Both the position numbers and the translations under genes were made by a program. Source: Pseudomonas alkylphenolica (GTDB lineage Bacteria; Pseudomonadota; Gammaproteobacteria; Pseudomonadales; Pseudomonadaceae). From it: DNA of 64,000 nt. Below the pieces are notes generated by a model. It had not been told where the DNA came from. It saw only the letters and a program-made list of their open reading frames with translations, and made no database searches. Positions within the stretch are counted from its first letter, which is position 1; each line of letters opens with the position of its first letter. Shown in pieces: positions 1 to 64,000 of this stretch. The DNA lies in assembly GCF_000746525.1 (NCBI RefSeq), contig NZ_CP009048.1:2411501-2475500 (forward strand), in the 5' to 3' direction.

Positions 1-331
1 CGGCCGGCATCTGCCGCCCGGGGTGGTTGATCTGCAGCCAGAACTGCGCGCCCTGGGCGCGCCCGACGCGGGCCCAGCGCTGGAAGCTGGCCAGTTGCCG
101 GTCGTCTTCCAGCACCACGCCGCCGGGGCCGGTCATGGCACGGCGGTCGACCATCACGTTGCCGCTGATCAACAGGCCGGCACCACCCTCGGCCCAGGCC
201 TGGTACAGGCGCATCAGCGCCTCGGACGGCGCTTGCTCGGCGTCGGCCATGTTCTCTTCCATCGCCGCCTTGGCCAAACGATTGGGGATCTCGCTGCCGT
301 TGGGCAGCGTCAGCTTGTCGAACACGTTCAT
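1..331 (-). CDS. Old-yellow-enzyme family NADH:flavin oxidoreductase (5' part, runs off the window)
   Basis: The gene starts at the ATG at 331 on the minus strand and continues past the left edge, so only about 110 N-terminal residues are visible. The protein begins MNVFDKLTLPNGSEIPNRLA, the usual start of FMN-binding OYE proteins, followed by KAAMEENMAD, LYQAWAEGGAGLLISGNVMVD and QINHPGRQ. This family uses FMN and NAD(P)H to reduce activated C=C bonds of enones, xenobiotics or dienoyl substrates in the cytoplasm. A MerR-type promoter lies just upstream, so induction by an electrophile or oxidant is likely. The exact substrate cannot be told. A decayed relative lies at 13191-13905. Confidence 0.85.
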   Translation of the reverse strand, partial: MNVFDKLTLPNGSEIPNRLAKAAMEENMADAEQAPSEALMRLYQAWAEGGAGLLISGNVMVDRRAMTGPGGVVLEDDRQLASFQRWARVGRAQGAQFWLQINHPGRQMPA

Positions 332-359
332 GGGGGCTACCTCGATTGATCGTGTTCAA

Positions 360-390
360 ACCATAACTTTAAAGTTAACTTTAATGTCAA
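360..390 (-). promoter_or_regulatory. MerR/SoxR-type promoter with 19-bp spacer and palindromic operator
   Basis: Read on the minus strand, this is a TTGACA -35 (385-390), a 19-bp spacer and a TATGGT -10 (360-365). The spacer contains a perfect 16-bp palindrome, TTAAAGTTAACTTTAA (369-384). An over-long 19-bp spacer filled by a dyad is the hallmark of MerR-family activation. The AAGTTAACTT core equals the core of known SoxR boxes. It points at the OYE gene starting at 331. The regulator may be a SoxR elsewhere or the MerR protein at 1370-1780. Confidence 0.65.
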
Positions 391-414
391 CAGCTGTTTT
401 CAGTTGGCAAGGGC

Positions 415-443
415 GGGTGCCGGAGGCATTACCTCCGGCACCC
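415..443 (-). terminator. Terminator-like hairpin after the alpha/beta hydrolase
   Basis: A perfect 12-bp stem (GGGTGCCGGAGG / CCTCCGGCACCC) with a 5-base loop lies 6 bases past the hydrolase stop. No clear U-tract follows on the minus strand, so it may be a weak terminator or an mRNA-stabilising hairpin. Confidence 0.5.
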
Positions 444-448
444 GTGCA

Positions 449-1279
449 TCAGCTGCGCACGAAGGCCAGCAGGTCGGCGTTGATGGTCTCGGCGTGGGTA
501 GTGGGCATGCCGTGGGGGAAGCCCTTGTAGGTTTTCAGGGTGCTGTTGCTGAGCAACTTGGCCGACAGCAGTCCCGAGTTTTCGTAGGGCACGATCTGAT
601 CGTCATCGCCGTGCATCACCAGCACCGGCAGGCTGAGGCGCTTCAAGTCCTCGGTGAAGTCGGTCTGCGAGAAGGCGACGATGCCGTCATAGTGGGCCTT
701 GGCGCAGCCCATCATGCCCTGGCGCCACCAGTTCCAGATCACTCCCTGCGACGGCGCCGCTCCCGGGCGGTTGTAGCCGTAGAACGGCCCGGCCGGAATG
801 TCGTAATAGAACTGCGCACGGTTGGCCGCAAGCTGCGCCTGCAGGTCGTCGAACACCGACTTGGGCAGGCCGCCGGGGTTGCTGGCGGTCTGCACCATCA
901 ATGGCGGCACGGCGCCGAGGATCGCCGCTTTGCTGGCGCGTTCCTGACCGTGGCGGGCGAGGTAGTGCACTACTTCGCCGCCGCCGGTGGAGTGGCCGAC
1001 ATGCACCGCGCCGCGGACGCCCAGATGATCGACCACCGCCGCCACGTCATCGGCGTAGTGGTCCATGTCATGGCCGTCCCAGACCTGGCTGGAGCGCCCG
1101 TGGCCGCGGCGGTCGTGGGCAATCACGCGGTAGCCCTGGGCCAGGAAAAACAGCATCTGCGCGTCCCAGTCGTCGGCGCTCAGTGGCCAGCCGTGGTGGA
1201 AGAAGATCACCTGGGCGTCGCGCGGGCCCCAGTCTTTGTAGAAGATTTCAACACCATCTTTGGTTGTGACGAATGCCAT
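449..1279 (-). CDS. Alpha/beta hydrolase, non-haem chloroperoxidase/arylesterase type
   Basis: A 276-residue cytoplasmic alpha/beta-hydrolase of usual length for the 'non-haem chloroperoxidase' group, which are serine esterases with side perhydrolase activity. The N-terminal oxyanion-hole motif HHGWPLSADDWD, the nucleophile elbow GHSTGGG, the acid in MHGDDDQIVP and the C-terminal His in GFPHGMP are all visible, so the triad is complete. The start is supported by AGAGGAG about 8 bases upstream. It is divergent from a MerR regulator 90 bp away, which probably controls it. The substrate is unknown. Confidence 0.88.
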   Translation of the reverse strand: MAFVTTKDGVEIFYKDWGPRDAQVIFFHHGWPLSADDWDAQMLFFLAQGYRVIAHDRRGHGRSSQVWDGHDMDHYADDVAAVVDHLGVRGAVHVGHSTGGGEVVHYLARHGQERASKAAILGAVPPLMVQTASNPGGLPKSVFDDLQAQLAANRAQFYYDIPAGPFYGYNRPGAAPSQGVIWNWWRQGMMGCAKAHYDGIVAFSQTDFTEDLKRLSLPVLVMHGDDDQIVPYENSGLLSAKLLSNSTLKTYKGFPHGMPTTHAETINADLLAFVRS

Positions 1280-1369
1280 GTTCGCTGCTCCTCTGAGATG
1301 TGCTTGTTGCGTGAGTCGACGCCAGGGTTTAAGTAAGGTTCAAGGTCAATGCCATACTGAAGGCGAGCT

Positions 1370-1780
1370 ATGAGAATAGGAGAACTGGCGAAACGCAGCG
1401 GCCTGAGTGCTTCGCGTATTCGCTTTTATGAAGCCAGCGGCCTGATTACATCGGCGCGCAAGGCCAATGGTTACCGCGACTACGCGGCGCAGGCGCTATG
1501 GACTCTGCAGATCATCACCAGCGCCCAGGGTGCCGGTTTCAGCCTCGACGAGATCCGCCAGTTGCTGCCGGCGAGCCCCGAGGGCTGGCAGCATGAGCAG
1601 TTGCTCGCCGGGCTCAAGCGCAAGGTCGCCGAAATTGAGGTGCTGCAAAAGCAGCTGGAACAGAACCGTGCTCAGTTGCTGGTGGCCATCGACAGCATCG
1701 AAAACCGCCCCGAGGACCGGGCTTGCACCGACAACGCCAGAATGCTGATGGAGCGTTTGCTGGAACAGCAGGCGACCTGA
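1370..1780 (+). CDS. MerR family transcriptional regulator
   Basis: A 136-residue protein. The N-terminal winged helix-turn-helix (MRIGELAKRSGLSASRIRFY, residues 1-20) and the EASGLI wing are typical of MerR. A long dimerisation helix follows (about residues 75-110) and a short C-terminus with one Cys (ACTDNA). There is no cysteine pair or CxxC cluster as in metal or SoxR sensors, so the signal is more likely an organic compound. Spacing from AAGGCGAG to the ATG is normal. It is divergent from the alpha/beta hydrolase. The intergenic region has the direct repeat CTTGAAC/CTTAAAC (minus strand, around 1326-1345), a possible operator. Confidence 0.85.
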   Translation: MRIGELAKRSGLSASRIRFYEASGLITSARKANGYRDYAAQALWTLQIITSAQGAGFSLDEIRQLLPASPEGWQHEQLLAGLKRKVAEIEVLQKQLEQNRAQLLVAIDSIENRPEDRACTDNARMLMERLLEQQAT

Positions 1781-1802
1781 ACAGGCTGAAGGAAATACCC
1801 TC

Positions 1803-1874
1803 GGTGGGAGCGGGCTTGCCCCGCGATGCGATGTGACTGACAGATCGCAATCGCGGGGCAAGCCCGCTCCTACC
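1803..1874. repeat. REP inverted pair
   Basis: Two inverted copies of the putida-type REP (core GAGCGGGCTTGCCCCGCGAT and its complement) are separated by about 20 bases. The pair sits between the MerR gene and trmK, in the usual extragenic position. Confidence 0.9.
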
Positions 1875-1960
1875 GAGCATGGCCTTGGTCGCATAAACTT
1901 GAAATGCACAGCATTGCTCGACAGAATCGCGCCCCGATCAGTGGTGAGTAGGGGTAGCGG

Positions 1961-2656
1961 TTGAACCAACAGACATTGTCCATGCGCCTGGAGCGCGTGG
2001 CGGCGCAAGTGCCGGCCGGTGCGCGCCTGGCCGATATCGGCTCGGATCACGGCTATTTGCCGGTGGCACTGATGCGCCGTGGCGCCATCACCACGGCGGT
2101 GGCTGGCGAGGTGGCATTGACGCCGTTCCAGGCGGCCGAGCGCAGCGTGCGCGAGAACGGTCTGCAGCAGTTCATTACTGTGCGCCTGGCCAACGGCCTG
2201 GCGGCGATCGAGCCGGGCGACGGCATCACCGCGATCAGCATCTGCGGCATGGGCGGTGAGACGATCCGCGACATCCTCGCCAGCGGCAAAGCCCAGTTGA
2301 ACGGCCAGGAGCGTCTGATCCTGCAGCCCAACGGCGGCGAGCAGCCACTGCGCCAGTGGCTGATGGAAAATGGCTACTGCATCCTCCATGAGGAAGTGCT
2401 GCGGGAAAACCGCTTCGACTACGAAATCATCGTCGCCGAGCGCACCGGTAAGGTGATGTACACCGCCGAAGAGCTGTACTTCGGCCCGCTGCAGATGCAG
2501 GTCCGCAGCCCGGCGTTCCTGGCCAAGTGGCAGCGCAAACTGCGCCTCAAGCAAAAGACTCTGAACAACTTCGCCCGGGCGCGGCATGCTGTGCCCGAGG
2601 AGAAGGTGCAGGACACCGCACGGCAGGTCCGCTGGATTACCGAACTGCTGGCTTGA
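1961..2656 (+). CDS. trmK: tRNA (adenine(22)-N(1))-methyltransferase family protein TrmK
   Basis: A SAM-dependent class I methyltransferase of the TrmK/COG2384 family, which makes m1A22 in tRNAs. Motif I is LADIGSDHGYLPV (about residues 23-35) and the catalytic-loop-like ICGMGGETI is near residue 93. LILQPNGGEQPLRQWL and the C-terminal helical extension (residues ~165-231) also match. The 231-residue length is normal. The start used is a TTG with GGGG upstream; an in-frame ATG seven codons later (1982) is possible, but MNQQTLSMRLERVA fits the family better. Monocistronic, with a REP upstream. Confidence 0.88.
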   Translation: MNQQTLSMRLERVAAQVPAGARLADIGSDHGYLPVALMRRGAITTAVAGEVALTPFQAAERSVRENGLQQFITVRLANGLAAIEPGDGITAISICGMGGETIRDILASGKAQLNGQERLILQPNGGEQPLRQWLMENGYCILHEEVLRENRFDYEIIVAERTGKVMYTAEELYFGPLQMQVRSPAFLAKWQRKLRLKQKTLNNFARARHAVPEEKVQDTARQVRWITELLA

Positions 2657-2790
2657 GCTCGAAGCGGTTATTCACCAGCGCTCTATCGCCTGTGAAAAAA
2701 CGGACTAGCTTTTGTCTTGATTGTCGTCGGGTAGCCACTAGCCTCGACAACAGCTTCTCGTTTCAACGCGATCAAGACAGGAGAGCGCTC

Positions 2791-3891
2791 ATGAGCGAGC
2801 GAAGCAATACTGCGATACTGCGCTTTGATCCGGCGTTTGCGCAGTTGCGCGACGGTCTTTCGGTCGCTCAGCAGATCGGCGACACACTCTGGGTCGCCAA
2901 CGACGAAACCACGAGCCTGGAACGCCTGCACATTCAAGACGCTACGCCCGGCGACGTGGTGATGTGCGATGAGCACCAGTCGTTCGCGCTCATGAACTAT
3001 CTCGACCTGCCCATACCGGAGCCAGACGTCGAGATCGATATCGAAGGGTTGGCCTATGCCCCGGACAATGGCTACCTCTGGGTGGTCGGCTCGCACAGTC
3101 TGAAGCGCAAGAAGGCCGAGTCCGACAAAACTGCGCAGAAAAATATCAAGCGGCTATCGACGCTAGAGGCGGACGGTAATCGCTTTCTGTTGGCGCGCAT
3201 TCCTGTGGCCCAGCAGAACGGCACCTATGTGCTCGCCAAGAAGGTGGATGCCGATGGACGTACGGCGGCGCAGTTGCGCGGCAACAAGGTCGGTAACGAC
3301 TTGACCGCACAAATTGCCGAAGACGAGCAGTTACGCGACTTTCTGCGCATTCCGGGCAAAGACAACGGTTTCGATATCGAAGGATTGGCGATCATCGGCT
3401 CGCGCCTGTTGTTGGGCTTGCGGGGGCCGGTCCTTCGCGGTTGGACGGTGCTGCTGGAGATCGAGCCCGAACTGAAAGACGGTTCGAACGATACGCTGGC
3501 GCTCAAGAAGATCGGCCCGGATGGGCGCCGCTATCGCAAACACTTCTTCGCGCTGAACGGCCTGGGGGTGCGTGACCTGTGCATCAGCGGCGACGATCTG
3601 CTGATACTGGCGGGCCCGACCATGGACCTGGACGGCCCGGTAACGGTTTTTCGCTGGCGCGGCGGTTTCGTCTCTGGCGAGGAAAGCGTGGTGTTCGCGG
3701 ACCAGTTGGAGACCGTGCTGGATGTGCCGTTCGGGCAAGGCGACGATCATGCCGAGGGCATGTGCCTGTTCGATGCGGATGAGCAGGGTAGGGAGCTATT
3801 GTTGATCGTCTACGACTCGGCGGCGCAGAGCCGTAGACACGGTGATCTGAGTGTGGAAGGGGACCTGTTTGTCGTCAATCCGCCAGACTAG
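2791..3891 (+). CDS. DUF3616 domain-containing protein
   Basis: A 366-residue protein. The ATG at 2791 is preceded by AGACAGGAGAG. It matches the DUF3616 pattern, a predicted beta-propeller-like fold: VANDETTSLERL, DIEGLAYAPDNGYLWVVGSHSLKRKKAE, DIEGLAIIGSRLLLGLRGPVLRGW and LPVGQGDDHAEG-type motifs recur, suggesting repeated beta blades. There is no signal peptide, so it is probably cytoplasmic. The function of the family is unknown. It is convergent with the secreted-protein gene at 3898-4299, only 6 bases away. A frameshifted paralogue lies at 7642-8741. Confidence 0.8.
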   Translation: MSERSNTAILRFDPAFAQLRDGLSVAQQIGDTLWVANDETTSLERLHIQDATPGDVVMCDEHQSFALMNYLDLPIPEPDVEIDIEGLAYAPDNGYLWVVGSHSLKRKKAESDKTAQKNIKRLSTLEADGNRFLLARIPVAQQNGTYVLAKKVDADGRTAAQLRGNKVGNDLTAQIAEDEQLRDFLRIPGKDNGFDIEGLAIIGSRLLLGLRGPVLRGWTVLLEIEPELKDGSNDTLALKKIGPDGRRYRKHFFALNGLGVRDLCISGDDLLILAGPTMDLDGPVTVFRWRGGFVSGEESVVFADQLETVLDVPFGQGDDHAEGMCLFDADEQGRELLLIVYDSAAQSRRHGDLSVEGDLFVVNPPD

Positions 3892-3897
3892 CGTGCA

Positions 3898-4299
3898 TTA
3901 GCGACGATAGTAGCGGTGATCGTTTTCGTAACGGTGGCGCATCGCCCGGTCATGATGGCGTTCCCAATCACGGCGTCGTTCCCAGTCACGACGGCGTTCG
4001 GCTTCCCGGCGGGCTTGCTCTCTGCGCCAGTTATCTCTACGCCAATCGTCTCTACGGTCGTCCCAGCGGTGGTCGTGCCAGTAGCGGTCGTCATGGGCCA
4101 GCAACGGCCCCAGTTGCTTGTCGGCCATACTGGCCAGGCTTGGCCAAGGGTTGCCGGCCGCCGCGGCCGGAGCCTGAACGGCTGGGGCTTCGCTTGCGAA
4201 AACAGGGGTTGAGGCCTTCATTTGCGTTGCTGATGCCGAGCCCATTGCCGCGAACGCGAACAGGCCGAAGAGCACCATCCGTGGGACATGGAATTTCAT
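3898..4299 (-). CDS. Secreted Arg/His/Asp/Trp-rich small protein
   Basis: A 133-residue protein. It starts MKFHVPRMVLFGLFAFAAMG, a signal peptide likely cleaved after ...SASA. An Ala/Pro-rich linker follows, then a C-terminal half of repeated RRDWERR, WRRDNWRRE and HDRxxRHRYENDHRYYRR units. The His/Asp/Arg composition recalls periplasmic metal- or polyanion-binding proteins, but no family is certain. The internal ATG at 4299 is chosen because the signal peptide begins there and AGAGG precedes it. Copy B (8748-9120) is broken. Confidence 0.65.
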   Translation of the reverse strand: MKFHVPRMVLFGLFAFAAMGSASATQMKASTPVFASEAPAVQAPAAAAGNPWPSLASMADKQLGPLLAHDDRYWHDHRWDDRRDDWRRDNWRREQARREAERRRDWERRRDWERHHDRAMRHRYENDHRYYRR

Positions 4300-4453
4300 G
4301 AGCGAAGACAACCTCTGAATGACAATTGGACGTGTGGCCATCGGGCTGCGCGAACCTGCGTGTCGCGCTTAACGAGCTGATGGGCTTATGCAGATAGACC
4401 TTTAAAAGGGGAAAAGTTCTACGTAGCCAATCATTCAGGCGGGCGTCTGTGCC

Positions 4454-5023
4454 TTACGCCTTGATTATCTTTTCTTTGGTGTCCTCGTCGAGGAGGCTCC
4501 GAAGTGATTCAAACAGCGGATCGGCATCGGTGTATTTTTTGCCGTAGGCCAGATTGAACTGGTAGTCGAAGTCAGGAGGATTGTTGCCCTGATTGTGCTG
4601 AAGGATTGTCTCCAGCTTGTCTAGCGCCTTGACTGCTTTTGCCTCGGCAGACCGCGCATTTTCGTAGTCATCCCAGAGCGCCAGGATCTCGGCTTTCAAC
4701 GGTTCATCCAGTGCGCTGGTCAGCAGCAGAAGATCGTTTCGCTCTTGCTCGCTCTTGTTGGGAAACGCCGCTTTGCTGACGGCGGGAATATCGCCATTGA
4801 TTGCATCTCCCAGGTCGTGAATGACGCACATCTTGAGCATTTTCAGTACATCGAGACGGGGCAGTTGATCCTCGAAAACGATGGCCATCAGACACAGGCG
4901 CCAGCTATGTTCTGCCGTGCTTTCGGTGCGCCCGCAAGAGGTATGCGCGCTTCTGAGTACATCCTTGAGCTTTTCCGCCTGGCGCAGAAACTCGAGACGG
5001 CCTTTGATTTTTTCGATGTCCAT
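4454..5023 (-). CDS. HD domain-containing phosphohydrolase (YfbR/HDDC2-like)
   Basis: A 189-residue protein with the HD-domain metal ligands in order: H in the RSAHTSCGRTESTAEHSWR segment (residues ~25-43), HD in VIHDLGDAINGDIPA (~67-81) and a later D in KALDKLE. Relatives such as YfbR are 5'-deoxynucleotidases removing phosphate from dNMPs. The length is typical. It stands alone between the duplicated segments. The nucleotide role is inferred from family only. Confidence 0.8.
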   Translation of the reverse strand: MDIEKIKGRLEFLRQAEKLKDVLRSAHTSCGRTESTAEHSWRLCLMAIVFEDQLPRLDVLKMLKMCVIHDLGDAINGDIPAVSKAAFPNKSEQERNDLLLLTSALDEPLKAEILALWDDYENARSAEAKAVKALDKLETILQHNQGNNPPDFDYQFNLAYGKKYTDADPLFESLRSLLDEDTKEKIIKA

Positions 5024-5109
5024 ACATCCCCTGCTGACTCAATCGCTGTGGGTGCCAGACTAGGCGCAGCACTGTTCAGCGTCCACGCATAAAATATGCG
5101 CGGGGCAGG

Positions 5110-5515
5110 TCAGAGCGTCTCTACCAAGCGTGCTGCAGTGCCGTCCGAGAGGGGGATACGGGTCCAGCGACAGTGGCTCTGGCTGATGGGCACGAGGGCA
5201 GAGTGGTTGTTGCCGGTTGTGAACTCCAGCGCGGGTGGGGCGCAGGTTTCCCGCCAGCCGGACTCATCCAGAGCGAGCTCTTTGCCAATGATCTCCGGTG
5301 TTGCAAAACGCTATAGCGAACGCCCCAGCAGCTCGCTGACCGGCAGGGTGAACTGCTGCCTGGTCCATTGCCTGTACGCCACTTTCCCAGCGAGAAATGG
5401 TCGATTGGGTGACGTTGAACAACTCTGCGGCATGGTTTTGTTTGACGCGGTGCAGCAGACGCCATCGCCTGAGCGCAACGCCAGGCAAGGCTGGCTTTAG
5501 CAACATGTCAGGCAT
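5110..5515 (-). pseudogene. Decayed XRE-type helix-turn-helix regulator
   Basis: From the ATG at 5515 the protein reads MPDMLLKPALPGVALRRWRL and contains an XRE-like helix-turn-helix (HAAELFNVTQSTISRWESGV). After VQAMDQ the frame is lost. The following family-like sequence (QQFTLPVSELLGRSL, then RFATPEIIGKEL, SHCRWTRIPLSDGTAARLVETL) is in another frame and interrupted by an in-frame TAG. The gene therefore carries at least one frameshift, a nonsense codon and probably an internal deletion. It is unlikely to be functional. Confidence 0.7.
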
Positions 5516-5717
5516 TTCGGTTTCCTGGAGAGGCGGGCGGGTTGGCTAGTTTGGTTTATGTAAGTCCACCCTGCAAATTGCTTGGATAAATGGATACAGT
5601 TGGCTCCCCTCGGCGCAAGAGCGCTTGCGGCCGAATTCGGCCTGTCACAAAGAACTGAAAACGCGAATGGCAGTAGTTGATTGGGCCGCATCGACGGCCC
5701 AGGCCAATCGCAGGCTA

Positions 5718-6254
5718 TCACTCCTCCGCCGATTGCCCTGCTTGCATCGAGCGACGCAACAACGCGGTCGTTGCCGAGCGCGCTTCGACCTCGTCCAGCA
5801 ACGCCTCGACCAGTGCGAGGCTCATCTCTATCGATTGCTCAGTCGCCCAAAGCAACCCGCGCACCTCGGTATTGACCATTTCACAAGCGTGGGCGTTGGT
5901 CTGGTAGGCGCTTTTGAGCAGGACGGAGGCGTGGACCAGGGCGTCTTGAATAGGGTGGCAGCTGTGCGCGGGTTCGCGGACCGAGGCAAAAGGAAACCCG
6001 GCAGCCCCGAAGGTCTCCCACGCACAGCCGCCATTGCACAGAAAGCGGACACAAAAAAAGCGCCTGCAATTGTGGTGGTGTGGCGCTGTAGCGCCTCTTG
6101 CCTTGCGGGCCGCGACGCCCGGTCGCTGAATTGGCAGCGACTGGGGGAGGTTAACGGTGTTGGGGTGGGGATTCAAGGGGCTAATTCTGTGCGCAAGCTT
6201 TCGGAGAAAACGGACACCCGCCGTTAGCAGGAGGGCACATGCAACGTTTGCCAC
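5718..6254 (-). CDS. DUF3077/DUF6124-like small protein with aberrant N-terminus
   Basis: Only the last ~75 residues (5718-5945) look like a protein family. DALVHASVLLKSAYQTNAHA and the helical ...EQSIEMSLALVEALLDEVEA resemble the short helical DUF3077/DUF6124 proteins common in Pseudomonas. The preceding ~100 residues, starting at a GTG at 6254, translate a repeat-like segment rich in Cys, Pro and Arg and look non-native. No good start or ribosome site precedes the conserved part. Either the 5' end has been replaced by an inserted element or the true start is non-canonical. Confidence 0.4.
   Translation of the reverse strand: MANVACALLLTAGVRFLRKLAHRISPLNPHPNTVNLPQSLPIQRPGVAARKARGATAPHHHNCRRFFCVRFLCNGGCAWETFGAAGFPFASVREPAHSCHPIQDALVHASVLLKSAYQTNAHACEMVNTEVRGLLWATEQSIEMSLALVEALLDEVEARSATTALLRRSMQAGQSAEE
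5946..6240. repeat. Probable dispersed repeat element fused to the DUF3077-like gene
   Basis: This stretch joins the family-like part of the DUF3077-type gene to a region with no recognisable gene on either strand, ending near CCGTTAGCAGGAGG. It is open in several frames. From memory it resembles sequence seen beside DUF3077-type genes in other P. putida genomes; this was not checked. Confidence 0.3.
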
Positions 6255-6355
6255 GACGAAGCGAACACAGAGTTACTTGGAACTTTGAAGGTTAGGTTCA
6301 TATGTATCGACGATCTAATGCATGGTCAAGCGGGTTAGCCGATATGCTCCGGCTG

Positions 6356-6388
6356 CTGTTCTGATTGCATAGGGGGCAATCAGAACAG
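6356..6388 (-). terminator. Hairpin after the chitosanase gene
   Basis: A perfect 13-bp stem (CTGTTCTGATTGC / GCAATCAGAACAG) with a 7-base loop sits 10 bases beyond the chitosanase stop. There is no U-tract on the minus strand. It is a probable transcription end or 3'-stabilising structure. Confidence 0.55.
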
Positions 6389-6398
6389 TGGTTTGCCT

Positions 6399-7331
6399 TC
6401 ACTCCAGCAACTGCATGATCAGCGCCGCATCAGCCACTCCGGTGGCCGGTAAACCGTTGGCGTTCTGGTAGTCCTTGAGCCGTAAGCTGCTGGTCTGGCC
6501 GAACAGGCCGTCGGCTTTGATGTTCGCACCATGGGCGGAGAGCCCCAACTGCACCAGGCGCACGTCCAGGCCTCGCGCCATGGGCGTCTGCAAGGCCAGC
6601 TGGCGGCTGCCGGGCTGGGGCCCGACGTAGCAGCCCGGTGGTGTTGCATTTAGAGTGGCGGTGGAAATTTCCAGGCCGCGAACCACCAGCGGCAGGTCCA
6701 GTCCCCAGTGCCCCAGCTCGATCAGCCGGCTGAAAGCCTGAGTGCGATAGACCGTGGCGTGCAGCACTTTGTTGTCGTGGTTGGCGAGCCACTCTTCGCG
6801 CGCCTCGACATAGGCCGTGATCCACTCGCGTTCGCCTGCGGCGTCGGGGCTTCCCTTGTCGTTGGTGACACGGTCGCGGATAAGCTTCCAGGAACCGTGC
6901 ACCGTGCTGTCGTAGACCACCGCCAGGCCAAGCGGCGTGGTGATGTGCAGGCTGTTGGCGGATTTTTCCGCGGGCTGCCAATAGGTCTGATCGAAGAATT
7001 GGTCCTGGGTCTCGCGCATGACCGGGTCGTCGGCGGTGGCGCGCAGGATGTTGTGCAGGTGCCCGGCATGGTCGAGGGCGGTGTCACACGCTGCCAGACG
7101 AGCCAGGAAGGGGCTGAGACGTGCACTGAATCGCGCACCGGGATTCTGGCAATAGCGCTCGATCAGGATATGCAGGTTGCCGGTGGCCAGGGTGGTTTGC
7201 GATCGACCGAAGGTCAGGTGCCCGGAATCACCCTTGATCAAGGTGACATTGCCATAGTCACCGAGGACGCTCCCGGTTTCGAAGATGTTGACGATGGCCT
7301 GGGCGGTTCGTTTCTGTAGTGGCGTCAGCAT
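6399..7331 (-). CDS. GH46-like chitosanase with C-terminal peptidoglycan-binding domain
   Basis: A 310-residue protein. Residues ~1-235 resemble family 46 chitosanases: FETGSVLGDYGNVTLIKGDSGHLTFG contains the catalytic Glu (in FETG) and the Asp/Thr-rich loop, and DQTYWQPA, LGLAVVYDSTVHGSW and LATVYRTQ-like helices follow. Residues ~245-310 form a PG_binding_1-like repeat (DVRLVQLGLSAHGANIKADG, FGQTSSLRLKDYQNANGLPATG). No signal peptide is visible at MLTPLQKRTAQA. A lysozyme-like or type VI-delivered role is possible as well as chitosan cleavage. It stands alone with its own hairpin terminator. Confidence 0.78.
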   Translation of the reverse strand: MLTPLQKRTAQAIVNIFETGSVLGDYGNVTLIKGDSGHLTFGRSQTTLATGNLHILIERYCQNPGARFSARLSPFLARLAACDTALDHAGHLHNILRATADDPVMRETQDQFFDQTYWQPAEKSANSLHITTPLGLAVVYDSTVHGSWKLIRDRVTNDKGSPDAAGEREWITAYVEAREEWLANHDNKVLHATVYRTQAFSRLIELGHWGLDLPLVVRGLEISTATLNATPPGCYVGPQPGSRQLALQTPMARGLDVRLVQLGLSAHGANIKADGLFGQTSSLRLKDYQNANGLPATGVADAALIMQLLE

Positions 7332-7641
7332 GGCTGTTCTCCTCGCGTTCAGCGAGTGACGAGGAGCAACCTCCTGCTCTTGGTCGCAGAGCTACATCTG
7401 TTCATCGGCACTAGTTAATAGGGTTAGCCGAGAGTTTTATACGCGTCTACCCGCATGCGCGGTCGCACGACGGAAGGTGTTTGCCGGGGCGCCTGTGGAT
7501 GTCGCGCAAACGCTCAGGCTATTCTCCAGCGCTCTATCGGCTGTGAAAAAACAGACCAGCGAAGGGGCTTTAACGTCGTCGGGCAGCCACTAGCCTCGAC
7601 AACAGTTTCTTGTTAAACGCCATCAACAAAGGAGAGCGTTC

Positions 7642-8741
7642 ATGAGCGAGCGAAGCAATATTGCGATGCTGCGCTTTGATCCGGCGCTTGCGTCGTTGCG
7701 CGATGGCCTTTCGGTCGTTCAGCGCATTGGCGACTCACTCTGGCTGGCCAACGACGAAACCACGAGCCTGGAGCGCCTGACAATCCAGGACGCTGCACCT
7801 GGAGAAAGGGTGATCTGCGATCAGCACCAATCGTTCCCGCTCATGATGTACCTGGACCTGCCCATACCGGAGCCAGACGCCGAGATCGATATCGAGGGAT
7901 TGGCCTATGACCCTGACAGTGGCTACCTCTGGGTAGTTGGCTCGCATAGCCTCAAGCGCAAAAAGGCCGAAGCCGACAAGCCTGCACAGAAGAACATCAA
8001 GCGGCTATCGACAGTAGAGGCGGACGGCATCGCTTTCTGTTGGCGCGCATTCCTGTGGTACAAGAGAACGGCAGCTATGTCCTTGCCGGGAAGGTAGCTG
8101 CCGATGGACGCACGGCGGCGCAGCTGCATGGCAACAAGCTCGGTAACGGCCTGACAGCGGAAATTGCAGAAGATGATCAACTGCGCGACTTCTTGCGCAT
8201 TCCGGGCAAAGACAACGGTTTCGATGTCGAAGGGTTGGCGGTAATCGGCCCGCGCCTGTTTTTGGGTTTGCGCGGTCCAGTCCTTCGCGGTTGGGTCGTG
8301 CTGCTGGAGATCGAGCCCGAGCTGAAGGACGGCTCGACTGACACGCTGGTGCTCAAGAAGATCGGCCCGGATGGACGCCGCTACCGCAAACACTTCTTCG
8401 CCCTGAACGGCCTGGGTGTGCGTGACCTGTGCATCATTGGCGACGATCTGCTGATCCTCGCCGGCCCAACCATGAACCTCGACGGTCTGGTAACGGTCTT
8501 TCGCTGGCGTGGCGGCTTTGCGTTCGGCGAGGAAAGCGAGGTGTTTACCGATCAATTGGAAACCGTGCTGCAAGTGCCGTTCGGGCAAGGCGACGATCAT
8601 GCTGAGGGTATGTGCCTGTTCGATAGCGGTGAGCAGGGTAGGGAGCTACTGCTGATCGTCTACGACTCGGCGGCGCAGAGCCGTAGACGCGGTGATCTGA
8701 GTGTGGGAGGGGACCTGTTTGTCCTCAATCCGCCAGGCTAG
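7642..8741 (+). pseudogene. DUF3616 protein, frameshifted paralogue
   Basis: It begins like copy A (MSERSNIAMLRFDPALASLR) after the ribosome site AAAGGAGAG and reads well to about 8026. There, copy A's GGTAATCGC is GGCATCGC, a one-base deletion. The frame then runs to a stop at 8097, while the correct downstream frame continues as LRIPGKDNGFDVEGLA to the normal stop at 8741. The remainder is well conserved, so the break is fairly young or a sequencing error. Confidence 0.82.
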
Positions 8742-8747
8742 CTTGCA

Positions 8748-9120
8748 CTAGCGACGGTAGTAGCGGTGATCGTTCTCGCAGCGGTGGCGCATCGCCCGAT
8801 CATGATGGCGTTCCCAATCACGACGGCGTTCGGCTTCCCGGCGGGCTTACTCTCTGCGTCAGTTGTCTCTGCGCCAATCATCCCGACGCCAATCGTCTCT
8901 ACGGTCGTGCCAGTAACGGTCGTCATGGGCAAGCAACGGCCCTGGTTGCTTGTCGGCGATACTGGCCAAACTCGGCTAAGGGTTACCGGCAGCCTCGGCC
9001 GGCGCTCGGACCGCTGGCGAAAGCAGGGGTTGCGGTCTTCCTTTGTGTTGCTGATGCCGCGCCCACTGCCGCAAACGCGAGCAGGCCGAAGAGCACCATC
9101 CGTGGGACATGGAGTTTCAT
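8748..9120 (-). pseudogene. Secreted Arg/His-rich protein, broken paralogue
   Basis: From the ATG at 9120 it reads MKLHVPRMVLFGLLAFAAVG, an intact signal peptide close to copy A. It then loses the Ala/Pro region and hits an in-frame TAA after ...PSAGRGCR, about 45 residues in. The Arg/Trp/Asp-rich tail persists in other frames down to a stop near 8748. It is convergent with the broken DUF3616 paralogue, as in copy A. Confidence 0.75.
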
Positions 9121-9250
9121 GAGCGAAGACAACCGCTGAGGGACAATGGATGTGTGGCCATCTGGCGGCGGGAATCCTTCGTGTCGCGCTTACCGGGCTA
9201 TGGGCTTATCCAGATAGACCGATAAACAGGGGAAAGCTCGGGTTAGCCAA

Positions 9251-9467
9251 CGCAAAAATAGCCAACGGTTTTTTAACATTCACCTCTAGCCCAGAACGGC
9301 GGTAGCAGACGTCGCTAGGACGGCCCGAGGTATAGCGGATTTCTCTCAGTGGCATTTTCGCCTAGCTGACGCGCCTTAAGACGATCTTAACCACGTGGGT
9401 CGGGCCATTCAGGTTGGTTTCAGGTTGGCCGGTTAAGCTCGAACCATCCTTTCTGGAGAGGTTCACC
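9251..9467. other. Gene-free interval before the DUF2271 operon
   Basis: No family-like protein or RNA was recognised. It must carry the promoter of the downstream redox operon, but no convincing -35/-10 pair or Fur-like palindrome was picked out by eye. AGGTTGGTTTCAGGTTGGCC (9411-9430) contains a short direct repeat. Confidence 0.3.
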
Positions 9468-9935
9468 ATGCACAAGACCGCCATCACCCTCGCACTGGCT
9501 GGCGCCACCGCGCTGCCGGTCGCCGCCCAAGCCCGTGAAATCACCCTGCAGACCACCCTCAAGGAATACCGGGGCAACGAAGCCTATCTGGCCATCTACA
9601 TCACCGATGCCCAGGGCCATTATCAGCGCACTCTCTGGGTGGCCGGCAAGAAGGCCAAGTACTACAAGCATTTGCCGGGCTGGGTGCGTTCAGGCAACCA
9701 GCGCTCTGAATACGACGGCCTCACCGGCGCCAGCGTCGGCAGCGGCGAAACGCTGGAGGTAGCTGTCGAGCTCGAAGATGCCTTGATCGACGCAGGATAC
9801 GAGATCCGTATCGACAGCGCCGTCGAGGACAAGCGCGACAACCGCGCCGAGATCAGGCTGCCGCTGACCGCACAGGCCAGCTCGGTGGAAGGCAGTGCGC
9901 AGGGCTATGTCGACCGCTTCGGCTATCGGTTCTGA
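9468..9935 (+). CDS. DUF2271 periplasmic protein with flavinylation-type motif
   Basis: A 155-residue protein. The ATG at 9468 follows CTGGAGAGG. The signal peptide MHKTAITLALAGATALPVAA is cleaved after AQA. The mature part is DUF2271 (ITLQTTLKEYRGNEAYLAIY, TLWVAGKKAKYYKHLPGW). Residues 83-89, DGLTGAS, closely match the D-G-x-[ST]-G-A-[TS] motif to which ApbE attaches FMN in NqrB/NqrC-type proteins, and an ApbE gene is in the same operon. I infer it is a covalent periplasmic flavoprotein accepting electrons from the PepSY reductase downstream. The conserved family fold is seen; the flavinylation is inference. Confidence 0.82.
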   Translation: MHKTAITLALAGATALPVAAQAREITLQTTLKEYRGNEAYLAIYITDAQGHYQRTLWVAGKKAKYYKHLPGWVRSGNQRSEYDGLTGASVGSGETLEVAVELEDALIDAGYEIRIDSAVEDKRDNRAEIRLPLTAQASSVEGSAQGYVDRFGYRF

Positions 9936-9946
9936 GGAGGCTGGTC

Positions 9947-12157
9947 ATGTCGCAGCGCATCCATCTGGTTGCCAGCCTCGCGCTGGGGCTTCTCCTTCTG
10001 ATCTCGGCCGTGACCGGCCTTGGCCTTGCCAGCAGCCAGTTGCTCAAACAGCTGCAGGCACCGACGTCCCCTGACAGCGTGGCGCAGATTGCCGAGCGCA
10101 TCGCTGCAACCGTGCGGGGCATCGAGCGCATCGAACGCGTGCCCAGTGGCGAACTGCACGTGAGATACAGCACGGCCGAAAACAGCGGCGTGCTGCGGGT
10201 CGATCCGGCCAGCGGCGCGGTGATTGGTCCCTATGAATCTTCCGCCCTGATGGACTGGATCCGCGACCTGCACCGCGAGCTGCTGCTTGGCGCGGCCGGA
10301 CGCTGGCTGAGCGGCCTGGCCGTGCTGGGCCTGCTGCTGCTCAGCCTGAGCGGGGCCTGGCTGTTGGCCCGCCGCTTGGGTGGCTGGCGCCGGCTGCTGC
10401 TGCCGATTGCACCGGGCAGGGGCCTGTCGCACTGGCACACGGTGGTGGCGCGTTGGACGCTACCGGTCCTGGCGCTTCTGGCGCTGAGCGGGCTGTACCT
10501 GTCGGCTAGCAGTCTGGCGCTGATCGGTGGCGATGAAGAGGTCGGTCCGGACTACCCCGAGGCCGCCTATTCGGCGCTGGCCACCGCCCTGGGCAGCCTG
10601 CCGGTGCTGCGCCATCTGGCGCTGGAAGAACTGCGTGAACTGGACTTTCCCCGCGACAGCCAGGAGGGCAACTACTACAGCCTGCGCACGGCGACCGGTG
10701 AGGGCTTCGTCAATGCCGCCAGTGGCCAGTGGATCAGCTATCAGCGTTACGGCCTGCCCCAGCGTCTGTATGAAACCGCTTACACGCTACACACCGGCGC
10801 CAGTTCGGTGTTCTGGTCGCTGGTGCTCGCGGCCAGCAGTGTGGCGCTGCTGTTTCTCACCGGCTCGGGCCTGCAGGCCTGGTGGCGGCGCAAGCGGCTG
10901 ATCGGCGATCTGCACGGTAATGCCCCTGCCGATCAGGCGCAGGTCATCCTGCTGGTCGGCAGCCAAGGCGGGAGCACCTGGCACTACGCCCGCCAGCTGC
11001 ATGCGCAGCTGCAGGCGGCCGGTCAACGGGTGCACGTCGCCAGCATGAATCAGTTGCAGCCTCACTATCCGCAGGCCAGTCACCTGCTGTTACTGGCCTC
11101 GACCTATGGCGACGGCCAGGCGCCCGAGTCGGCCAGCGAGTTTCTCGAGCGGCTCAAGCGCAGCCGGCCGTCGAAAGATCTGGAAACCGCCCTGGTGGGC
11201 TTTGGCGACTCGCGTTTCCAGCATTTTTGCGGCTTTGCCCAGCAGGTGGAGCAGCAGCTTGAACGGCAAGGTTTTGCGTCTTCGCTGGCGCTGCAGTGCA
11301 TCGATCGTGCTGAGCCGGCGGCGCTTCAGAAACTGGCGCAGAACCTGGGCGAGTGGCTGGGTTGCGCGCTGCAGCTCGTTCCGGCGCAGCCGCATGTGGC
11401 CCTGCAGCGCCTGCAGTTGCTCAGCCGGGAGCTCTATGGCGAGCAGAGCGAGTCGCCGGCGGCCATCCTGCGCTTTGCGCAGCAGCCCGAGCCGCGCCCG
11501 CGTGGCCTGGCGCGTCTCTGGCAGCGTCGTGCCCGTTTCATGCCAGGCGACCTGTTGGCGATCCGCCCGGGCGATGGTCATGCGCCGCGTTTTTACTCGA
11601 TCGCCAGCAGCGACGAGGACGAGGCCGTGGAAATCTGTGTGCGCAGGCAGCCGGGCGGGCTCTGTTCCAGTCGCCTGCACGAACTGCGGCCGGGCGACTG
11701 CCTTGAGGGCTTCATTCAGGCGCACCCGGACTTTCGCCCCGCAGCGGGTCGGCACCCGGTGATCCTGGTCGGTGCCGGCACCGGGCTTGCCCCGCTGATC
11801 GGCTTCGTGCGCAAGAACGCCAACCAGCGCTCGATTCACCTGTACTGGGGCGGACGCCATCCGCAGTCGGACTTCCTCTACGAACGTGAGCTGGAAGCAT
11901 ACCTGGCCGATGGCCGCCTGACCGGGCTTAGCCTGGCCTTTTCCCAGGGGCCGCAGCCGCGCTATGTGCAGGATCGCCTGCGCGAGGACGCACAGCGTCT
12001 GGCCATACTGTTTCAGCAGGGCGCCCAGGTGCTGGTCTGCGGCTCGCGGGAGATGGCGGCTGGCGTCCGCGAGGTGATCGAACCGTTGCTACAGGGGCAG
12101 GGCAGTAGTGTCGAACAGTTCCGTCTACAGGGGAGGTATCGCGAGGATGTCTACTGA
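9947..12157 (+). CDS. PepSY-TM / diflavin (sulfite-reductase-type) reductase
   Basis: A 736-residue membrane flavoprotein. An N-terminal PepSY-associated membrane part (first TM at ~6-28, then TMs near 110-135, 165-190 and 285-310) surrounds a periplasmic PepSY loop. From ~330 there is a flavodoxin-like FMN domain (VILLVGSQGGSTWHYA; LLASTYGDGQAPE), then an FAD/NADPH reductase unit (RFYSIASSDEDEAVEICVR; GAGTGLAPLIGFVRKN; YWGGRHPQSDFLYERE; QVLVCGSREMAAGVREV). It would pass electrons from cytoplasmic NADPH through FAD/FMN across the membrane. It starts 11 bases after DUF2271 with GGAGG upstream. Relatives act in ferric-chelate or periplasmic flavoprotein reduction. Confidence 0.87.
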   Translation: MSQRIHLVASLALGLLLLISAVTGLGLASSQLLKQLQAPTSPDSVAQIAERIAATVRGIERIERVPSGELHVRYSTAENSGVLRVDPASGAVIGPYESSALMDWIRDLHRELLLGAAGRWLSGLAVLGLLLLSLSGAWLLARRLGGWRRLLLPIAPGRGLSHWHTVVARWTLPVLALLALSGLYLSASSLALIGGDEEVGPDYPEAAYSALATALGSLPVLRHLALEELRELDFPRDSQEGNYYSLRTATGEGFVNAASGQWISYQRYGLPQRLYETAYTLHTGASSVFWSLVLAASSVALLFLTGSGLQAWWRRKRLIGDLHGNAPADQAQVILLVGSQGGSTWHYARQLHAQLQAAGQRVHVASMNQLQPHYPQASHLLLLASTYGDGQAPESASEFLERLKRSRPSKDLETALVGFGDSRFQHFCGFAQQVEQQLERQGFASSLALQCIDRAEPAALQKLAQNLGEWLGCALQLVPAQPHVALQRLQLLSRELYGEQSESPAAILRFAQQPEPRPRGLARLWQRRARFMPGDLLAIRPGDGHAPRFYSIASSDEDEAVEICVRRQPGGLCSSRLHELRPGDCLEGFIQAHPDFRPAAGRHPVILVGAGTGLAPLIGFVRKNANQRSIHLYWGGRHPQSDFLYERELEAYLADGRLTGLSLAFSQGPQPRYVQDRLREDAQRLAILFQQGAQVLVCGSREMAAGVREVIEPLLQGQGSSVEQFRLQGRYREDVY

Positions 12158-13061
12158 ACAGCTGCGCTACAACCTGAGCGGAGCCACCATGGGCACGCGC
12201 TTCAGTGCCGTGCTGCAGGCTCCGGACGGGCTCGATACCGCCGCCATCGGCACCGCGCTTCAGGCGGCGGTGGATAGTGTCGACCGGCAGATGTCGATCT
12301 GGAAGCCGGACTCCGACCTGATGCGCCTGAACGCCGCGCCCTGCGGGCAGTTGCTGGCAGTGCCCGACGAACTGCTCTGGGTGCTCGTCAGCGCACTGCA
12401 GGTGAGCGCCGCCTCCGGGGGGGCCTTCGAGATTTCGGTCGGCGAACTGATCAAGGCCTATGGCTTCGGTCCGCAGCGGTCCAGTGGCCGCACTCCAGGC
12501 CGACTTGTGCGCGCCAGCGAGGCACTGGAAATCGACCCCGCGCTCAAGCGCGTGCGCAAGCATTCCCCGTTGACTCTGGACCTGAACGGCATCGCCAAGG
12601 GCTTTGCAGTGGACGAGATGGCGCGCTGCCTGGAGGCGCACGGCATCGACGCCTACCTGGTGGGTATCGACGGCGAAATGCGCGCCCGTGGCGTGAAGGC
12701 CGACGGTAGTGACTGGAGGGTGGCACTGGAGCGGCCGGTCAGGGGACGGCGTGAGGTGCTGGGCGCGCTCGACCTGTCCGACATCGCCATCGCCACCTCC
12801 GGCGATTACCGGCACTGGCGCGAGCAGGACGGAAAGACCTACTCGCACACCATCGACCCGGCAGTCGGCGAGCCCCTGCAGAGCAACCTGGCCTCGGTCT
12901 CGGTGCTATGCACCAGCTGCATGTACGCCGATGCCTGGGCCACGGCGCTGATGGTGCTTGGGCTGGAACGCGGCCGGGTGCTGGCCGAACACCAGGGCTT
13001 AGGCGCCATCTTCGTGCTGCGCGAGGGCAATGAGTTGCGCGAGGTGGCCGTCGGGCTCTGA
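12147..13061 (+). CDS. apbE: FAD:protein FMN transferase ApbE
   Basis: A 304-residue ApbE-family protein, an enzyme that transfers FMN from FAD to Thr/Ser of target proteins. Seen: GATMGTRFS at the start, MSIWKPDSDLMRLN, LDLNGIAKGFAVDEM (~135), AIATSGDYRHWREQDGKTYSHTIDP (~215-240) with the Mg-binding region, and the C-terminal MYADAWATALMVLG. The ATG at 12147 is preceded by GGGGAGG and overlaps the reductase gene by 11 bases, showing translational coupling. No lipobox or signal peptide is seen, which is unusual for a periplasmic ApbE. Its partner is probably the DUF2271 protein of the same operon. Confidence 0.92.
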   Translation: MSTEQLRYNLSGATMGTRFSAVLQAPDGLDTAAIGTALQAAVDSVDRQMSIWKPDSDLMRLNAAPCGQLLAVPDELLWVLVSALQVSAASGGAFEISVGELIKAYGFGPQRSSGRTPGRLVRASEALEIDPALKRVRKHSPLTLDLNGIAKGFAVDEMARCLEAHGIDAYLVGIDGEMRARGVKADGSDWRVALERPVRGRREVLGALDLSDIAIATSGDYRHWREQDGKTYSHTIDPAVGEPLQSNLASVSVLCTSCMYADAWATALMVLGLERGRVLAEHQGLGAIFVLREGNELREVAVGL

Positions 13062-13190
13062 ATCGTCAGTTGGCCATCGGTGCCAAGCCAGCGCAAGCGT
13101 GCTCCATGCGTGGCACCTTTGGTTATTCGGTGAAACCTGATTTCCGGTTCAAAGCACCCTTGGATCGTTGAGATTGAAATGGGTATCGAG

Positions 13191-13905
13191 TCACGTCGAA
13201 CGTTTTGCTACCCACCGCCGATATTGACGGGTGCGACATGCCGTGGCGAGCTGTTGCAAGATCAGTGCGCGTAACAGTGACACGCGTGGATCAGTCTTTT
13301 TAAGTTCACTGAGTTTGCGCAGTTGGAACTTGACGAGCGCCATGTTGGTCAAGGACGCGACGGCTTTGTTTTTCCAGGTGATCGGCGGCAATTGAGGGGC
13401 ATTGTCTTTACCTTGGAGCCAATCACGAGGTAGGTGAGGATCGATGGCCAACGCCGTTCCGATACCCACCATGTCCACACCACTCTGGACAACCATTTCA
13501 GCAACGGGACGTCGACGTACGCCTGCGGTGACCATCACGGGCATCCTGGCGACGGTCCGGATGTCACGGGCAAACCCAACGAAATAGGCCTCGCGAGCCA
13601 GGGTGCGAGCATCGCGCGCCTCACCCTGCATGGCGGGTACTTCGTAACTGCCACCTGATAACTCCACCAAATCCACACCCAGATCGTTGAGCCGTTCAAC
13701 CACCTTAGGGGGCAGCCCCACTCATCCGTTCTTTGATTAGTCAGCGGCGAAAGGAACTGACTCAATAAATAGCCATGGGCGGCGTGGATTTCCACGCCGG
13801 TGAAACCGGCTTGTTCGCCGAGGCGTGCGTTGCGCGCAAAGCGCAGAATGACCTCTTCGATCACCAATGCTGCCGTTGGCGAGGGGCCGAAACCGATAGC
13901 GGACC
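13191..13905 (-). pseudogene. Old-yellow-enzyme family remnant
   Basis: Two OYE pieces lie in different frames. The upstream piece (about 13905-13714) reads [21 protein letters not shown], then [22 protein letters not shown]. The downstream piece (from 13721) reads [21 protein letters not shown] to [32 protein letters not shown] and the usual C-terminus, ending at 13191. About 40 residues normally between these parts are missing at the junction, and the first ~150 residues of the protein are gone. It is a deletion-plus-frameshift relic, probably inactive. Confidence 0.78.
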
Positions 13906-13958
13906 TTGCCAACAGACTCAATCCCACCGTGCATTGCCAACGGTATCCAGCAGGCTCG

Positions 13959-14825
13959 CTACCCAGCCGCCGACGAACGCTGCCTTTTAATCCGGTACAT
14001 CTCGCCATCGGCATGGCTGAGCAGCGTATCGGCATCTTCCCCATCCGCAGGATAAAAGGCCACGCCGATACTGCAGGACGGCATGTTGATCGCGCCAAAC
14101 TCAGCACCCAGCGGCTCGGCCATGGTCGCGAGAATCTGCGCCACCTTCTCGGCAACGGCTTCCTGCGACTGGATATCCGTCAACAGCACGGTGAACTCAT
14201 CGCCGCCCATCCGCGCCACGGTGTCCGTCTCACGGACGCAGGCTTGCAGCCGTCGTGCAACCATGCACAGCACCTGATCGCCCATTGCATGCCCATGCAC
14301 ATCGTTAATGCCCTTGAAGTCATTGATATCCAGGAACAGCAACGCCAGCATGTTGTTGTGGCGATGTGCGGCGCGCAGGGCCGAGTCCAGCCGGTCATTG
14401 AACAGCGAGCGGTTGGTCAGCGCGGTCAGCGGATCGTGATGGGCCATGAAGCGCAATTCTTCCTCGGCCTGGCGGAGGGCGGTCACGTCCCGCGCGACAC
14501 CGATCCGCGCCTCCACCTCATCGGACCAGAAGGCCGCCCAGAGAATGTGCACGACACCGCCATCCTTGCGGATGTAACGGTTGCGGAAATCGACGTGGGA
14601 ATGCCCGTTCATGACCCGGATGATGGAGGCCCGTGTCACCGACAGGTCGTCAGGGTGGATGTAGTCGGTGATCGGGGTGCCGATCAGCTCGACGGCCCGG
14701 TAACCGAGCAGGGTTTCGCAGGCATCACTGACAAAGACAATCTGGTTGTCCCGATCGACCACGAACACCGTGTCTAGCATCAGGTGGATCAGTTTGGGGT
14801 AGAGCGCTTGTAGGTCAACGGGCAT
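13959..14825 (-). CDS. PAS-GGDEF diguanylate cyclase
   Basis: A 288-residue cytoplasmic protein. The PAS domain (residues ~10-120: [42 protein letters not shown]) is joined by [30 protein letters not shown] to a GGDEF domain. RMGGDEF (~207) is intact, and the inhibitory I-site RETD lies five residues before it. It should make cyclic di-GMP with product inhibition in response to a PAS signal. The ATG at 14825 is used; no strong ribosome site is seen, and a TTG at 14846 is an alternative. Confidence 0.88.
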
Positions 14826-15115
14826 AGGCCAGGAGGTCCGGTTCAAATTGCTTGATCATAGCCTGACCGCGCAGGGCGGCGGCAAGCAATCCTGCAGACT
14901 TGCGCTGCGCCTGTAAATGGACTTGCGTGCCATTCAAGGCTAGTCTCGCGCCACCTGACAAACGGATCTTGCAAGCGGGATTGGATTGAACACAAGGACA
15001 GTGATTTGCCTCGCAAGGCTATGCGGTAATCCCTTCAATTGTTTGTGACAACGAGCTGGCGCTGGCTCGTGACCTCGTCGACGGTCTGATAGACCGGTAC
15101 AGGCAAGGTGAAGAG

Positions 15116-15790
15116 ATGGTGTTGTCGGCGGGGTTGAGCATCGGTGATGCGGGGCGTCGCCATCCGCAGCGCAACCCGGGCATCGAGCTTGAAGCGTGCA
15201 CGCATGAGCCGTTCATCATCAGTGACCTTATCGGCCTTGAGCCCCGCTTTGCGCGGTTTATCTCACAGCAATCGATCTGGGACCGTGTTGCCGAGCTGTT
15301 CGACTGCGCGCCTTGCGATCTGCTCTTTCACTTTGCCAACCTGACCCGCAAACCCGGTGAAACAGGGCCTGCCATAGGCTGGCATCGAGATGGGGGCAAC
15401 ACCTACTTCGCCAGTGAAGATGGTCGCACCGTACGTCTGCTGATCCCGCTGCAGTTCATGTCAGCCCTAAATGGCGGTACCGCAGTGGTGCCGGGTTCTC
15501 ATCTGACTACCGATACCGTGACCGACACAGCGCTATGCCCGGACGTGCCCGTCGGTAGTTGCCTGGCACTACATTCAGCCACGTTGCACGGGGGGACAGC
15601 CAACCGTAGCGGGCTGGAGCGCGATGTGATCGTCCTCCAGTTCGGCTTGCGATCTTCAGTGCTACGCTGCACGGCAGCCGAAATGTTGGCGCTATCGACA
15701 CGAGAGGAGCTGTGGGAGCGGGCCTTGTCCCGCGATCTGCCGCAAAGCGGCAGCGAACCCAGCCGGCCCGGTGTGACAGTTGTACCGTGA
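15116..15790 (+). CDS. Phytanoyl-CoA dioxygenase-like protein, both ends abnormal
   Basis: The Fe(II)/2-oxoglutarate dioxygenase signature is present: GWHRDGG (HxD) near residue 83, TVRLLIPLQFMSALNGGTAVVPGSH, and the distal His in ALHSATLHGGTANRSG followed by a basic segment. Family-like sequence extends upstream in frame (QGYAVIPSIVCDNELALARD) without a start codon until an in-frame TGA near 15000, so the N-terminus was probably lost or uses an odd start. The C-terminus (WERALSRDLPQSGSEPSRPG onward) is translated REP DNA. The listed ATG at 15116 is only the first available start. The gene may be damaged. Confidence 0.62.
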   Translation: MVLSAGLSIGDAGRRHPQRNPGIELEACTHEPFIISDLIGLEPRFARFISQQSIWDRVAELFDCAPCDLLFHFANLTRKPGETGPAIGWHRDGGNTYFASEDGRTVRLLIPLQFMSALNGGTAVVPGSHLTTDTVTDTALCPDVPVGSCLALHSATLHGGTANRSGLERDVIVLQFGLRSSVLRCTAAEMLALSTREELWERALSRDLPQSGSEPSRPGVTVVP

Positions 15791-15845
15791 GTTCAGGTTT
15801 TACGGCCGCTTCGCGCCCGATCGCGGGGCAAGGCCCGCTCCCACC
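15713..15845. repeat. REP inverted pair overlapping a gene end
   Basis: A GTGGGAGCGGGCCTTGTCCC half at 15714 is paired with an inverted copy ending near 15845; the arms are about 90 bases apart. The first half is inside the reading frame of the phytanoyl-CoA-dioxygenase-like gene, whose stop lies between the arms. Confidence 0.85.
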
Positions 15846-15855
15846 GGGAATAGTT

Positions 15856-17016
15856 TCAAACACCCGCCACCGTACGCTCCACCAGACGAACACTGTCGCG
15901 CCCACCGCGCTTGGATTCGTAGAGCGCCGCATCACCTTGCTCGATCAATGCCGCCAGGCTTGCCGGCGGCTGGTCGAACAAGGTGGCGCCGATGCTCAGG
16001 GTCACGGCATCGGGAGTGACGAACGAGGCTGAGGCCGTCTGCTGAAAGCGCTCGCGCAAGGTATTGCCCAGCTCGACAATGCGCTGCGGTGAGGTATTGC
16101 TCAGGACAATGACGAACTCGTCACCGCCCAGTCTGGCGGCCAGCGCGCCTTCGGGCAGGTGCGAACGAATCATCTCGCTCAGGGCGATGAGCAGGCGGTC
16201 GCCGGCCAGATGGCCGTGCAGGTCGTTGACGCCTTTGAAGTTGTCGATGTCGATCAGCATCAAGGCGCCTGGGCGCGTGGCCGAAACACCTTCGAGCAAG
16301 CGTGGCGCCCGCACTTCAAGGGCGCGGCGGTTGTACAGGGAGGTCAGCGGGTCGCGTGCGGCCAGCCGCGCTATGCGCGCTTCACGGCGGTGGCGCTCGG
16401 TACCGGTCATCGACAGTGCGATCAACATGATCGCCATCGCGCCTTCGACCAGCGAAATCTGGATGATCTCGCCATGAAACGCCGCCAGATCGATCAGTGT
16501 GCCGGGAATCACTGCGGTCAGGGCCTTGGCCAGATAGAACAGGCCGTGGATCAGCAATACATAGCGCAATTGCACGGCGCCAACGCTCAATGACTTGCCA
16601 TGGGGGCGCAGAAGCAAGCTGGCTCTGAGCGCCAGCACGGCAACCAGCAGCGAGTTGGCCATCAACATGACCTTCGACCACCATGGCTCGCTCGGCAGTA
16701 GCAGCAGCGCCAGCCAGGTGACGAAGACCAGGTACCAACCGCGTGACAGACGAGTTTGGGTGACGCGCGCGACGCCCATCAGAAATAGCCAATGGGCCAG
16801 CACCAGCAGGCCGTTGGCGAACCAGATGCCGATCAGCAGCAGGCCACTGATACGCAGCAGGGCGAGGGTCGAGCCGACGCTGATGGTGGCAAAGCCTGCG
16901 CTCCAGAACAGCAGCGAGGATTCGCGAATGCTGCGCCATTCGACCGCCAGATACAGGGCGGCCGCCGCGGCGAGGGCGATAGAAAGGATCAACAGCGTGG
17001 GAGGGTCGAGAGCCAT
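15856..17016 (-). CDS. Membrane-bound GGDEF diguanylate cyclase
   Basis: A 386-residue protein starting at the ATG at 17016. About six hydrophobic segments fill residues 1-200 (LLILSIALAAAAALYLA, LLFWSAGFATISVGSTLALL, WYLVFVTWLALLLLPS, LLVAVLALRASLLL and others), as in MHYE- or 7TM-like sensor modules. The C-terminal GGDEF domain has DPLTSLYNRRALE, DIDNFKGVNDLHGH, RLGGDEF and SIGATLFD. The residues five before GGDEF do not form RxxD, so there is no inhibitory site, unlike the PAS-GGDEF protein at 13959. It should synthesise cyclic di-GMP at the inner membrane. Confidence 0.87.
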   Translation of the reverse strand: MALDPPTLLILSIALAAAAALYLAVEWRSIRESSLLFWSAGFATISVGSTLALLRISGLLLIGIWFANGLLVLAHWLFLMGVARVTQTRLSRGWYLVFVTWLALLLLPSEPWWSKVMLMANSLLVAVLALRASLLLRPHGKSLSVGAVQLRYVLLIHGLFYLAKALTAVIPGTLIDLAAFHGEIIQISLVEGAMAIMLIALSMTGTERHRREARIARLAARDPLTSLYNRRALEVRAPRLLEGVSATRPGALMLIDIDNFKGVNDLHGHLAGDRLLIALSEMIRSHLPEGALAARLGGDEFVIVLSNTSPQRIVELGNTLRERFQQTASASFVTPDAVTLSIGATLFDQPPASLAALIEQGDAALYESKRGGRDSVRLVERTVAGV

Positions 17017-17147
17017 AGCCTGAGGGGTCTGTCTGATGGGCAGAAATGCAATCAATTGTAAGCGTTTGCGTCGATTTTTCCCGCGTCCCGACCTGCCACA
17101 GCCCGAACGCTGGAGCGCTGCGGCTGCAAGATACCCTTGCATCCTGG

Positions 17148-17179
17148 TGCCCACCCCAAAGGAGAGGTGTGGAACCCGT
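17148..17179. promoter_or_regulatory. C-rich/G-rich dyad before the DUF1254 genes
   Basis: CCCACCCC-AAA-GGAGAGGTG followed by GGAACCCG, about 60-90 bases before the DUF1254 gene start. It resembles the dyads at 33160, 44884 and elsewhere in the catabolic part, including the trailing AACC. Confidence 0.35.
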
Positions 17180-17236
17180 CTGTCTCATGCATAAGCTGCG
17201 GGTGCTGCAGATAATGGATTACCACGGAGAATAATA

Positions 17237-18592
17237 ATGAAACGATCATCGCGACTGGCGCTTGCCGGAGGCGTTTTTGCAGTTTCCTGCCTGACGGCCG
17301 CGTTGCAGTCATCTTTTGTCCACGCCAGTGAAACCGTCACTGCGCCACAAACGCAGGCGTTCTCGGACCAGGAGGTCAGTGACGCCTATATCTATTTGCT
17401 GGGTCGCCTGCTGGTGCTGCGCCAACAGCAGCTGGACTTTCAGCAAGGGATGCAGTGGAACCAGCTTGTGCACCGCAAGCCAGGAGCCGTGGACTGGCCC
17501 AATCCCAACCTTGATGTCGCGTACTCGGAAGCTTGGCTAGCCCTGGACGAGCGCAGTTGCGCGCAGATCTCGGTGCCGAAAATCGTCGATCGCTACTACA
17601 CAGTGCAGTTCCTCAATGGCTGGGGCGAGACACTGGCCAATATCAATGAGCGCAGTCAGCCCGATCATCCTTTTGGCGACTTTGCGGTCTGCCTGAAGGA
17701 CGCAAAGGTGACGCTGCCCGCTGGCGTCAAACGTATCGATCTGCTGGTGCGCACCGCCCGCGTGCTGTCGCGGGTGGAGCTGGGCGCCGATGCCAGGCAA
17801 GCCGAGCAGCTGCAGCAGCAGTTCACCTTGCGTCCTACCGGCACGCCAACGCTTCCGGCGGTCCCCGAGGCGCTGATGTTCGAGCTGAACAAGCTGCCTG
17901 GCGTCGAGGCATTCGACAAGGCTGAAGCTGCCCTGCAGGAGCCGGACCTGAACCCCGGCATGCAAGCCGTGCAGGCCAGGGTCCGGGCAATCGCCGCGCA
18001 GGTTGCAGATCCGGCCACGCGCGCACGTATCGATCAGCAGATCAAAACCCGTACCTATCCTGCACTGGCCAGGTCGGCGGCTACGATCGGGCCGGGAACC
18101 GTACGCAATGGCTGGGTGCGCCCGGCAGTCTCCGGCGCCTACGGCAGCGACTTCCTGACCCGGACCCTGGTCGACTATGGCGGCATCTGGGCCAACACCC
18201 AGCAGGAGGTTCACTACTTCCGTGCGGCCGCAGCGGGCAGCGGCGAGGTGCTTGACGGTGGCCAAAGCTATTCGCTGACGATTCCGGCTGACCAGTTGCC
18301 GCAAAATTTTGCCCGCTACTTCTGGTCGATCACCGCCACCGATGCGAAAAACTTCCGCGTGTTGCCTAACGCGCTAGGGCGCTTTCTGCTCAACAACCAA
18401 TCCGACCTGAAATACAACGCCGACGGTTCGCTGACCCTCTATTTCGGTCCGCAACAGCCGGCAGGCGCGAGCCAGGGCAATTGGCTGCCTACCGCTGCGG
18501 GCCAGCCGTTCAGGCTGATCCTGCGCTATTACGGCGCCAAGGGTGTGGTAGCCGCTGGCGACTATTTCCCTCCGGCGCTGGTCAGGCTCTGA
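17237..18592 (+). CDS. DUF1254/DUF1214 exported protein
   Basis: A 451-residue protein with a signal peptide (MKRSSRLALAGGVFAVSCLT to ...VHAS). The N-terminal DUF1254 part has DAYIYLLGRLLVLRQQQLDF, WPNPNLDVAYSEAWLALDE, and VDRYYTVQFLNGWGETLANI; the C-terminal DUF1214 part has GAYGSDFLTRTLVDYGGIWANT, PQNFARYFWSITATDAKNF and LRYYGAKGVV. The family is a periplasmic double beta-structure of unknown activity, often placed near catabolic genes. It is preceded by GGAGAATAATA and followed 58 bases later by a second family member, probably in one operon. Confidence 0.85.
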   Translation: MKRSSRLALAGGVFAVSCLTAALQSSFVHASETVTAPQTQAFSDQEVSDAYIYLLGRLLVLRQQQLDFQQGMQWNQLVHRKPGAVDWPNPNLDVAYSEAWLALDERSCAQISVPKIVDRYYTVQFLNGWGETLANINERSQPDHPFGDFAVCLKDAKVTLPAGVKRIDLLVRTARVLSRVELGADARQAEQLQQQFTLRPTGTPTLPAVPEALMFELNKLPGVEAFDKAEAALQEPDLNPGMQAVQARVRAIAAQVADPATRARIDQQIKTRTYPALARSAATIGPGTVRNGWVRPAVSGAYGSDFLTRTLVDYGGIWANTQQEVHYFRAAAAGSGEVLDGGQSYSLTIPADQLPQNFARYFWSITATDAKNFRVLPNALGRFLLNNQSDLKYNADGSLTLYFGPQQPAGASQGNWLPTAAGQPFRLILRYYGAKGVVAAGDYFPPALVRL

Positions 18593-18650
18593 GAGGCGTC
18601 AAGACCGCGGCCAGCGCGCCGCGGTCATTGCAATCATAAGGACAACAACA

Positions 18651-19688
18651 ATGAATGAATTGAAAGCACTGGTGGCGGCTATCGCCTTGTACGGCGCCTA
18701 CCTGCCGGTAGCGCATAGCGATGCGTTGCAAACGGCGGCGGTGCCGGTCACCGTCGACAACTTCGCCCGCGCCGAGACCGACCGTTACTTCGGCCTGACC
18801 GCCAAACGCGGCGGTTTTGGCACGTTTTCCCATTGGCGCAACCTGATTCCGGTGGACCGCCCGACCGTGATCCGGCCGAACCGCGACACGCTGTATTCAA
18901 CCGCGGTGTTCGATATGGACGCCGGCCCTGTCAGCGTGACCCTGCCAGACGCCGGCGGGCGCTTCATGTCGCTGGTGATGATCGACGAGGATCACCAGGT
19001 CATCGGCGTTCACTATGGGGCAGGGGAGTACCGCCTCAACCGCGCGGATGTGTCCACCCGCTATGTCATGTTCGGCGTACGGACCCTGATCAACCCCGCC
19101 GACCCGCAGGACCTGACCAAGATTGCCGCCTTGCAGGATGCCATCGTCGCCAGGCAGGACGGCGGGCCTGGGCAGTTCCAGGTGCCGAACTGGGACGAAG
19201 CCAGCCGCGCGCACATACGCAAGGCGTTGTTGGCGCTGGGCTCGACCCTTGAAGACTCGCGCGGCATGTTCGGCAAGCGTGAAGACGTTGACCCGGTACG
19301 CCACCTGATCGGCAGTGCCATGGCCTGGGGTGGTAACCCGGAGAAGGATGCTTACTACCAGGTTGTCACGCCGCAGCTTAATGATGGCAAGACCCCGTAC
19401 CAGCTGGATGTTTCCAATGTGCCTGCAGGGGCTTTCTGGTCCATCAGTGTTTACAACGCGCAGGGGCAATTCCAGAAGAATGCCCAGGAAGCCTACGCAC
19501 TGAACAACCTCACTGCACGCAAAGGTGAGGACGGTAAGGTGTTGGTTCGCTTTGGCGGATGCGAGGCGACGGTTGCCAACTGCTTGCCGATCATGCCGGG
19601 CTGGAACTACATGGTGCGCTTCTATCAGCCGGCCAAGGCGGTGCTGGATGGCTCGTGGAAGTTGCCTGAGGCACATCCCGCCTTTTGA
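18651..19688 (+). CDS. DUF1254/DUF1214 exported protein, second copy
   Basis: A 345-residue protein. The short signal peptide is MNELKALVAAIALYGAYLPV to AHS. FARAETDRYFGLTAKRGGFG, RPNRDTLYSTAVFDMDAGPV and PAGAFWSISVYNAQGQFQKN are typical of the family, with two Cys (GGCEATVANCLP) near the C-terminus that could form a disulfide. Divergent from the neighbour at 17237, so an old duplication or recruitment. A REP pair follows the stop. Confidence 0.85.
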   Translation: MNELKALVAAIALYGAYLPVAHSDALQTAAVPVTVDNFARAETDRYFGLTAKRGGFGTFSHWRNLIPVDRPTVIRPNRDTLYSTAVFDMDAGPVSVTLPDAGGRFMSLVMIDEDHQVIGVHYGAGEYRLNRADVSTRYVMFGVRTLINPADPQDLTKIAALQDAIVARQDGGPGQFQVPNWDEASRAHIRKALLALGSTLEDSRGMFGKREDVDPVRHLIGSAMAWGGNPEKDAYYQVVTPQLNDGKTPYQLDVSNVPAGAFWSISVYNAQGQFQKNAQEAYALNNLTARKGEDGKVLVRFGGCEATVANCLPIMPGWNYMVRFYQPAKAVLDGSWKLPEAHPAF

Positions 19689-19703
19689 GGTGAGTGGGCA
19701 TTC

Positions 19704-19775
19704 TGTGGGAGCGGGCTTGCCCCGCGATGCGGTGTGACGGACAAACCGCAATCGCGGGGCAAGCCCGCTCCCACC
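19704..19775. repeat. REP inverted pair
   Basis: Two inverted copies of the same REP core (GTGGGAGCGGGCTTGCCCCG and complement) lie between the convergent DUF1254 gene and the SDR gene. Confidence 0.9.
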
Positions 19776-19786
19776 GGGAAGCAGCC

Positions 19787-20569
19787 TTACAAACTCCCCA
19801 CCAATTGGCCGCCATCCACCGCCAATACCGACCCTGACATATAGGCCCCGGCCTGGCTGGCCAACAGCAAAAACGGTCCTTCAAGCTCCTCCAGGCGTCC
19901 AAGGCGGCGCATCGGCACGGCGTTGCGGATGTACGCCTGACCCTGTTCGCTGTCGAAGTAACCGTCGGTCATTTCGGTGATGAAGTAGCCCGGTGCAATG
20001 GCATTGACCCGAATGTCATAACGGGCCAGCTCCAGCGCCAGCGACTTGGTCAGTTGCACCACGCCGGCCTTCGCCGTGCAGTAATGGCTGTAGCCGGTAC
20101 CAACGCGCAGGCCGAGCATGGAGGCGATGTTGACGATGCTGCCGCCCTGCTTGGCGCGCGCCAGACGTTGCGCTGCACACTGGGCCACGCGCCAGACGCC
20201 GTCGAGGTTGGTCGACAGCATGTGGCTCCAGTCCTGCTCGCTGACTTCAAGCACGCGCTGGCCATTGCCGACACCAGCATTGTTGAGCACCACGTCGACA
20301 ACGCCGAACGCGGCTTCGGCAGCGTCGAAGGCGGCTTCGACGCTGGCCCGATCGGTGACGTCCATGGCCACTGCCAGGGCTTGGCCACCGTCCTGGCGCA
20401 GCGCTTCGGCCAGTTCGTGCAGGCGTTCCACGCGGCGTGCGGCCAGAACCACCCGCGCACCGGCACGGCTGGCAACGCGGGCGAGGTGGGCGCCGATACC
20501 ACTGGACGCGCCGGTGACCAGCACGGTTCGGCCACTCAGGGAGAAGGGAGAGGTGATGTCTTCTTGCAT
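19787..20569 (-). CDS. Short-chain dehydrogenase/reductase (SDR)
   Basis: A 260-residue classical SDR. Seen: TGASSGIGAHLA for NAD(P), NNAGVG, catalytic Ser in VNIASMLG, YCTAK (Tyr/Lys), and C-terminal GSVLAVDGGQL. Arg residues after the second strand (LAARRVERL) favour NADP(H). It is the last gene of a minus-strand run with the FadB-like and acyl-CoA dehydrogenase genes 50-100 bases apart, so it probably oxidises or reduces a hydroxy/oxo intermediate of the same acyl-CoA pathway. Confidence 0.85.
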   Translation of the reverse strand: MQEDITSPFSLSGRTVLVTGASSGIGAHLARVASRAGARVVLAARRVERLHELAEALRQDGGQALAVAMDVTDRASVEAAFDAAEAAFGVVDVVLNNAGVGNGQRVLEVSEQDWSHMLSTNLDGVWRVAQCAAQRLARAKQGGSIVNIASMLGLRVGTGYSHYCTAKAGVVQLTKSLALELARYDIRVNAIAPGYFITEMTDGYFDSEQGQAYIRNAVPMRRLGRLEELEGPFLLLASQAGAYMSGSVLAVDGGQLVGSL

Positions 20570-20624
20570 GGGCTAATCCTGTTTGTGCGAGGGGCAGGCG
20601 CCAGCGTGGCGCCTACCTGATGCA

Positions 20625-22736
20625 TCAGATGCGTTCGATGGTGGTTTTGCCGGCGGCCACCAGGCGTTCGAGCAATGGCGCCGGGGTAAACCACATCCGG
20701 CCATAGTCACCCAGCGAATCGCGATAGTGGCGGATGCCGGCCAGCACTTTGTCCAGGCCGTACTGCTCGGCGTAGTGCATCGGGCCACCAAGATGGGCCG
20801 GGAAGCCATAGCCGTTGATCCACACTAGGTCGATATCCCCCGAGCGCAAGGCGATACCCTCATCGAGCAACTGGATGCCTTCGTTGATCAACATGAACAG
20901 GCAACGGGCATGGATTTCCCCATCGTCGACGGGGCGGCGGGTGACATGCAGCTCACCGGCCAGGCGCTCGGCGAGCGCGACCACTTCGTAGTCATTGTGG
21001 CGTTCGCGACCTTCATACTGGTAGAAACCGCGCCCGGTTTTCTGGCCGTAGCGACCAAGCGCGTAGAGCTCATCACCGACACGGCAGTAACTCTCGTCGT
21101 GGGCGATGGCAGCGCGGTTGGCATCGCGTACCAGAAAGTTGACGTCGATGCCGGCCAGGTCAAGCATGCTGAACACACCCATGTTCAGGTCCACCCCGGT
21201 GAGCACGCCATCCACTTGCGCCGGGGTGGCGCCTTCGAGCACCAGGCGGTGGGCTTCACGGGCGTAGGGCTCAAGCATGCGGTTGCCGATAAAGCCGAAG
21301 CAGACACCGGAAACCACCGGGATCTTGCCGATGCTGCGGCCCATCTTGAGTGTGGTGGCCAGCACATCGGCGGCGGTTTCCCGGGCGTTGACCACTTCCA
21401 GCAGGCGCATGACATTGGCCGGGCTGAAGAAGTGCAGGCCGATCACGTCCTGCGGGCGCGAGGTCACGGCGGCGATCTGGTCGACGTCCAGCGACGAGGT
21501 ATTGGTGGCGAGAATCGCGCCCGGCTTGCACACGCGGTCGAGGGTGCGGAACACCTCCTGCTTGATCTGCAGTTTTTCGAACACCGCCTCGATCACCAGG
21601 TCGGCGTCGGCCAGGTCGGCATAATCCAGGGTGCCGCTCAGCAGTGCCATGCGCTGCTCCAGCTGGGCCTCGCTGAGCTTGCCGCGCTTGACGCTGATGC
21701 CGTAGGTCTGGCGGATCTGGGTCAGGCCGCGGTCCAGGGCATCGCCCTGGCGTTCCAGGAGGATTACCGGAATACCGACATTGGCGAAGTTCATGGCGAT
21801 GCCGCCACCCATGGTGCCGGCGCCGATCACGGCGACCTTGGCAATCGGGCGCAACGGTGTGCTGGCGTCGATTCCGGGCACCTTGCCGGCCTCGCGTTCA
21901 GCAAAGAATACATGGCGCAGGGCCTCGGACTGGCGCGAGGCTTCAGCCTGCTTGAACAGCGCCAGTTCGCGTGCCAGGCCTTGCTCCAGCGGCAGCAAAC
22001 AGGCGGCTTGCACCGCCGAGAACACCAGGCGCGGCGCCAGCCGGCTTTTCCAGCGCGGCTCCTGCTCGACGCAGTAACGTTCGAAGAAGTCTGCAGCCAC
22101 ACCCTTGGCCGGATCGGCAAAAGGCTCGCTCGGGCGGGCCGGAGCGCCGTTGGCGATCAGTTCGCGGGCATAGGCACAGGCGCTGGCAAGCAGCTGTTCG
22201 GCGCTGTCGGCGAGGCGGTCGACAATCCCCAGCTCCAGGGCGCGTTTGGCCGGGACCTGGGCGCCACTGATCATCATCTCCAGTGCCGCTTGTACCCCGA
22301 TCAGCCGCGGCAGGCGCTGGGTTCCACCGGCACCGGGCAGCAGGCCGAGGTTGATTTCCGGCAAGCCGACGCGGGTCTGCGGTTCGCCGATGCGATAACC
22401 ACAGGCCAGGGCCAGCTCAAGACCGCCACCCAGGGCGAGTTTGCCAATGGCAGCAACCAGAGGCTTGTCGAGCCGGGTCAGGCGCAGCAGGACGTCGGGC
22501 AGATTCGGTGTGGCAAAGGATGCCGGGCTGCCGAATTCAGTGATATCGGCGCCGGCGCAGAACAGCCCCGAGGCGCCGAAGATGACGATGGCACGCACCG
22601 AAGGATCGCTGTTGGCCTGTTCGCATGCCTGCAGCAGGGCGGCGCGCAGCGGCTGGCCGAGGGCGTTGACCGGCGGACGGGCGAGGCCGATCAGGGCCAG
22701 GTTGTCTTCCACCTGATAGGTAACCAGAGAATTCAT
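20625..22736 (-). CDS. Bifunctional enoyl-CoA hydratase/3-hydroxyacyl-CoA dehydrogenase (FadB-like)
   Basis: A 703-residue protein. The N-terminal crotonase domain (1-~190) has FCAGADITEF and both catalytic Glu residues (GGGLELAL and GLPEINLG). A linker is followed by the NAD-binding 3-hydroxyacyl-CoA dehydrogenase (GAGTMGGGIAMNFANVGIPV at ~300; HFFSPANVMRLLEVV with the catalytic His; FIGNRM) and C-terminal helical domains. It hydrates 2-enoyl-CoA and oxidises the L-3-hydroxyacyl-CoA, two successive beta-oxidation steps. It is shaped like the peroxisomal MFE-1/monomeric FadB type rather than FadB with a FadA partner; no FadA follows. Same run as the acyl-CoA dehydrogenase upstream (36-base gap). 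Confidence 0.92.
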   Translation of the reverse strand: MNSLVTYQVEDNLALIGLARPPVNALGQPLRAALLQACEQANSDPSVRAIVIFGASGLFCAGADITEFGSPASFATPNLPDVLLRLTRLDKPLVAAIGKLALGGGLELALACGYRIGEPQTRVGLPEINLGLLPGAGGTQRLPRLIGVQAALEMMISGAQVPAKRALELGIVDRLADSAEQLLASACAYARELIANGAPARPSEPFADPAKGVAADFFERYCVEQEPRWKSRLAPRLVFSAVQAACLLPLEQGLARELALFKQAEASRQSEALRHVFFAEREAGKVPGIDASTPLRPIAKVAVIGAGTMGGGIAMNFANVGIPVILLERQGDALDRGLTQIRQTYGISVKRGKLSEAQLEQRMALLSGTLDYADLADADLVIEAVFEKLQIKQEVFRTLDRVCKPGAILATNTSSLDVDQIAAVTSRPQDVIGLHFFSPANVMRLLEVVNARETAADVLATTLKMGRSIGKIPVVSGVCFGFIGNRMLEPYAREAHRLVLEGATPAQVDGVLTGVDLNMGVFSMLDLAGIDVNFLVRDANRAAIAHDESYCRVGDELYALGRYGQKTGRGFYQYEGRERHNDYEVVALAERLAGELHVTRRPVDDGEIHARCLFMLINEGIQLLDEGIALRSGDIDLVWINGYGFPAHLGGPMHYAEQYGLDKVLAGIRHYRDSLGDYGRMWFTPAPLLERLVAAGKTTIERI

Positions 22737-22772
22737 GGTGACTCCTTTGTAGCGCTAATGAGGGGGACGGGC

Positions 22773-24575
22773 TCAGAACCACTGGTCCTGCATGTCAACG
22801 CTGGTGCGGTTGGCACTGGCGAGCAGGCGGGCCTGGGCATCGATGCCGGCCAGTTCCCAATCCATGAAGTAACGTGCCGCCTGCAATTTGCCGTTATAGA
22901 AGTCGGCTTCGCTATTTACTGCCCCGGCACCCAAGGCGCGGCTGGCGACCAGTGCCATGCGCAACCAGAGCCAGCCCACCAGCACGCGGCCGAACAGGTC
23001 CAGGTACGCAGTGGCGTTGGACAGGCCGCGATTGGCGTCGGCGGCAACCTGGGCCAGCAGGCTTTCGGTGACATCCTGCAAGCGATCCACGGCGCCGCTC
23101 AACAGGTAGGCAAGGGCGGCGCAGCGCTCGTCGCGCCCGGCTTCGTCGAGGGTGCGGCGGACCCGCTCGCAGAACAGACGGTAACCTGTGCCGCCGTTCT
23201 GTTGCAGCTTGCGCCCGAGCAAATCAAGGCCGTGAATACCTTCGGTGCCTTCATGGATGGGGTTCAGGCGATTGTCCCGGTAGTACTGCTCCAGCGGGTA
23301 CTCGCGGATGTAGCCGGAGCCGCCGAGGATCTGTACGCCGATGTCCGAGGCGATAACGCCGTACTTCGACGGGTAGGACTTGACCATCGGAATCAGCAGG
23401 TCGAGCAGTTCGCCGGCATCGCGGCGCGTTTGCTCCTCGGCTGCGGTATGGGCGTCTTCGTACAGGCTGCTGGCATACAGACACAGCGCCAGGCTGCCTT
23501 CGGCGTAGGTCTTCTGCTGCAGCAACATGCGCCGCACATCGGCGTGTTCGACGATACGCACCTGTGCCGACAACGGATCCTTGGCGCCTGGCAGGCGGCC
23601 CTGCGGGCGTTCGCGGGCGTAGTCCAGGGCATGAATGAAGCTTTGGTAGGCCAGCGCCGAAGCGCCCAGGGCCACGCCGATACGCGCTTCGTTCATCATC
23701 TGGAACATGTACGACAGGCCCTTGTTGGCCTCGCCCACCAGGTAACCGACCGCACCCGCCTGTTCACCGAAGTTCAGCACGGTCGAGGTGGTGTTGCGGT
23801 AGCCCAACTTGTGCAGCAGCCCGGCCAGGGCCACGTCGTTGCGCTCGCCGCGTTGACCGTTGCTGTTGACCAGGTACTTGGGCACCAGAAACAACGAGAT
23901 GCCACGGGTGCCGGCAGGAGCTCCTTCGATCCGCGCCAGCACCATGTGCACGATGTTGTCGGTCAGCTCGTGGTCACCACCGGAAATGAACATCTTCTGC
24001 CCGAACAGGCGGTAGCTGCCATCGTCGGCCGGGCGGGCGAGGGTGCGCAGATCGCCAAGGGCCGAGCCCTGGCCCGGTTCGGTCAAGGCCATGGTGCCGC
24101 TGAAGCGGCCATCGAGCATCGCTGGCAGAAAGCGTTCGCGCAGGGTGTCGCTGGCAAAACTCTTGACCAGGTTGGCAGCACCGATGGTCAGGAACGAGTA
24201 GGCCACGGTGGCGATATTGGCGGCATTGAAATAAGCCATGCTGGCGCGCAGGATGACTTCCGGCAGCTGCAGGCCACCGTCGTCGGCATCATGGTGGGCG
24301 GCGAGGAAACCGGCTTGGGCGAAGGCGTCCCAGGCAACCTTGGTTTCTGGAATCAGGGTGATTTTTTCACCGTCGAAGGTGGGCTCCTGGGCGTCGCCTT
24401 TCTGGTTGTGCGGGGCGAAATATTCGGCGGCGATGCCGCGAGCGGTTTCTAAGGTGGCGTCAAATACCGCACGGTCGTGCTCGGCATAACGTGGACGCTG
24501 CAGCAGCGCCTCGGTGTCGAGCAGTTCATAGAGTTGGAAACTCAGTTCGCGTTCGTTGAGCAGTGCATCGGTCAT
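22773..24575 (-). CDS. Acyl-CoA dehydrogenase, ~600-residue type
   Basis: A 600-residue FAD acyl-CoA dehydrogenase with the extra C-terminal domain of the DmdC/FadE5-like group. Seen: [19 protein letters not shown] (FAD/substrate loop), [60 protein letters not shown], and the catalytic Glu in [19 protein letters not shown]. The C-terminal ~130 residues carry the family's closing domain. Start at the ATG at 24575 (MTDALLNE). It is followed by the FadB-like gene. It would make 2-enoyl-CoA from a bulky or branched acyl-CoA. Confidence 0.9.
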
Positions 24576-24657
24576 CGTGGTCTCTCGCACAGGTCCTGGC
24601 GCCTAGGTGGCCAGCGGTTTGTGATCGCTATCAGTAGAGCCAATTGCCGGGAGTGGT

Positions 24658-24685
24658 GCGCCCCCCCAAAGGGGTGGGACAAGAG
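24658..24685. promoter_or_regulatory. C-rich/G-rich dyad before an acyl-CoA dehydrogenase
   Basis: CCCCCCC-AAA-GGGGTGGG lies about 85 bases before the 24575 start. It resembles the other dyads before the acyl-CoA operons of this window and may be an operator. Confidence 0.35.
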
Positions 24686-24712
24686 GTTGTTGATGTTGAG
24701 GCTGTGGGCTTA

Positions 24713-24832
24713 TCCATTTTTTGTGGCGATGCTGGTGGCCCCTTCCGCCCTTACGGCGGGTCCCTTTTGTCTTGGCAAAAAGAACCAAAACCGCTCGCTC
24801 CTGCATCCGGCCCTACGCTGCGCTCCGGGTCC
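24713..24832 (+). repeat. Large inverted repeat, left arm
   Basis: About 115 bases (CTTATCCATTTTTTGTGGCG to GGCCCTACGCTGCG) recur inverted at 25212-25326 with ~85% identity by eye. The left arm is followed by an extra ~115 bases (24833-24949) absent from the right arm, then a further inverted match near CCTCCTGAAGTCGC. It does not code for a plausible protein. Confidence 0.8.
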
Positions 24833-25017
24833 CTTCGCTAGCGCTCGACTCGGGCCACGCGGCCTACGACTTGCTTCGCCAAGTCTACGGCTCGCGTTCT
24901 TCGGCTACGCCGAAGGTGCTGCGCACCGGCCCCTACAGGCACCTCCGCTCGGCCTCCTGAAGTCGCAGTCCGCGGCGCCTGAACTTGCGTGTATGAAGAT
25001 CAAGATCAACATGTTGA

Positions 25018-25128
25018 AGCGGGATTTTCCCGCGATGCGATGTGGCTGACAGTCCGCAATCGCGGGGCAAGCCCGCTCCCACCGGGCGACCAATTAACCC
25101 GGTGGGAGCGGGCTTGCCCCGCGATGGC
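25018..25128. repeat. REP cluster between the inverted-repeat arms
   Basis: A degenerate left half (GCGGGATTTTCCCGCGATGC) is paired with an intact inverted REP (25053-25084), then a further single REP (GGTGGGAGCGGGCTTGCCCC) at 25101-25128. The interval 24576-25375 contains no gene; it is filled with the dyad, the inverted repeat and these REPs. Confidence 0.85.
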
Positions 25129-25211
25129 ATCAGTATGGCTACGCCAGTGCCTGGTTTCGAAGATGCGCCAGTGCAGACGCCACCCGTAACTTTGCGACTT
25201 CAGGAGGCACC

Positions 25212-25326
25212 GCAGCGTAGGGCCGTATGCAGGAGCCAGCGGTTTTGGTGGAACTGTCCCATGACAAAAGGGACCCGCCGTAAGGGCGGAAGGGGCCGCC
25301 AGCGTCGCCACACAAAATGGATAAGC
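25212..25326 (-). repeat. Large inverted repeat, right arm
   Basis: Reverse-complement partner of 24713-24832: CGCAGCGTAGGGCCGTATGC onward to CACACAAAATGGATAAG. See the left arm. Confidence 0.8.
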
Positions 25327-25375
25327 TAACAACCCCAACACCCAAACACCCCGCCTCTGTCAGGTCGGGCAGGGT

Positions 25376-27172
25376 TCAGAACTGCTGATCGTCCATCTGC
25401 AAGACAGCATCCGCCCCCTGAACCACGACCCGAGACAGACTTTCGACCTGGGCCAACAGCTGATCCGCGTAGAACCGGGCGGTAAGCAGTTTGCCGCGAT
25501 AGAAATCCTGATCGTCGCTGCCGGCCTTGAGCTGGCGGTGGGCGACCAGCGCCGAGCGGGCCATCTGCCAGCCACCGGCGACGATACCGAGCAGCTCCAG
25601 AAACGGCACGGCACCGGCCGCGACACGGGCCGGTTGCGTGGCAAAGTGGCTGACGATGAACTCGACACTGGCGTTCAGCGCCACCAGCGCCCGGGCCAAT
25701 GCGCTGGCGTTGGCCTGCAGTTGCGGATCGTCGGTCCAGGCCAGCTCTTCCATCACCCGGTAAATCTGCTTGCTCAACTGGCCGATGGCCTTGCCGCCAT
25801 CACGGGCGACCTTGCGGCCGATCAAGTCGGCAGCCTGGATACCGGTGGTGCCTTCATACAGCGTGGTGATCCGCGCATCGCGCAGGTGCTGGGCTGCACC
25901 GGTTTCCTCGATAAAGCCCATGCCGCCATGGATCTGGATACCCAGCGAGGCGATGTCCACGGCGTTCTCGGTGCTCCAGCCCTTGACCACCGGGATCATC
26001 AGGTCGACCAGCGCTTGGGATTCCTGACGCACCGCCGGGTCCAGATGGCGCTCGGCGCAGTCCATTGCTGCCGCGACGGCGCAGGCGAGGGCGCGCATGG
26101 CCTCGGTGCGCGACTTCATCGACAACAGCATGCGCCGCACATCCGGGTGGCGGATGATCGCGACGTTGCTGCGCTCAACTGCGCCGATCTCGCTGCCCTG
26201 GATCCGCTCGCGGGCATAGGCGCGCGCCCGTTGGTAGGCGCGTTCGCTTAAGCCCACGCCTTCCACACCGACGCTGAAACGGGCCGCGTTCATCATGATG
26301 AACATGTATTCCAGGCCACGGTTTTCCTCGCCCACCAACCAGCCCAGGGCGCCTTCATGGTCACCGAAAGCCAGCACGGCAGTCGGGCTGGCGTGGATAC
26401 CCAGCTTGTGCTCGATGGATGCGCAGCGCACATCGTTGCGCGCGCCTAGGCTGCCGTCGCTGTGCACCAGGAATTTCGGCACGACAAACAGCGAGATACC
26501 TTTTACCCCGGCCGGCGCGTCCGGTGTACGGGCCAGCACCAGGTGGACGATGTTTTCGGTGAGGTCATGTTCGCCATAGGTGATGAAGATTTTCTGGCCC
26601 TTGATACGGTAGGTGCCATCGCCCACCGGCTCGGCGCGTGTGCGCACCGCAGCCAGGTCGGAACCGGCCTGAGGCTCGGTGAGGTTCATGGTGCCGGTCC
26701 ATTCACCGCTGATCATCTTCGCCAGGTAGGTTTGTTTCAGGTAGGCCGAGCCGCGCAACTCGATGGCCTCGATAGCGCCACGGGTGAGCATCGGGCATAG
26801 ACCGAAAGACAGGTTGGCGCCGTTCCACATCTCTTCCACCAGCGCCGACACCACCCGTGGCAGCCCCTGTCCGTCGAACTCGGGGTTGCAGGAGAGTGCG
26901 TTCCAGCCGCCATCGATGAAGCGCTGGTAGGCCTCACGCCAGCCTTTGACCGTGCTCACTTCGCCGTCGCACCAGCGTGCGCCTTCGCGGTCACCTTGTG
27001 TGTTCAGCGGCGACAGCACGCCGTGGGCGAACTTGCCGGCTTCGCCGAGAATGGCTTCGACAAGCTCGGTATCGAGCTGATTACAGCCGGGTAGTTCCCG
27101 CACCTGGTCCAGGTAGCCTAATTCATTGAGAACAAACTGCATGTCGCGCAGGGGCGCGTGGTATTCACTCAT
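25376..27172 (-). CDS. Acyl-CoA dehydrogenase, ~600-residue DmdC-like type
   Basis: A 598-residue protein: MNLTEPQAGSDLAAVRTRAE, FITYGEHDLTENIVHLVLAR, IMMNAARFSVGVEGVGLSER, QIHGGMGFIEETGAAQHLRD, catalytic Glu in TTLYEGTTGIQAADLIGRK and the extra C-terminal domain ending QMDDQQF. The second ~600-residue dehydrogenase of the region, and only distantly related to the one at 22773, so substrates or chain positions may differ. It is separated from the next gene by the 800-base repeat region, so it has its own transcript. Confidence 0.9.
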   Translation of the reverse strand: MSEYHAPLRDMQFVLNELGYLDQVRELPGCNQLDTELVEAILGEAGKFAHGVLSPLNTQGDREGARWCDGEVSTVKGWREAYQRFIDGGWNALSCNPEFDGQGLPRVVSALVEEMWNGANLSFGLCPMLTRGAIEAIELRGSAYLKQTYLAKMISGEWTGTMNLTEPQAGSDLAAVRTRAEPVGDGTYRIKGQKIFITYGEHDLTENIVHLVLARTPDAPAGVKGISLFVVPKFLVHSDGSLGARNDVRCASIEHKLGIHASPTAVLAFGDHEGALGWLVGEENRGLEYMFIMMNAARFSVGVEGVGLSERAYQRARAYARERIQGSEIGAVERSNVAIIRHPDVRRMLLSMKSRTEAMRALACAVAAAMDCAERHLDPAVRQESQALVDLMIPVVKGWSTENAVDIASLGIQIHGGMGFIEETGAAQHLRDARITTLYEGTTGIQAADLIGRKVARDGGKAIGQLSKQIYRVMEELAWTDDPQLQANASALARALVALNASVEFIVSHFATQPARVAAGAVPFLELLGIVAGGWQMARSALVAHRQLKAGSDDQDFYRGKLLTARFYADQLLAQVESLSRVVVQGADAVLQMDDQQF

Positions 27173-27224
27173 GACTGGATCCTTGGCCGATTTTATTGAG
27201 GCTCATGAAGACTGCGAACAGGGA

Positions 27225-27240
27225 GCTTGTGTGCACAAGC
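27225..27240. promoter_or_regulatory. Palindrome GCTTGTG-TG-CACAAGC upstream of an acyl-CoA dehydrogenase
   Basis: A perfect 7-bp inverted repeat with a 2-bp centre lies 53 bases before the 27172 start. Its TTGTG/CACAA arms suit a TetR- or LacI-type regulator. The site is downstream of the sulfatase stop in the converse sense, so it belongs to the dehydrogenase. Confidence 0.45.
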
Positions 27241-27276
27241 ACTGACGCGAAGTTCAACAGATTGGCTGGACGAAGT

Positions 27277-27297
27277 GCCCACCCCTGTAGGGTGGGC
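27277..27297. promoter_or_regulatory. Dyad GCCCACCC-CTGTA-GGGTGGGC
   Basis: A perfect 8-bp inverted repeat, 16 bases past the sulfatase stop and 105 bases before the dehydrogenase start. It could be the sulfatase transcript's terminator hairpin, though no U-tract follows. It also fits the C-rich/G-rich dyad series seen before other acyl-CoA genes, so an operator role is possible. Confidence 0.45.
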
Positions 27298-27312
27298 GTT
27301 GCCGTGCGGGGA

Positions 27313-28911
27313 TCAGGGCGTTTTCTTCTGGCTCTGCAAAAAGTCCTGTACCAGGTTCGAGCGGTCAAACGACTTGGCCTGTTGCACCGGTGGGTACTCG
27401 GCCAGGGTCTTGAGGTGCGCGCCGATCAGCTCGCCCATCGGCCCCGAAATCCAGGAGGATTTCTGAATCAGCTGGCCATAGGAGTCCTTGCTGTCGTAGC
27501 TCTCGAACGGGTCGCTGCGCAGGTTGAACATCAACGGTGCGAAGCGCGGTACCAGTTGCGCGTAGTAGTCCTCCTTGGTGGAGAAATGCAGCTTCCAGGG
27601 GCCCATGCGCACCGCGGTCAGTTTGCTTTCGATGTAGTAAAGGATGCTGGTGCGCTTGCTCACCGGCGACTTGCCGGTCCAGTACTCGAGGTTGTTGATG
27701 CCGTCGATGTACTGCTTTTTCTCGGTGCGGATCCGCTCCGCGACATCCGCCACTCCGGCCGCGGTCGCCAGGGTGGTGAACATGTCCTGATGCGCCTGGA
27801 TGCCGTTCTTGATCTGGCCCGGCTGGATCACGCCCGGCCAGCGCAGCATCGAGGGCACGCGCACGCCGCCTTCGTAGGTGGTCATCTTCTCGCCGCGAAA
27901 CGGCGTGGTTGCACCATGGGGCCACGACGAATGCTCCGGACCATTGTCGGTGGAGTACCAGACGATGGTGTTGTCCTCCAGGCCCTGATCCTTGAGGAAG
28001 GCGAGCACCTGGGCAATGTCATGGTCATGCTGGAGCATGCCGCTGCCCTGGGTATCGTCTTCGTGGGTGTACTGCGCGGCGGCGTGGCGCCATTTGTCGT
28101 TGAGGTGGGTGTAGAGGTGCATGCGGCTGGTGTTGAGCCAGACGAAGAAGGGCTTGTCCTGATCGTGCGCCTTGCGCATGAAGTCCAGGGCTTTGGGGAT
28201 CACTTCGGCGCCATCGAAGTCTTCCATGCGCTGCATCGTCAATGGCCCGGTGTCTTCGATGGTCTGCTTGCCGACCGGCCCGAAGCGGGGGTCGACAGTG
28301 GTGTCGTCCTGGTCACTGGCGAAGGTATGCAGCACGCCCCGGGTCTGGAATTTCTTCGCATAGGCCTGCGGCCCGCCGGGATAGTCTTTGGCGTAGTACT
28401 GGTAGTCGGTGTACTGGTGCTGTTCTTCGGTGTTGAGGTGGTACAGGTTGCCAAAAAACTCATCGAAGCCATGCACCGTCGGCAGGTTGGGGTTGTTGTC
28501 GCCCAGATGGTTCTTGCCGAACTGCCCGGTGTTGTAGCCGGCGCTTTTCAGCACCTGGGCAAGGCTTGGCGAGGCGGCCTGCAGGCCGAGTTTGTCACCC
28601 GGTTGGCCGACGGTGGTCATGCCCGAGCGGATCGGGTATTGGCCGGTGATGAAGGCGGCCCGGCCTGCGGTGCAGGAGGGCTGTGCGTAGTGGTCGGTAA
28701 AGCGGATGCCCTGCATGCCGATGCTGTCGATGTTCGGCGTGCTGTAGCCCATGGTGCCCATGCCATAGGCGCTGACATTCTGCCAACCGATGTCGTCACC
28801 CCAGATCACCAGGATATTGGGCCTGGCTGTCTGCGCATGGGCAAGCGGGGCGGCCAGTGCCAGGCAGGTTAGACAGGGTACGGCCAGCAACCGCTTCAGG
28901 TAGCTGATCAT
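27313..28911 (-). CDS. Periplasmic arylsulfatase (formylglycine sulfatase)
   Basis: A 532-residue protein with a signal peptide ([20 protein letters not shown], cleaved after AHA). The formylglycine site C80-TAGR matches CxAxR, with metal ligands D39/D40 (VIWGDDIGW), the late HDHD/DNGPEH ([14 protein letters not shown]) and K in [14 protein letters not shown]. It hydrolyses sulfate esters (R-O-SO3) to alcohol plus sulfate in the periplasm after Cys is converted to formylglycine. It overlaps the thioesterase gene by 4 bases and ends a LacI-MFS-dehydrogenase-thioesterase-sulfatase run. No maturase gene is nearby. Confidence 0.9.
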
Positions 28912-29369
28912 CGGCGCTCTCCTTTATCCGCCGGTAAAACCTGCAGCGTCTCCAGCGCATCGCGCAGCGCCGCTGGCAGCGGCACCGGCCGGCGGCTCAC
29001 GCGGTCGACGTAGACATGCACGAAGTGGCCCTGGGCCGAGGCCTCGGTGTTGTCGTTGGCGAACAGCCCGACCTCGTAGCACACGCTTGAACTGCCCAGG
29101 CGTGCCACGCGCAAACCGGCGCGTACCAGGTCGGGGAAGGCAATCGAGGAGAAGTAGCTGCAATGGGTATCGACCACCAGGCCCACGGTCGGGCACTGAT
29201 CGAAGTCCAGCAGCTTCTGTTCCAGCAGCCAGCCGTTGACCACGGTGTCGAACCAGCTGTAGTAGATGACGTTGTTGACGTGACCATAGACGTCGTTGTC
29301 CATCCAGCGTGTGGTGATGTCACGCAGGTAGGGGTAGGCGCTGCGCGCTTGCGCTACGGGTTTGTTCAT
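28908..29369 (-). CDS. Hotdog-fold acyl-CoA thioesterase (YbgC/4HBT-like)
   Basis: A 153-residue hotdog protein. [21 protein letters not shown] carries the catalytic Asp of the 4-hydroxybenzoyl-CoA-thioesterase/YbgC group, and [19 protein letters not shown] plus [19 protein letters not shown] follow. The start at 29369 is supported by AGGAGG; the longer reading has no ribosome site. Stop and sulfatase start overlap (ATGA), indicating coupling. Cytoplasmic; it would release a free acid from a CoA ester made in this pathway. Confidence 0.88.
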
Positions 29370-29373
29370 GGCT

Positions 29374-30657
29374 TCAAGCCTCCTGCTGCAGGCGGCGCAC
29401 ACGGATGTCCGCCTGCTCTTTGTGCCCCGACATATGTTCATAGCTGCACAGCCGCGAGCAGTACTGGCCGATCATTACGCTTGCGGCGTCGGTCAGCACG
29501 CGCTGGTAGGTGTGGGTCTTGATGAACTTGCCGACCCACAACCCGCCGGTGTAGCGACCGGCGCCCATGGTCGGCAGGGTGTGGTTGGTGCCGATGACCT
29601 TGTCGCCATAGCTGACATTGGTGCGGTGGCCGAGGAACAGCGCGCCGTAGCGGGTCATGCGCTGGTGGTACCAGTCCGGGTCGCGGGTCATCACCTGCAC
29701 ATGCTCGGAGCACAGGCGCTCGGCGACTTCCAGCGCCTCTTCGTCGCTGTCGCACAGGTAGATCTCGCCGAAGTCGCGCCAGGCGACGCTGGCGACCGGT
29801 GCTGTATCCAGGCGTGAAAGCACCTGCTCGATAGCGGCCGGGAGCTGTTCGGCGATGGTTTTACTGGTGGTCACGCAATAGGCCGGGGAGGTGGGGCCAT
29901 GCTCGGCCTGGCCGAGCAGGTCGACGGCAACCAGTTCGGCGTCCACCGTGTCGTCACAGATCACCATTGTTTCGGTGGGGCCGGCAAACAGGTCAATACC
30001 GACGCGGCCATACAGCTGACGCTTGGCTTCGGCGACATAGGCGTTGCCCGGGCCGACGATCATGTCGACCGCCGCGATGCTTTCGGTGCCAAGCGCCATC
30101 GCCGCCACGGCCTGGACGCCGCCCAGGCAGTAGATTTCATCGGCGCCGGCCAGGTGCATGGCGGCGACGATTTCCGCGCAGGGCTTGCCTTCGAAGGGCG
30201 GCGCACTGGCAATCACCCGCTTGACCCCGGCGACCTTGGCGGTCAGTACGCTCATGTGCGCGCTGGCGATCAACGGGTACTTGCCGCCAGGAATGTAGCA
30301 GCCCACCGAGTTGACCGGGATGTTGCGATGACCAAGGACTACGCCGGGCAGGGTCTCGACTTCGACATCGTGCATCGAGTCTTTCTGCACCTGGGCGAAA
30401 CGGCGGATCTGTGCCTGGGCAAACAGGATGTCATCGAGTGTCTGCTTCGGCAGGCTGGCGATGCAGGCGTCGATCTGTTCCTGGCTCAAACGCAGGCTTT
30501 GCGGCGTCCAGTTGTCGAATTTCGCCGAGTACTCGCGTACCGCCGTATCGCCGCGCTGCTCGATATCGCTGAGGATGCCCTCGACGGTGGCGCGCACCTG
30601 GGCCTGGTCGCTGGCCTTGGCCTGGGCCGATTGCCCCTTTTTGAGGTGTTGAATCAC
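29374..30657 (-). CDS. HisD-family NAD-dependent dehydrogenase (HpsN-like)
   Basis: A 427-residue histidinol-dehydrogenase-fold protein. Zinc and NAD features: [63 protein letters not shown] (zinc Gln/His), CSEHVQVM (catalytic Glu-His) and [20 protein letters not shown]. It closely resembles the sulfopropanediol dehydrogenase branch (HpsN), not biosynthetic HisD. The substrate may be a vicinal diol or secondary alcohol, perhaps released by the sulfatase. The thioesterase start is 4 bases after its stop, so they are co-transcribed. Confidence 0.87.
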
Positions 30658-30690
30658 GGTAGATCTCCTTCAGGTTTCAGAGGTCGCGCC

Positions 30691-31995
30691 TCAGGCGGAT
30701 TGGTAGGTCGGCACTGCAGGCCGGGCGACCCGCAGCACAATGGCACTGGCGAGCAGGTACAGGCCCATGACCAGGAACAGGCTGTAGGTGGTGCCGCCGC
30801 TGGCGGTATTCAGGGCACTGGTGAGCGAAGGAATGACCGCTCCGCCGAGGTTGCCGATGCTGCTGACCAGGGCAATGCCCACCGCTACCGAGGGGCGCGG
30901 CAGGTATTCCGAGACCAGGGCGAAGAACACCGGCGGTACCGAGGCGATGCCCAGCATGGCCAGGCACAGGCCGAGCAGCGAGACGCCCAGTTGCCCCTGG
31001 GCCAGGACGATGATCGCCAGGCCGCAGGCGGCCACCAGTGCGCCGCTGGAAAAATGCCAGCGCCGCTCGCGAAGGCGGTCCGAACTGCGGCTGAGCAAGA
31101 GCACCCCGGCCACCGCGCATAACTGCGGCAGGGTGGCGTAGATGCCGATTTCCATCAGGTCGGAGACGCCCCAGCCGCGAATCAGCGTGGGGGTCCAGAA
31201 GGCCATGGCATAAGTGCCCGCAACCATGAGTACGTAAACCAGCGACAACGCCCAGAACCGGGTATCGCCGAGCAGGTCGCGCAGCGACGCATGGCTGGCC
31301 TTGAGCGCTGACTGCTGCTCGGCGTCCAGTTGTGCGCGCAGGCGGGCTTTCTCTTCGGCGCTTAGCCAGGGGGCCTGTTCAGGACGGTCGACCAGTACGC
31401 GCCAGGCCACCAGGCCCAGCAGCGGGGCGGGCAGGCCTTGCACCAGAAACAGCCACTGCCAGCCGTGCCAACCATTGAAACCGTCCAGGAATTTCATGAT
31501 CGCACCCGACAGCGGCCCGGCGATCAGGCTGGCGAAGATAGCCCCGAGCAGGAACACCGCGATCATCCCCGCACGCCGTGCCGGCGGGTACCAGAAGGTC
31601 AGGTAGAGCAATGCCCCGGGGGTGAAGCCGGCTTCGAAGGCGCCCAGCAGAAAGCGCAGCACATAGAACTGCGTGGGGGTCTGCACGAACATCATCGCCA
31701 TGGCGACCACGCCCCAGCAGACCATGATGCGCAGCAGCGTCTTGCGCACGCCGATCTTCTCAAGCATCAGGTTGCTGGGCACCTCGAACAGCAGGTAGCC
31801 GATGAAGAAGATACCCGCGCCCAGCGCATAGACGGCGTCGCTGAACGCCAGCGTCTCTTTCATCTGCAACTGCGCGTAACCGACGTTGATGCGATCAAGA
31901 AATGCCACGACGTAGGCGGCCATCAGCAGCGGCATGATGCGCCAGCCGATTTTTCGATAGAGCTTGCGGTCGTCTGCGGTTTCGCTGCGGTTCAT
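30691..31995 (-). CDS. MFS transporter, anion:cation symporter (phthalate-permease-like)
   Basis: A 434-residue protein with twelve hydrophobic segments; signature DRINVGYAQLQM in loop 2-3 and KIGVRKTLLRI. The long central loop holds DRPEQAPWLSAEEKARLRAQ, usual for the ACS family (tartrate, phthalate, glucarate uptake). The ATG at 31995 follows AGGAGACAGGC. It lies between the LacI gene and the HisD-like gene and probably imports the small, anionic substrate of this operon by proton symport. Confidence 0.88.
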   Translation of the reverse strand: MNRSETADDRKLYRKIGWRIMPLLMAAYVVAFLDRINVGYAQLQMKETLAFSDAVYALGAGIFFIGYLLFEVPSNLMLEKIGVRKTLLRIMVCWGVVAMAMMFVQTPTQFYVLRFLLGAFEAGFTPGALLYLTFWYPPARRAGMIAVFLLGAIFASLIAGPLSGAIMKFLDGFNGWHGWQWLFLVQGLPAPLLGLVAWRVLVDRPEQAPWLSAEEKARLRAQLDAEQQSALKASHASLRDLLGDTRFWALSLVYVLMVAGTYAMAFWTPTLIRGWGVSDLMEIGIYATLPQLCAVAGVLLLSRSSDRLRERRWHFSSGALVAACGLAIIVLAQGQLGVSLLGLCLAMLGIASVPPVFFALVSEYLPRPSVAVGIALVSSIGNLGGAVIPSLTSALNTASGGTTYSLFLVMGLYLLASAIVLRVARPAVPTYQSA

Positions 31996-32044
31996 GCCTG
32001 TCTCCTGATGGTTCTTGTTGTTATTGACCTGCAAGGGCGTGGCG

Positions 32045-33088
32045 CTAAGCCGTGGAGCGCCGCACCAGGTGCCCGGGTACTTCGTACAGCGCCGGGGTGC
32101 TGCCAGCAGGGCGGCCTGCGCCCAGCAAGCGGATGGCGCAGGCGATCATCTGGCTGACCGGCTGGTGCACGGTGGTGAGGCCATGCTCCGGATAGCCGGC
32201 GGCGAGGATGTCATCGAAGCCGACCACGGCGACGTCTTCGGGCACCCGCAGGCTAGTGTTCATGCGCAGGTGACTCAGCACCCCAAGGGCCATGACGTCG
32301 TTGGCACAGAACACCGCGTCGATGGCCGGCTGCCCGGCGCTGAACAGGTGGGCGGCTGCGGCGCGTCCGCCTTCGTAGCTGTACCCGCCGTGGATGCGGG
32401 CAACCACCGCCTGACCATGCACCGCCAGGCCCTGTTCGAAGCCGAGCAGGCGGTCGGCGGTAGTGGAGACGTCCGGGTCACCGGAAACGAAGGCGCAGGC
32501 GCGGCGTTTTTGCCCAACCAGGTATTCGGCCACCCCGGCGGCCATGCGCTGGTTGTCGCAGCACACCGACCAGACGGTCGGGTCTTCGACGCGGCGGTTG
32601 AGAAACACCACGGCAACCCCCTGGCGAGCGCACAGCTCGGACATGTGCGAAGACAGCCTGGCCGCGGTGACCACAATGCCATCGACCTGGTACTGCAGCA
32701 GCTGGGGCATCAGCGCGTCGGCATCACCGCCGGCCGGGACCACGAACAGCAGCAATTGCTGGCCGGACTCGCGCAGTTGCAGGGAGAACGCCTCAAGCAC
32801 TGCGGGGTAGAACGGATTGCTCATGTCGCCCATCACCAGGGCAACGATGCCGGTACGCCGCCGGTTCAGCGAGCGGGCGATGGCATTGGGCCGATAGCCC
32901 AGCTCATCGGCCATGGCCAGGATGCGTGCGCGCACTGCGGCGGAGATCCGCGACTGGGCGTCGAAGGCACGGGTGACCGTCGAAGTAGCGACCCCCAGGC
33001 GCAGGGCCAGATCCCGGGCGGTGATCCGGCTGACGGCCAGCTGGCTGGGGTGGGCGGGTGACTCCGTGGCGCCGCGCTCGTGTGGCAT
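32045..33088 (-). CDS. LacI family transcriptional regulator
   Basis: A 347-residue protein. N-terminal LacI helix-turn-helix (ITARDLALRLGVATSTVTRA, hinge RPNAIARSL) and a periplasmic-binding-like sensor domain (IVALVMGDMSNPFYPAVLEA; VVVFLNRRVED-like; DAVFCANDVMALGVL; DVAVVGFDDI). It leads the operon MFS-dehydrogenase-thioesterase-sulfatase (50-base gap) and is presumably its substrate-responsive repressor. A GTGCA-N6-TGCAC dyad lies in its own upstream region. Confidence 0.9.
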   Translation of the reverse strand: MPHERGATESPAHPSQLAVSRITARDLALRLGVATSTVTRAFDAQSRISAAVRARILAMADELGYRPNAIARSLNRRRTGIVALVMGDMSNPFYPAVLEAFSLQLRESGQQLLLFVVPAGGDADALMPQLLQYQVDGIVVTAARLSSHMSELCARQGVAVVFLNRRVEDPTVWSVCCDNQRMAAGVAEYLVGQKRRACAFVSGDPDVSTTADRLLGFEQGLAVHGQAVVARIHGGYSYEGGRAAAAHLFSAGQPAIDAVFCANDVMALGVLSHLRMNTSLRVPEDVAVVGFDDILAAGYPEHGLTTVHQPVSQMIACAIRLLGAGRPAGSTPALYEVPGHLVRRSTA

Positions 33089-33107
33089 GCCAGTTCCTCA
33101 GGCGGTT

Positions 33108-33123
33108 GTGCAATCGTGTGCAC
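33108..33123. promoter_or_regulatory. Possible LacI operator GTGCA-N6-TGCAC
   Basis: GTGCAATCGTGTGCAC, a 5-bp inverted repeat with a 6-bp centre, lies 20 bases upstream of the LacI start. Position and length suit autoregulation of the LacI operon. Confidence 0.45.
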
Positions 33124-33159
33124 TGATGACCCGGATGCTATCCACGTTGCTCGTCACGC

Positions 33160-33189
33160 ACCCCTCCCCAATGGAGGGGGGAACCGATC
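33160..33189. promoter_or_regulatory. C-rich/G-rich dyad upstream of the LacI operon
   Basis: CCCCTCC-CCAAT-GGAGGGG, followed by GGAACCGAT. It lies about 75 bases before the LacI start and 60 bases after the LAL regulator stop. One of the clearest members of the dyad series. Confidence 0.5.
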
Positions 33190-33248
33190 GGCAGGTTTGT
33201 CGAGAAATGGCTTTTCGTTGCCCCGCAGCGGGGGCAGGCGGGCCGATG

Positions 33249-35957
33249 TCAGTCGATCAGCTTCTGGTTGCGGGCCTGGACCATGGCGTCGTAACGGCTG
33301 GAAACGCCGAGCTTGGCGAAGATATTGCGCAGGTTCCACTTCACCGTTTCCAGGGTGATATCCAGGGTGTGGGCGATGCGTTTGCTCGACATGGCCTGGG
33401 CCACCAGACTGAGGATTTCGCGCTCGCGCGGGGTCAGTAATGGCTGCTGCCCGGGTGGGGTGGTGCGCCGTGCGTGTGGCGTTGCAAGGTTTGGTGAGCA
33501 GGGGCCGGTGAGTTTGTCGATCAGTTCGTTCACATACTGGCGTAGCGGGTCTTGCAGCTCAGTGCTGGCCAGCGCACACAGCAGCTTTTCACTCAGCGCA
33601 CCTTCGTCCAGCAAGGTGCGCACCAGGCCCAGGCGCTGACCGGCTTCGACGGCCTGGCGCAGGCGCAGCAGCGCTTGATCATGACGCTTGAGGTCTTCCA
33701 GTACCTCCGCCGACAACAGGTCGACGAGCACGCCCAGGCGTCCGCGGTGGAAGCGCTCGGCAAAGTCCTTGACCCTGTCCAGCGCCTGCAGCGCAGCGTG
33801 TGAATCCTCACTGACCAGTATGCGCGCGTGCGCCAGGGCGGCGAGGGCCGGCAGCTCCGCCCGGCCGCCCTGGTCCTTGCCGTGCTCGTGTGCCAGCGCT
33901 TGCAGGGCGTGCAGCAGTTCGATGGCGTGATTGCGCTGGCCCTTGATCAGGCACACGCGGATCTGCTCGCCCAGCAGGTGAGCGACCGGGCGCATCTGCC
34001 CCAGGCTGCGCAAGTGGGCAATCTGCTGGCGCAAGAAGCTCAGGGCCGCGTCCGGGCCTTTCTGCAACAGATCAAGACGGCTGCGGCTCAGGTTGGTGCG
34101 CACGATGACATCGGGTACCGAGGAGTGCAGCAGGCCGAAGCGATTGGCGATCAGCTCACGGGCGTCATCGATCCGGTCCAGTTCATAGAACGCGTCGGCC
34201 AGCAGGCTGGCGCAGAGGTTGGCGCAGATTGAACGGTGTCCGCCTTCGCGGGTGGAGCGTTCCAGCAGTTCGGACGCCAGTACTTCGGCCTCGACGATGT
34301 CGCCGGCCAGCAAATAGGTGGTCAAGCGTGCGGACTCTGCCACCAGGGCCATGTCATTGCTGCGATCCTCGGGGGGGATCGGATGGGTGTCGAACAGGCG
34401 CCGGGCATCGGCATAGCGCCCTGCGGTGGCATAGGCAACCGTCAGGGCGGCGAGCAGTACATAGCGCAGAAAGGGGTTGTCCATCGGTGCGTCGCGCACC
34501 GGTTCCAGCAGGCGTATGGTCAGTTCGCTGTCGTCTTCCTGGATGGCCACCGCGGCATGGATCAGCGGCAGGCCACTGGCAAGTTCAGGGTGGGCGTTCA
34601 GGTTGCAGGCCTGCAAGCGGCTGAGCCAGGCTTTCGCCCGCCCCGGACGCGAGGTCAGCGACACCGTGAGGCAGGCCAGGAACAGCAGGCGTTGATGGCG
34701 AAACAACACGTCTTCGGGCAAACGTTCGAGCAGGCGCAAGGTCGGTGCCAGGTAATCCAGGCTCCAGGTCGCCGGCGTGGTCTGTTCAATGACCTGGACG
34801 GCAAAATCGGTGTCGTCAGCGAGGCTGGCGTGGCGGACCGCTTCGGTCAGGCAGTTGTGCCCGGCGAACCAGTGGGCGCCGAGGCGGTGCAGGGGCCGCA
34901 AGTCGTGCTCGCGGCGTTGCAGGCGGGCGCTGAGAAACTCGCCGAACAAGGGGTGGAAGCGATACCAGACGATGCGGTCGTCGGAGTCGACCCGATAGAT
35001 CAACAGGTTCTCGTCTTCCATGCGCTTGATCAGTTCGCCGGCTTCGGCGTTGCCGGTCACGGTAATGGCCAGGGCTGCGTTGAAACGCCGGAAGATCGAC
35101 AGCGCTTCCGCCACCTCCACCAGCTCGCTCGGCAAGTGCGCCACCACTTCCTCGCTGAGGTAGGTCTGCAGGTCGTTGGAGCGCCACACCAGGTCATCGA
35201 GGATCGAACGGGGATTGGGGCGGTTCTTCAGCATGATCGCGATCAACTGCAGGCAGGAGGGCCAGCCGCTGGTCAGGTCGTGGATCAGGCTGAGTTCATC
35301 GGCGTTGAGCTTGTCGGGGCCGAGGTTTTCTTCGATGAAGGTGCGGGTTTCGGCCAGGTCGAACGGCAGCTCGGCACTTTCAATCTCCACCACCAGGTCC
35401 ATGACCCGCAGCCGTGACAGGCTCAAGGGCGGATTGACCCGTGAGGCAAGCACCAGGTGCAGGTTGCTGGGGCTCTGGTCGAGCAGTTTCTGGATCAGCT
35501 TGTGGGCATGCGGGGCTTCGACATGGTGGTAGTCATCGACCACCAGGAACAGCTCCTTGCTCAGCATCGCCGCCGCGTTGACGATGATCGCGACCGTGCC
35601 GTCTATGGCCGAGAGGGTGTTGTCTTCGCGCTGCAGGTTGATGTCGATATCGATGCCCAGGCGCCGCAAGCCCTCCAGAAAGGCGGTGCAGAACGCGGAG
35701 TAACCCTTGTCATCGGCAGTCAGGGAAACCCAGGCCACTTCCGCACCGGCTTTGAGCCGGTCGTGGCGCCACTGCGCCAGCAGAGTGGTCTTGCCATAAC
35801 CCGCAGCACCGGTGACCAATACCAGCCGGCAATGATGCATGCGTTTGAGCTGCGCCAGCAGCGCGGCCCGGGCGACATGCCGGGTACCGATGCGCGGGGG
35901 CGAAAACTTGGTCGAGACCAAGTGCCTGGCAGGATTCTTGGGCAATGTGTTTTCCAC
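33249..35957 (-). CDS. MalT-like LuxR family regulator (LAL), first
   Basis: A 902-residue LAL protein. Walker A GAAGYGKTT (~50-58) and VVDDYHHVEAP (Walker B) form the STAND ATPase; TPR-like helices fill the middle; a C-terminal LuxR helix-turn-helix has LTPREREILSLVAQAMSSKR and TVKWNLRNIFAKLGVSSRY. LALs bind an effector in the TPR part and activate transcription. It shares architecture and almost the same recognition helix with the LAL at 57831. It is divergent from the SDR gene at 36115 with a G-rich dyad between. Confidence 0.92.
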   Translation of the reverse strand: MENTLPKNPARHLVSTKFSPPRIGTRHVARAALLAQLKRMHHCRLVLVTGAAGYGKTTLLAQWRHDRLKAGAEVAWVSLTADDKGYSAFCTAFLEGLRRLGIDIDINLQREDNTLSAIDGTVAIIVNAAAMLSKELFLVVDDYHHVEAPHAHKLIQKLLDQSPSNLHLVLASRVNPPLSLSRLRVMDLVVEIESAELPFDLAETRTFIEENLGPDKLNADELSLIHDLTSGWPSCLQLIAIMLKNRPNPRSILDDLVWRSNDLQTYLSEEVVAHLPSELVEVAEALSIFRRFNAALAITVTGNAEAGELIKRMEDENLLIYRVDSDDRIVWYRFHPLFGEFLSARLQRREHDLRPLHRLGAHWFAGHNCLTEAVRHASLADDTDFAVQVIEQTTPATWSLDYLAPTLRLLERLPEDVLFRHQRLLFLACLTVSLTSRPGRAKAWLSRLQACNLNAHPELASGLPLIHAAVAIQEDDSELTIRLLEPVRDAPMDNPFLRYVLLAALTVAYATAGRYADARRLFDTHPIPPEDRSNDMALVAESARLTTYLLAGDIVEAEVLASELLERSTREGGHRSICANLCASLLADAFYELDRIDDARELIANRFGLLHSSVPDVIVRTNLSRSRLDLLQKGPDAALSFLRQQIAHLRSLGQMRPVAHLLGEQIRVCLIKGQRNHAIELLHALQALAHEHGKDQGGRAELPALAALAHARILVSEDSHAALQALDRVKDFAERFHRGRLGVLVDLLSAEVLEDLKRHDQALLRLRQAVEAGQRLGLVRTLLDEGALSEKLLCALASTELQDPLRQYVNELIDKLTGPCSPNLATPHARRTTPPGQQPLLTPREREILSLVAQAMSSKRIAHTLDITLETVKWNLRNIFAKLGVSSRYDAMVQARNQKLID

Positions 35958-36027
35958 GATTCTTATTGGTTCGAACGAAGCTAGCCAAGCTGTCCAGACA
36001 GGTCAAGCCTTGCGCGGACAGCCGCTG

Positions 36028-36050
36028 ACCGCCCGCAAAGGGAGGGACGG
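36028..36050. promoter_or_regulatory. G-rich dyad-like motif between LAL and SDR genes
   Basis: ACCGCCC-GCAAA-GGGAGGG is a degenerate member of the C-rich/G-rich dyad series, in the 157-base divergent interval. It is imperfect and therefore uncertain. Confidence 0.3.
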
Positions 36051-36114
36051 GAGGGCGACGTTGTTTTCTAAGATCCGTCAGGTCCCCATTCAGGGTGCTA
36101 ACCAAGGAATCACG

Positions 36115-36858
<744 letters not shown>

Positions 36859-36860
36859 TG

Positions 36861-36932
36861 GTCGGCGCGGGCTTGCCCCGCGATACGATGTGTCTGACAC
36901 AGCGCAATCGCGGGGCAAGCCCGCTCCCACCG
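36861..36932. repeat. REP inverted pair
   Basis: Left half GTCGGCGCGGGCTTGCCCCG (slightly altered) is paired with an intact inverted REP ending CCCGCTCCCACC, between the convergent SDR and metallo-hydrolase genes. Confidence 0.88.
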
Positions 36933-36958
36933 GGTGGGGGGCTGACACAGCCTGACGA

Positions 36959-38017
36959 TTACAGGCGTTGGTACCAGGCCACGCCTTGGTCGTCGAGGCT
37001 GACGCTGATCTCGCCACGGTGTAACAGATAGTTCAGGCAGGCGAGGGCCTCACCGGTCGCCAGGGTGTATCGCGTGCTGTCTTCGCTACGCACTGTGGCG
37101 CGGAACAGCAGCGCGAACAGGTCGACCACCCGCCTGGGCTGGTCCAGGCCTTCGCGCAGACGCTCCAGCGCGTCATCGGCATCCGCCTGTAATTGCTCGA
37201 TGCGCGCATGCAGCCCATAGAAGGGTTTGTTATGCGCCGGCAGCACCAGCACATCATCCGGCACGCACCGGCGCAGCTTGCTCAACGAATCAAGCCACTC
37301 GCTCATTGGATCGGCGTCCGGTTCTGTCGGCTGCACCGAGACGTTGGAGGAGATGCGCGGCAACACCTGATCGCCCGATATCAGCAGCTTTCGCTGCGCG
37401 TCGTAAAGGCAGGCGTGCTCCGGCGAATGACCAGCGCCGACCAGCACTTGCCAGCGATGGCCGTCAATGTCGAGCTGCTCGCCGTCTTCGATGCGCCGAT
37501 AGCTGTCCGGCAGGGCCGAGAGCATGCGGCCGAAACCGCCGAAGCGCGTGCGATAGCGCTGCAGCGCCTGTTCGTCCCAGCCAGCGCGTTGATAGAACCC
37601 TAGCGTCTCTTCGGGTGCCGCGCGGCGGCTGTCGCTGGCTTGCATTCGACAGTGCAGGTATTCCAGGCGGGTCATCCACAGGCGGCAGGCGCAATGCCGG
37701 CTGAGCCAGCCGGCCATGCCGACATGGTCGGGGTGCAGGTGGGTGGCGATGATCCGGGTCAGTGGCCTGTCGCGCAATGCGCCATCGAGCAGTGCGCGCC
37801 AAAGAGCCAGCGTCTGCTCATCGTGGATGCCGGTGTCGACCAGCGTCGTCCCAGCGCCGTCAGCCAGCAGCCAGACATTGATGGTTCCCAGCGAAACCGG
37901 CAGTGGCAACCTGAGCCAGTGCACGCCCGCAGCAATCTGTTGTGGCACGCCAGGTGCGGGCGGCGTGGCGTAGGGGTAGCGCAGTTGCGCGTCTGAGCTG
38001 AGCGAAATGCCGTCCAT
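36959..38017 (-). CDS. Metallo-beta-lactamase-fold hydrolase
   Basis: A 352-residue protein. HLHPDHVG (metal motif HxHxDH), VGAGHSPEHACLYD (His), ISGDQVLPRISSNV (Asp) and LPAHNKPF (His) give a complete dinuclear-metal set, as in glyoxalase-II-like and lactonase/thioesterase MBL proteins. No signal peptide. Divergent from the DUF1302 gene with a G-rich dyad between, so probably part of the same regulon; a CoA-thioester or lactone hydrolase is possible. Confidence 0.85.
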   Translation of the reverse strand: MDGISLSSDAQLRYPYATPPAPGVPQQIAAGVHWLRLPLPVSLGTINVWLLADGAGTTLVDTGIHDEQTLALWRALLDGALRDRPLTRIIATHLHPDHVGMAGWLSRHCACRLWMTRLEYLHCRMQASDSRRAAPEETLGFYQRAGWDEQALQRYRTRFGGFGRMLSALPDSYRRIEDGEQLDIDGHRWQVLVGAGHSPEHACLYDAQRKLLISGDQVLPRISSNVSVQPTEPDADPMSEWLDSLSKLRRCVPDDVLVLPAHNKPFYGLHARIEQLQADADDALERLREGLDQPRRVVDLFALLFRATVRSEDSTRYTLATGEALACLNYLLHRGEISVSLDDQGVAWYQRL

Positions 38018-38056
38018 CGTTCTGTTCTCCTGTGGATGTGCCAGACGCTACAGCAG

Positions 38057-38098
38057 GGGGGGGTAGGGGGCACCTCCCTTTCAGAAAGGGGGGGGAGG
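38057..38098. promoter_or_regulatory. G-tract dyad between divergent operons
   Basis: GGGGGGGTAGGGGGCACC is followed by CCTCCCTTTC-AGA-AAGGGGGGGGAGG at 38073-38098 in the divergent region of MBL and DUF1302 genes. It belongs to the C-rich/G-rich series. The strong purine run could also form unusual DNA structures. Confidence 0.45.
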
Positions 38099-38198
38099 AC
38101 AGTTGCACGACGCTGGCACCCTTCCGGGCACTCGATCACTGATTGAGCGGCTTGCGAACCTGGAGGTCCAGGTTCAACCCAGGGGAGGAGACACCCAG

Positions 38199-39893
38199 AT
38201 GAATAACAAGAAAAAATCGAATCCACGTCGTCCCACCAGTAACCATGCAGTCCGGGCAACGGTCGTGACCTTGTGCACGCTGGCCTGCGCCAATGCCGTG
38301 GCCGTCGAGATCGACACCGGTAATGAAGATATCCAGCTGCGCTGGGACAACACCCTGCGCTACAACCTGGGCATGCGTGTCGAGGGGCAGGACAAGGCCA
38401 TCCTGACGAACCCGAACAACGATGACGGCGACCGCAACTTCGACAAGCACCGCCTGGTCAACAATCGCCTGGACATCCTCAGTGAGTCGGACATCGTCTA
38501 CAAAGGCAAGTACGGCGCGCGCGTCAGTGCCGCGTTGTGGTACGACGCCGCCTATGCCGGTGACCTGGACAACGACAGCGTCGCCACGTCCAACCACCTG
38601 GGCGCTGGCGGGCGTCCGGCCACGGGCTTGAGCCGCTATACCAACCGTTACTACGAGGGTCCGTCCGCCGAGTGGATGGACGCCTTCGTTTTTGGCGAGT
38701 ACAACCTTGGCGAGATGCCGCTCAAGGCCCGTCTGGGTCGTCACACCGTGAACTGGGGCGAGTCGCTGCTGGGTGCCGGCGCCATTCATGGCATCTCCTA
38801 CGGCCAGGCGCCCCTGGACCAGGGCAAGGCCCTGGCGCTGCCGGGGATCGAGGCCAAAGAGCTGTACCTGCCGCGCAATCAGTTCTCCACCCAGTTGCAG
38901 GTCAACCCCGCGCTGTCCTTTGCCGCGCAGTATTTCTTCGAGTGGCGGCCATCGCGGGTGCCTGAGTCTGGCAGCTACCTGGGCTTTGCCGATATCTACC
39001 AGCAAGGCGGCGAGTCGTTCATCCTCAGCCCCAGGCTGCGCGCCCTGCATGGCGATGACATCGAGCCGGACAACGCCGGTGACTGGGGCGTGATGGCGCG
39101 CTGGAGCCCGGAATGGCTGGACGGCACCCTGGGGTTCTACGCGCGCCAGTTCTCCGACACCCTGCCACAGGTGATCCTGCTGGCTAACGCACGGCCGCAG
39201 TACTTCCTCAACTACGCCGACAAGATCGACATGTACGGCATCAGCCTGTCGAAGGAAATCGGCGGCATCAGCGTCGGTGCCGACCTCAACTACCGGCGCA
39301 ACATGCCGCTGGTGAGCTCGGCGGCGCGGGTGACCTCTGCGGCGCAGTTGCCGGATGACGGCGACATTCTCGGTGCCCGTGGTGACACCTTGCATGGCGT
39401 CCTCAACGCCATCGGCTCGCTCAGCCCGACGCCGCTCTACGATGGTGCCAGCTGGTCGGCCGAGCTGACCTGGAGCCGCTGGCTGTCGGTCAACTCCGAC
39501 CCGCTGAACCTGTTCAAGGGCTCGTCTGCCTACAAAGCGGTACCCACCAATATCGACGCCGTGACCCGCGATGCCTATGGGCTGGCCGTCAACTTCACGC
39601 CGACCTGGTACCAGGTGTTCCCCGGTGGCGACCTGTCGATGCCACTGAGCTTCTCCCAGGGCATCAACGGCAACTCGGCCGTGGGCTCGGGGGGTAACGA
39701 AGATGCCGGCAGCTACGCCGTCGGCCTGGCGCTGGATGTCTACAGCCGTTACCGCTTCGACCTCAAGTATGTGGACTACTTCGGTGATTACTCGACCAAC
39801 CCGGTCACTGGTGCAGCTCTGACCCCAAGCGGGAGCCAGGCGCTGCTGGAAGACCGTGGCGCGGTGTACTTCACCTTCAAGACCACGCTCTGA
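38199..39893 (+). CDS. DUF1302 family outer-membrane-type protein
   Basis: A 564-residue protein. N-terminal signal peptide after a basic start (MNNKKKSNPRRPTSNHAVRA; hydrophobic VTLCTLACANAVA). The mature part is rich in beta-strand patterns with alternating aromatic residues (LRWDNTLRYNLGMRV, YNLGEMPLKARLGRHTVNWG, FSDTLPQVILL, SRYRFDLKYVDYFGDY) and ends in Phe-containing VYFTFKTTL, consistent with an outer-membrane beta-barrel. DUF1302 proteins occur beside hydrophobic-substrate catabolism and often with DUF1329, absent here. GGGGAGGAG precedes the start. First gene of a run with YCF48-like and MMPL genes. Confidence 0.85.
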   Translation: MNNKKKSNPRRPTSNHAVRATVVTLCTLACANAVAVEIDTGNEDIQLRWDNTLRYNLGMRVEGQDKAILTNPNNDDGDRNFDKHRLVNNRLDILSESDIVYKGKYGARVSAALWYDAAYAGDLDNDSVATSNHLGAGGRPATGLSRYTNRYYEGPSAEWMDAFVFGEYNLGEMPLKARLGRHTVNWGESLLGAGAIHGISYGQAPLDQGKALALPGIEAKELYLPRNQFSTQLQVNPALSFAAQYFFEWRPSRVPESGSYLGFADIYQQGGESFILSPRLRALHGDDIEPDNAGDWGVMARWSPEWLDGTLGFYARQFSDTLPQVILLANARPQYFLNYADKIDMYGISLSKEIGGISVGADLNYRRNMPLVSSAARVTSAAQLPDDGDILGARGDTLHGVLNAIGSLSPTPLYDGASWSAELTWSRWLSVNSDPLNLFKGSSAYKAVPTNIDAVTRDAYGLAVNFTPTWYQVFPGGDLSMPLSFSQGINGNSAVGSGGNEDAGSYAVGLALDVYSRYRFDLKYVDYFGDYSTNPVTGAALTPSGSQALLEDRGAVYFTFKTTL

Positions 39894-39995
39894 GCCGCGC
39901 TTGCCACTGCTGCAAGCTTCCCGGCGCTACTCCCGTTTGCGGGACCAGTGCCGGTGCAATGCGCGCTCGCGCGCAACTGATGTGAGGTGAACACG

Positions 39996-41078
39996 GTGTT
40001 CAAACAACGTTTACGACTATCACTGATCCTGACTGCGCTACTGGCGGGCCAGGCGCTCGCGCAACCGGCATTTGTCTCGCCCCTGGATATGCCCGCGGCG
40101 CAGAGCAGCCAGGCGATCCATGCGCCACTCAACGCCTTGGCGCAGGCCGGTGGCCGGCTGATTGCCGCCGGTCAGCGCGGCCATATTCTGTTTTCCGACG
40201 ACAGCACGACCTGGGTTCAGGCCCAGGTGCCGGTCAGTTCCGACCTGACCGCATTGATGTTTCCCAGTGCCAGCCAGGGCTGGGCTGTGGGCCATGAAGG
40301 CGTGGTCCTGCACAGCAGCGACGCGGGCAAGACCTGGCGCAAGCAGCTCGACGGCCGGCAGATCGCGGCGCTGTTGCTCAAGCACTACGGCAACCCGGCC
40401 AACCCCGATGACCCTGAAGCGCAACGCCTGAAACAGGATGCCGAGCTGTTTGCCCAGCAGGGCGCCGACAAGCCGTTGCTGGATGTGTGGTTCACAGACG
40501 AGCGCAGCGGTTTCGTCACCGGTGCCTTCAATCTGATCCTGCACACCGAAGATGGCGGGCAAAGCTGGACGCCCTGGCAGGATCGCGTCGACAACCCGCG
40601 CAGCATGCATCTGTATGGCCTGCGCCCGGCGGCCGGCACGCTGTTCATGGTCGCCGAGCAAGGGCTGGTGCTGAAGCTCGATGCTGCCAGCCAGCGCTTC
40701 GTCAAAGTGCAACTGCCTTACGAGGGCACCCTGTTCGGTGTGCTCGGCGATGACCAACTGGTGCTGGTTTATGGCCTGCGCGGCAACGCCTTGCGCAGCC
40801 TTGATGGTGGCGCCAACTGGAGCAAGGTCGATACCGGCATAGAAGCCGGTATCACCAGCGGCCTGATCGCCGCTGACGGCACGATCGTGCTCGCCAGCCA
40901 GACCGGGCAGCTGCTGCGCTCCACTGACCGTGGGGCGACCTTCAGCCGCGTGGCGCTAGATCGCGTGGCCCCCAACTTTGCAGTGGCAGCCGTTGCCGAC
41001 GGGGCCGTCGCCCTGGCCGGGCTCGGTGGCGTGCGTGTGCAGAGCCTGCAACTGAACAAGAACGCCGGAGAGCTCTGA
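39996..41078 (+). CDS. YCF48/BNR-repeat periplasmic protein
   Basis: A 360-residue protein, GTG start at 39996 (GAGG 8 bases before; a GTG at 39987 is possible). Signal peptide MFKQRLRLSLILTALLAGQA, cleaved after LAQ. The rest is a beta-propeller of the photosystem-assembly YCF48/BNR type: repeated SDDSTTW, HSSDAGKTWRKQ, HTEDGGQSWTPW, LDGGANWSKV, STDRGATFSRV blades. In such operons it sits with an MMPL exporter and DUF1302; it is probably a periplasmic scaffold or handler of hydrophobic cargo. Its stop overlaps the MMPL start (TGATG). Confidence 0.85.
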   Translation: MFKQRLRLSLILTALLAGQALAQPAFVSPLDMPAAQSSQAIHAPLNALAQAGGRLIAAGQRGHILFSDDSTTWVQAQVPVSSDLTALMFPSASQGWAVGHEGVVLHSSDAGKTWRKQLDGRQIAALLLKHYGNPANPDDPEAQRLKQDAELFAQQGADKPLLDVWFTDERSGFVTGAFNLILHTEDGGQSWTPWQDRVDNPRSMHLYGLRPAAGTLFMVAEQGLVLKLDAASQRFVKVQLPYEGTLFGVLGDDQLVLVYGLRGNALRSLDGGANWSKVDTGIEAGITSGLIAADGTIVLASQTGQLLRSTDRGATFSRVALDRVAPNFAVAAVADGAVALAGLGGVRVQSLQLNKNAGEL

Positions 41079-43549
41079 TGGGTATCCACAATGCCAGCGA
41101 CAACCTGCAGACCATTAGCAACCTGAAGGATTTCAATCACCGCTCAGGCAGTCGCCTGGAGCGCCTGATCTTCAACAATCGCTTGCTGGTCATCCTCTTC
41201 TGTGCGGTGGTGACGGTGATACTGGGGTGGGATTCGACCCGCTTGACGCTCAACGCCGCGTTCGAGAAAACCATCCCGCAGAACCAGCCTTACATCCGCA
41301 ACTTCCTTGACAACCGTGACGAGCTCAAGGGCCTGGGCAATGCCGTGCGCGTGGTGGTCGAGAACCGCTCGGGCGATATTTTCGAGCCTGCCTACCTGCA
41401 AGCCCTCAAGCACATCAACGACGCGCTGTTCCTGACCCCAGGCGTCGACCGGGCCAACGTCAAATCGTTGTGGATGCCGGTGGTGCGCTGGAACGAGGTC
41501 ACCGAAGAGGGCTTCGCCGGCGGCCCGGTGATGCCCGACAACTACACCGGCTCGCAAGCCAGCATCGATGCCCTGCGCCAGAACATCAGCCGCGCCCAGT
41601 TGCTCGGCAACCTGGTGGGTACCGATTTTCGTTCGAGCATGATCTTCCTGCCGCTGCTCGACAAGGACAGCAACAGCGGTGAAGCGCTGGACTACTGGGA
41701 ACTGTCCAAGCGCCTGGAAAGCATTCGCGCCCAGTACTCCGGCGATCAGGGCGGCGCCGACCTGGATATCCGCATCGTCGGCTTCTCCAAGGTGGTCGGC
41801 GACCTGCTCGATGGCCTGCAGCAAATGGTCATCTACTTCGCCGTGGCGGCCTTGATCGCGGCGCTGATCATTTTTGCCTGGACCCGCTGTGTGCGCAGCA
41901 CCGCGCTGGTGCTCGGCTGTTCCTGCATCGCCGTGCTCTGGCAGCTCGGGCTGATTGCCCGCCTGGGTTACGAGCTCGACCCATACTCGATCCTCGTGCC
42001 GTTTCTGGTGTTTGCGATTGGCGTGTCCCATGGCGCGCAGAAGATGAACGGCATCATGCAGGACGTGGCCCGCGGCACCCATAAACTGGTGGCTGCGCGG
42101 TACACCTTCCGCCGCCTGTTCCTCGCCGGGGTCACTGCGCTGGTCGCCGACGCCGTGGGCTTCGGGGTGCTGATGCTGATCGACATCCCGGTGATCCAGG
42201 ACCTGGCCATCACCGCCTCGATCGGCGTCGCCCTGCTGGTGTTCACCAACCTGATCCTGCTGCCGGTGATGCTCTCCTATACCGGCGTCAGTCCCAAGGC
42301 TGCTGCGCGCAGCCTGCGCGCGGAGCAAAAGCCTGCCGGTGGCCTGTGGTTGCTGCTCGAGCGTTTCACCGAACGCCGTTGGGCGACGGCGCTGCTGGTG
42401 GTGTCGGCGATCCTCGCGGTGGCGGGCTTTATCGTCAGCACCCAGCTGAAAATCGGCGACCTGGATGCCGGGGCCTCGGAGCTACGCCCCGATTCGCGCT
42501 ACAACCTCGACAACGCCTACATCAACAGCAAGTACTCGCTGTCGTCCGACCAGTTCGCGGTCATCGTCAAGACTAAAGCCGAAGGCTGCCTTGAGTACCA
42601 GACGCTGGTGGATGCCGACCGCCTGGGCTGGGCCCTGCAGCAGGTTCCGGGGGTGCAGAGCACGGTGTCGCTGGCCGACGCGGTACGCAAGATTACCGCC
42701 GGCTCCTACGAGGGCAGCCCGAAATGGATGTCGATTTCGCCGAACCAGGACGTGCTCAACTACGCCGCCCGCACCGCCAGCACCAGCAACCCGGAGCTGT
42801 TCAACAACGATTGCTCGGTGATGCCGGTGGTTGCCTACCTGACCGACCACAAGGCGCAGACCCTGGACCAGGTGGTGCAGGCCGCCGAAGCCTTCGCCAC
42901 CGCGAACAGCACAGCGGAGCGGCAGTTCCTGCTGGCCGCCGGCAGTGCCGGAATTGAAGCGGCGACCAATATCGTGGTCAAGAAAGCCAACCTGACCATG
43001 CTGATGTACGTGTATGCGGCGGTGATCGTGCTGTGCTTCATCACCTTCCGCAGCTGGCGTGCGGTGGTGGTCGCCGTGGTGCCGCTGGTGATCACCTCGA
43101 TTCTCTGTGAAGCGCTGATGGTCGCCCTGGGCATGGGCGTCAAGGTGGCGACCTTGCCGGTGATCGCCCTGGGCGTGGGCATCGGTGTCGACTATGCGCT
43201 GTACCTGCTGAGCATTCAGCTGGCCCGCCAGCGCGCCGGTGCGAGCCTGGCCGAGGCCTACCGGCATGCCTTGCGTTTCACCGGCAAGGTCGTCGCCCTG
43301 GTCGGTGTGACCCTGGCCGCCGGGGTCATCACCTGGGCGTTCTCGCCCATCAAGTTCCAGGCCGACATGGGCATCCTGCTGACCTTCATGTTCCTCTGGA
43401 ACATGCTCGGTGCATTGGCCCTGATCCCGGCGCTGTCGCACTTTCTGCTCAAGGACGTGCGTGCCAGCGGCTCGGCGCTGGTCACCCCGGTGGTGCGTGA
43501 GACCGAGGCGGCCGCCGAACCGCAAGCCCGGACTGTGCAGTGTGTGTAA
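41078..43549 (+). CDS. MMPL/RND superfamily transporter
   Basis: An 823-residue membrane protein of the RND/MMPL type. TM1 (LVILFCAVVTVILGW, ~35-50), a large periplasmic loop (~55-250), a six-helix bundle (~250-410, including a sterol-sensing-like stretch), then a second half with TM at ~430, loop (~450-640) and helices (MYVYAAVIVLCFITF, VVPLVITSILCEAL, IALGVGIGVDYALYLLSIQL, LALIPALSHFLL). GVGIGVDYALY is the usual proton-relay region. Works with the YCF48-like protein and DUF1302; relatives transport or are linked to lipids, sterols and hydrocarbons. Import or export direction is unknown. Confidence 0.88.
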   Translation: MGIHNASDNLQTISNLKDFNHRSGSRLERLIFNNRLLVILFCAVVTVILGWDSTRLTLNAAFEKTIPQNQPYIRNFLDNRDELKGLGNAVRVVVENRSGDIFEPAYLQALKHINDALFLTPGVDRANVKSLWMPVVRWNEVTEEGFAGGPVMPDNYTGSQASIDALRQNISRAQLLGNLVGTDFRSSMIFLPLLDKDSNSGEALDYWELSKRLESIRAQYSGDQGGADLDIRIVGFSKVVGDLLDGLQQMVIYFAVAALIAALIIFAWTRCVRSTALVLGCSCIAVLWQLGLIARLGYELDPYSILVPFLVFAIGVSHGAQKMNGIMQDVARGTHKLVAARYTFRRLFLAGVTALVADAVGFGVLMLIDIPVIQDLAITASIGVALLVFTNLILLPVMLSYTGVSPKAAARSLRAEQKPAGGLWLLLERFTERRWATALLVVSAILAVAGFIVSTQLKIGDLDAGASELRPDSRYNLDNAYINSKYSLSSDQFAVIVKTKAEGCLEYQTLVDADRLGWALQQVPGVQSTVSLADAVRKITAGSYEGSPKWMSISPNQDVLNYAARTASTSNPELFNNDCSVMPVVAYLTDHKAQTLDQVVQAAEAFATANSTAERQFLLAAGSAGIEAATNIVVKKANLTMLMYVYAAVIVLCFITFRSWRAVVVAVVPLVITSILCEALMVALGMGVKVATLPVIALGVGIGVDYALYLLSIQLARQRAGASLAEAYRHALRFTGKVVALVGVTLAAGVITWAFSPIKFQADMGILLTFMFLWNMLGALALIPALSHFLLKDVRASGSALVTPVVRETEAAAEPQARTVQCV

Positions 43550-43595
43550 CGCCAACCTGAACCTGTCTTTAGCCCCGAATTCATAAGGAATCACC

Positions 43596-44744
43596 ATGAG
43601 CGACACCTGTGCAACCTTCCTCAGCGAACAGGAAATCATGATCCGCGACTCGGCACGCAAGGTCGCCGCCGAAGTCGTTGCTCCCACGGCTGCCGAGCGA
43701 GACCGCAGCGCCGCCTGGCCGCGCAGCGAACTGCGCGCCGTTGCCGAGCTGGGCTTTCTCGGCATGCTGATACCCGAAGCGTACGGCGGTGCCGGTGCCA
43801 GTTTCGTTGAGTATTGCCTGGCCATTGAGGAGTTCGCGGCCGCCGATACCGGTTTCGCCACCTTGATCCACGTGCACAACTCGGTGGGCCTGGCCGTGGC
43901 CCGCCTGGGCAACGAGGCGCAGAAACGCAACTACCTGGCGGACCTGGCCAGTGGCAAGCGCATCGGTGCCTTTCTGCTCAGCGAGCCGCAGGCCGGCTCC
44001 GACACGGCGGCGTTCCGCACCCAGGCGCGCCTTGAAGGCGACCATTACGTACTTAACGGCAGCAAGCAGTTCATCTCCAACGGCAACGAAGCCGGCCTGG
44101 GCCTGGTGCTGGCGGTAACCGACAAGGCTGCCGGTAAGAAAGGCAGCAGCCTGTTGATGGTCGACCCGCAGGATAACCCGGGCTACGTAGTGGCCGCTGT
44201 CGAACACAAGATGGGCCAGCGTTCGGCCCACGTTGCCCAGATCCAGCTCGATCAATGTCGCGTACCGGTTGCCAACCTGCTGGGGGGCGAAGGGGAGGGC
44301 TACCGTAATGTGATGGGCTCGCTGTCGGAAGGGCGGGTGGCGATTGCCGCAGTCGCCACCGGCACCGCGCGCGCGGCACTGGATGCCGCGGTTGGCTATG
44401 CCAAGGAGCGCGAGGCCTATGGTGCGCCGATCATCAACCTGCAAGGGGTGGCGTTCGACCTGGCCGACATGGCCGCCCAGGTTGAGGTTGCCCACCACTA
44501 CATGGTGCATGCCGCGCGGCTGTGCGAGGCCGGTGTGGCCTGTGCCAAGGAAGCCTCGGTGGCCAAGCTGTTTGCCAGCGAAATGGCGGAAAAGGTCTGC
44601 TCCGACGCGCTGCAGATTCACGGCGGCTACGGCTACCTGAATGACTTTCCGGTAGAGCGTTATTGCCGGGATGTGCGGGTAACCAAGATCTACGAAGGCA
44701 CCAGCCATATTCAGAAGCTGATCATCGCCCGCGGCCTGGTGTAG
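43596..44744 (+). CDS. Acyl-CoA dehydrogenase, 380-residue type
   Basis: A 382-residue protein: LLSEPQAGSDTAAFRTQARL, FISNGNEAGLG, MGQRSAHVAQIQLDQCRVPV, QIHGGYGYLNDFPVERYCRD and catalytic Glu in TKIYEGTSHIQKLIIAR. A standard short/branched acyl-CoA dehydrogenase (CaiA-like). It follows the MMPL gene by 46 bases, so it is in the transporter operon. A close relative is at 60657 (TSAAFLSEQEIMIRDAARKV against CATFLSEQEIMIRDSARKV), showing a duplication across the two sets. Confidence 0.92.
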   Translation: MSDTCATFLSEQEIMIRDSARKVAAEVVAPTAAERDRSAAWPRSELRAVAELGFLGMLIPEAYGGAGASFVEYCLAIEEFAAADTGFATLIHVHNSVGLAVARLGNEAQKRNYLADLASGKRIGAFLLSEPQAGSDTAAFRTQARLEGDHYVLNGSKQFISNGNEAGLGLVLAVTDKAAGKKGSSLLMVDPQDNPGYVVAAVEHKMGQRSAHVAQIQLDQCRVPVANLLGGEGEGYRNVMGSLSEGRVAIAAVATGTARAALDAAVGYAKEREAYGAPIINLQGVAFDLADMAAQVEVAHHYMVHAARLCEAGVACAKEASVAKLFASEMAEKVCSDALQIHGGYGYLNDFPVERYCRDVRVTKIYEGTSHIQKLIIARGLV

Positions 44745-44845
44745 GAGCGGGCTTGCTGTGGGAGCGGGCTTGCTGTGGGAGCGGGCTTGCCCCGCGATTG
44801 CGATCTGTCAGCTACATCGTATCGCGGGGCAAGCCCGCTCCCACC
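44742..44845. repeat. REP with triplicated left half
   Basis: The segment GGAGCGGGCTTGCTGTG occurs twice before a third copy that continues as a full REP, followed by its inverted partner ending CCCGCTCCCACC. The array begins at the stop codon of the dehydrogenase (TAG). The tandem half-copies look like slippage or partial REP transposition. Confidence 0.85.
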
Positions 44846-44883
44846 GAAGCCCGTACCCACAGGCAGTTGCTGCTAATTTCGCC

Positions 44884-44915
44884 TACCCCCTCCTCATTGA
44901 GGGGGGGGCAACCGG
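44884..44915. promoter_or_regulatory. C-rich/G-rich dyad before the truncated acyl-CoA dehydrogenase gene
   Basis: ACCCCCTC-CTCATT-GAGGGGGGGG, followed by CAACCGG, ends 60 bases before the 44975 start. It closely parallels the 33160 dyad, including the AACCG tail. Confidence 0.5.
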
Positions 44916-44974
44916 TCAGTCACAGGCATAACCTGCTGCGAACGGCGCGCGGATTTGAGCAGGGAACCAGAACC

Positions 44975-45661
44975 ATGACGATACCGATCACCACCGATGT
45001 GCAGCGACTGGCAGTGGAAAGCTTCCGCACCTTCCTTGCGTCCGAGGTAGCGCCGGTGGCCCGCCTGTTCGAGGGACGGAGCATACCTGCACAGAAAATG
45101 CGCGAACTCACCCAGGGCATTGCCGAGTTTGGCCTGCCCGGCGCCAGTATCGCTCAAGCTCACGGTGGCATGGGCCTGTCGGCGCTGACCGAGGCCATGT
45201 TGTTCGAGGAGCTCAGTGCGGTCTCCAGCGTGATCGCCGAGTGTGTCCTCGGCAACCTGCTGGTAGCGTCGGCGTTGGCAAATTTGCCAGCGGGCCGGGA
45301 CGCGTTACGCACGCGCTACCTGCCGGAGTTACTGGCCGGGCGCAGTATCGGCGGCTTCTTTCTGGAACAGGCAGAAGGCGTCAGTGCCAGGCCGACAGAT
45401 GATGGCTGGCTGATCAACGCTAATCACCAGTGGGTTTGCCATGGCCAGTTCGCGGATGTCCTCGTCACCCCGTTGCCTACCGAGGAGGGTGCCTGTTGTT
45501 ACGTAGTGGTGGAGCGTGAGCAACATGGCCATGTATCGCCCAACGGCGCCCCGGTCCCGGCACAGCTGACATTCAGCAACGTACGTTTGTCGGCCGACCT
45601 CAGTGACGCTCAGAAACTGTCTATCGCTCATGTGCTCACAGGGATCAGCGCGCAGGGCTGA
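44975..45661 (+). CDS. Acyl-CoA dehydrogenase-like protein, truncated
   Basis: A 228-residue protein. The helical N-terminal domain (IAEFGLPGASIAQAHGGMGL; EAMLFEELSAVSSVIAECVL) and part of the middle beta domain are present, but the FAD loop (normally EPxAGSD) reads FLEQAEGVSARPTDDG and the whole C-terminal domain with the catalytic Glu is missing. Only 85 bases separate the stop from the sulfatase, so no lost downstream part exists. It is either a decayed relic or a shortened non-catalytic protein. A dyad precedes it. Confidence 0.75.
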   Translation: MTIPITTDVQRLAVESFRTFLASEVAPVARLFEGRSIPAQKMRELTQGIAEFGLPGASIAQAHGGMGLSALTEAMLFEELSAVSSVIAECVLGNLLVASALANLPAGRDALRTRYLPELLAGRSIGGFFLEQAEGVSARPTDDGWLINANHQWVCHGQFADVLVTPLPTEEGACCYVVVEREQHGHVSPNGAPVPAQLTFSNVRLSADLSDAQKLSIAHVLTGISAQG

Positions 45662-45746
45662 TGGTTTTACTGCTTCAAGGAAGGCTGTCAGAGTGTGGCC
45701 AGCCAGAATAATAACGGTGGACACGATCCACGCTTAAGGAATCCAT

Positions 45747-47720
45747 ATGCGCTATTCACTTGCTGCACTTGCCACTGCCATTGCGTTGTCCAGCGCCCCC
45801 TCCTGGGCGGCAGAGGTGGCCTCCACCAACCCGGCCAAGGCTGCCAGCCCGACGACGGCCGCGGTCAACCAGGCGGTGCTCAAGGCGTTGCCGTTCGAGG
45901 ATCGCGCCGACTATGACGCCGCGCGCAAGGGCCTGGTGGCCGCCTTTGAAGGGCAGGTGAAAAATGCTGATGGCAAGCCTGTGTGGGATACCCACCAGTA
46001 TGATTTTCTCAAGCAGGCCCAGGCGCCGGACTCGGTGAACCCCAGCCTGTGGCGTATCGCCCAGCTCAATGCCAATGCCGGCCTGTTCCAGGTCACCGAC
46101 AAGGTCTACCAGATTCGCGGCATCGATCTGGCCAACATGACCATCATCGAAGGTGACGACGGGTTGATCATCATCGACCCGCTGTATGTGACCGAGACGG
46201 CCAAGGCCGGCCTCGAACTGTACTACCAGAACCGCCCGCGCAAGCCGGTGGTGGCGGTGATCTACAGCCATAGCCACATCGACCACTTCGGTGGCGTGCG
46301 CGGCGTGGTCGATGAGGCCGACGTCAAAGCCGGCAAAGTCCGTATCTATGCCCCGGACGGCTTCATGGAGCACGCGATCCAGGAGAACGTGCTGGCCGGC
46401 ACGGCGATGTTCCGCCGCGGCATGTACCAGAGTGGCGGTGCGGTGCCCAGGACAGAGCGTGGCCAGGTCGATACCGGGATCGGCAAGGGCGCGCCGATAG
46501 GTGGCACCATCAGCCTGATCGCGCCGACCGATCTGATTGTCCAGCCGCTGGAGAGCCATGACATTGCCGGCGTGCAGTTCGAGTTCCAGCTGACGCCTGG
46601 CACCGAGGCACCGTCGGAGATGAACGTGTATTTGCCGCAGCTCAAGGCACTGAGCATGTCCGAAAACGCGGTGATGTCGATGCACAACGTACTCACCCCA
46701 CGCGGTGCTGAAGTGCGTGACGCCAAGGCCTGGTCGAAATTCATCGATGACAGCCTGGTGCGCTATGGCGACAAGGCCCAGGTCATGTTTGCCCAGCACA
46801 ACTGGCCGACCTGGGGCGGCGAGGGCATCCGCAGCATGCTCGCCGACCAGCGCGACATGTACGCCTTCATCAACAACCGCACCTTGCACCTGCTCAACCA
46901 GGGCATGACCCCGCTGGAGATTGCTGACGCGGTGAAGAAGCTGCCTGGCGAACTCGATCATAAATGGTACGCCAGGGGCTACTACGGCACCTTGAGCTTC
47001 AACACCCGTGCGGTGTACCAGCGTTACCTGGGCTTTTACGATGGCAACCCGGCCAACCTTGACCCGTTGCCGCCGGTCGAGTCCGGCAAGCACTATGTGC
47101 AGGCCATGGGTGGCGCCGGGAAAGTGCTGGAGCTGATGCGCACGGCGATGCAACAGGGCGACTACCGCTGGGCCGCGCAGCTGGGTAATCACCTGGTCTT
47201 CGCCGAGCCTGACAACAAAGCCGCCCGTGAAGCCCAGGCTGACGCGCTTGAGCAGTTGGGTTACCGCAGCGAATCGGCGATCTGGCGCAACATGTACCTG
47301 ACCGCCGTCCAGGAGCTGCGCCAGCTCGCACCGCAACAGGGGGCGCGTGGCAGTGCCGATCTGGTGCGCGCGGCGACACCGACGATGTTCATGGACATCC
47401 TCTCGGTACGCATGGACTCCGACAAGGCCCAGGGCCATGACATGACCCTGAACTGGGACTTCGACGATCTTGACCAGCACTTCGCCCTGACCTTGCGCAA
47501 CGGCGTACTGACCTATCGCGAGCACAGCAGCCATGCCCAGGCGGACGCCACGGTGAAAATGAGCAAAGCCGTACTGGACCAGATCAGCCTGCGCCAGCTC
47601 GATTTCCCGACGGCGATCAAGCAGGGTGATATCAAGCTCGAAGGCGATGCTGAGCGCTTCAAGGCAATGCTCGGCATGCTGGCCAGCTTCCAGCCGACGT
47701 TCAACGTCGTGACGCCCTGA
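45747..47720 (+). CDS. SdsA-type alkylsulfatase (metallo-beta-lactamase fold)
   Basis: A 657-residue protein with a signal peptide (MRYSLAALATAIALSSAPSW, cleaved after AAA). The MBL motif HSHIDHFGG (~175-183), metal ligand region VQFEFQLTPGTEAPSEMNVY (~270-290), LSMSENAVMSMHNVL and QVMFAQHNWPTWG lead into the dimerisation domain and an SCP-2-like C-terminal domain, as in SdsA1. It removes sulfate from primary alkyl sulfates such as dodecyl sulfate, a different mechanism from the formylglycine sulfatase at 27313. It precedes a TetR gene by 3 bases, suggesting co-transcription. Confidence 0.9.
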   Translation: MRYSLAALATAIALSSAPSWAAEVASTNPAKAASPTTAAVNQAVLKALPFEDRADYDAARKGLVAAFEGQVKNADGKPVWDTHQYDFLKQAQAPDSVNPSLWRIAQLNANAGLFQVTDKVYQIRGIDLANMTIIEGDDGLIIIDPLYVTETAKAGLELYYQNRPRKPVVAVIYSHSHIDHFGGVRGVVDEADVKAGKVRIYAPDGFMEHAIQENVLAGTAMFRRGMYQSGGAVPRTERGQVDTGIGKGAPIGGTISLIAPTDLIVQPLESHDIAGVQFEFQLTPGTEAPSEMNVYLPQLKALSMSENAVMSMHNVLTPRGAEVRDAKAWSKFIDDSLVRYGDKAQVMFAQHNWPTWGGEGIRSMLADQRDMYAFINNRTLHLLNQGMTPLEIADAVKKLPGELDHKWYARGYYGTLSFNTRAVYQRYLGFYDGNPANLDPLPPVESGKHYVQAMGGAGKVLELMRTAMQQGDYRWAAQLGNHLVFAEPDNKAAREAQADALEQLGYRSESAIWRNMYLTAVQELRQLAPQQGARGSADLVRAATPTMFMDILSVRMDSDKAQGHDMTLNWDFDDLDQHFALTLRNGVLTYREHSSHAQADATVKMSKAVLDQISLRQLDFPTAIKQGDIKLEGDAERFKAMLGMLASFQPTFNVVTP

Positions 47721-47723
47721 CCC

Positions 47724-48437
47724 ATGGGCCGTCGTCCAGACACGGCGCCACGCCACGAGGGGACAGGCTCTCGTGGCCAGGGCAGCCATGACAATGTCGT
47801 GGTGGAGCTGCCGGCCAGGCCGCGCAAGCAACCGAAGCAGGCACGCTCGGTCGCCCTGGTCGAGGCCTTGAAAACCGCCGGGCGGGAAATCCTCGAAGGG
47901 GAAGGGCGCGAGGCACTGTCGATCTATCGTCTTTCCGATTACTCCGGGGTGGCCATCAGTTCGATCTACGAGTATTTCCCCACCATCGAGTCGCTGATCG
48001 GCGCTATTTTCGAGGATTATCGTGCCGATGCCCGCCTGCAAGTGATTGCCAGTATCGATGCACTACCGGCGTCGGCGACCCTGTATGACGGTATCGAAAT
48101 CATCTTGCGCACCGGTCTTTCAGCCTTGCATCGCTGGTTGCAGATCGACTCTGAGCAGAGCATCAAGACCGCCTACTATGGCGAGCTGGTGCGCCTGGAA
48201 ATCGTCAAGCCGGAGCGTTTCTGGATTTCGATGGTGATTCCGGCGCTGGTGCAACGCTTTTCCAATCAGGTGCTGGTGGGTGATCGCGAGAAAGCGGGAT
48301 TTCTTGCCTATCAGGCGGTAACCGCTTTGCCCCGTGCGTTGTTGATCGAGAAGCCGCATTACCTGATCGAGGATGGCACCGTGCGCATGCTGGCGCGGAT
48401 GATTCATGCGTTGTTGACTACGCAAGATCCGGAATGA
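47724..48437 (+). CDS. TetR family regulator
   Basis: A 237-residue protein. After a Pro/Arg-rich N-terminal extension (~35 residues) comes the TetR helix-turn-helix (REILEGEGREALSIYRLSDY, SGVAISSIYEYFPTIESLIGA). The ligand-binding helices follow. It starts 3 bases after the alkylsulfatase stop, so it is co-transcribed and probably controls the sulfatase. Its palindrome could not be identified with confidence. Confidence 0.85.
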   Translation: MGRRPDTAPRHEGTGSRGQGSHDNVVVELPARPRKQPKQARSVALVEALKTAGREILEGEGREALSIYRLSDYSGVAISSIYEYFPTIESLIGAIFEDYRADARLQVIASIDALPASATLYDGIEIILRTGLSALHRWLQIDSEQSIKTAYYGELVRLEIVKPERFWISMVIPALVQRFSNQVLVGDREKAGFLAYQAVTALPRALLIEKPHYLIEDGTVRMLARMIHALLTTQDPE

Positions 48438-48637
48438 CCCGTTGCGCAAATCTTCGCCTGAAAGGCGAGAACGCTATGGAACGTTTCCACGGTTTTCATC
48501 CAGAACCTGATATTTCTGTCAGTTGTCGACTGTGCGAATTGGACGTTTGATAGGCCATCGGAAGGGCCAGACGTTTGCAGGGATGCTGCTTGCATGTGCC
48601 ACCGGCCCTCCTTCCAGCGCCCTCAAGGAGATTCGCC

Positions 48638-51600
48638 ATGGCCACTGCAAGCACGGCTTCCGCTTCTACCCTTGCTCTGAAGCACATCCCGCCCACCGCC
48701 GTCCCCTTCAAGATCACCACCCAGCCCGACGGCTACGTACCGGACATGGACGGCTTCGAGCTGCAGCGTCTGGGCTCGCTGGACAGAGGCTGGCACAGCC
48801 TCTGCCCGATTCGTGCGGGGCGTGACCTGGTCGAAGGCGAGGTGATCAGTGCCTGCCAGGTCCGCGAGCGCGACGGCGAGATGGTGCGCGTCGACTATAC
48901 GGCCACCAAGGGCGCACTCAAGGCCAACCAATGGCCGCAAGCCTTCGCGCAGTACATCGTCGAGCACGGTAGGGGCCTCAGCGCTGGCGGCTGGAACGAC
49001 CAAGGCGCGCTGACCTGCGAGGGCGCGGTGCAACTGCGCTTGTGGTGCCGCAACGCCTACCGTGCCTTCAGCACTGCGCCGTTTGCCAACAACCAGGTGC
49101 AGGCGCTGGCCTGCGATGACGACTACGTTTTGGCAAGCGGGCAGAGCCTGTGCCTGCAGGTCCGCGACCTCGCCACCCAGCACTTGTACGAACAGCACAT
49201 CTTCACCCCCGGCAGCGGCCAGACCGGCAAGGCCTGGTCCGAAGCGCTGTGCACGCAGCTCAACCTCAAGAGCCGATTGCTGCGGGCCGGGGTGTTGAAT
49301 GCCGAGGCCGGCACCGTGACGCCCGCCGCCAAGGGCAATGCGTTCTGGGTGGCGCAATGCGCCGGGTTGAGCGTGACCTTGGCCGAGGTGCAGTGGTGGG
49401 GGGGCCAGGTGGTACAAGGCGCGCAGGCGCTGACAGCCGGGCAGGCCGTGCAGGCGTGGGCCTATGATGCGTACTCACATCGCTTGCTGGACAGCTTCAG
49501 CTGGACCCCGACAGCGGCGCAATGCTCGGCGGGCAAATGGCTGGGCGCCTGGGCAGCGGCGCTCAATGCCTCCCCATTGGGTAGCTGGTTGCTCGCCAGC
49601 GCGGCGCTACCGACGCCCGCCGCGACGGGGGTAACCAACGCCACGCAGCTGACCCTGTGGCAACGCGGCGAGGGCGTGCGCCTGTTCACCTCGCTGCCGG
49701 CGGGTGATAACTGGGTGGCCGGGCCACGTCTGGATTCGGTCTGGGGCAGCGTCAACGATGCGGTGCTGGTGACGGTGCGTCATCCGTACAGTCAGCAGTT
49801 GCTGGGGCATGAGGTGTTTCAGCCCACAGAGCTGAGCGACCAGAGCGCGTGGGAGGCGGCGCTGGCCACAGCCATTGGCGATAAATGGCCAGAGATGCTG
49901 GCGGGGCGTGAAGGCGCTGACGCCAGCCTGGACCGCGCCGGGCAAGGGCAGGGCGCCTGGCGCTTGTGGCAGCCACGGTTTGCCGGGCTGTTGCTCGAAC
50001 TGCAGAACCTTGGCGACAGTAGCAAGTGGACGGCTGATCGGCTGGGCAAGTACCTGCTGGCTACGGACGAGTTGCCCGACAGTTCTTCTACTGAGGGTGT
50101 GTGGGGGCGGTCCGAGGTCAAGATGTACGCCTATACCCAGCCTGAGGGCTCAGTATTGCTGGAAATCAGACATTCTGAGGATGAACTGGTTTTTCGCCTC
50201 AGCGATCAAGCGCGGGCTAAAGGCTATCGGGTGGTGGACTGCTATCCGAAGCCAGGCATACGTTATGACAGCAACATCGCGGTGAAAACGGTCAGCAGTG
50301 ACACGGTTATCTGGGGCAAGGGGCGTGGGCACCGTGAATTCAAGTTGGTGCTGGACTATCCGGATGCCTGTCGAGATGCCCAGCAACTGACGGTCGGCCA
50401 TGTGGGCTATCTGGACGACCGCTACCTGTGGCAAAACCTGACCGAGGTCAAATTCACGCCGCCCGCCGCCCGCGACCCTCCCGGACAACACCCTGCTGGA
50501 TTTGTCCGAAACCGGTGACGGTGGCAAGTACCAGGCCGGAACCCAGACCCTGTCGAGCTTCAGCCGCAGCGGCTCGGTCACCACCCTGGCCAGCGACGCC
50601 GGCGCGGCGCAGGGTACGGAGTTCAAGGCCGGGCTCTGGCAGCACCGCCTGACCGCCAGCCTGCTGCCGGGTCAGCAACGGCTGGACGAGACCACGCCGC
50701 GCAGTACCAACAGCGGCCGCATCTGGCAAACGCTGCGCGGCCAGACGGTAGCCACGCTGCGCGCTGACGGGCACTGGCAGCGCGTGTTCTCAGACCATCA
50801 AGACCGCCCGCTGCGCAGCTGGCATGACCATGAGGACGTGCTGTACCGCCATGACGATCAGGGCCGGCTGGTGGAGCGCCGGGTACACGCCAAGCGCTCG
50901 GGCGCGCAGTGGCAGGTGAGCAGCGAGCACGACGTGTTCGGCCAGGAAACTCTGCGCACCTTCAGCCACAACGGCCAGGCAGTGTTCGCCCAACAGCTGG
51001 AGTGGCGCGGTGATGGTCAGTTACTTGCCAAACACAGCCGTGAGTCGGGTGCCCTGGTGCGCAGCGAGCAGTTTACTTACGATGCACTCGACCGCTTGAC
51101 TGGCTACACCTGCACCGCCGCCGATGCCCGGCACCGCCCCTGTGATGACCAGGGTAAAGCGGTCAAGGCGCAGCGTTTCACCTGGGATGCACTGAGCAAC
51201 CTGCAAACCTGCATCACCACCTACAGTGACGACAAAACGCGCACCCAGACGTTTGCCTACGATGCCAGCAACCCCACGCGCCTGAAGAGCGTCACCGCCG
51301 ATAAACAGGTGGTGGAGGTGAAACACAACGGCAACGGCTACCTGACCGAGGATGGCAAAACCCGCAAGCTCACTTACAATGCCGGCGGGCAACTGACCCA
51401 GGTCAGCGACACTGGCGGCAGCGTGCTGGCGCGTTACGCCTACGATGGCTACCAGCGCCTGGCCGCGCAGTACGTGGCCAAGGACAAGAGTACCTGTGAG
51501 TTGCGCTATGCCGGTGACACGCTGATCGGCGAAGACTGGTTCGATGCCGATGGCGCATTAAGCCGCCAACGCAGCATCAGCCCGGGCCTGGCCGAATATG

Positions 51601-52697
51601 AAGACAACACCGTGAGCTGGCTGATCGACGACCCGCAGTGCGGGGTTGCCGGGCAGTACAGCGACGCGGGGTTGCAGCTGACCCCGCTGCTGCCTTTCGG
51701 TGCGGGCAAGGCCACGACTGGCATCAGTTTGGGCTACAACGGCATGCGTCGAGACCCGGTGACTGGCAGCTATCACGCCGGCAACGGCTACCGCTGCTAT
51801 GACCCGTGCCTGTACCGTCACGCCCAGCCGGACTGGCTGAGCCCGTTCGGCGAGGGCGGGATCAACGACTACGTGCATTGCCCGGACCCGGTCAACCTGC
51901 ACGACCCCAGCGGTGCGATCATGATCAGCCGCTGGGGCCAGTCGCAGATGCTCGCCAGCCTTGAGCAAAGCCTGCGCGATACCCAACCTTTCCCGGTAGG
52001 CGATCGCTGGCGGCGCATTGGCACCTCCGCCGTAATTGCGGTGGTTGGCATCGCGGCTTCGGTTCTTACTGGCGGCACGGCATCGATGCTGGTGTTTGCC
52101 GCGCTCACTGCACTGAGTGTCGTGTCGCTGGGGCTGGAGGTTGCCTCGATAATGCTGGAGGACAGCAACCCTGAGCTGTCGAAGAAACTGTCGACTGCCT
52201 CGGTGGTGGTGGGGGTGTTGTCCATCGGCAACTTTGTCGGCGCCTTCAAGCAAGCCGCCTCGGTGTTGCGCACCGCGGTCACGGTGGCAGCGCGTATGGC
52301 CAGAAATGCCCTGCGCTCTGCTTGGAAAACGCTGCTGGTATGGGGCAGCAACGGGTTTGTGCGAACAGGTCGTTATGTGCGTGCCGCAAGCAAGGCCGCC
52401 AAAGCCTCCCAGGCGAGTGCAAAAGCCCTGACCGCGGCTAAACAGGCCAAGGTGACGGATGTCCTGGGCGACTTGGTCTCCCATAAGCTCACCGTCGTTG
52501 AGAGTGACGGGCTGCAAAAAATGCTAACAGGAAAGAAACTCCAGGTGCTGACCGGCTGGAAGGCCAAGGTGCAAGCTTCGGTCACGCACATGCCAGAGTC
52601 TGCGAAGTGGTTTTTTGAAGCGGTTGATACGGGCGTTACTAAGTACGTCGTTCATGGGGGCGCTAAGGAAGTCGGTCTTGGGTTTTTGCCGGCTTAG
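48638..52697 (+). pseudogene. RHS-repeat protein split by a frameshift
   Basis: The ATG at 48638 follows AAGGAG. The first part (to 50518) has the start of Pseudomonas RHS/TccC-like proteins (HIPPTAVPFKITTQPDGYVP). Near 50465-50476, within CCGCCCGCCGCCCG, the frame shifts by one base: this frame ends at 50518, while family-like sequence (LPDNTLLDLSETGDGGKYQA) continues in the next frame to 52697. The second part holds YD/RHS repeats, then the core (GYNGMRRDPVTGSYHAGNGY, NLHDPSG at ~51903). A ~260-residue variable tail follows with hydrophobic segments, perhaps a pore-forming toxin. No immunity gene is seen. Sequencing error in the GC run is possible. Confidence 0.72.
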
Positions 52698-52702
52698 GGT
52701 TG

Positions 52703-52845
52703 CTACGAAATGTCGCCGAGCGGCGATCAGGCCAGGTGAAAACAGGTGAGGCATGCCCGGCGTCGAACTCGACTTGACGGGTTGTCAATGAGCATCCGCG
52801 CCTGTTTTCAACGCAACAGGATCGTTGCGCGGGCACATTTCGTAG
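52703..52845. repeat. Inverted-repeat element downstream of the RHS gene
   Basis: A 44/45-base imperfect inverted repeat: outer CTACGAAATGT (52703-52713) with ACATTTCGTAG (52835-52845), inner TGAAAACAGG (52737-52746) with CCTGTTTTCA (52801-52810), and GCGATC-like matches between. A central TTGAC-GGGTT-GTCAA hairpin lies at about 52773-52787. It carries no plausible gene; it could be a miniature mobile element or a structured RNA. Confidence 0.6.
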
Positions 52846-52894
52846 AAAAAAAAGCTCCGATGTCCCCGCCTGACCAAGGACGGAAGGGGACATC
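52846..52894 (-). terminator. Rho-independent terminator of the ligase operon
   Basis: On the minus strand, stem GATGTCCCC / GGGGACATC (52859-52894) is followed by GGAGC and eight T (52846-52853). It lies 40 bases past the ligase stop at 52936 and should end the minus-strand acyl-CoA operon. Confidence 0.75.
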
Positions 52895-52935
52895 AGGGCA
52901 CAAAACGAAGGGGTTTCTTAACGAACCAAGGCGCG

Positions 52936-54507
52936 TCAGGACACGCAACGCGCCTTGTCTTTCCAGTACTTTTCCCGCACCTGGCGACGCAACACCTTGC
53001 CCACCACACTGACCGGCAGCGCGTCGACAAACAGAATCGACTTGGGCACCTTGAACCGCCCCAGGCGGCCTTTCACATGCTCGATCAACGCCTGGGCTGA
53101 AACGCTTTCACCGGCTTTGAGCACCACTTCGGCATGCACCGCCTCGCCCCATTCTTCATGGGGAATGCCGACCACCGCCGAATTGGACACCGCCGGGTGG
53201 GCATTGAGCGCTGCTTCCACCTCGATGGCGTAGACGTTGAAACCACCGGTGATGATCATGTCTTTCTTGCGATCAACCAGGAACAGGAAGCCCTGTGGGT
53301 CGATGTAACCCATGTCGCCGGATTTCCAGTAGCCGTTGTGAAACTCCGTGGCCGTGCCTTCAGGATTCTTGTAGTAACCGGCAATCGTCCCGCGAGAACG
53401 CACCCACAGCTCGCCGGTGGTGCCCAGCGGCACTTCCTGGCCGTTGTCGTCGACAATCAGGATCTCCGCGCCGACGGCGATGCGCCCGGCCGAAGACAGC
53501 TGCTTTTCGTTCTCGGTCAGGTGATCGGCCTTGCTCAGCAGGGCAACGGCATGCAGGCTTTCGGTGGCGCCGTAGATCTGCATGAAAATATTGCCGAAAC
53601 GCTCCTGGGCCTGACGCAGTTTTGTCGGGCTCATCGGTGCGGCACCGTAGGCCATGGTCTGCAGCGAGGACAGGTCGTAGTCCCTGGCTTCGGGCAATTC
53701 CAGCAGACGGTAGATCATGGTCGGCACCAGCAGGGTCATGGTGGCCTTTTCTGCTTCGATGTTGCGGCACAGTTGCGCCAGGTCCGGGATGTTCTGGGTC
53801 AGGGTGCAACCACCACGGAACAAGGTTGGCAACAGTCCCAGGCCGGAGCCGTGGCTGATGGGCGCCATGTGCAGGAAACGGGTGTCGGGCTGGTAAGGCT
53901 GTTCAGCCTCCAGGTACATCGAATCGCGCAGCGCCATCCAGTTGTCGATGGTGTAGGCAGCGCATTTGCTCTGGCCGGTGGTGCCACCGGTGAAGCGATA
54001 GACCAGCGCGTCTTGCTGTACGTCGTTGTCGATGCCGGGGTTGTGATCCGGGACGCCTTCAAGCAGGTCCCAGAAATACCACAGACCCTCGCGCGGGGTG
54101 GCGGGAGGGTCCATGCAGACAACCTTGATGCCTTGGCCATGCAGCAGGTCGAAATAGCGATCGATCAGGGCGTTCTCGATAAACACCACTTTCGGCCGCA
54201 GAAACTCCACCTGCCAACGATGCTCTTCGAAGGCGTCGCGATAGTTGGTGTAGGCTGCCGATGCATCACCCTTGAGCGCGGTCCAGGCATGGAACAGCGA
54301 GATGTTGTCGTTTTGCAGAATGCACAGGTAGACATCGCCGCGGCGCAGTTCAAGACGCTCGCGCAGCATGTTGACAATGCGATTGGTCAGCGCGTGCAGC
54401 TCACGGAAGGTATAGCGTCGATTGCGCTCGATGTTGACCAGGGCTTCCCGGTCGCCGAAACGCACGGCCAGGTTACCGACCGTGTGTGCGAAGTTCATTA
54501 TTGTCAT
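52936..54507 (-). CDS. AMP-binding acyl-CoA synthetase (FadD-like)
   Basis: A 523-residue ANL-superfamily ligase. Seen: the P-loop-like YRFTGGTTGQSK (A3), FMQIYGATESLH (A5), GELWVRSRGTIAGYYKNPEG (A7), YWKSGDMGYIDPQGFLFLVDRKKDM with Asp of A7/A8, and GKVLRRQVREK (Lys of A10). It activates a carboxylic acid with ATP to the acyl-adenylate, then CoA thioester. It closes the operon crotonase-thiolase-SDR-ligase and probably feeds it. GGAGAATAACC precedes the start. Confidence 0.9.
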   Translation of the reverse strand: MTIMNFAHTVGNLAVRFGDREALVNIERNRRYTFRELHALTNRIVNMLRERLELRRGDVYLCILQNDNISLFHAWTALKGDASAAYTNYRDAFEEHRWQVEFLRPKVVFIENALIDRYFDLLHGQGIKVVCMDPPATPREGLWYFWDLLEGVPDHNPGIDNDVQQDALVYRFTGGTTGQSKCAAYTIDNWMALRDSMYLEAEQPYQPDTRFLHMAPISHGSGLGLLPTLFRGGCTLTQNIPDLAQLCRNIEAEKATMTLLVPTMIYRLLELPEARDYDLSSLQTMAYGAAPMSPTKLRQAQERFGNIFMQIYGATESLHAVALLSKADHLTENEKQLSSAGRIAVGAEILIVDDNGQEVPLGTTGELWVRSRGTIAGYYKNPEGTATEFHNGYWKSGDMGYIDPQGFLFLVDRKKDMIITGGFNVYAIEVEAALNAHPAVSNSAVVGIPHEEWGEAVHAEVVLKAGESVSAQALIEHVKGRLGRFKVPKSILFVDALPVSVVGKVLRRQVREKYWKDKARCVS

Positions 54508-54521
54508 GGTTATTCTCCGTC

Positions 54522-54543
54522 CGGGCGTGTGGCTGCACGCCCG
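54522..54543. other. Hairpin CGGGCGTG-N6-CACGCCCG between SDR and ligase genes
   Basis: A perfect 8-bp stem with a 6-base loop lies 15 bases before the ligase start in the operon. It may be an mRNA-processing or attenuation structure. No U-tract follows. Confidence 0.4.
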
Positions 54544-54590
54544 TTGCGATCATCATCGCACGTTTATCTCGAGCCCTGTCCCGCGCAAGC

Positions 54591-55511
54591 TCAGGCCTGC
54601 TGAGCCTTGATGGCCTGCAGGGCGGTGTCGATGAAGACCTTCACCTGCTGGTTGGCGTCATCGCGGGGCACGGCGCTACTCCAGTCGGTGATCTGCTCCA
54701 GGTGCGCCTCGATGGCCTCTGGCGACAGCTCGTCGTTGCCGATGTACACCGGCGCGGTCTCTTCCATGCGCACGGCGCTGAACACGCCGGCACCGGCGCC
54801 GAGGATCAGCTTGGTCGGTGCGTTTTCACTGACCAGGAACAGCGCGCCCGGGGTGACCTGCTCAGGACGGCTGGCGGCCAGCAGTTCGGCCGGCATGACG
54901 TCTTCGGTCATGCGGGTGGCGGCCATCGGCGCCAGGGTATTGACCAGAATGTTGTTCTTGCGGCCTTCGATGGCAAGCATGTTCATCAGGCCGACCACGG
55001 CCATTTTCGCCGCGCCATAGTTGGCCTGGCCGAAGTTGCCGAACAGGCCGGCCGCCGAGGTGGTCATCAGGATGCGCCCGTAGTTCTGCTCGCGCATCAG
55101 CTCCCACACCGCTTTGCTGCAGTTCATCGAGCCCATCAGGTGGACATTGATCACCGCCTGAATGTCGGCCATCTCCATCTTGGCGAACGACTTGTCGCGC
55201 AGGATGCCGGCGTTGTTGATCAGGATGTCGACGCGACCGAAGGCTTCTACCGCCTGTTTGACCATGGCCTGGACCTGCTCGTAGTCGGCCACGTTGGCAC
55301 CGTTGGCGATGGCAGTGCCACCGGCCTGGCGGATTTCTTCGACCACAGCCAGGGCCGCGTCGGAAGAGCTGCCGGAGCCGTCGCGGCTACCGCCGAAGTC
55401 GTTGATCACCACCTTGGCGCCACGGGCGGCCAGGTTCAGGGCGTGAACGCGGCCCAGGCCGTTGCCGGCGCCGGTGACGATGGCTACACGGTCATCGAAG
55501 CGAATGGTCAT
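54591..55511 (-). CDS. SDR of the MFE-2/17beta-HSD4 type
   Basis: A 306-residue SDR. NAD motif TGAGNGLGRVHAL, NDFGGSRDGSGSS (long insert after the second strand, typical of peroxisomal MFE-2 3-hydroxyacyl-CoA dehydrogenases), NNAGILRD, catalytic Ser in TTSAAGLF and YGAAK. ~60 extra C-terminal residues follow. It would oxidise a D-3-hydroxyacyl-CoA, the opposite stereochemistry to the FadB-like protein at 20625. In the ligase operon, between thiolase and ligase. Confidence 0.88.
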   Translation of the reverse strand: MTIRFDDRVAIVTGAGNGLGRVHALNLAARGAKVVINDFGGSRDGSGSSSDAALAVVEEIRQAGGTAIANGANVADYEQVQAMVKQAVEAFGRVDILINNAGILRDKSFAKMEMADIQAVINVHLMGSMNCSKAVWELMREQNYGRILMTTSAAGLFGNFGQANYGAAKMAVVGLMNMLAIEGRKNNILVNTLAPMAATRMTEDVMPAELLAASRPEQVTPGALFLVSENAPTKLILGAGAGVFSAVRMEETAPVYIGNDELSPEAIEAHLEQITDWSSAVPRDDANQQVKVFIDTALQAIKAQQA

Positions 55512-55596
55512 GGTGTTTTCCTCTTGTTATTGATAATAGGTGGCGAACGGCGGAGGAAGTGCGTGGTTTCCCCTGAGTCGCCGTTCCCCATAAAGG

Positions 55597-56841
55597 TCAG
55601 GCGCGGCTGAAAATACCGACATGCTCGGTGGACTCTTCCACGCGCCAGAGGCCGCCGCCGTTGCCTTGCAGGGCAATGCGCGCACCTTCTACCTGACGCG
55701 GGCCGCAGTTGCCACGCAGTTGCTCGACCAGCTCGAAAATCTGCCCGATGCCGGTGGCGCCGATCGGATGGCCTTTCGACTCCAGGCCACCGGACGGGTT
55801 GACCGGCAAGCGGCCGCCGAGGGCGCTGTCGCCGCGTTCGGCCATGACCCCGCTCATGCCCGGTTCGCATAGGCCCAGCGCCTCGATGGCGAGCAGCTCG
55901 CCGATGGCGGTGGCGTCATGCACTTCGGCCACATCGACGTCCTGCGGAGCAATACCGGCTTGTTCGAATGCGGCCTTGCCGGCCAGGTGGGTACAGCCGT
56001 TTTCGTAGTCGTCGGCAGCGCGGGCTGAGGCGGAACGCACCACACTGGCCAGGACCTTGATCGCACGGTTTTTGTCGAAGCCGTATTTTTTCAGCGCCGA
56101 CTCGGTGCACAGGATCGCCGCAGCGGCGCCATCGGAGATCGGCGAGCACATCGGCAGGGTGATCGGGTAGGTGATCGGCGGCGCGGCGAGGATTTCCTCG
56201 ATGCTCATGGCGTTGCGGTACTGCGAGCGCTGGTTGTGCACCGAATGACCGTGGTTCTTCGAGGCGACGGCGGCCAGCTGGCGTTGCGTCACGCCATAAC
56301 GCTCCATCAGGCCGCCACGGCCGAGGGCCGCGTAGACGTCCATGAACGGGCTGTAGGGCTTCTCCGATTGCGAACCGGCAGGCGGCACCACGCCTTGGCC
56401 CATGGCGGCCAGGTAGTGCTTGTTCTCTTCGAAGGTTTCAATGTCCCAGGCCGATTCGAAGGCGGAGAACATTTTTGCCTTGTCGCTGTAGAACATCTTT
56501 TCCGCGCCGACCGCCAGGGCCACCTCGGCAGCGCCTGCCTGCAGCTGGGTCACCGCCAGATTGAAGGCATGGCTCGACGAGGCACAGGCGCCTTCGATGT
56601 TGAAGATCGGGATACCGTCCAGGCCCAGCGGCAGCAGCGCCACCTGGCCACGGATCATGTGCTGGCCATCGAAATGGCCCTGGGTGCAGTTGCCGAAGAA
56701 GCCGACCTGGATCCACTTGCGCTCGCAACCGGCGTCTTTGAGCGCGTCTTCCACCGCCCAGGCGGTGAGTTGCTTGACGGACTTGTCGATGTGCCGGCCA
56801 AAGGCGGTCATGCCAACGCCGACGATGTATACGTTTTCCAT
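55597..56841 (-). CDS. Thiolase, SCP-x/lipid-transfer type
   Basis: A 414-residue thiolase-fold protein. Nucleophilic Cys in IEGACASSSHAFNLAV; SKGHPIGATGIGQIFELVEQ carries His; IALQGNGGGLWRVEES closes the site, though the usual second Cys of acetyl-CoA acetyltransferases is absent. This suits the SCP-x/lipid-transfer group that cleaves 3-oxoacyl-CoA with branches or rings. It is joined in operon with SDR and crotonase genes. Confidence 0.88.
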   Translation of the reverse strand: MENVYIVGVGMTAFGRHIDKSVKQLTAWAVEDALKDAGCERKWIQVGFFGNCTQGHFDGQHMIRGQVALLPLGLDGIPIFNIEGACASSSHAFNLAVTQLQAGAAEVALAVGAEKMFYSDKAKMFSAFESAWDIETFEENKHYLAAMGQGVVPPAGSQSEKPYSPFMDVYAALGRGGLMERYGVTQRQLAAVASKNHGHSVHNQRSQYRNAMSIEEILAAPPITYPITLPMCSPISDGAAAAILCTESALKKYGFDKNRAIKVLASVVRSASARAADDYENGCTHLAGKAAFEQAGIAPQDVDVAEVHDATAIGELLAIEALGLCEPGMSGVMAERGDSALGGRLPVNPSGGLESKGHPIGATGIGQIFELVEQLRGNCGPRQVEGARIALQGNGGGLWRVEESTEHVGIFSRA

Positions 56842-56889
56842 CGTTGCCTCGAATTGTTCAGAAGTAAGGGGGGGGGCAGGGCGCCCGGC

Positions 56890-57663
56890 TCAGTAGCCCT
56901 TGAAATCAGGCTTGCGCTTCTCGGCAAAGGCGCGCACGCCTTCGGCCATGTCGTAGGAGCGCTGGTGGTTGCGCAGCTCCAGCAGTTCCTGGCGCAGGGC
57001 ATCGGCACGCGACTTGTCACCGGCTTCGTCGGCGACCTTTTTCATCTTGCGCAGTACCAACGGGCTCTTCTGCGCCAGTTTGTCGCCCAGGGCCTGAACG
57101 CGTTCGACCAGCTCGGCATCGGCGACCACTTCGCAGACCAGGCCGTAGGTCTTCATGTCCTGGGCGGGTAGGGCGTCACCGGTGAACAGCATGTACTTGG
57201 CGATGTTCTCCGGGATCTTGCGTGGCAGTACCGCCGCGCCACCACCGCCAGGGAACACCCCGAAGTTGGAGTGGGCATCGCCGAAGCGCGCGCTCTGGGC
57301 GGCGATGACTAGGTCGCAGCACAGTACGGTTTCCAGGCCACCGGCCAGGGCCAGGCCGTTGACGGCGGCGATGACCGGCTTGGGGAACACCCGCAAGGTA
57401 TCGAAGAAGGTGACGATAGTGTCCAGCAGGTCTTTCTCGCCTGGCAGCGGGGTGCCACCGGCCTTGAGGTCGGCGCCGGCGCAGAACGCCGTGCCGGTGG
57501 CGGTCAGCACCACCACGCGGACCTGGTTGTCGTTTTCCCAGGCGTGCAGGCGGGCGGTCATGGCCTCCAGCATTTCACGGTTCAGGGCATTCATGGCCTT
57601 GGGCCGGGTCAAGGTGATCCAGCCCACCTGGCCCTTGATTTCAAAAGAAACGGACTCGCTCAT
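56890..57663 (-). CDS. Enoyl-CoA hydratase/isomerase family protein
   Basis: A 257-residue crotonase. FCAGADLKAG and LALAGGLETVLCCD form the oxyanion hole and keep one catalytic Glu (GGLE), but the second Glu of hydratases (in QPEINLG) is replaced: ARFGDAHSNFGVFPGGGG has His there. It may be an altered hydratase or isomerase. The ATG at 57663 with GAGG 7 bases upstream is preferred over TTG at 57669. First gene of the minus-strand operon, divergent from the LAL. Confidence 0.85.
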   Translation of the reverse strand: MSESVSFEIKGQVGWITLTRPKAMNALNREMLEAMTARLHAWENDNQVRVVVLTATGTAFCAGADLKAGGTPLPGEKDLLDTIVTFFDTLRVFPKPVIAAVNGLALAGGLETVLCCDLVIAAQSARFGDAHSNFGVFPGGGGAAVLPRKIPENIAKYMLFTGDALPAQDMKTYGLVCEVVADAELVERVQALGDKLAQKSPLVLRKMKKVADEAGDKSRADALRQELLELRNHQRSYDMAEGVRAFAEKRKPDFKGY

Positions 57664-57734
57664 CTCCAATCCTCAATCACGCTGCAATTGACGTTTCTGT
57701 CTGAATTGGAACTTACGCGAGTGCCTCAGGGCCT

Positions 57735-57766
57735 CACCCCCCCCCTTGCGGACGGGGGCGCCCACC
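57735..57766. promoter_or_regulatory. C-rich/G-rich dyad between divergent operon and LAL
   Basis: CACCCCCCCCC-TTGCGGAC-GGGGGCGCCC lies in the 167-base interval between the crotonase and LAL starts. A looser member of the dyad series. Confidence 0.4.
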
Positions 57767-57830
57767 CTGGTGTCTGTTGCAGGATGCGGGCGACATCCAG
57801 GCAACACTGCCACGGGCGGAGACTCTAATA

Positions 57831-60542
57831 ATGCATACAAATGTCATCAACGCCGGCGATCTGCTGGTCGCCACCAAGTTCTCGCCACCGCGCCTGAACG
57901 CTCGGCACATTGTCCGTAGCCAGCTGCTGGGCCGCCTGCGCGAGTCGCAGCCGTGCAGCGCAACGCTGATTACCGGGGGGGCAGGCTTTGGCAAGACCAT
58001 CCTGCTCGCGCAATGGCGTCTGGAACTGATGAAGGCCGGGCTGGACGTGGCCTGGATCTCGTTCAGCCTCGACGACCGGCAGTTCGGCAGCTTCCTCTCG
58101 TATTTGCTCGAAGCGTTGCAGCGTCTGGGGATTGCCATCGAACAGGACTGGCTGCACAGCGATGGCAGCGAGCAGTCGATCAACACCCTGATCGCCATCG
58201 TTACCCACGCCGCACACGGCATCGACAAAGAACTGCATCTGTTGATGGATGACTTTCATCATGTGGAGTCGCCAGCCGCCCACCGCTTGATGCAGAAGCT
58301 GCTGGATCATTGCCCGGCCAACCTGCATATCACCATTGCCTCGCGCTCCACGCCAGCGCTGAGCCTGGGACGTTTGCGCATGCAGGGCCACGTGGTCGAG
58401 ATCGATACCGTCGAGTTGCCCTTCGATACCGACGAAACCCGCGACTTTTTCAAGCAGAACCTCAGCACCCTGGTACTCAGCGCCGACGAAGAGCGGCTGA
58501 TTCATGACCTCACCAGCGGTTGGCCGGCCAGCCTGCAGCCGATTGCCACCATGTTGCGGGTGCGTCCGAGCAAACGTGCGCACCTGCGCTCGATCCTGCG
58601 CAACTCGGCTGACCTGCAGGCCTACCTGGCCGAGGATGTGCTGGTGTGCCTGTCGCCGGAGTTGCTGGAGTTCATGGAGAAAGTCTCGATATTGCGGCGT
58701 TTCAACGCCGACCTCGGGGCGTTCGTCAGCGCCAACCGCCATGCCCCGGAGATGATCAAGCGTGCCGAGGACGAGAACCTGCTGATCTACCGTATCGAAT
58801 CGGATGACAGCACGCCGTGGTACCGATTCCATCCCTTGTTCGGCGAATTTCTCACCCAGCGCCTGGCGGCCCGTGGGGAGGGTGCGGTTCAGGCGCTGCA
58901 TCGCCGTGCGAGCCAGTGGTTCGCCGAACAGGAGTATCTGGTCGAAGCGGTACGCCACGCCAACCTCGGCGGCGATCGCGACTATGCGATCAAGGCAATG
59001 GAGGAGGCCGCGTCCAGCACCTGGAGCATGGCCTATATCAGCCCGATGCTGAGCCTGCTTGAGCGGCTGCCGCAGGACACCCTGTTTTCGCATCCCCAGC
59101 TGTTCATCACCGGCTGCCTGACCTACGCCTTCACCGCCCGCCCGGAAAAGGCCCAGCGCTGGCTGGAGCAGATGCGCCGCAGCGAGGCCGCGCGCAATCC
59201 GGCGATCTCCTCGAAACTGGTGCTCGCCGACGCGGCAATCGCTCTGCAGCTCGACCAGCCACGGCGGGTCATCAGCTTGCTGGAGGCGGCCCATCAGGCG
59301 CCTCTGGAAAACCGCTCGTTGCGCTACATCAGCTTCTCCGGTTTGGCCACCGCCTACCTTTCCGTCGGACGTGCGGCAGATGCGCGCAAGCTGCATGAAC
59401 AGTATCCGATCGACCTTCAAGACCGTGCCAACGACATGGCCATGGTGTTTGAAAGCACGCAGGCGCTGGCCCGCCTCAAGGAAGGCAATGCCCGCCAGGC
59501 CCTGAGCATTGGCGAAAGCGTTATCGCCCGGGCCGAGGAGGCCTATGGGCGCGGGTCGGTGTCTGCCAACCTGTGCGCCGCCACGCTGTGCGACGCCTAT
59601 TACGAACTGGACCGCCTCGATGACGCCCTGCGCGTGCTGGCCAACCGCAGCGGCATTTTGCGTTCATCCATGCCTGATGTGATGGGCCGGGCTTCGATTT
59701 GCCGCGCGCGCATCATCCTGCAACAAGACTCGCCTCAGGCGGCGCTGAGCTTCCTCGACACCCAAGGCGCGCATTTTCAGGTACTGGGGCTGGACCGGCT
59801 GCTGGCATTGATCCTGGCCGAGCAGGTGCGGGTGCTGGTGCTGCAAGGCGAAAGCCGCCGTGCCGCCGAGGTGGCAGGACGTCTGGCCAACCTGGCGGCG
59901 GCGCAGCGCCCGCATGCCGAAGCACGTGGCGAAATCGACTACCTGGTGGCGTTGTCCCGCGTGCGTCTGGCGCTGGCCGGGCATGACGGGCAGTCGGCAC
60001 TGGAGGCGCTGCCGGCTATCCATGCCTACGTCGAACAGGCGACACGTGGCCGCAGTTGGGTCAGGGCGCACCTGCTCAGCGTTCAGGTGCATGCGTTGCT
60101 GGGGCAGACGGATGCGCTGCTGGTGAGCCTGCAGCAGGCGTTGGAAGCCGGCGCGCGGATGGGCCTGGTGCGCACCGTGCTCGATGAAGGCCAGGGCGTG
60201 CTTGGCTTGCTTGCCAGGCACCAGGATGCGATCGCCTGGGAGCCGGCTGTTGCCGAGTACGTGCAAGCCCTGTTGAGTCGCGAAACGCCTGTGCAGGCGC
60301 CATCGCCGCTGGCCTGTGCGGCAAGGAACACGGTCGATTCGCCACGGGCCAGCCTGACCCCCCGCGAGCTGGAAATCCTCGGGCTGGTGGCCCAGGCGAT
60401 GTCGAACAAACGTATCGCCCTGACGCTCAACATCACCTTCGGCACGGTGAAGTGGAACGTGAAAAACATCCTCGCCAAACTCGGCGTCTCGAGCCGCTAT
60501 GCGGCGATTACCCTGGCGCGCCAGCAGGGCGTGCTCAAGTGA
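57831..60542 (+). CDS. MalT-like LuxR family regulator (LAL), second
   Basis: A 903-residue LAL paralogue of the protein at 33249. Walker A GGAGFGKTILLAQW (~49), LLMDDFHHVESPAA (Walker B), TPR-like middle, and C-terminal LTPRELEILGLVAQAMSNKR with TVKWNVKNILAKLGVSSRY. N-terminal LLVATKFSPPRLNARHIVRS matches the first LAL's LVSTKFSPPRIGTRHVAR. The start at 57831 is used; it follows GGGCGGAGAC. It is divergent from the minus operon and upstream of the plus acyl-CoA genes, both probably its targets. Confidence 0.92.
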   Translation: MHTNVINAGDLLVATKFSPPRLNARHIVRSQLLGRLRESQPCSATLITGGAGFGKTILLAQWRLELMKAGLDVAWISFSLDDRQFGSFLSYLLEALQRLGIAIEQDWLHSDGSEQSINTLIAIVTHAAHGIDKELHLLMDDFHHVESPAAHRLMQKLLDHCPANLHITIASRSTPALSLGRLRMQGHVVEIDTVELPFDTDETRDFFKQNLSTLVLSADEERLIHDLTSGWPASLQPIATMLRVRPSKRAHLRSILRNSADLQAYLAEDVLVCLSPELLEFMEKVSILRRFNADLGAFVSANRHAPEMIKRAEDENLLIYRIESDDSTPWYRFHPLFGEFLTQRLAARGEGAVQALHRRASQWFAEQEYLVEAVRHANLGGDRDYAIKAMEEAASSTWSMAYISPMLSLLERLPQDTLFSHPQLFITGCLTYAFTARPEKAQRWLEQMRRSEAARNPAISSKLVLADAAIALQLDQPRRVISLLEAAHQAPLENRSLRYISFSGLATAYLSVGRAADARKLHEQYPIDLQDRANDMAMVFESTQALARLKEGNARQALSIGESVIARAEEAYGRGSVSANLCAATLCDAYYELDRLDDALRVLANRSGILRSSMPDVMGRASICRARIILQQDSPQAALSFLDTQGAHFQVLGLDRLLALILAEQVRVLVLQGESRRAAEVAGRLANLAAAQRPHAEARGEIDYLVALSRVRLALAGHDGQSALEALPAIHAYVEQATRGRSWVRAHLLSVQVHALLGQTDALLVSLQQALEAGARMGLVRTVLDEGQGVLGLLARHQDAIAWEPAVAEYVQALLSRETPVQAPSPLACAARNTVDSPRASLTPRELEILGLVAQAMSNKRIALTLNITFGTVKWNVKNILAKLGVSSRYAAITLARQQGVLK

Positions 60543-60656
60543 CTGGACGCTGGCGGCGGCCGCTGCGCCCTCCCGAGAGGATAGGCGCGCATGGCCGGGG
60601 CCAGCCCGCATGCTCAGGTCAGCTACGACTATCCGACCCGGTTCAAGAGGAAGACC

Positions 60657-61802
60657 ATGAGCGATACATCTGCAGCATTCCTGAGCGAGCAGGAAATCAT
60701 GATCCGTGACGCCGCCCGCAAGGTGGCGCAAGAAGTGGTGGGTGCCACCGCCGCCGAACGCGACCGTACCGGTGCCTGGCCACACGCCGAGCTGAAAGCG
60801 GTGGCCGAACTGGGCTTTCTGGGCATGCACATTCCCGAGGAGTCCGGCGGCGCCGGCATGTCGTTTCCCGAATACTGCCTGTGCATCGAGGAGTTCGCGG
60901 CGGCAGACGCCGGTTTCGCCACTATCCTGCATGTACACAACGGCATGGCCGACATGCTCCACCGCTTCGGTACCGAGGCGCAGAAGGCCAAGTACCTGGC
61001 GGGCATGATCAGCGGCGAACTGATCGCTGCCGGTTTGCTCACCGAACCGCAGGCCGGTTCCGACACCGCGGCGTTTCGCACCACGGCGCGGCGTGATGGC
61101 GACCATTACGTGCTCAACGGCAGCAAGCAGTTCATCTCCAACGGTAACGAAGCCGGGATCGCCTTTGCCATTGCCGCAAGCACCGAGACTGCGGAGGGCC
61201 GCAAAGGTCCGAGCATGTTCATCATCGATCCACGTGAGCCTGGCTACATCGTTACCCGTGTGGAAAGCAAGATGGGCCAGCGCTCCGCTCACGTCGCCGC
61301 GATTCAGCTGGACAACTGCCGGGTACCGGCGCACAACCTGCTGGCCGAAGAGGGCACCGCGTACAAGCGTTTGATGGCGACCCTGTCTGAAGGGCGCATC
61401 GGCATCGCCGCCGTCGCCGTGGGTGGCGCCCGTGCTGCGCTGGAGGCCGCAGTGAAGTATGCGCAAGAGCGTGAAGCCTACGGCGCACCGATCATCAACT
61501 TGCAAGGGGTGGCGTTCGACCTGGCCGACATGGCTACCCAGTTCGAGGTCGCGCAGAACTACATGCTGCACGCCGCGCGCCTGCATTACGCCGGTGTGCC
61601 CTGCGCCAAGGAAGCCTCGATCGCCAAGCTGTTCGCCAGCGAAATGGCCGAGAAGGTCTGCTCTGAAGCGCTGCAGATCCATGGCGGCTACGGCTACCTC
61701 AGCGATTTCCCGGTGGAGCGCTATTGCCGTGATGTGCGGGTGACCAAGATCTATGAGGGAACCAGCCATATCCAGAAGGTGATTATCGCGCGCAACTTGT
61801 AA
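60657..61802 (+). CDS. Acyl-CoA dehydrogenase, 380-residue type
   Basis: A 381-residue acyl-CoA dehydrogenase, close paralogue of 43596: LLTEPQAGSDTAAFRTTARR, FISNGNEAGIAFAIAA, MGQRSAHVAAIQLDNCRVPA, QIHGGYGYLSDFPVERYCRD, Glu in TKIYEGTSHIQKVIIAR. The ATG at 60657 follows AAGAGGAAG; 114 bases after the LAL stop. It forms an operon with the crotonase 17 bases later. Confidence 0.92.
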   Translation: MSDTSAAFLSEQEIMIRDAARKVAQEVVGATAAERDRTGAWPHAELKAVAELGFLGMHIPEESGGAGMSFPEYCLCIEEFAAADAGFATILHVHNGMADMLHRFGTEAQKAKYLAGMISGELIAAGLLTEPQAGSDTAAFRTTARRDGDHYVLNGSKQFISNGNEAGIAFAIAASTETAEGRKGPSMFIIDPREPGYIVTRVESKMGQRSAHVAAIQLDNCRVPAHNLLAEEGTAYKRLMATLSEGRIGIAAVAVGGARAALEAAVKYAQEREAYGAPIINLQGVAFDLADMATQFEVAQNYMLHAARLHYAGVPCAKEASIAKLFASEMAEKVCSEALQIHGGYGYLSDFPVERYCRDVRVTKIYEGTSHIQKVIIARNL

Positions 61803-61819
61803 GTGAGGAGGGAAGGGAC

Positions 61820-62620
61820 ATGACTGACAGTGCGGTGCTGTATGAACGGATCGGCAAGACAGCGCTGATCACCCTGAACCGGCCGCAGAAGAAGAACGCC
61901 TTCGAGGCGGCCATCAACGAGGCCTTGCCGGTTGCCCTGAAGGCGGCGCGCGATGATCGTTCGGTGCGTTCGATCGTGCTGACCGGCGCTGGCGGCGCCT
62001 TTTGTTCCGGTTTCGACCTTGGCAGCCTGGATGCGGGTGAGGATGCGACGTTTGCCGGACGCAAGCTGGTGCTGGGCTTTCAAGAGTGGTTCACCGGCCT
62101 TGCCGACATGCCCAAGCCGGTGATTGCCGCGGTCGATGGCGCGGCGGTGGGCGCAGGCTTTTCCCTGGCCCTGGCCGCCGACTTCATGTTTGTCACGCCA
62201 CGCGTGCGGCTGTTGCCGACGTTCCTGAGCCTGGGACTGGTGCCGGACCTGTCGATGCTTTATGTACTGCCGCGCCTGGTCGGCCTGGCCAAGGCCAAGG
62301 AGCTGATCTTTTGCGCCCGTGCCCTCGATGCGCAGCAAGCCTTGGCGCTCGGCCTGGCGCAGGCGATCATCGATCAGGAGCAACTGCTCGACAGCGCCCT
62401 GCAGTTCGCCCGGCAGTTCGATGATGCACCCGCGGATGCATTAGGATTGAGCAAGACACTGCTTAACCGCTCCTTCGAAACCGATCGCCCGGCGATGACC
62501 GAGTTCGAAGCCTGTGCCCAGTCCTTGTGCGGGGCCAGCCATTACCATGCCGAAGCCGTACGGCGCTTCCTCGGCAAAGAAGGCTTGCCCTACCGTGGCG
62601 CGGTGTTGCCAGCGCCGTAA
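61820..62620 (+). CDS. Enoyl-CoA isomerase-like crotonase family protein
   Basis: A 266-residue crotonase fold: LTGAGGAFCSGFDLGSL and DGAAVGAGFSLALAADF form the oxyanion hole. Both hydratase glutamates are replaced (Ser in GAGFS, Thr in LLPTFLS), but Asp in SLGLVPDLS matches the catalytic Asp of PaaG/Delta3-Delta2-isomerases. An isomerase for double-bond shifting is thus more likely than a hydratase. In operon 17 bases after the dehydrogenase. Confidence 0.86.
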   Translation: MTDSAVLYERIGKTALITLNRPQKKNAFEAAINEALPVALKAARDDRSVRSIVLTGAGGAFCSGFDLGSLDAGEDATFAGRKLVLGFQEWFTGLADMPKPVIAAVDGAAVGAGFSLALAADFMFVTPRVRLLPTFLSLGLVPDLSMLYVLPRLVGLAKAKELIFCARALDAQQALALGLAQAIIDQEQLLDSALQFARQFDDAPADALGLSKTLLNRSFETDRPAMTEFEACAQSLCGASHYHAEAVRRFLGKEGLPYRGAVLPAP

Positions 62621-62644
62621 ACCTCCAAATAGGGAGGGGCCGTG
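62621..62644. promoter_or_regulatory. C-rich/G-rich dyad before the thiolase
   Basis: ACCTCC-AAATAG-GGAGGGG starts directly after the crotonase stop, 107-130 bases before the thiolase. It resembles the other dyads and may mark a separate promoter for the thiolase and next dehydrogenase. Confidence 0.4.
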
Positions 62645-62750
62645 TGCTTGAGCGCGCGCCTATCCTTGAGACTCAAAGCCTGCCGCCCGGTACAACCCGG
62701 CGTACAAGCCCGCAAGGGCCGGCAGGGTATCCAACGCTGAGGAGTAAGAC

Positions 62751-63938
62751 ATGAGGCAGAAAGTCGTCATCGCGGGTGTCGGTATGATTCCCTTCGTCAA
62801 GCCTGGCCAGAGCGAAACCTATGCAGTCATGGGCGAGCAGGCCGTGCGCCTGGCCCTGGCCGATGCCGGGGTCGGTTACGAGTCGGTCCAGCAGGCCTTT
62901 GCCAGCTATGTGTTCGGCGACTCCACCTGTGGTCAGCGCGTGCTCTACAACGTCGGCATGACTGGTATCCCGGTGATCAACGTCAACAACAACTGCGCCA
63001 GCGGCTCTACCGCGCTGTTCCTGGCCAATCAGGCGATTGCCAGCGGCATGGTCGATATCGTCCTGGCCTTCGGTTTCGAGCAAATGATTCCCGGTGCCAT
63101 CGGTAGCGCCTTCCCGGATCGTCCGAGCCCGCTGGAGCTGTTCCTCGATCAATGCGACGAAGCCATTCCTGGTGCCTCCGAAATCCCGGCAGCGTTGCGC
63201 ATCTTCGGCAGCGCCGGGGTGGAGCACATGAAGCGCTTCGGCACGCCGCTGGAAACCTTCGCCAAGATTCGCGCCAAGGCCAGCCGTCACGCGGCCAACA
63301 ACCCCAAGGCGGTGTTCCGTAAGGTGATCACCACCGAAGAAGTCATGGCCGATCAGGTGGTCTGGCCTGAAGTCATGACCCGGCTGATGGCCTGCCCACC
63401 GACCTGCGGTGCTGCCGCGGTGGTGCTGTGCAGCGAGGCCTATGCGTTGAAGCATGGCCTGGACCGCAGTGTGTCGATTGCCGGCCAGGCGCTGACCACC
63501 GATGGCGCGGAAACCTTCAAGTCCGGCGACATGCGCGACGTGGCCGGTTACTCGATGTCGCGCGCCGCGGCCCGGCAAGCCTATGAAATGGCCGGTATCG
63601 GTGCCGAGGACGTGCACGTGGTCGAACTGCACGACTGCTTCGCCCAGAACGAGCTGCTGACCTATGAATCCCTGGGCCTGTGCCCGGAAGGCGGGGCGCA
63701 GAAGTTTGTCGACGATGGCGACAACACCTATGGCGGCCAGTACGTGGTCAACCCGTCCGGCGGCCTGCTTTCCAAAGGCCACCCGATTGGCGCAACGGGC
63801 CTGGCGCAATGCACCGAGCTGGTCCTGCAACTGCGTGGCCGCGCCGAGCAGCGCCAGGTAGAGGGTGCGCGCATTGCCCTGCAACACAACATCGGCATTG
63901 GTGGCGCCTGCGTCGTCACCCTGTACCGTAAAGACTGA
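62751..63938 (+). CDS. Thiolase, SCP-x/lipid-transfer type
   Basis: A 395-residue thiolase-fold protein. Cys in NNNCASGSTALFLANQAI; His in SKGHPIGATGLAQCTELVLQ; GGACVVTLYRKD carries a second Cys near the C-terminus. It resembles the SCP-x lipid-transfer thiolases and differs from the thiolase at 55597. It would cleave 3-oxoacyl-CoA in the second set. GAGGAGTAAG precedes the ATG. A further dehydrogenase starts 13 bases later. Confidence 0.88.
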   Translation: MRQKVVIAGVGMIPFVKPGQSETYAVMGEQAVRLALADAGVGYESVQQAFASYVFGDSTCGQRVLYNVGMTGIPVINVNNNCASGSTALFLANQAIASGMVDIVLAFGFEQMIPGAIGSAFPDRPSPLELFLDQCDEAIPGASEIPAALRIFGSAGVEHMKRFGTPLETFAKIRAKASRHAANNPKAVFRKVITTEEVMADQVVWPEVMTRLMACPPTCGAAAVVLCSEAYALKHGLDRSVSIAGQALTTDGAETFKSGDMRDVAGYSMSRAAARQAYEMAGIGAEDVHVVELHDCFAQNELLTYESLGLCPEGGAQKFVDDGDNTYGGQYVVNPSGGLLSKGHPIGATGLAQCTELVLQLRGRAEQRQVEGARIALQHNIGIGGACVVTLYRKD

Positions 63939-63951
63939 CAGGGGAAACACC

Positions 63952-64000
63952 ATGGATTTTCGACCTGATACCAGCCTGGAGGCATTCCGCGAGGAGGTCC
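63952..64000 (+). CDS. Probable acyl-CoA dehydrogenase, 5' end only
   Basis: The ATG at 63952, with AGGGGAAAC before it, opens MDFRPDTSLEAFREEV, the usual N-terminus of acyl-CoA dehydrogenases (LExFREEV helix). Only 16 residues are in the window. It starts 13 bases after the thiolase, in operon. Confidence 0.6.
   Translation, partial: MDFRPDTSLEAFREEV

Follow-up and report, generated by a model that had tools for sequence, protein, structure and literature searches.

A conserved 19 bp palindrome upstream of acyl-CoA breakdown genes in Pseudomonas alkylphenolica is a probable operator for LAL-type activators

Among the closest described counterparts of the system reported here is AlkS, known from Pseudomonas putida GPo1 and from Alcanivorax. 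In the excerpted text of PMC8784404, AlkS is a LAL/MalT-type alkane regulator with a 20 bp inverted-repeat operator before its target promoters and its own promoter, giving positive feedback. The locus that we describe also combines a predicted LAL activator with an inverted repeat, of approximately 20 bp, before both the putative targets and the regulator gene; this likeness is drawn at the level of description. Whereas AlkS targets are alkane hydroxylase genes, those proposed here belong to an acyl-CoA island. MalT of Escherichia coli has the same protein architecture and a G-rich site. MalT boxes are used singly or repeated. The box itself is the short sequence GGA[TG]GA, according to the excerpt of PMC9628970. 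Conversely, the sites described below are a fixed 19 bp palindrome with arms CCCNCYC and GRGNGGG.

The quorum sensing regulator LuxR is a further point of reference. Its class II site is centred near position −42.5 and overlaps the −35 element. The protein carries an acyl-homoserine-lactone domain instead of an ATPase, and its operator has a different sequence. As excerpted in PMC9628970, the LuxR operator is a 20 bp inverted repeat. Our sites share this form, and a predicted position near −42.5, as in class II activation. The same excerpt describes SCO6993, a Streptomyces LAL that binds short palindromes, including one at its own promoter; it is a repressor, and the authors of that work were unable to predict a consensus for it (PMC9628970). 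SCO6993 resembles the present case in being a LAL with palindromic sites, own promoter included, and differs from the activators proposed here in the sign of regulation and in having no predicted consensus. RdmA is a TetR-type regulator unrelated to LALs (excerpt of PMC9973270). Among the matches listed, no title or abstract opening in the open-access literature named our operator, which is no proof of absence. The operator is new and well defined; its kind, AlkS/MalT-type activation, is already known.

The DNA analysed is a 64 kb window of the P. alkylphenolica genome. A preliminary description had listed nine dyads here, with arms separated by 3–8 bases and often followed by AACC. All nine are present where it placed them, and all are variants of CCCNCYCNNWNNGRGNGGG, a 19 bp palindrome of fixed length. 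Motif alignment accommodated the sites in a single frame, CCCNCYC-N5-GRGNGGG. Hence, the dyads stand but their variable spacer does not; the apparent variation depends on the point where the pairing scan halts and is an artefact of perfect-pair scanning. Nor does AACC belong to the motif, since flanking columns carry at most 0.1 bit. The window contains 11 C..G dyads versus 2 G..C dyads (7 nt arms, at most 1 mismatch). The exact pattern CCCYTCCN{3,8}GGARGGG was too narrow, with a single genome match. In unseeded searches of Pseudomonas regions, the top gapped palindromes were CCCC-N10-GGGG and CCCCC-N9-GGGGG, and C..G palindromes also ranked top in non-Pseudomonas loci. In our own 124 kb alone, the REP-like GCGGG-N5-CCCGC came first, CCCC-N13-GGGG fifth (8 versus 1.2) and CCCC-N9-GGGG tenth (7 versus 1.2). 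The motif is therefore not recoverable from one region alone without a seed. Taken with the data below, the dyads are a confirmed, conserved 19-base DNA element that stands before acyl-CoA breakdown genes at a fixed promoter distance.

Seven of the nine sites score above 11 bits with a 19 bp position weight matrix (PWM), of which these seven are training members. Distances given here use gene starts from a crude purpose-made caller, or read off the sequence. Site 33160 (33162..33180; PWM centre 33171; 20.2 bits) is the top match of the own-genome scan and lies 83 nt from a LacI-family gene (32045..33088, − strand), the first gene downstream; TAGCAT at 33135–33140 (−) is −10-like, as are the hexamers named below for other sites. 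Site 27277 (27278..27296; centre 27287; 17.8 bits) is 115 nt from an acyl-CoA dehydrogenase gene (25376–27172, −), with TGAACT at 27251–27256 (−; score 4.4). Site 24658 (24660..24678; centre 24669; 14.9 bits) is 79 nt from an acyl-CoA dehydrogenase frame (22773–24590, −), followed by a FadB-like gene (20625–22736, −), and has TCTACT at 24633–24638 (−). The preliminary description correctly placed the last two dyads and called them weaker; lying before minus-strand acyl-CoA dehydrogenase genes, they look real.

Site 44884 (44887..44905; centre 44896; 17.5 bits) precedes by 79 nt a proposed target encoding a truncated acyl-CoA dehydrogenase (44975..45661, +; N domain only, 228 aa), with TAACCT at 44929–44934 (+). 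Site 17148 (17150..17168; centre 17159; 13.4 bits) is 78 nt from the start of a DUF1254/DUF1214 gene at 17237, with TAAGCT at 17192–17197 (+). Two sites separate divergent genes. Site 57735 (57739..57757; centre 57748; 13.3 bits) lies between a proposed enoyl-CoA hydratase target (56890..57663, −) and LAL2 (+), with TAAGTT at 57710–57715 (−) and CAGGAT at 57780–57785 (+); thiolase (55597–56841), SDR (54591–55511) and acyl-CoA ligase (52936–54507) genes follow the hydratase gene on the same strand (−). Site 38073 (38074..38092; centre 38083; 12.8 bits) lies between proposed targets for a metallo-β-lactamase-fold protein (36959..38017, −) and a DUF1302 protein (38199..39893, +). Its orthologues in six named loci score 18.1 bits. 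The DUF1302 promoter of our own genome has no good in-phase −10 (best 4.2 at +34).

The remaining two sites are weak. Site 36028 (36028..36046; centre 36037; 5.8 bits; window rank 29) is 78 nt from an SDR gene at 36115, with TAAGAT at 36069–36074 (+; score 6.1 at +32). Site 62621 (62621..62639; centre 62630; 4.6 bits; window rank 31) is 121 nt from a proposed SCP2-type thiolase target (62751..63938, +; NCBIfam lipid-transfer protein PRK08256), with TATCCT at 62661–62666 (+; score 6.1 at +31). Taken singly, either could be a chance match. PRK08256 was the sole NCBIfam model above cut-off, among the matches listed, in a scan of 10 proteins, which thus named no substrate. An eighth PWM match in the window (36929; 36920..36938; 12.2 bits) falls in a REP-type repeat between gene ends. 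It was treated as a false positive and not counted. A match at 2528470 shares the letters CCCGCTCCCACCGGG with it and is probably a REP repeat as well.

Scanning the whole genome (5.76 Mb, E ≤ 10) gave 10 sites, 7 of them in the training set, with 150 of 181 first-look candidates scored. Nine of the 10 fall within one 87 kb LAL/acyl-CoA island. Thus, the motif is not randomly placed in the genome, a concern that the preliminary description had raised. Leave-one-genome-out scans of LAL regions in 15 Pseudomonas genomes found 106 sites, compared to 13 in reversed DNA. For loci of LAL relatives outside Pseudomonas (identity at least 45%; 434 kb) the counts were 60 and 1. The held-out total was weak (9 versus 4 reversed) in five genomes, G015, G235, G264, G287 and G340, whose LAL is only 36–42% like LAL1. 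There was no clear excess (4 versus 1) in 7 loci, totalling 124 kb, of LALs with less than 35% identity to LAL1.

At E ≤ 0.3, sites turned up in 12 of the 16 genomes of the genus that encode a close LAL and in 21 of the 382 that do not (Fisher 1.9e-11). This contrast is partly circular, since 13 of those 16 genomes supplied sites to the model used (A2/R1). It comprised 65 of 92 sites; the remainder, mostly near-duplicates, were dropped by eye. The other four LAL-bearing genomes had no site at this threshold. Of the three LAL genomes unused in R1 (G225, G287 and G340), G225 alone gave sites, as 7 strand matches. For 39 of 72 LAL genes (identity at least 35%), the 400 nt upstream contain a dyad scoring more than 9 bits, versus 2 of 72 in reversed DNA; the other 33 genes have none within that distance. 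No dyads were found in 30 DUF1302 loci from LAL-less genomes. In the Gamma-, Beta- and Alphaproteobacteria alike, the motif accompanies LAL genes. Loci were collected via their LAL genes, so that all 24 non-Pseudomonas loci have a LAL gene by construction, and co-occurrence leaves room for other common genes; thiolase homologues, which are not DNA-binding proteins, also occur in 24 of 24.

Of 107 sites, 82 lie outside called genes, although the caller assigns approximately 90% of the DNA to coding sequence. In three orthologous sets, consisting solely of loci that carry the site, mean column identity was 0.96, 0.99 and 0.89 in the dyad compared to 0.77, 0.85 and 0.63 in the flanks. Conservation at orthologous loci, which the preliminary description had asked about, is thus seen within sets selected for site presence.

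We next consider the position of the element relative to putative promoters. The −10 score, and its threshold of 4.5, were devised for this analysis. The first base of a −10-like hexamer lay 31–33 bases from the dyad centre in 58 matches on 103 gene-start sides. Excluded from this profile were the 25 of the 107 sites that fall in called genes, together with sides that have a start less than 40 nt away. Gene-end sides gave 6 matches on 53. For held-out non-Pseudomonas sites, with repeated sites dropped, there were 49 matches on 120 sides; other 3-base windows averaged 4.2. In our window, the hexamer at this distance on the gene-start side scores at least 4.5 for 8 of 9 sites, site 27277 being the exception noted above. 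Bases 10–13 from the dyad centre are G-rich. This spacing places the dyad near −43, over the missing −35 element, which argues for an activator site. With numbering deduced from the −10-like hexamers, the arrangement is that of class II activation: a site at −41 to −43, an in-phase −10 and no −35.

The window encodes two proposed activators. LAL1 (33249..35957, −) is a 902 aa frame with a STAND ATPase, MalT-type TPR and LuxR HTH. LAL2 (57831..60542, +) has the MalT-type TPR and LuxR HTH, and carries site 57735 in its promoter region. Both are approximately 900 aa in length with N-terminal STAND/Walker matches (AAA_22, AAA_16 and nSTAND), which are weaker in LAL2. Residues G53, G55 and K56 are invariant in 26 aligned LALs. 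The C-terminal LuxR-type (GerE) HTH matches PF00196 with E values of 7.7e-14 (LAL1) and 2.4e-14 (LAL2). The TPR sensor model PF17874 scores 40.9 bits for LAL1, below the curated cut-off of 45, and 48.2 bits for LAL2, above it. The N-terminal part matches the solved MalT 8bob (E 1.1e-41), and the match to the NCBIfam MalT model is below cut-off (301.9 versus 537). Recognition helices are near-identical, as the preliminary description had noted for two LALs; across all three LALs that the genome encodes, they read TVKWNLRNI, TVKWNVKNI and TVKWNLKNI. In 9 LALs with less than 35% identity to LAL1, KWN is replaced by KWH, one KWY or one KTH, a correlation only; L110, L148 and L154, with stops in the frame used, were left out of this comparison. 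The base at −6 tracks the LAL subclade: A occupies 28 of 56 half-sites at 35–44% identity versus 29 of 202 at 45% or more, with shared descent ignored.

Taken together, it is highly likely that the dyads are operators of the LAL activators of the island, LuxR-HTH proteins with MalT/AlkS-like ATPases, which would turn the pathway on. Binding by a LAL would best explain the observed motif, geometry, conservation, −10 phase and tie to LAL genes. The preliminary proposal of a LAL operator is thereby supported by the association with LAL genes, the absence of dyads from LAL-less DUF1302 loci and the activator position, from which we infer binding.

A narrower possibility, rather unlikely though to be taken seriously, is that the operators serve one LAL only, such as LAL3, and that the remaining LALs use other sites. 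Dyads upstream of LAL3-type genes are cleanly conserved, the LAL1 promoter region carries just the weak 36028 site, and L111, a LAL2-type gene, has no dyad in its 18.7 kb locus. Conversely, the recognition helices barely differ, the LAL2 promoter dyad is found in our own and five named LAL2-type loci, and the same motif occurs at loci outside Pseudomonas.

It is very improbable that another regulator of the island, for example the LacI-family protein, uses the dyads while LALs merely co-travel. LacI proteins usually use palindromic sites, and the strongest dyad is immediately 5' of the LacI gene. However, none of the 24 non-Pseudomonas LAL loci, which as a set carry dyads, has a LacI homologue at E ≤ 1e-20. 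Furthermore, a position near −43 without a −35 element suits an activator and not a typical repressor.

That the dyads act as RNA hairpins, either terminators or 5'-UTR structures, is scarcely credible. The GC-rich arms and short loops could fold, and the majority of dyads lie at most 300 nt upstream of gene starts. Yet, among 98 distinct sites, pairing between arms was at most ~1.1 SD above the shuffled mean at all 9 positions, and at position −4 was 39 versus 47.4 for shuffled arms. This lack of covariation favours a DNA operator over an RNA hairpin, as does the C-arm-first orientation in the held-out scans. Only 4 of 82 intergenic sites are between two gene ends, in contrast to expectation for terminators, and a −10-like hexamer downstream of the dyad would leave the dyad untranscribed from that promoter. 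Finally, although REP-type repeats are frequent in the window, account for match 36929 and top the unseeded search of our own 124 kb, chance GC-rich dyads or REP repeats are taken as refuted, for the set as a whole, by reversed and shuffled controls, clustering in the island, conservation and −10 phasing.

In the LAL operator model, the LAL would first bind ATP and an inducer, the latter probably a pathway acyl-CoA or acid, and two HTH domains would then occupy the palindrome, one on each arm. Bound at approximately −43, where there is no −35 box, it would recruit σ70 RNA polymerase to the −10 element. Predicted targets are genes for acyl-CoA dehydrogenases, hydratases, thiolases, ligases and DUF1302-type proteins. 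The LAL gene itself would often be a target, generating positive feedback. More tentatively, and with slightly more doubt than belief, we suggest that the three paralogous LALs (more in relatives) share one operator, each sensing a different intermediate. The promoter set would then integrate several inducers, and the network may have travelled with acyl-CoA islands across the Gamma-, Beta- and Alphaproteobacteria.

The operator offers direct bench tests and biosensor parts. A LAL subfamily found from Pseudomonas to Paraburkholderia, Cupriavidus, Variovorax and Sphingopyxis gains a defined operator and a precise promoter geometry. Hence, regulons of acyl-CoA catabolic islands become readable from sequence, with distant candidate members in our own genome at a DUF1302/thiolase locus (2523 kb) and a wax-ester-synthase region (2866 kb).

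We modelled the dyad, a 19-bp palindrome with C-rich and G-rich arms (CCCNCYC-N5-GRGNGGG), with a PWM. This was seeded with CCCCCTC-N5-GAGGGGG and iterated on 19 regions (816,444 bp) around LALs, which are MalT/AlkS-like LuxR-HTH ATPases, in 15 Pseudomonas genomes. The palindromic PWM converged to C C C (C/A) C (T/C) C - N5 - mirror and holds ~15.6 bits; columns flanking the dyad hold at most 0.1 bit. A 35-wide PWM found 112 sites, whereas reversed DNA gave 11 and dinucleotide shuffles gave 9, averaged over 5. Leave-one-genome-out scanning of the Pseudomonas LAL regions gave 106 sites versus 13 reversed. The excess was strong in genomes with a LAL at least 47% like LAL1 of P. alkylphenolica. 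Five genomes with only 36-42% LALs together gave 9 held-out sites versus 4 reversed (G015, 1 v 0; G235, 3 v 1; G264, 3 v 1; G287, 2 v 2; G340, 0 v 0). When the PWM was built from our own region only (9 sites), it found 81 versus 16 in the other regions.

Gapped palindromes were also counted without a seed. In the Pseudomonas regions the top ones were CCCC-N10-GGGG, counted 111 times (8.5 expected), and CCCCC-N9-GGGGG, counted 48 times (0.5 expected); at 24 non-Pseudomonas loci they were CCCCT-N7-AGGGG (21 v 0.1) and CCCC-N10-GGGG (42 v 2.2). In our own 124 kb alone the dyad was not first; a REP-like palindrome, GCGGG-N5-CCCGC, was the most enriched (20 v 0.5 expected). REP-type repeats occur in the window as GCAAGCCCGC at 1858, 19759, 25067, 36915 (36915-36938) and 44829, and cause false dyad matches. 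LAL regions of both Pseudomonas (26 v 0.9) and non-Pseudomonas (21 v 0.8) are also enriched in another palindrome, GAGCC-N7-GGCTC.

The preliminary description had proposed these dyads as a shared LAL operator. Their genome-wide distribution is not random. The own genome (5.76 Mb; window at G000:C1:2411501-2475500) was scanned with R1, a model built from 65 sites (E <= 10; best E 0.08); of 181 first-look candidates, 150 were scored. The 15 strand matches among those scored represent 10 sites; 9 of 10 lie between 2436161 and 2523258, and 7 of the 10 were already in the R1 training set. Two of the other three are also in the island, with DUF1302 and thiolase frames on either side. The tenth, a strong dyad (G000:C1:2866138, L173:10138; 17.2 bits) and the only one outside the island, is ~340 kb away and flanked on one side by the gene for a WS/DGAT wax ester synthase and on the other by a 421-aa ORF. 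On the ORF side there is an in-phase TATGCT (6.1); the GAATCT on the synthase side is weaker (4.3).

The island encodes LAL1 (33249-35957, minus strand), LAL2 (57831-60542, plus strand) and, just beyond the window, LAL3 (genome coordinates 2483308-2485971). The closest LAL1 relatives among named genomes are from P. alkylphenolica strains (88 and 86%). LAL genes are surrounded by genes for acyl-CoA dehydrogenases, enoyl-CoA hydratases, SCP2-type thiolases and acyl-CoA ligases, and by DUF1302/DUF1329, MMPL, sulfatase and metallo-beta-lactamase-fold (MBL) genes. The acyl-CoA dehydrogenase at 44975-45661 (228 aa) has only the N domain, with its own strong operator and in-phase -10. The genome of one relative, G027, has 9 LAL matches at E <= 1e-60 (L003, L007, L009, L011-L016), three of them inside 21 kb, in an 80-kb region with 13 PWM matches.

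Our own crude gene caller marks ~90% of the sequence as coding, yet 82 of 107 sites are outside called genes: 33 between divergent starts, 45 end-to-start and 4 between two ends. Distances from dyad centre to gene start cluster at ~70-120 nt. For 103 sides where a gene starts 40-300 nt from the dyad, the first base of a -10-like hexamer is at 31 (30 cases), 32 (20 cases) or 33 (8 cases) from the centre; other offsets from 10 to 57 have 0 to 5 each. The corresponding counts on 53 gene-end sides are 4, 2 and 0. For 60 non-Pseudomonas sites, outside PWM training, 120 sides contain 49 matches at 31-33, and other 3-wide windows average 4.2 (maximum 11). By convention the -10 element spans -12 to -7, which places the dyad centre at ~-43 to -45. 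Bases adjoining the dyad, in the -35 place, are G-rich. Judged from sequence, the dyad is placed as an activator site covering the -35 is.

Where a divergent region holds two dyads, each can face a gene of its own; for the pair 2481803/2481833, -10 scores are 7.1 leftward and 4.8 rightward, respectively. The lone dyad at 57735 may act in both directions (4.8 and 4.5). In the MBL/DUF1302 promoter region (window 38060-38200, orthologues L080-L097) an extended G-run is conserved, and so is a downstream block, GCACTCGATCACTGATTGAG. Our own sequence has no good in-phase -10 in this region, and another element may act there.

The dyad is conserved at orthologous loci, a condition that the preliminary description had set. 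At loci picked because the site was present, mean column identity of dyad versus flanks was 0.96 v 0.77 (LAL2/ECH promoter, 6 sequences), 0.99 v 0.85 (MBL/DUF1302, 7 sequences) and 0.89 v 0.63 (LAL3 promoter, 10 sequences). At the LAL3 promoter both arms are kept; the centre and surroundings drift. One LAL2-type locus, L111, is without the dyad.

Relatives of LAL1 (E <= 1e-150) occur in 16 of 398 genus genomes. R1 sites (E <= 0.3, stricter filters) were found in 12 of these 16 versus 21 of 382 others, a partly circular contrast because 13 of the 16 had contributed sites to R1. The three unused genomes gave 7 strand matches (G225) or none (G287, G340), and G110, G292 and G341 had new sites beyond the stretches fetched. 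Pseudomonas loci of the named-genome scan overlap the training genomes and are not counted as independent. The 24 non-Pseudomonas loci (LAL identity to LAL1 45-63%) had 60 matches versus 1 reversed in 434 kb; seven loci with a LAL below 35% had 4 versus 1 in 124 kb. A dyad above 9 bits lies within 400 nt upstream of 39 of 72 LAL genes (identity >= 35%), versus 2 of 72 reversed. We also took 23 genomes lacking a LAL1 relative at E <= 1e-60. Their DUF1302 loci (30 fetched of 33 matches in 16 genomes, at 29-53% identity; some pairs of loci are pieces of a single gene) contained no dyads in 122 kb, and 1 in reversed DNA. The base at -6 differs with the LAL: A in 28 of 56 half-sites at loci with 35-44% LALs versus 29 of 202 elsewhere, where C is preferred (P 1e-7, uncorrected for descent).

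The recognition helices of the window's two LALs were said to be nearly the same, and are; the three own LALs have TVKWNLRNI, TVKWNVKNI and TVKWNLKNI, and their HTH domains have 40-42 of 56 residues in common. In our alignment, LALs of >= 35% identity have the Asn of T[VI]KWN; nine more distant LALs have His (7 KWH, 1 KTH) or Tyr (1 KWY) instead. This difference tracks operator presence.

The LacI protein was rejected as the binder, having a homologue at 0 of 24 non-Pseudomonas LAL loci. An RNA stem was also dropped, because the arms pair no better than with shuffled partners. Complementary pairs were at most ~1.1 SD above shuffled partners at all nine arm positions; position -4 had 39 of 98, against a shuffled mean of 47.4. 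Absence of covariation is expected if a protein reads two half-sites independently, and is not expected of an RNA stem.

MalT assembles on binding ATP and inducer. Most likely, a LAL dimer, or a protomer pair of a larger STAND assembly, would bind the palindrome at ~-43. By analogy with MalT, the assembly would form on binding ATP and inducer, and bound LAL would recruit RNA polymerase.

We found no description of the present operator and regulon in the open-access literature searched. In the parts of the sources seen, the LAL activator AlkS has a 20-bp inverted repeat ahead of its target and of its own gene (PMC8784404), and the MalT site is GGA[TG]GA (PMC9628970). Hence, the kind of operator is known. 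It is well supported that the dyad is a real operator of an already known kind, useful rather than startling.
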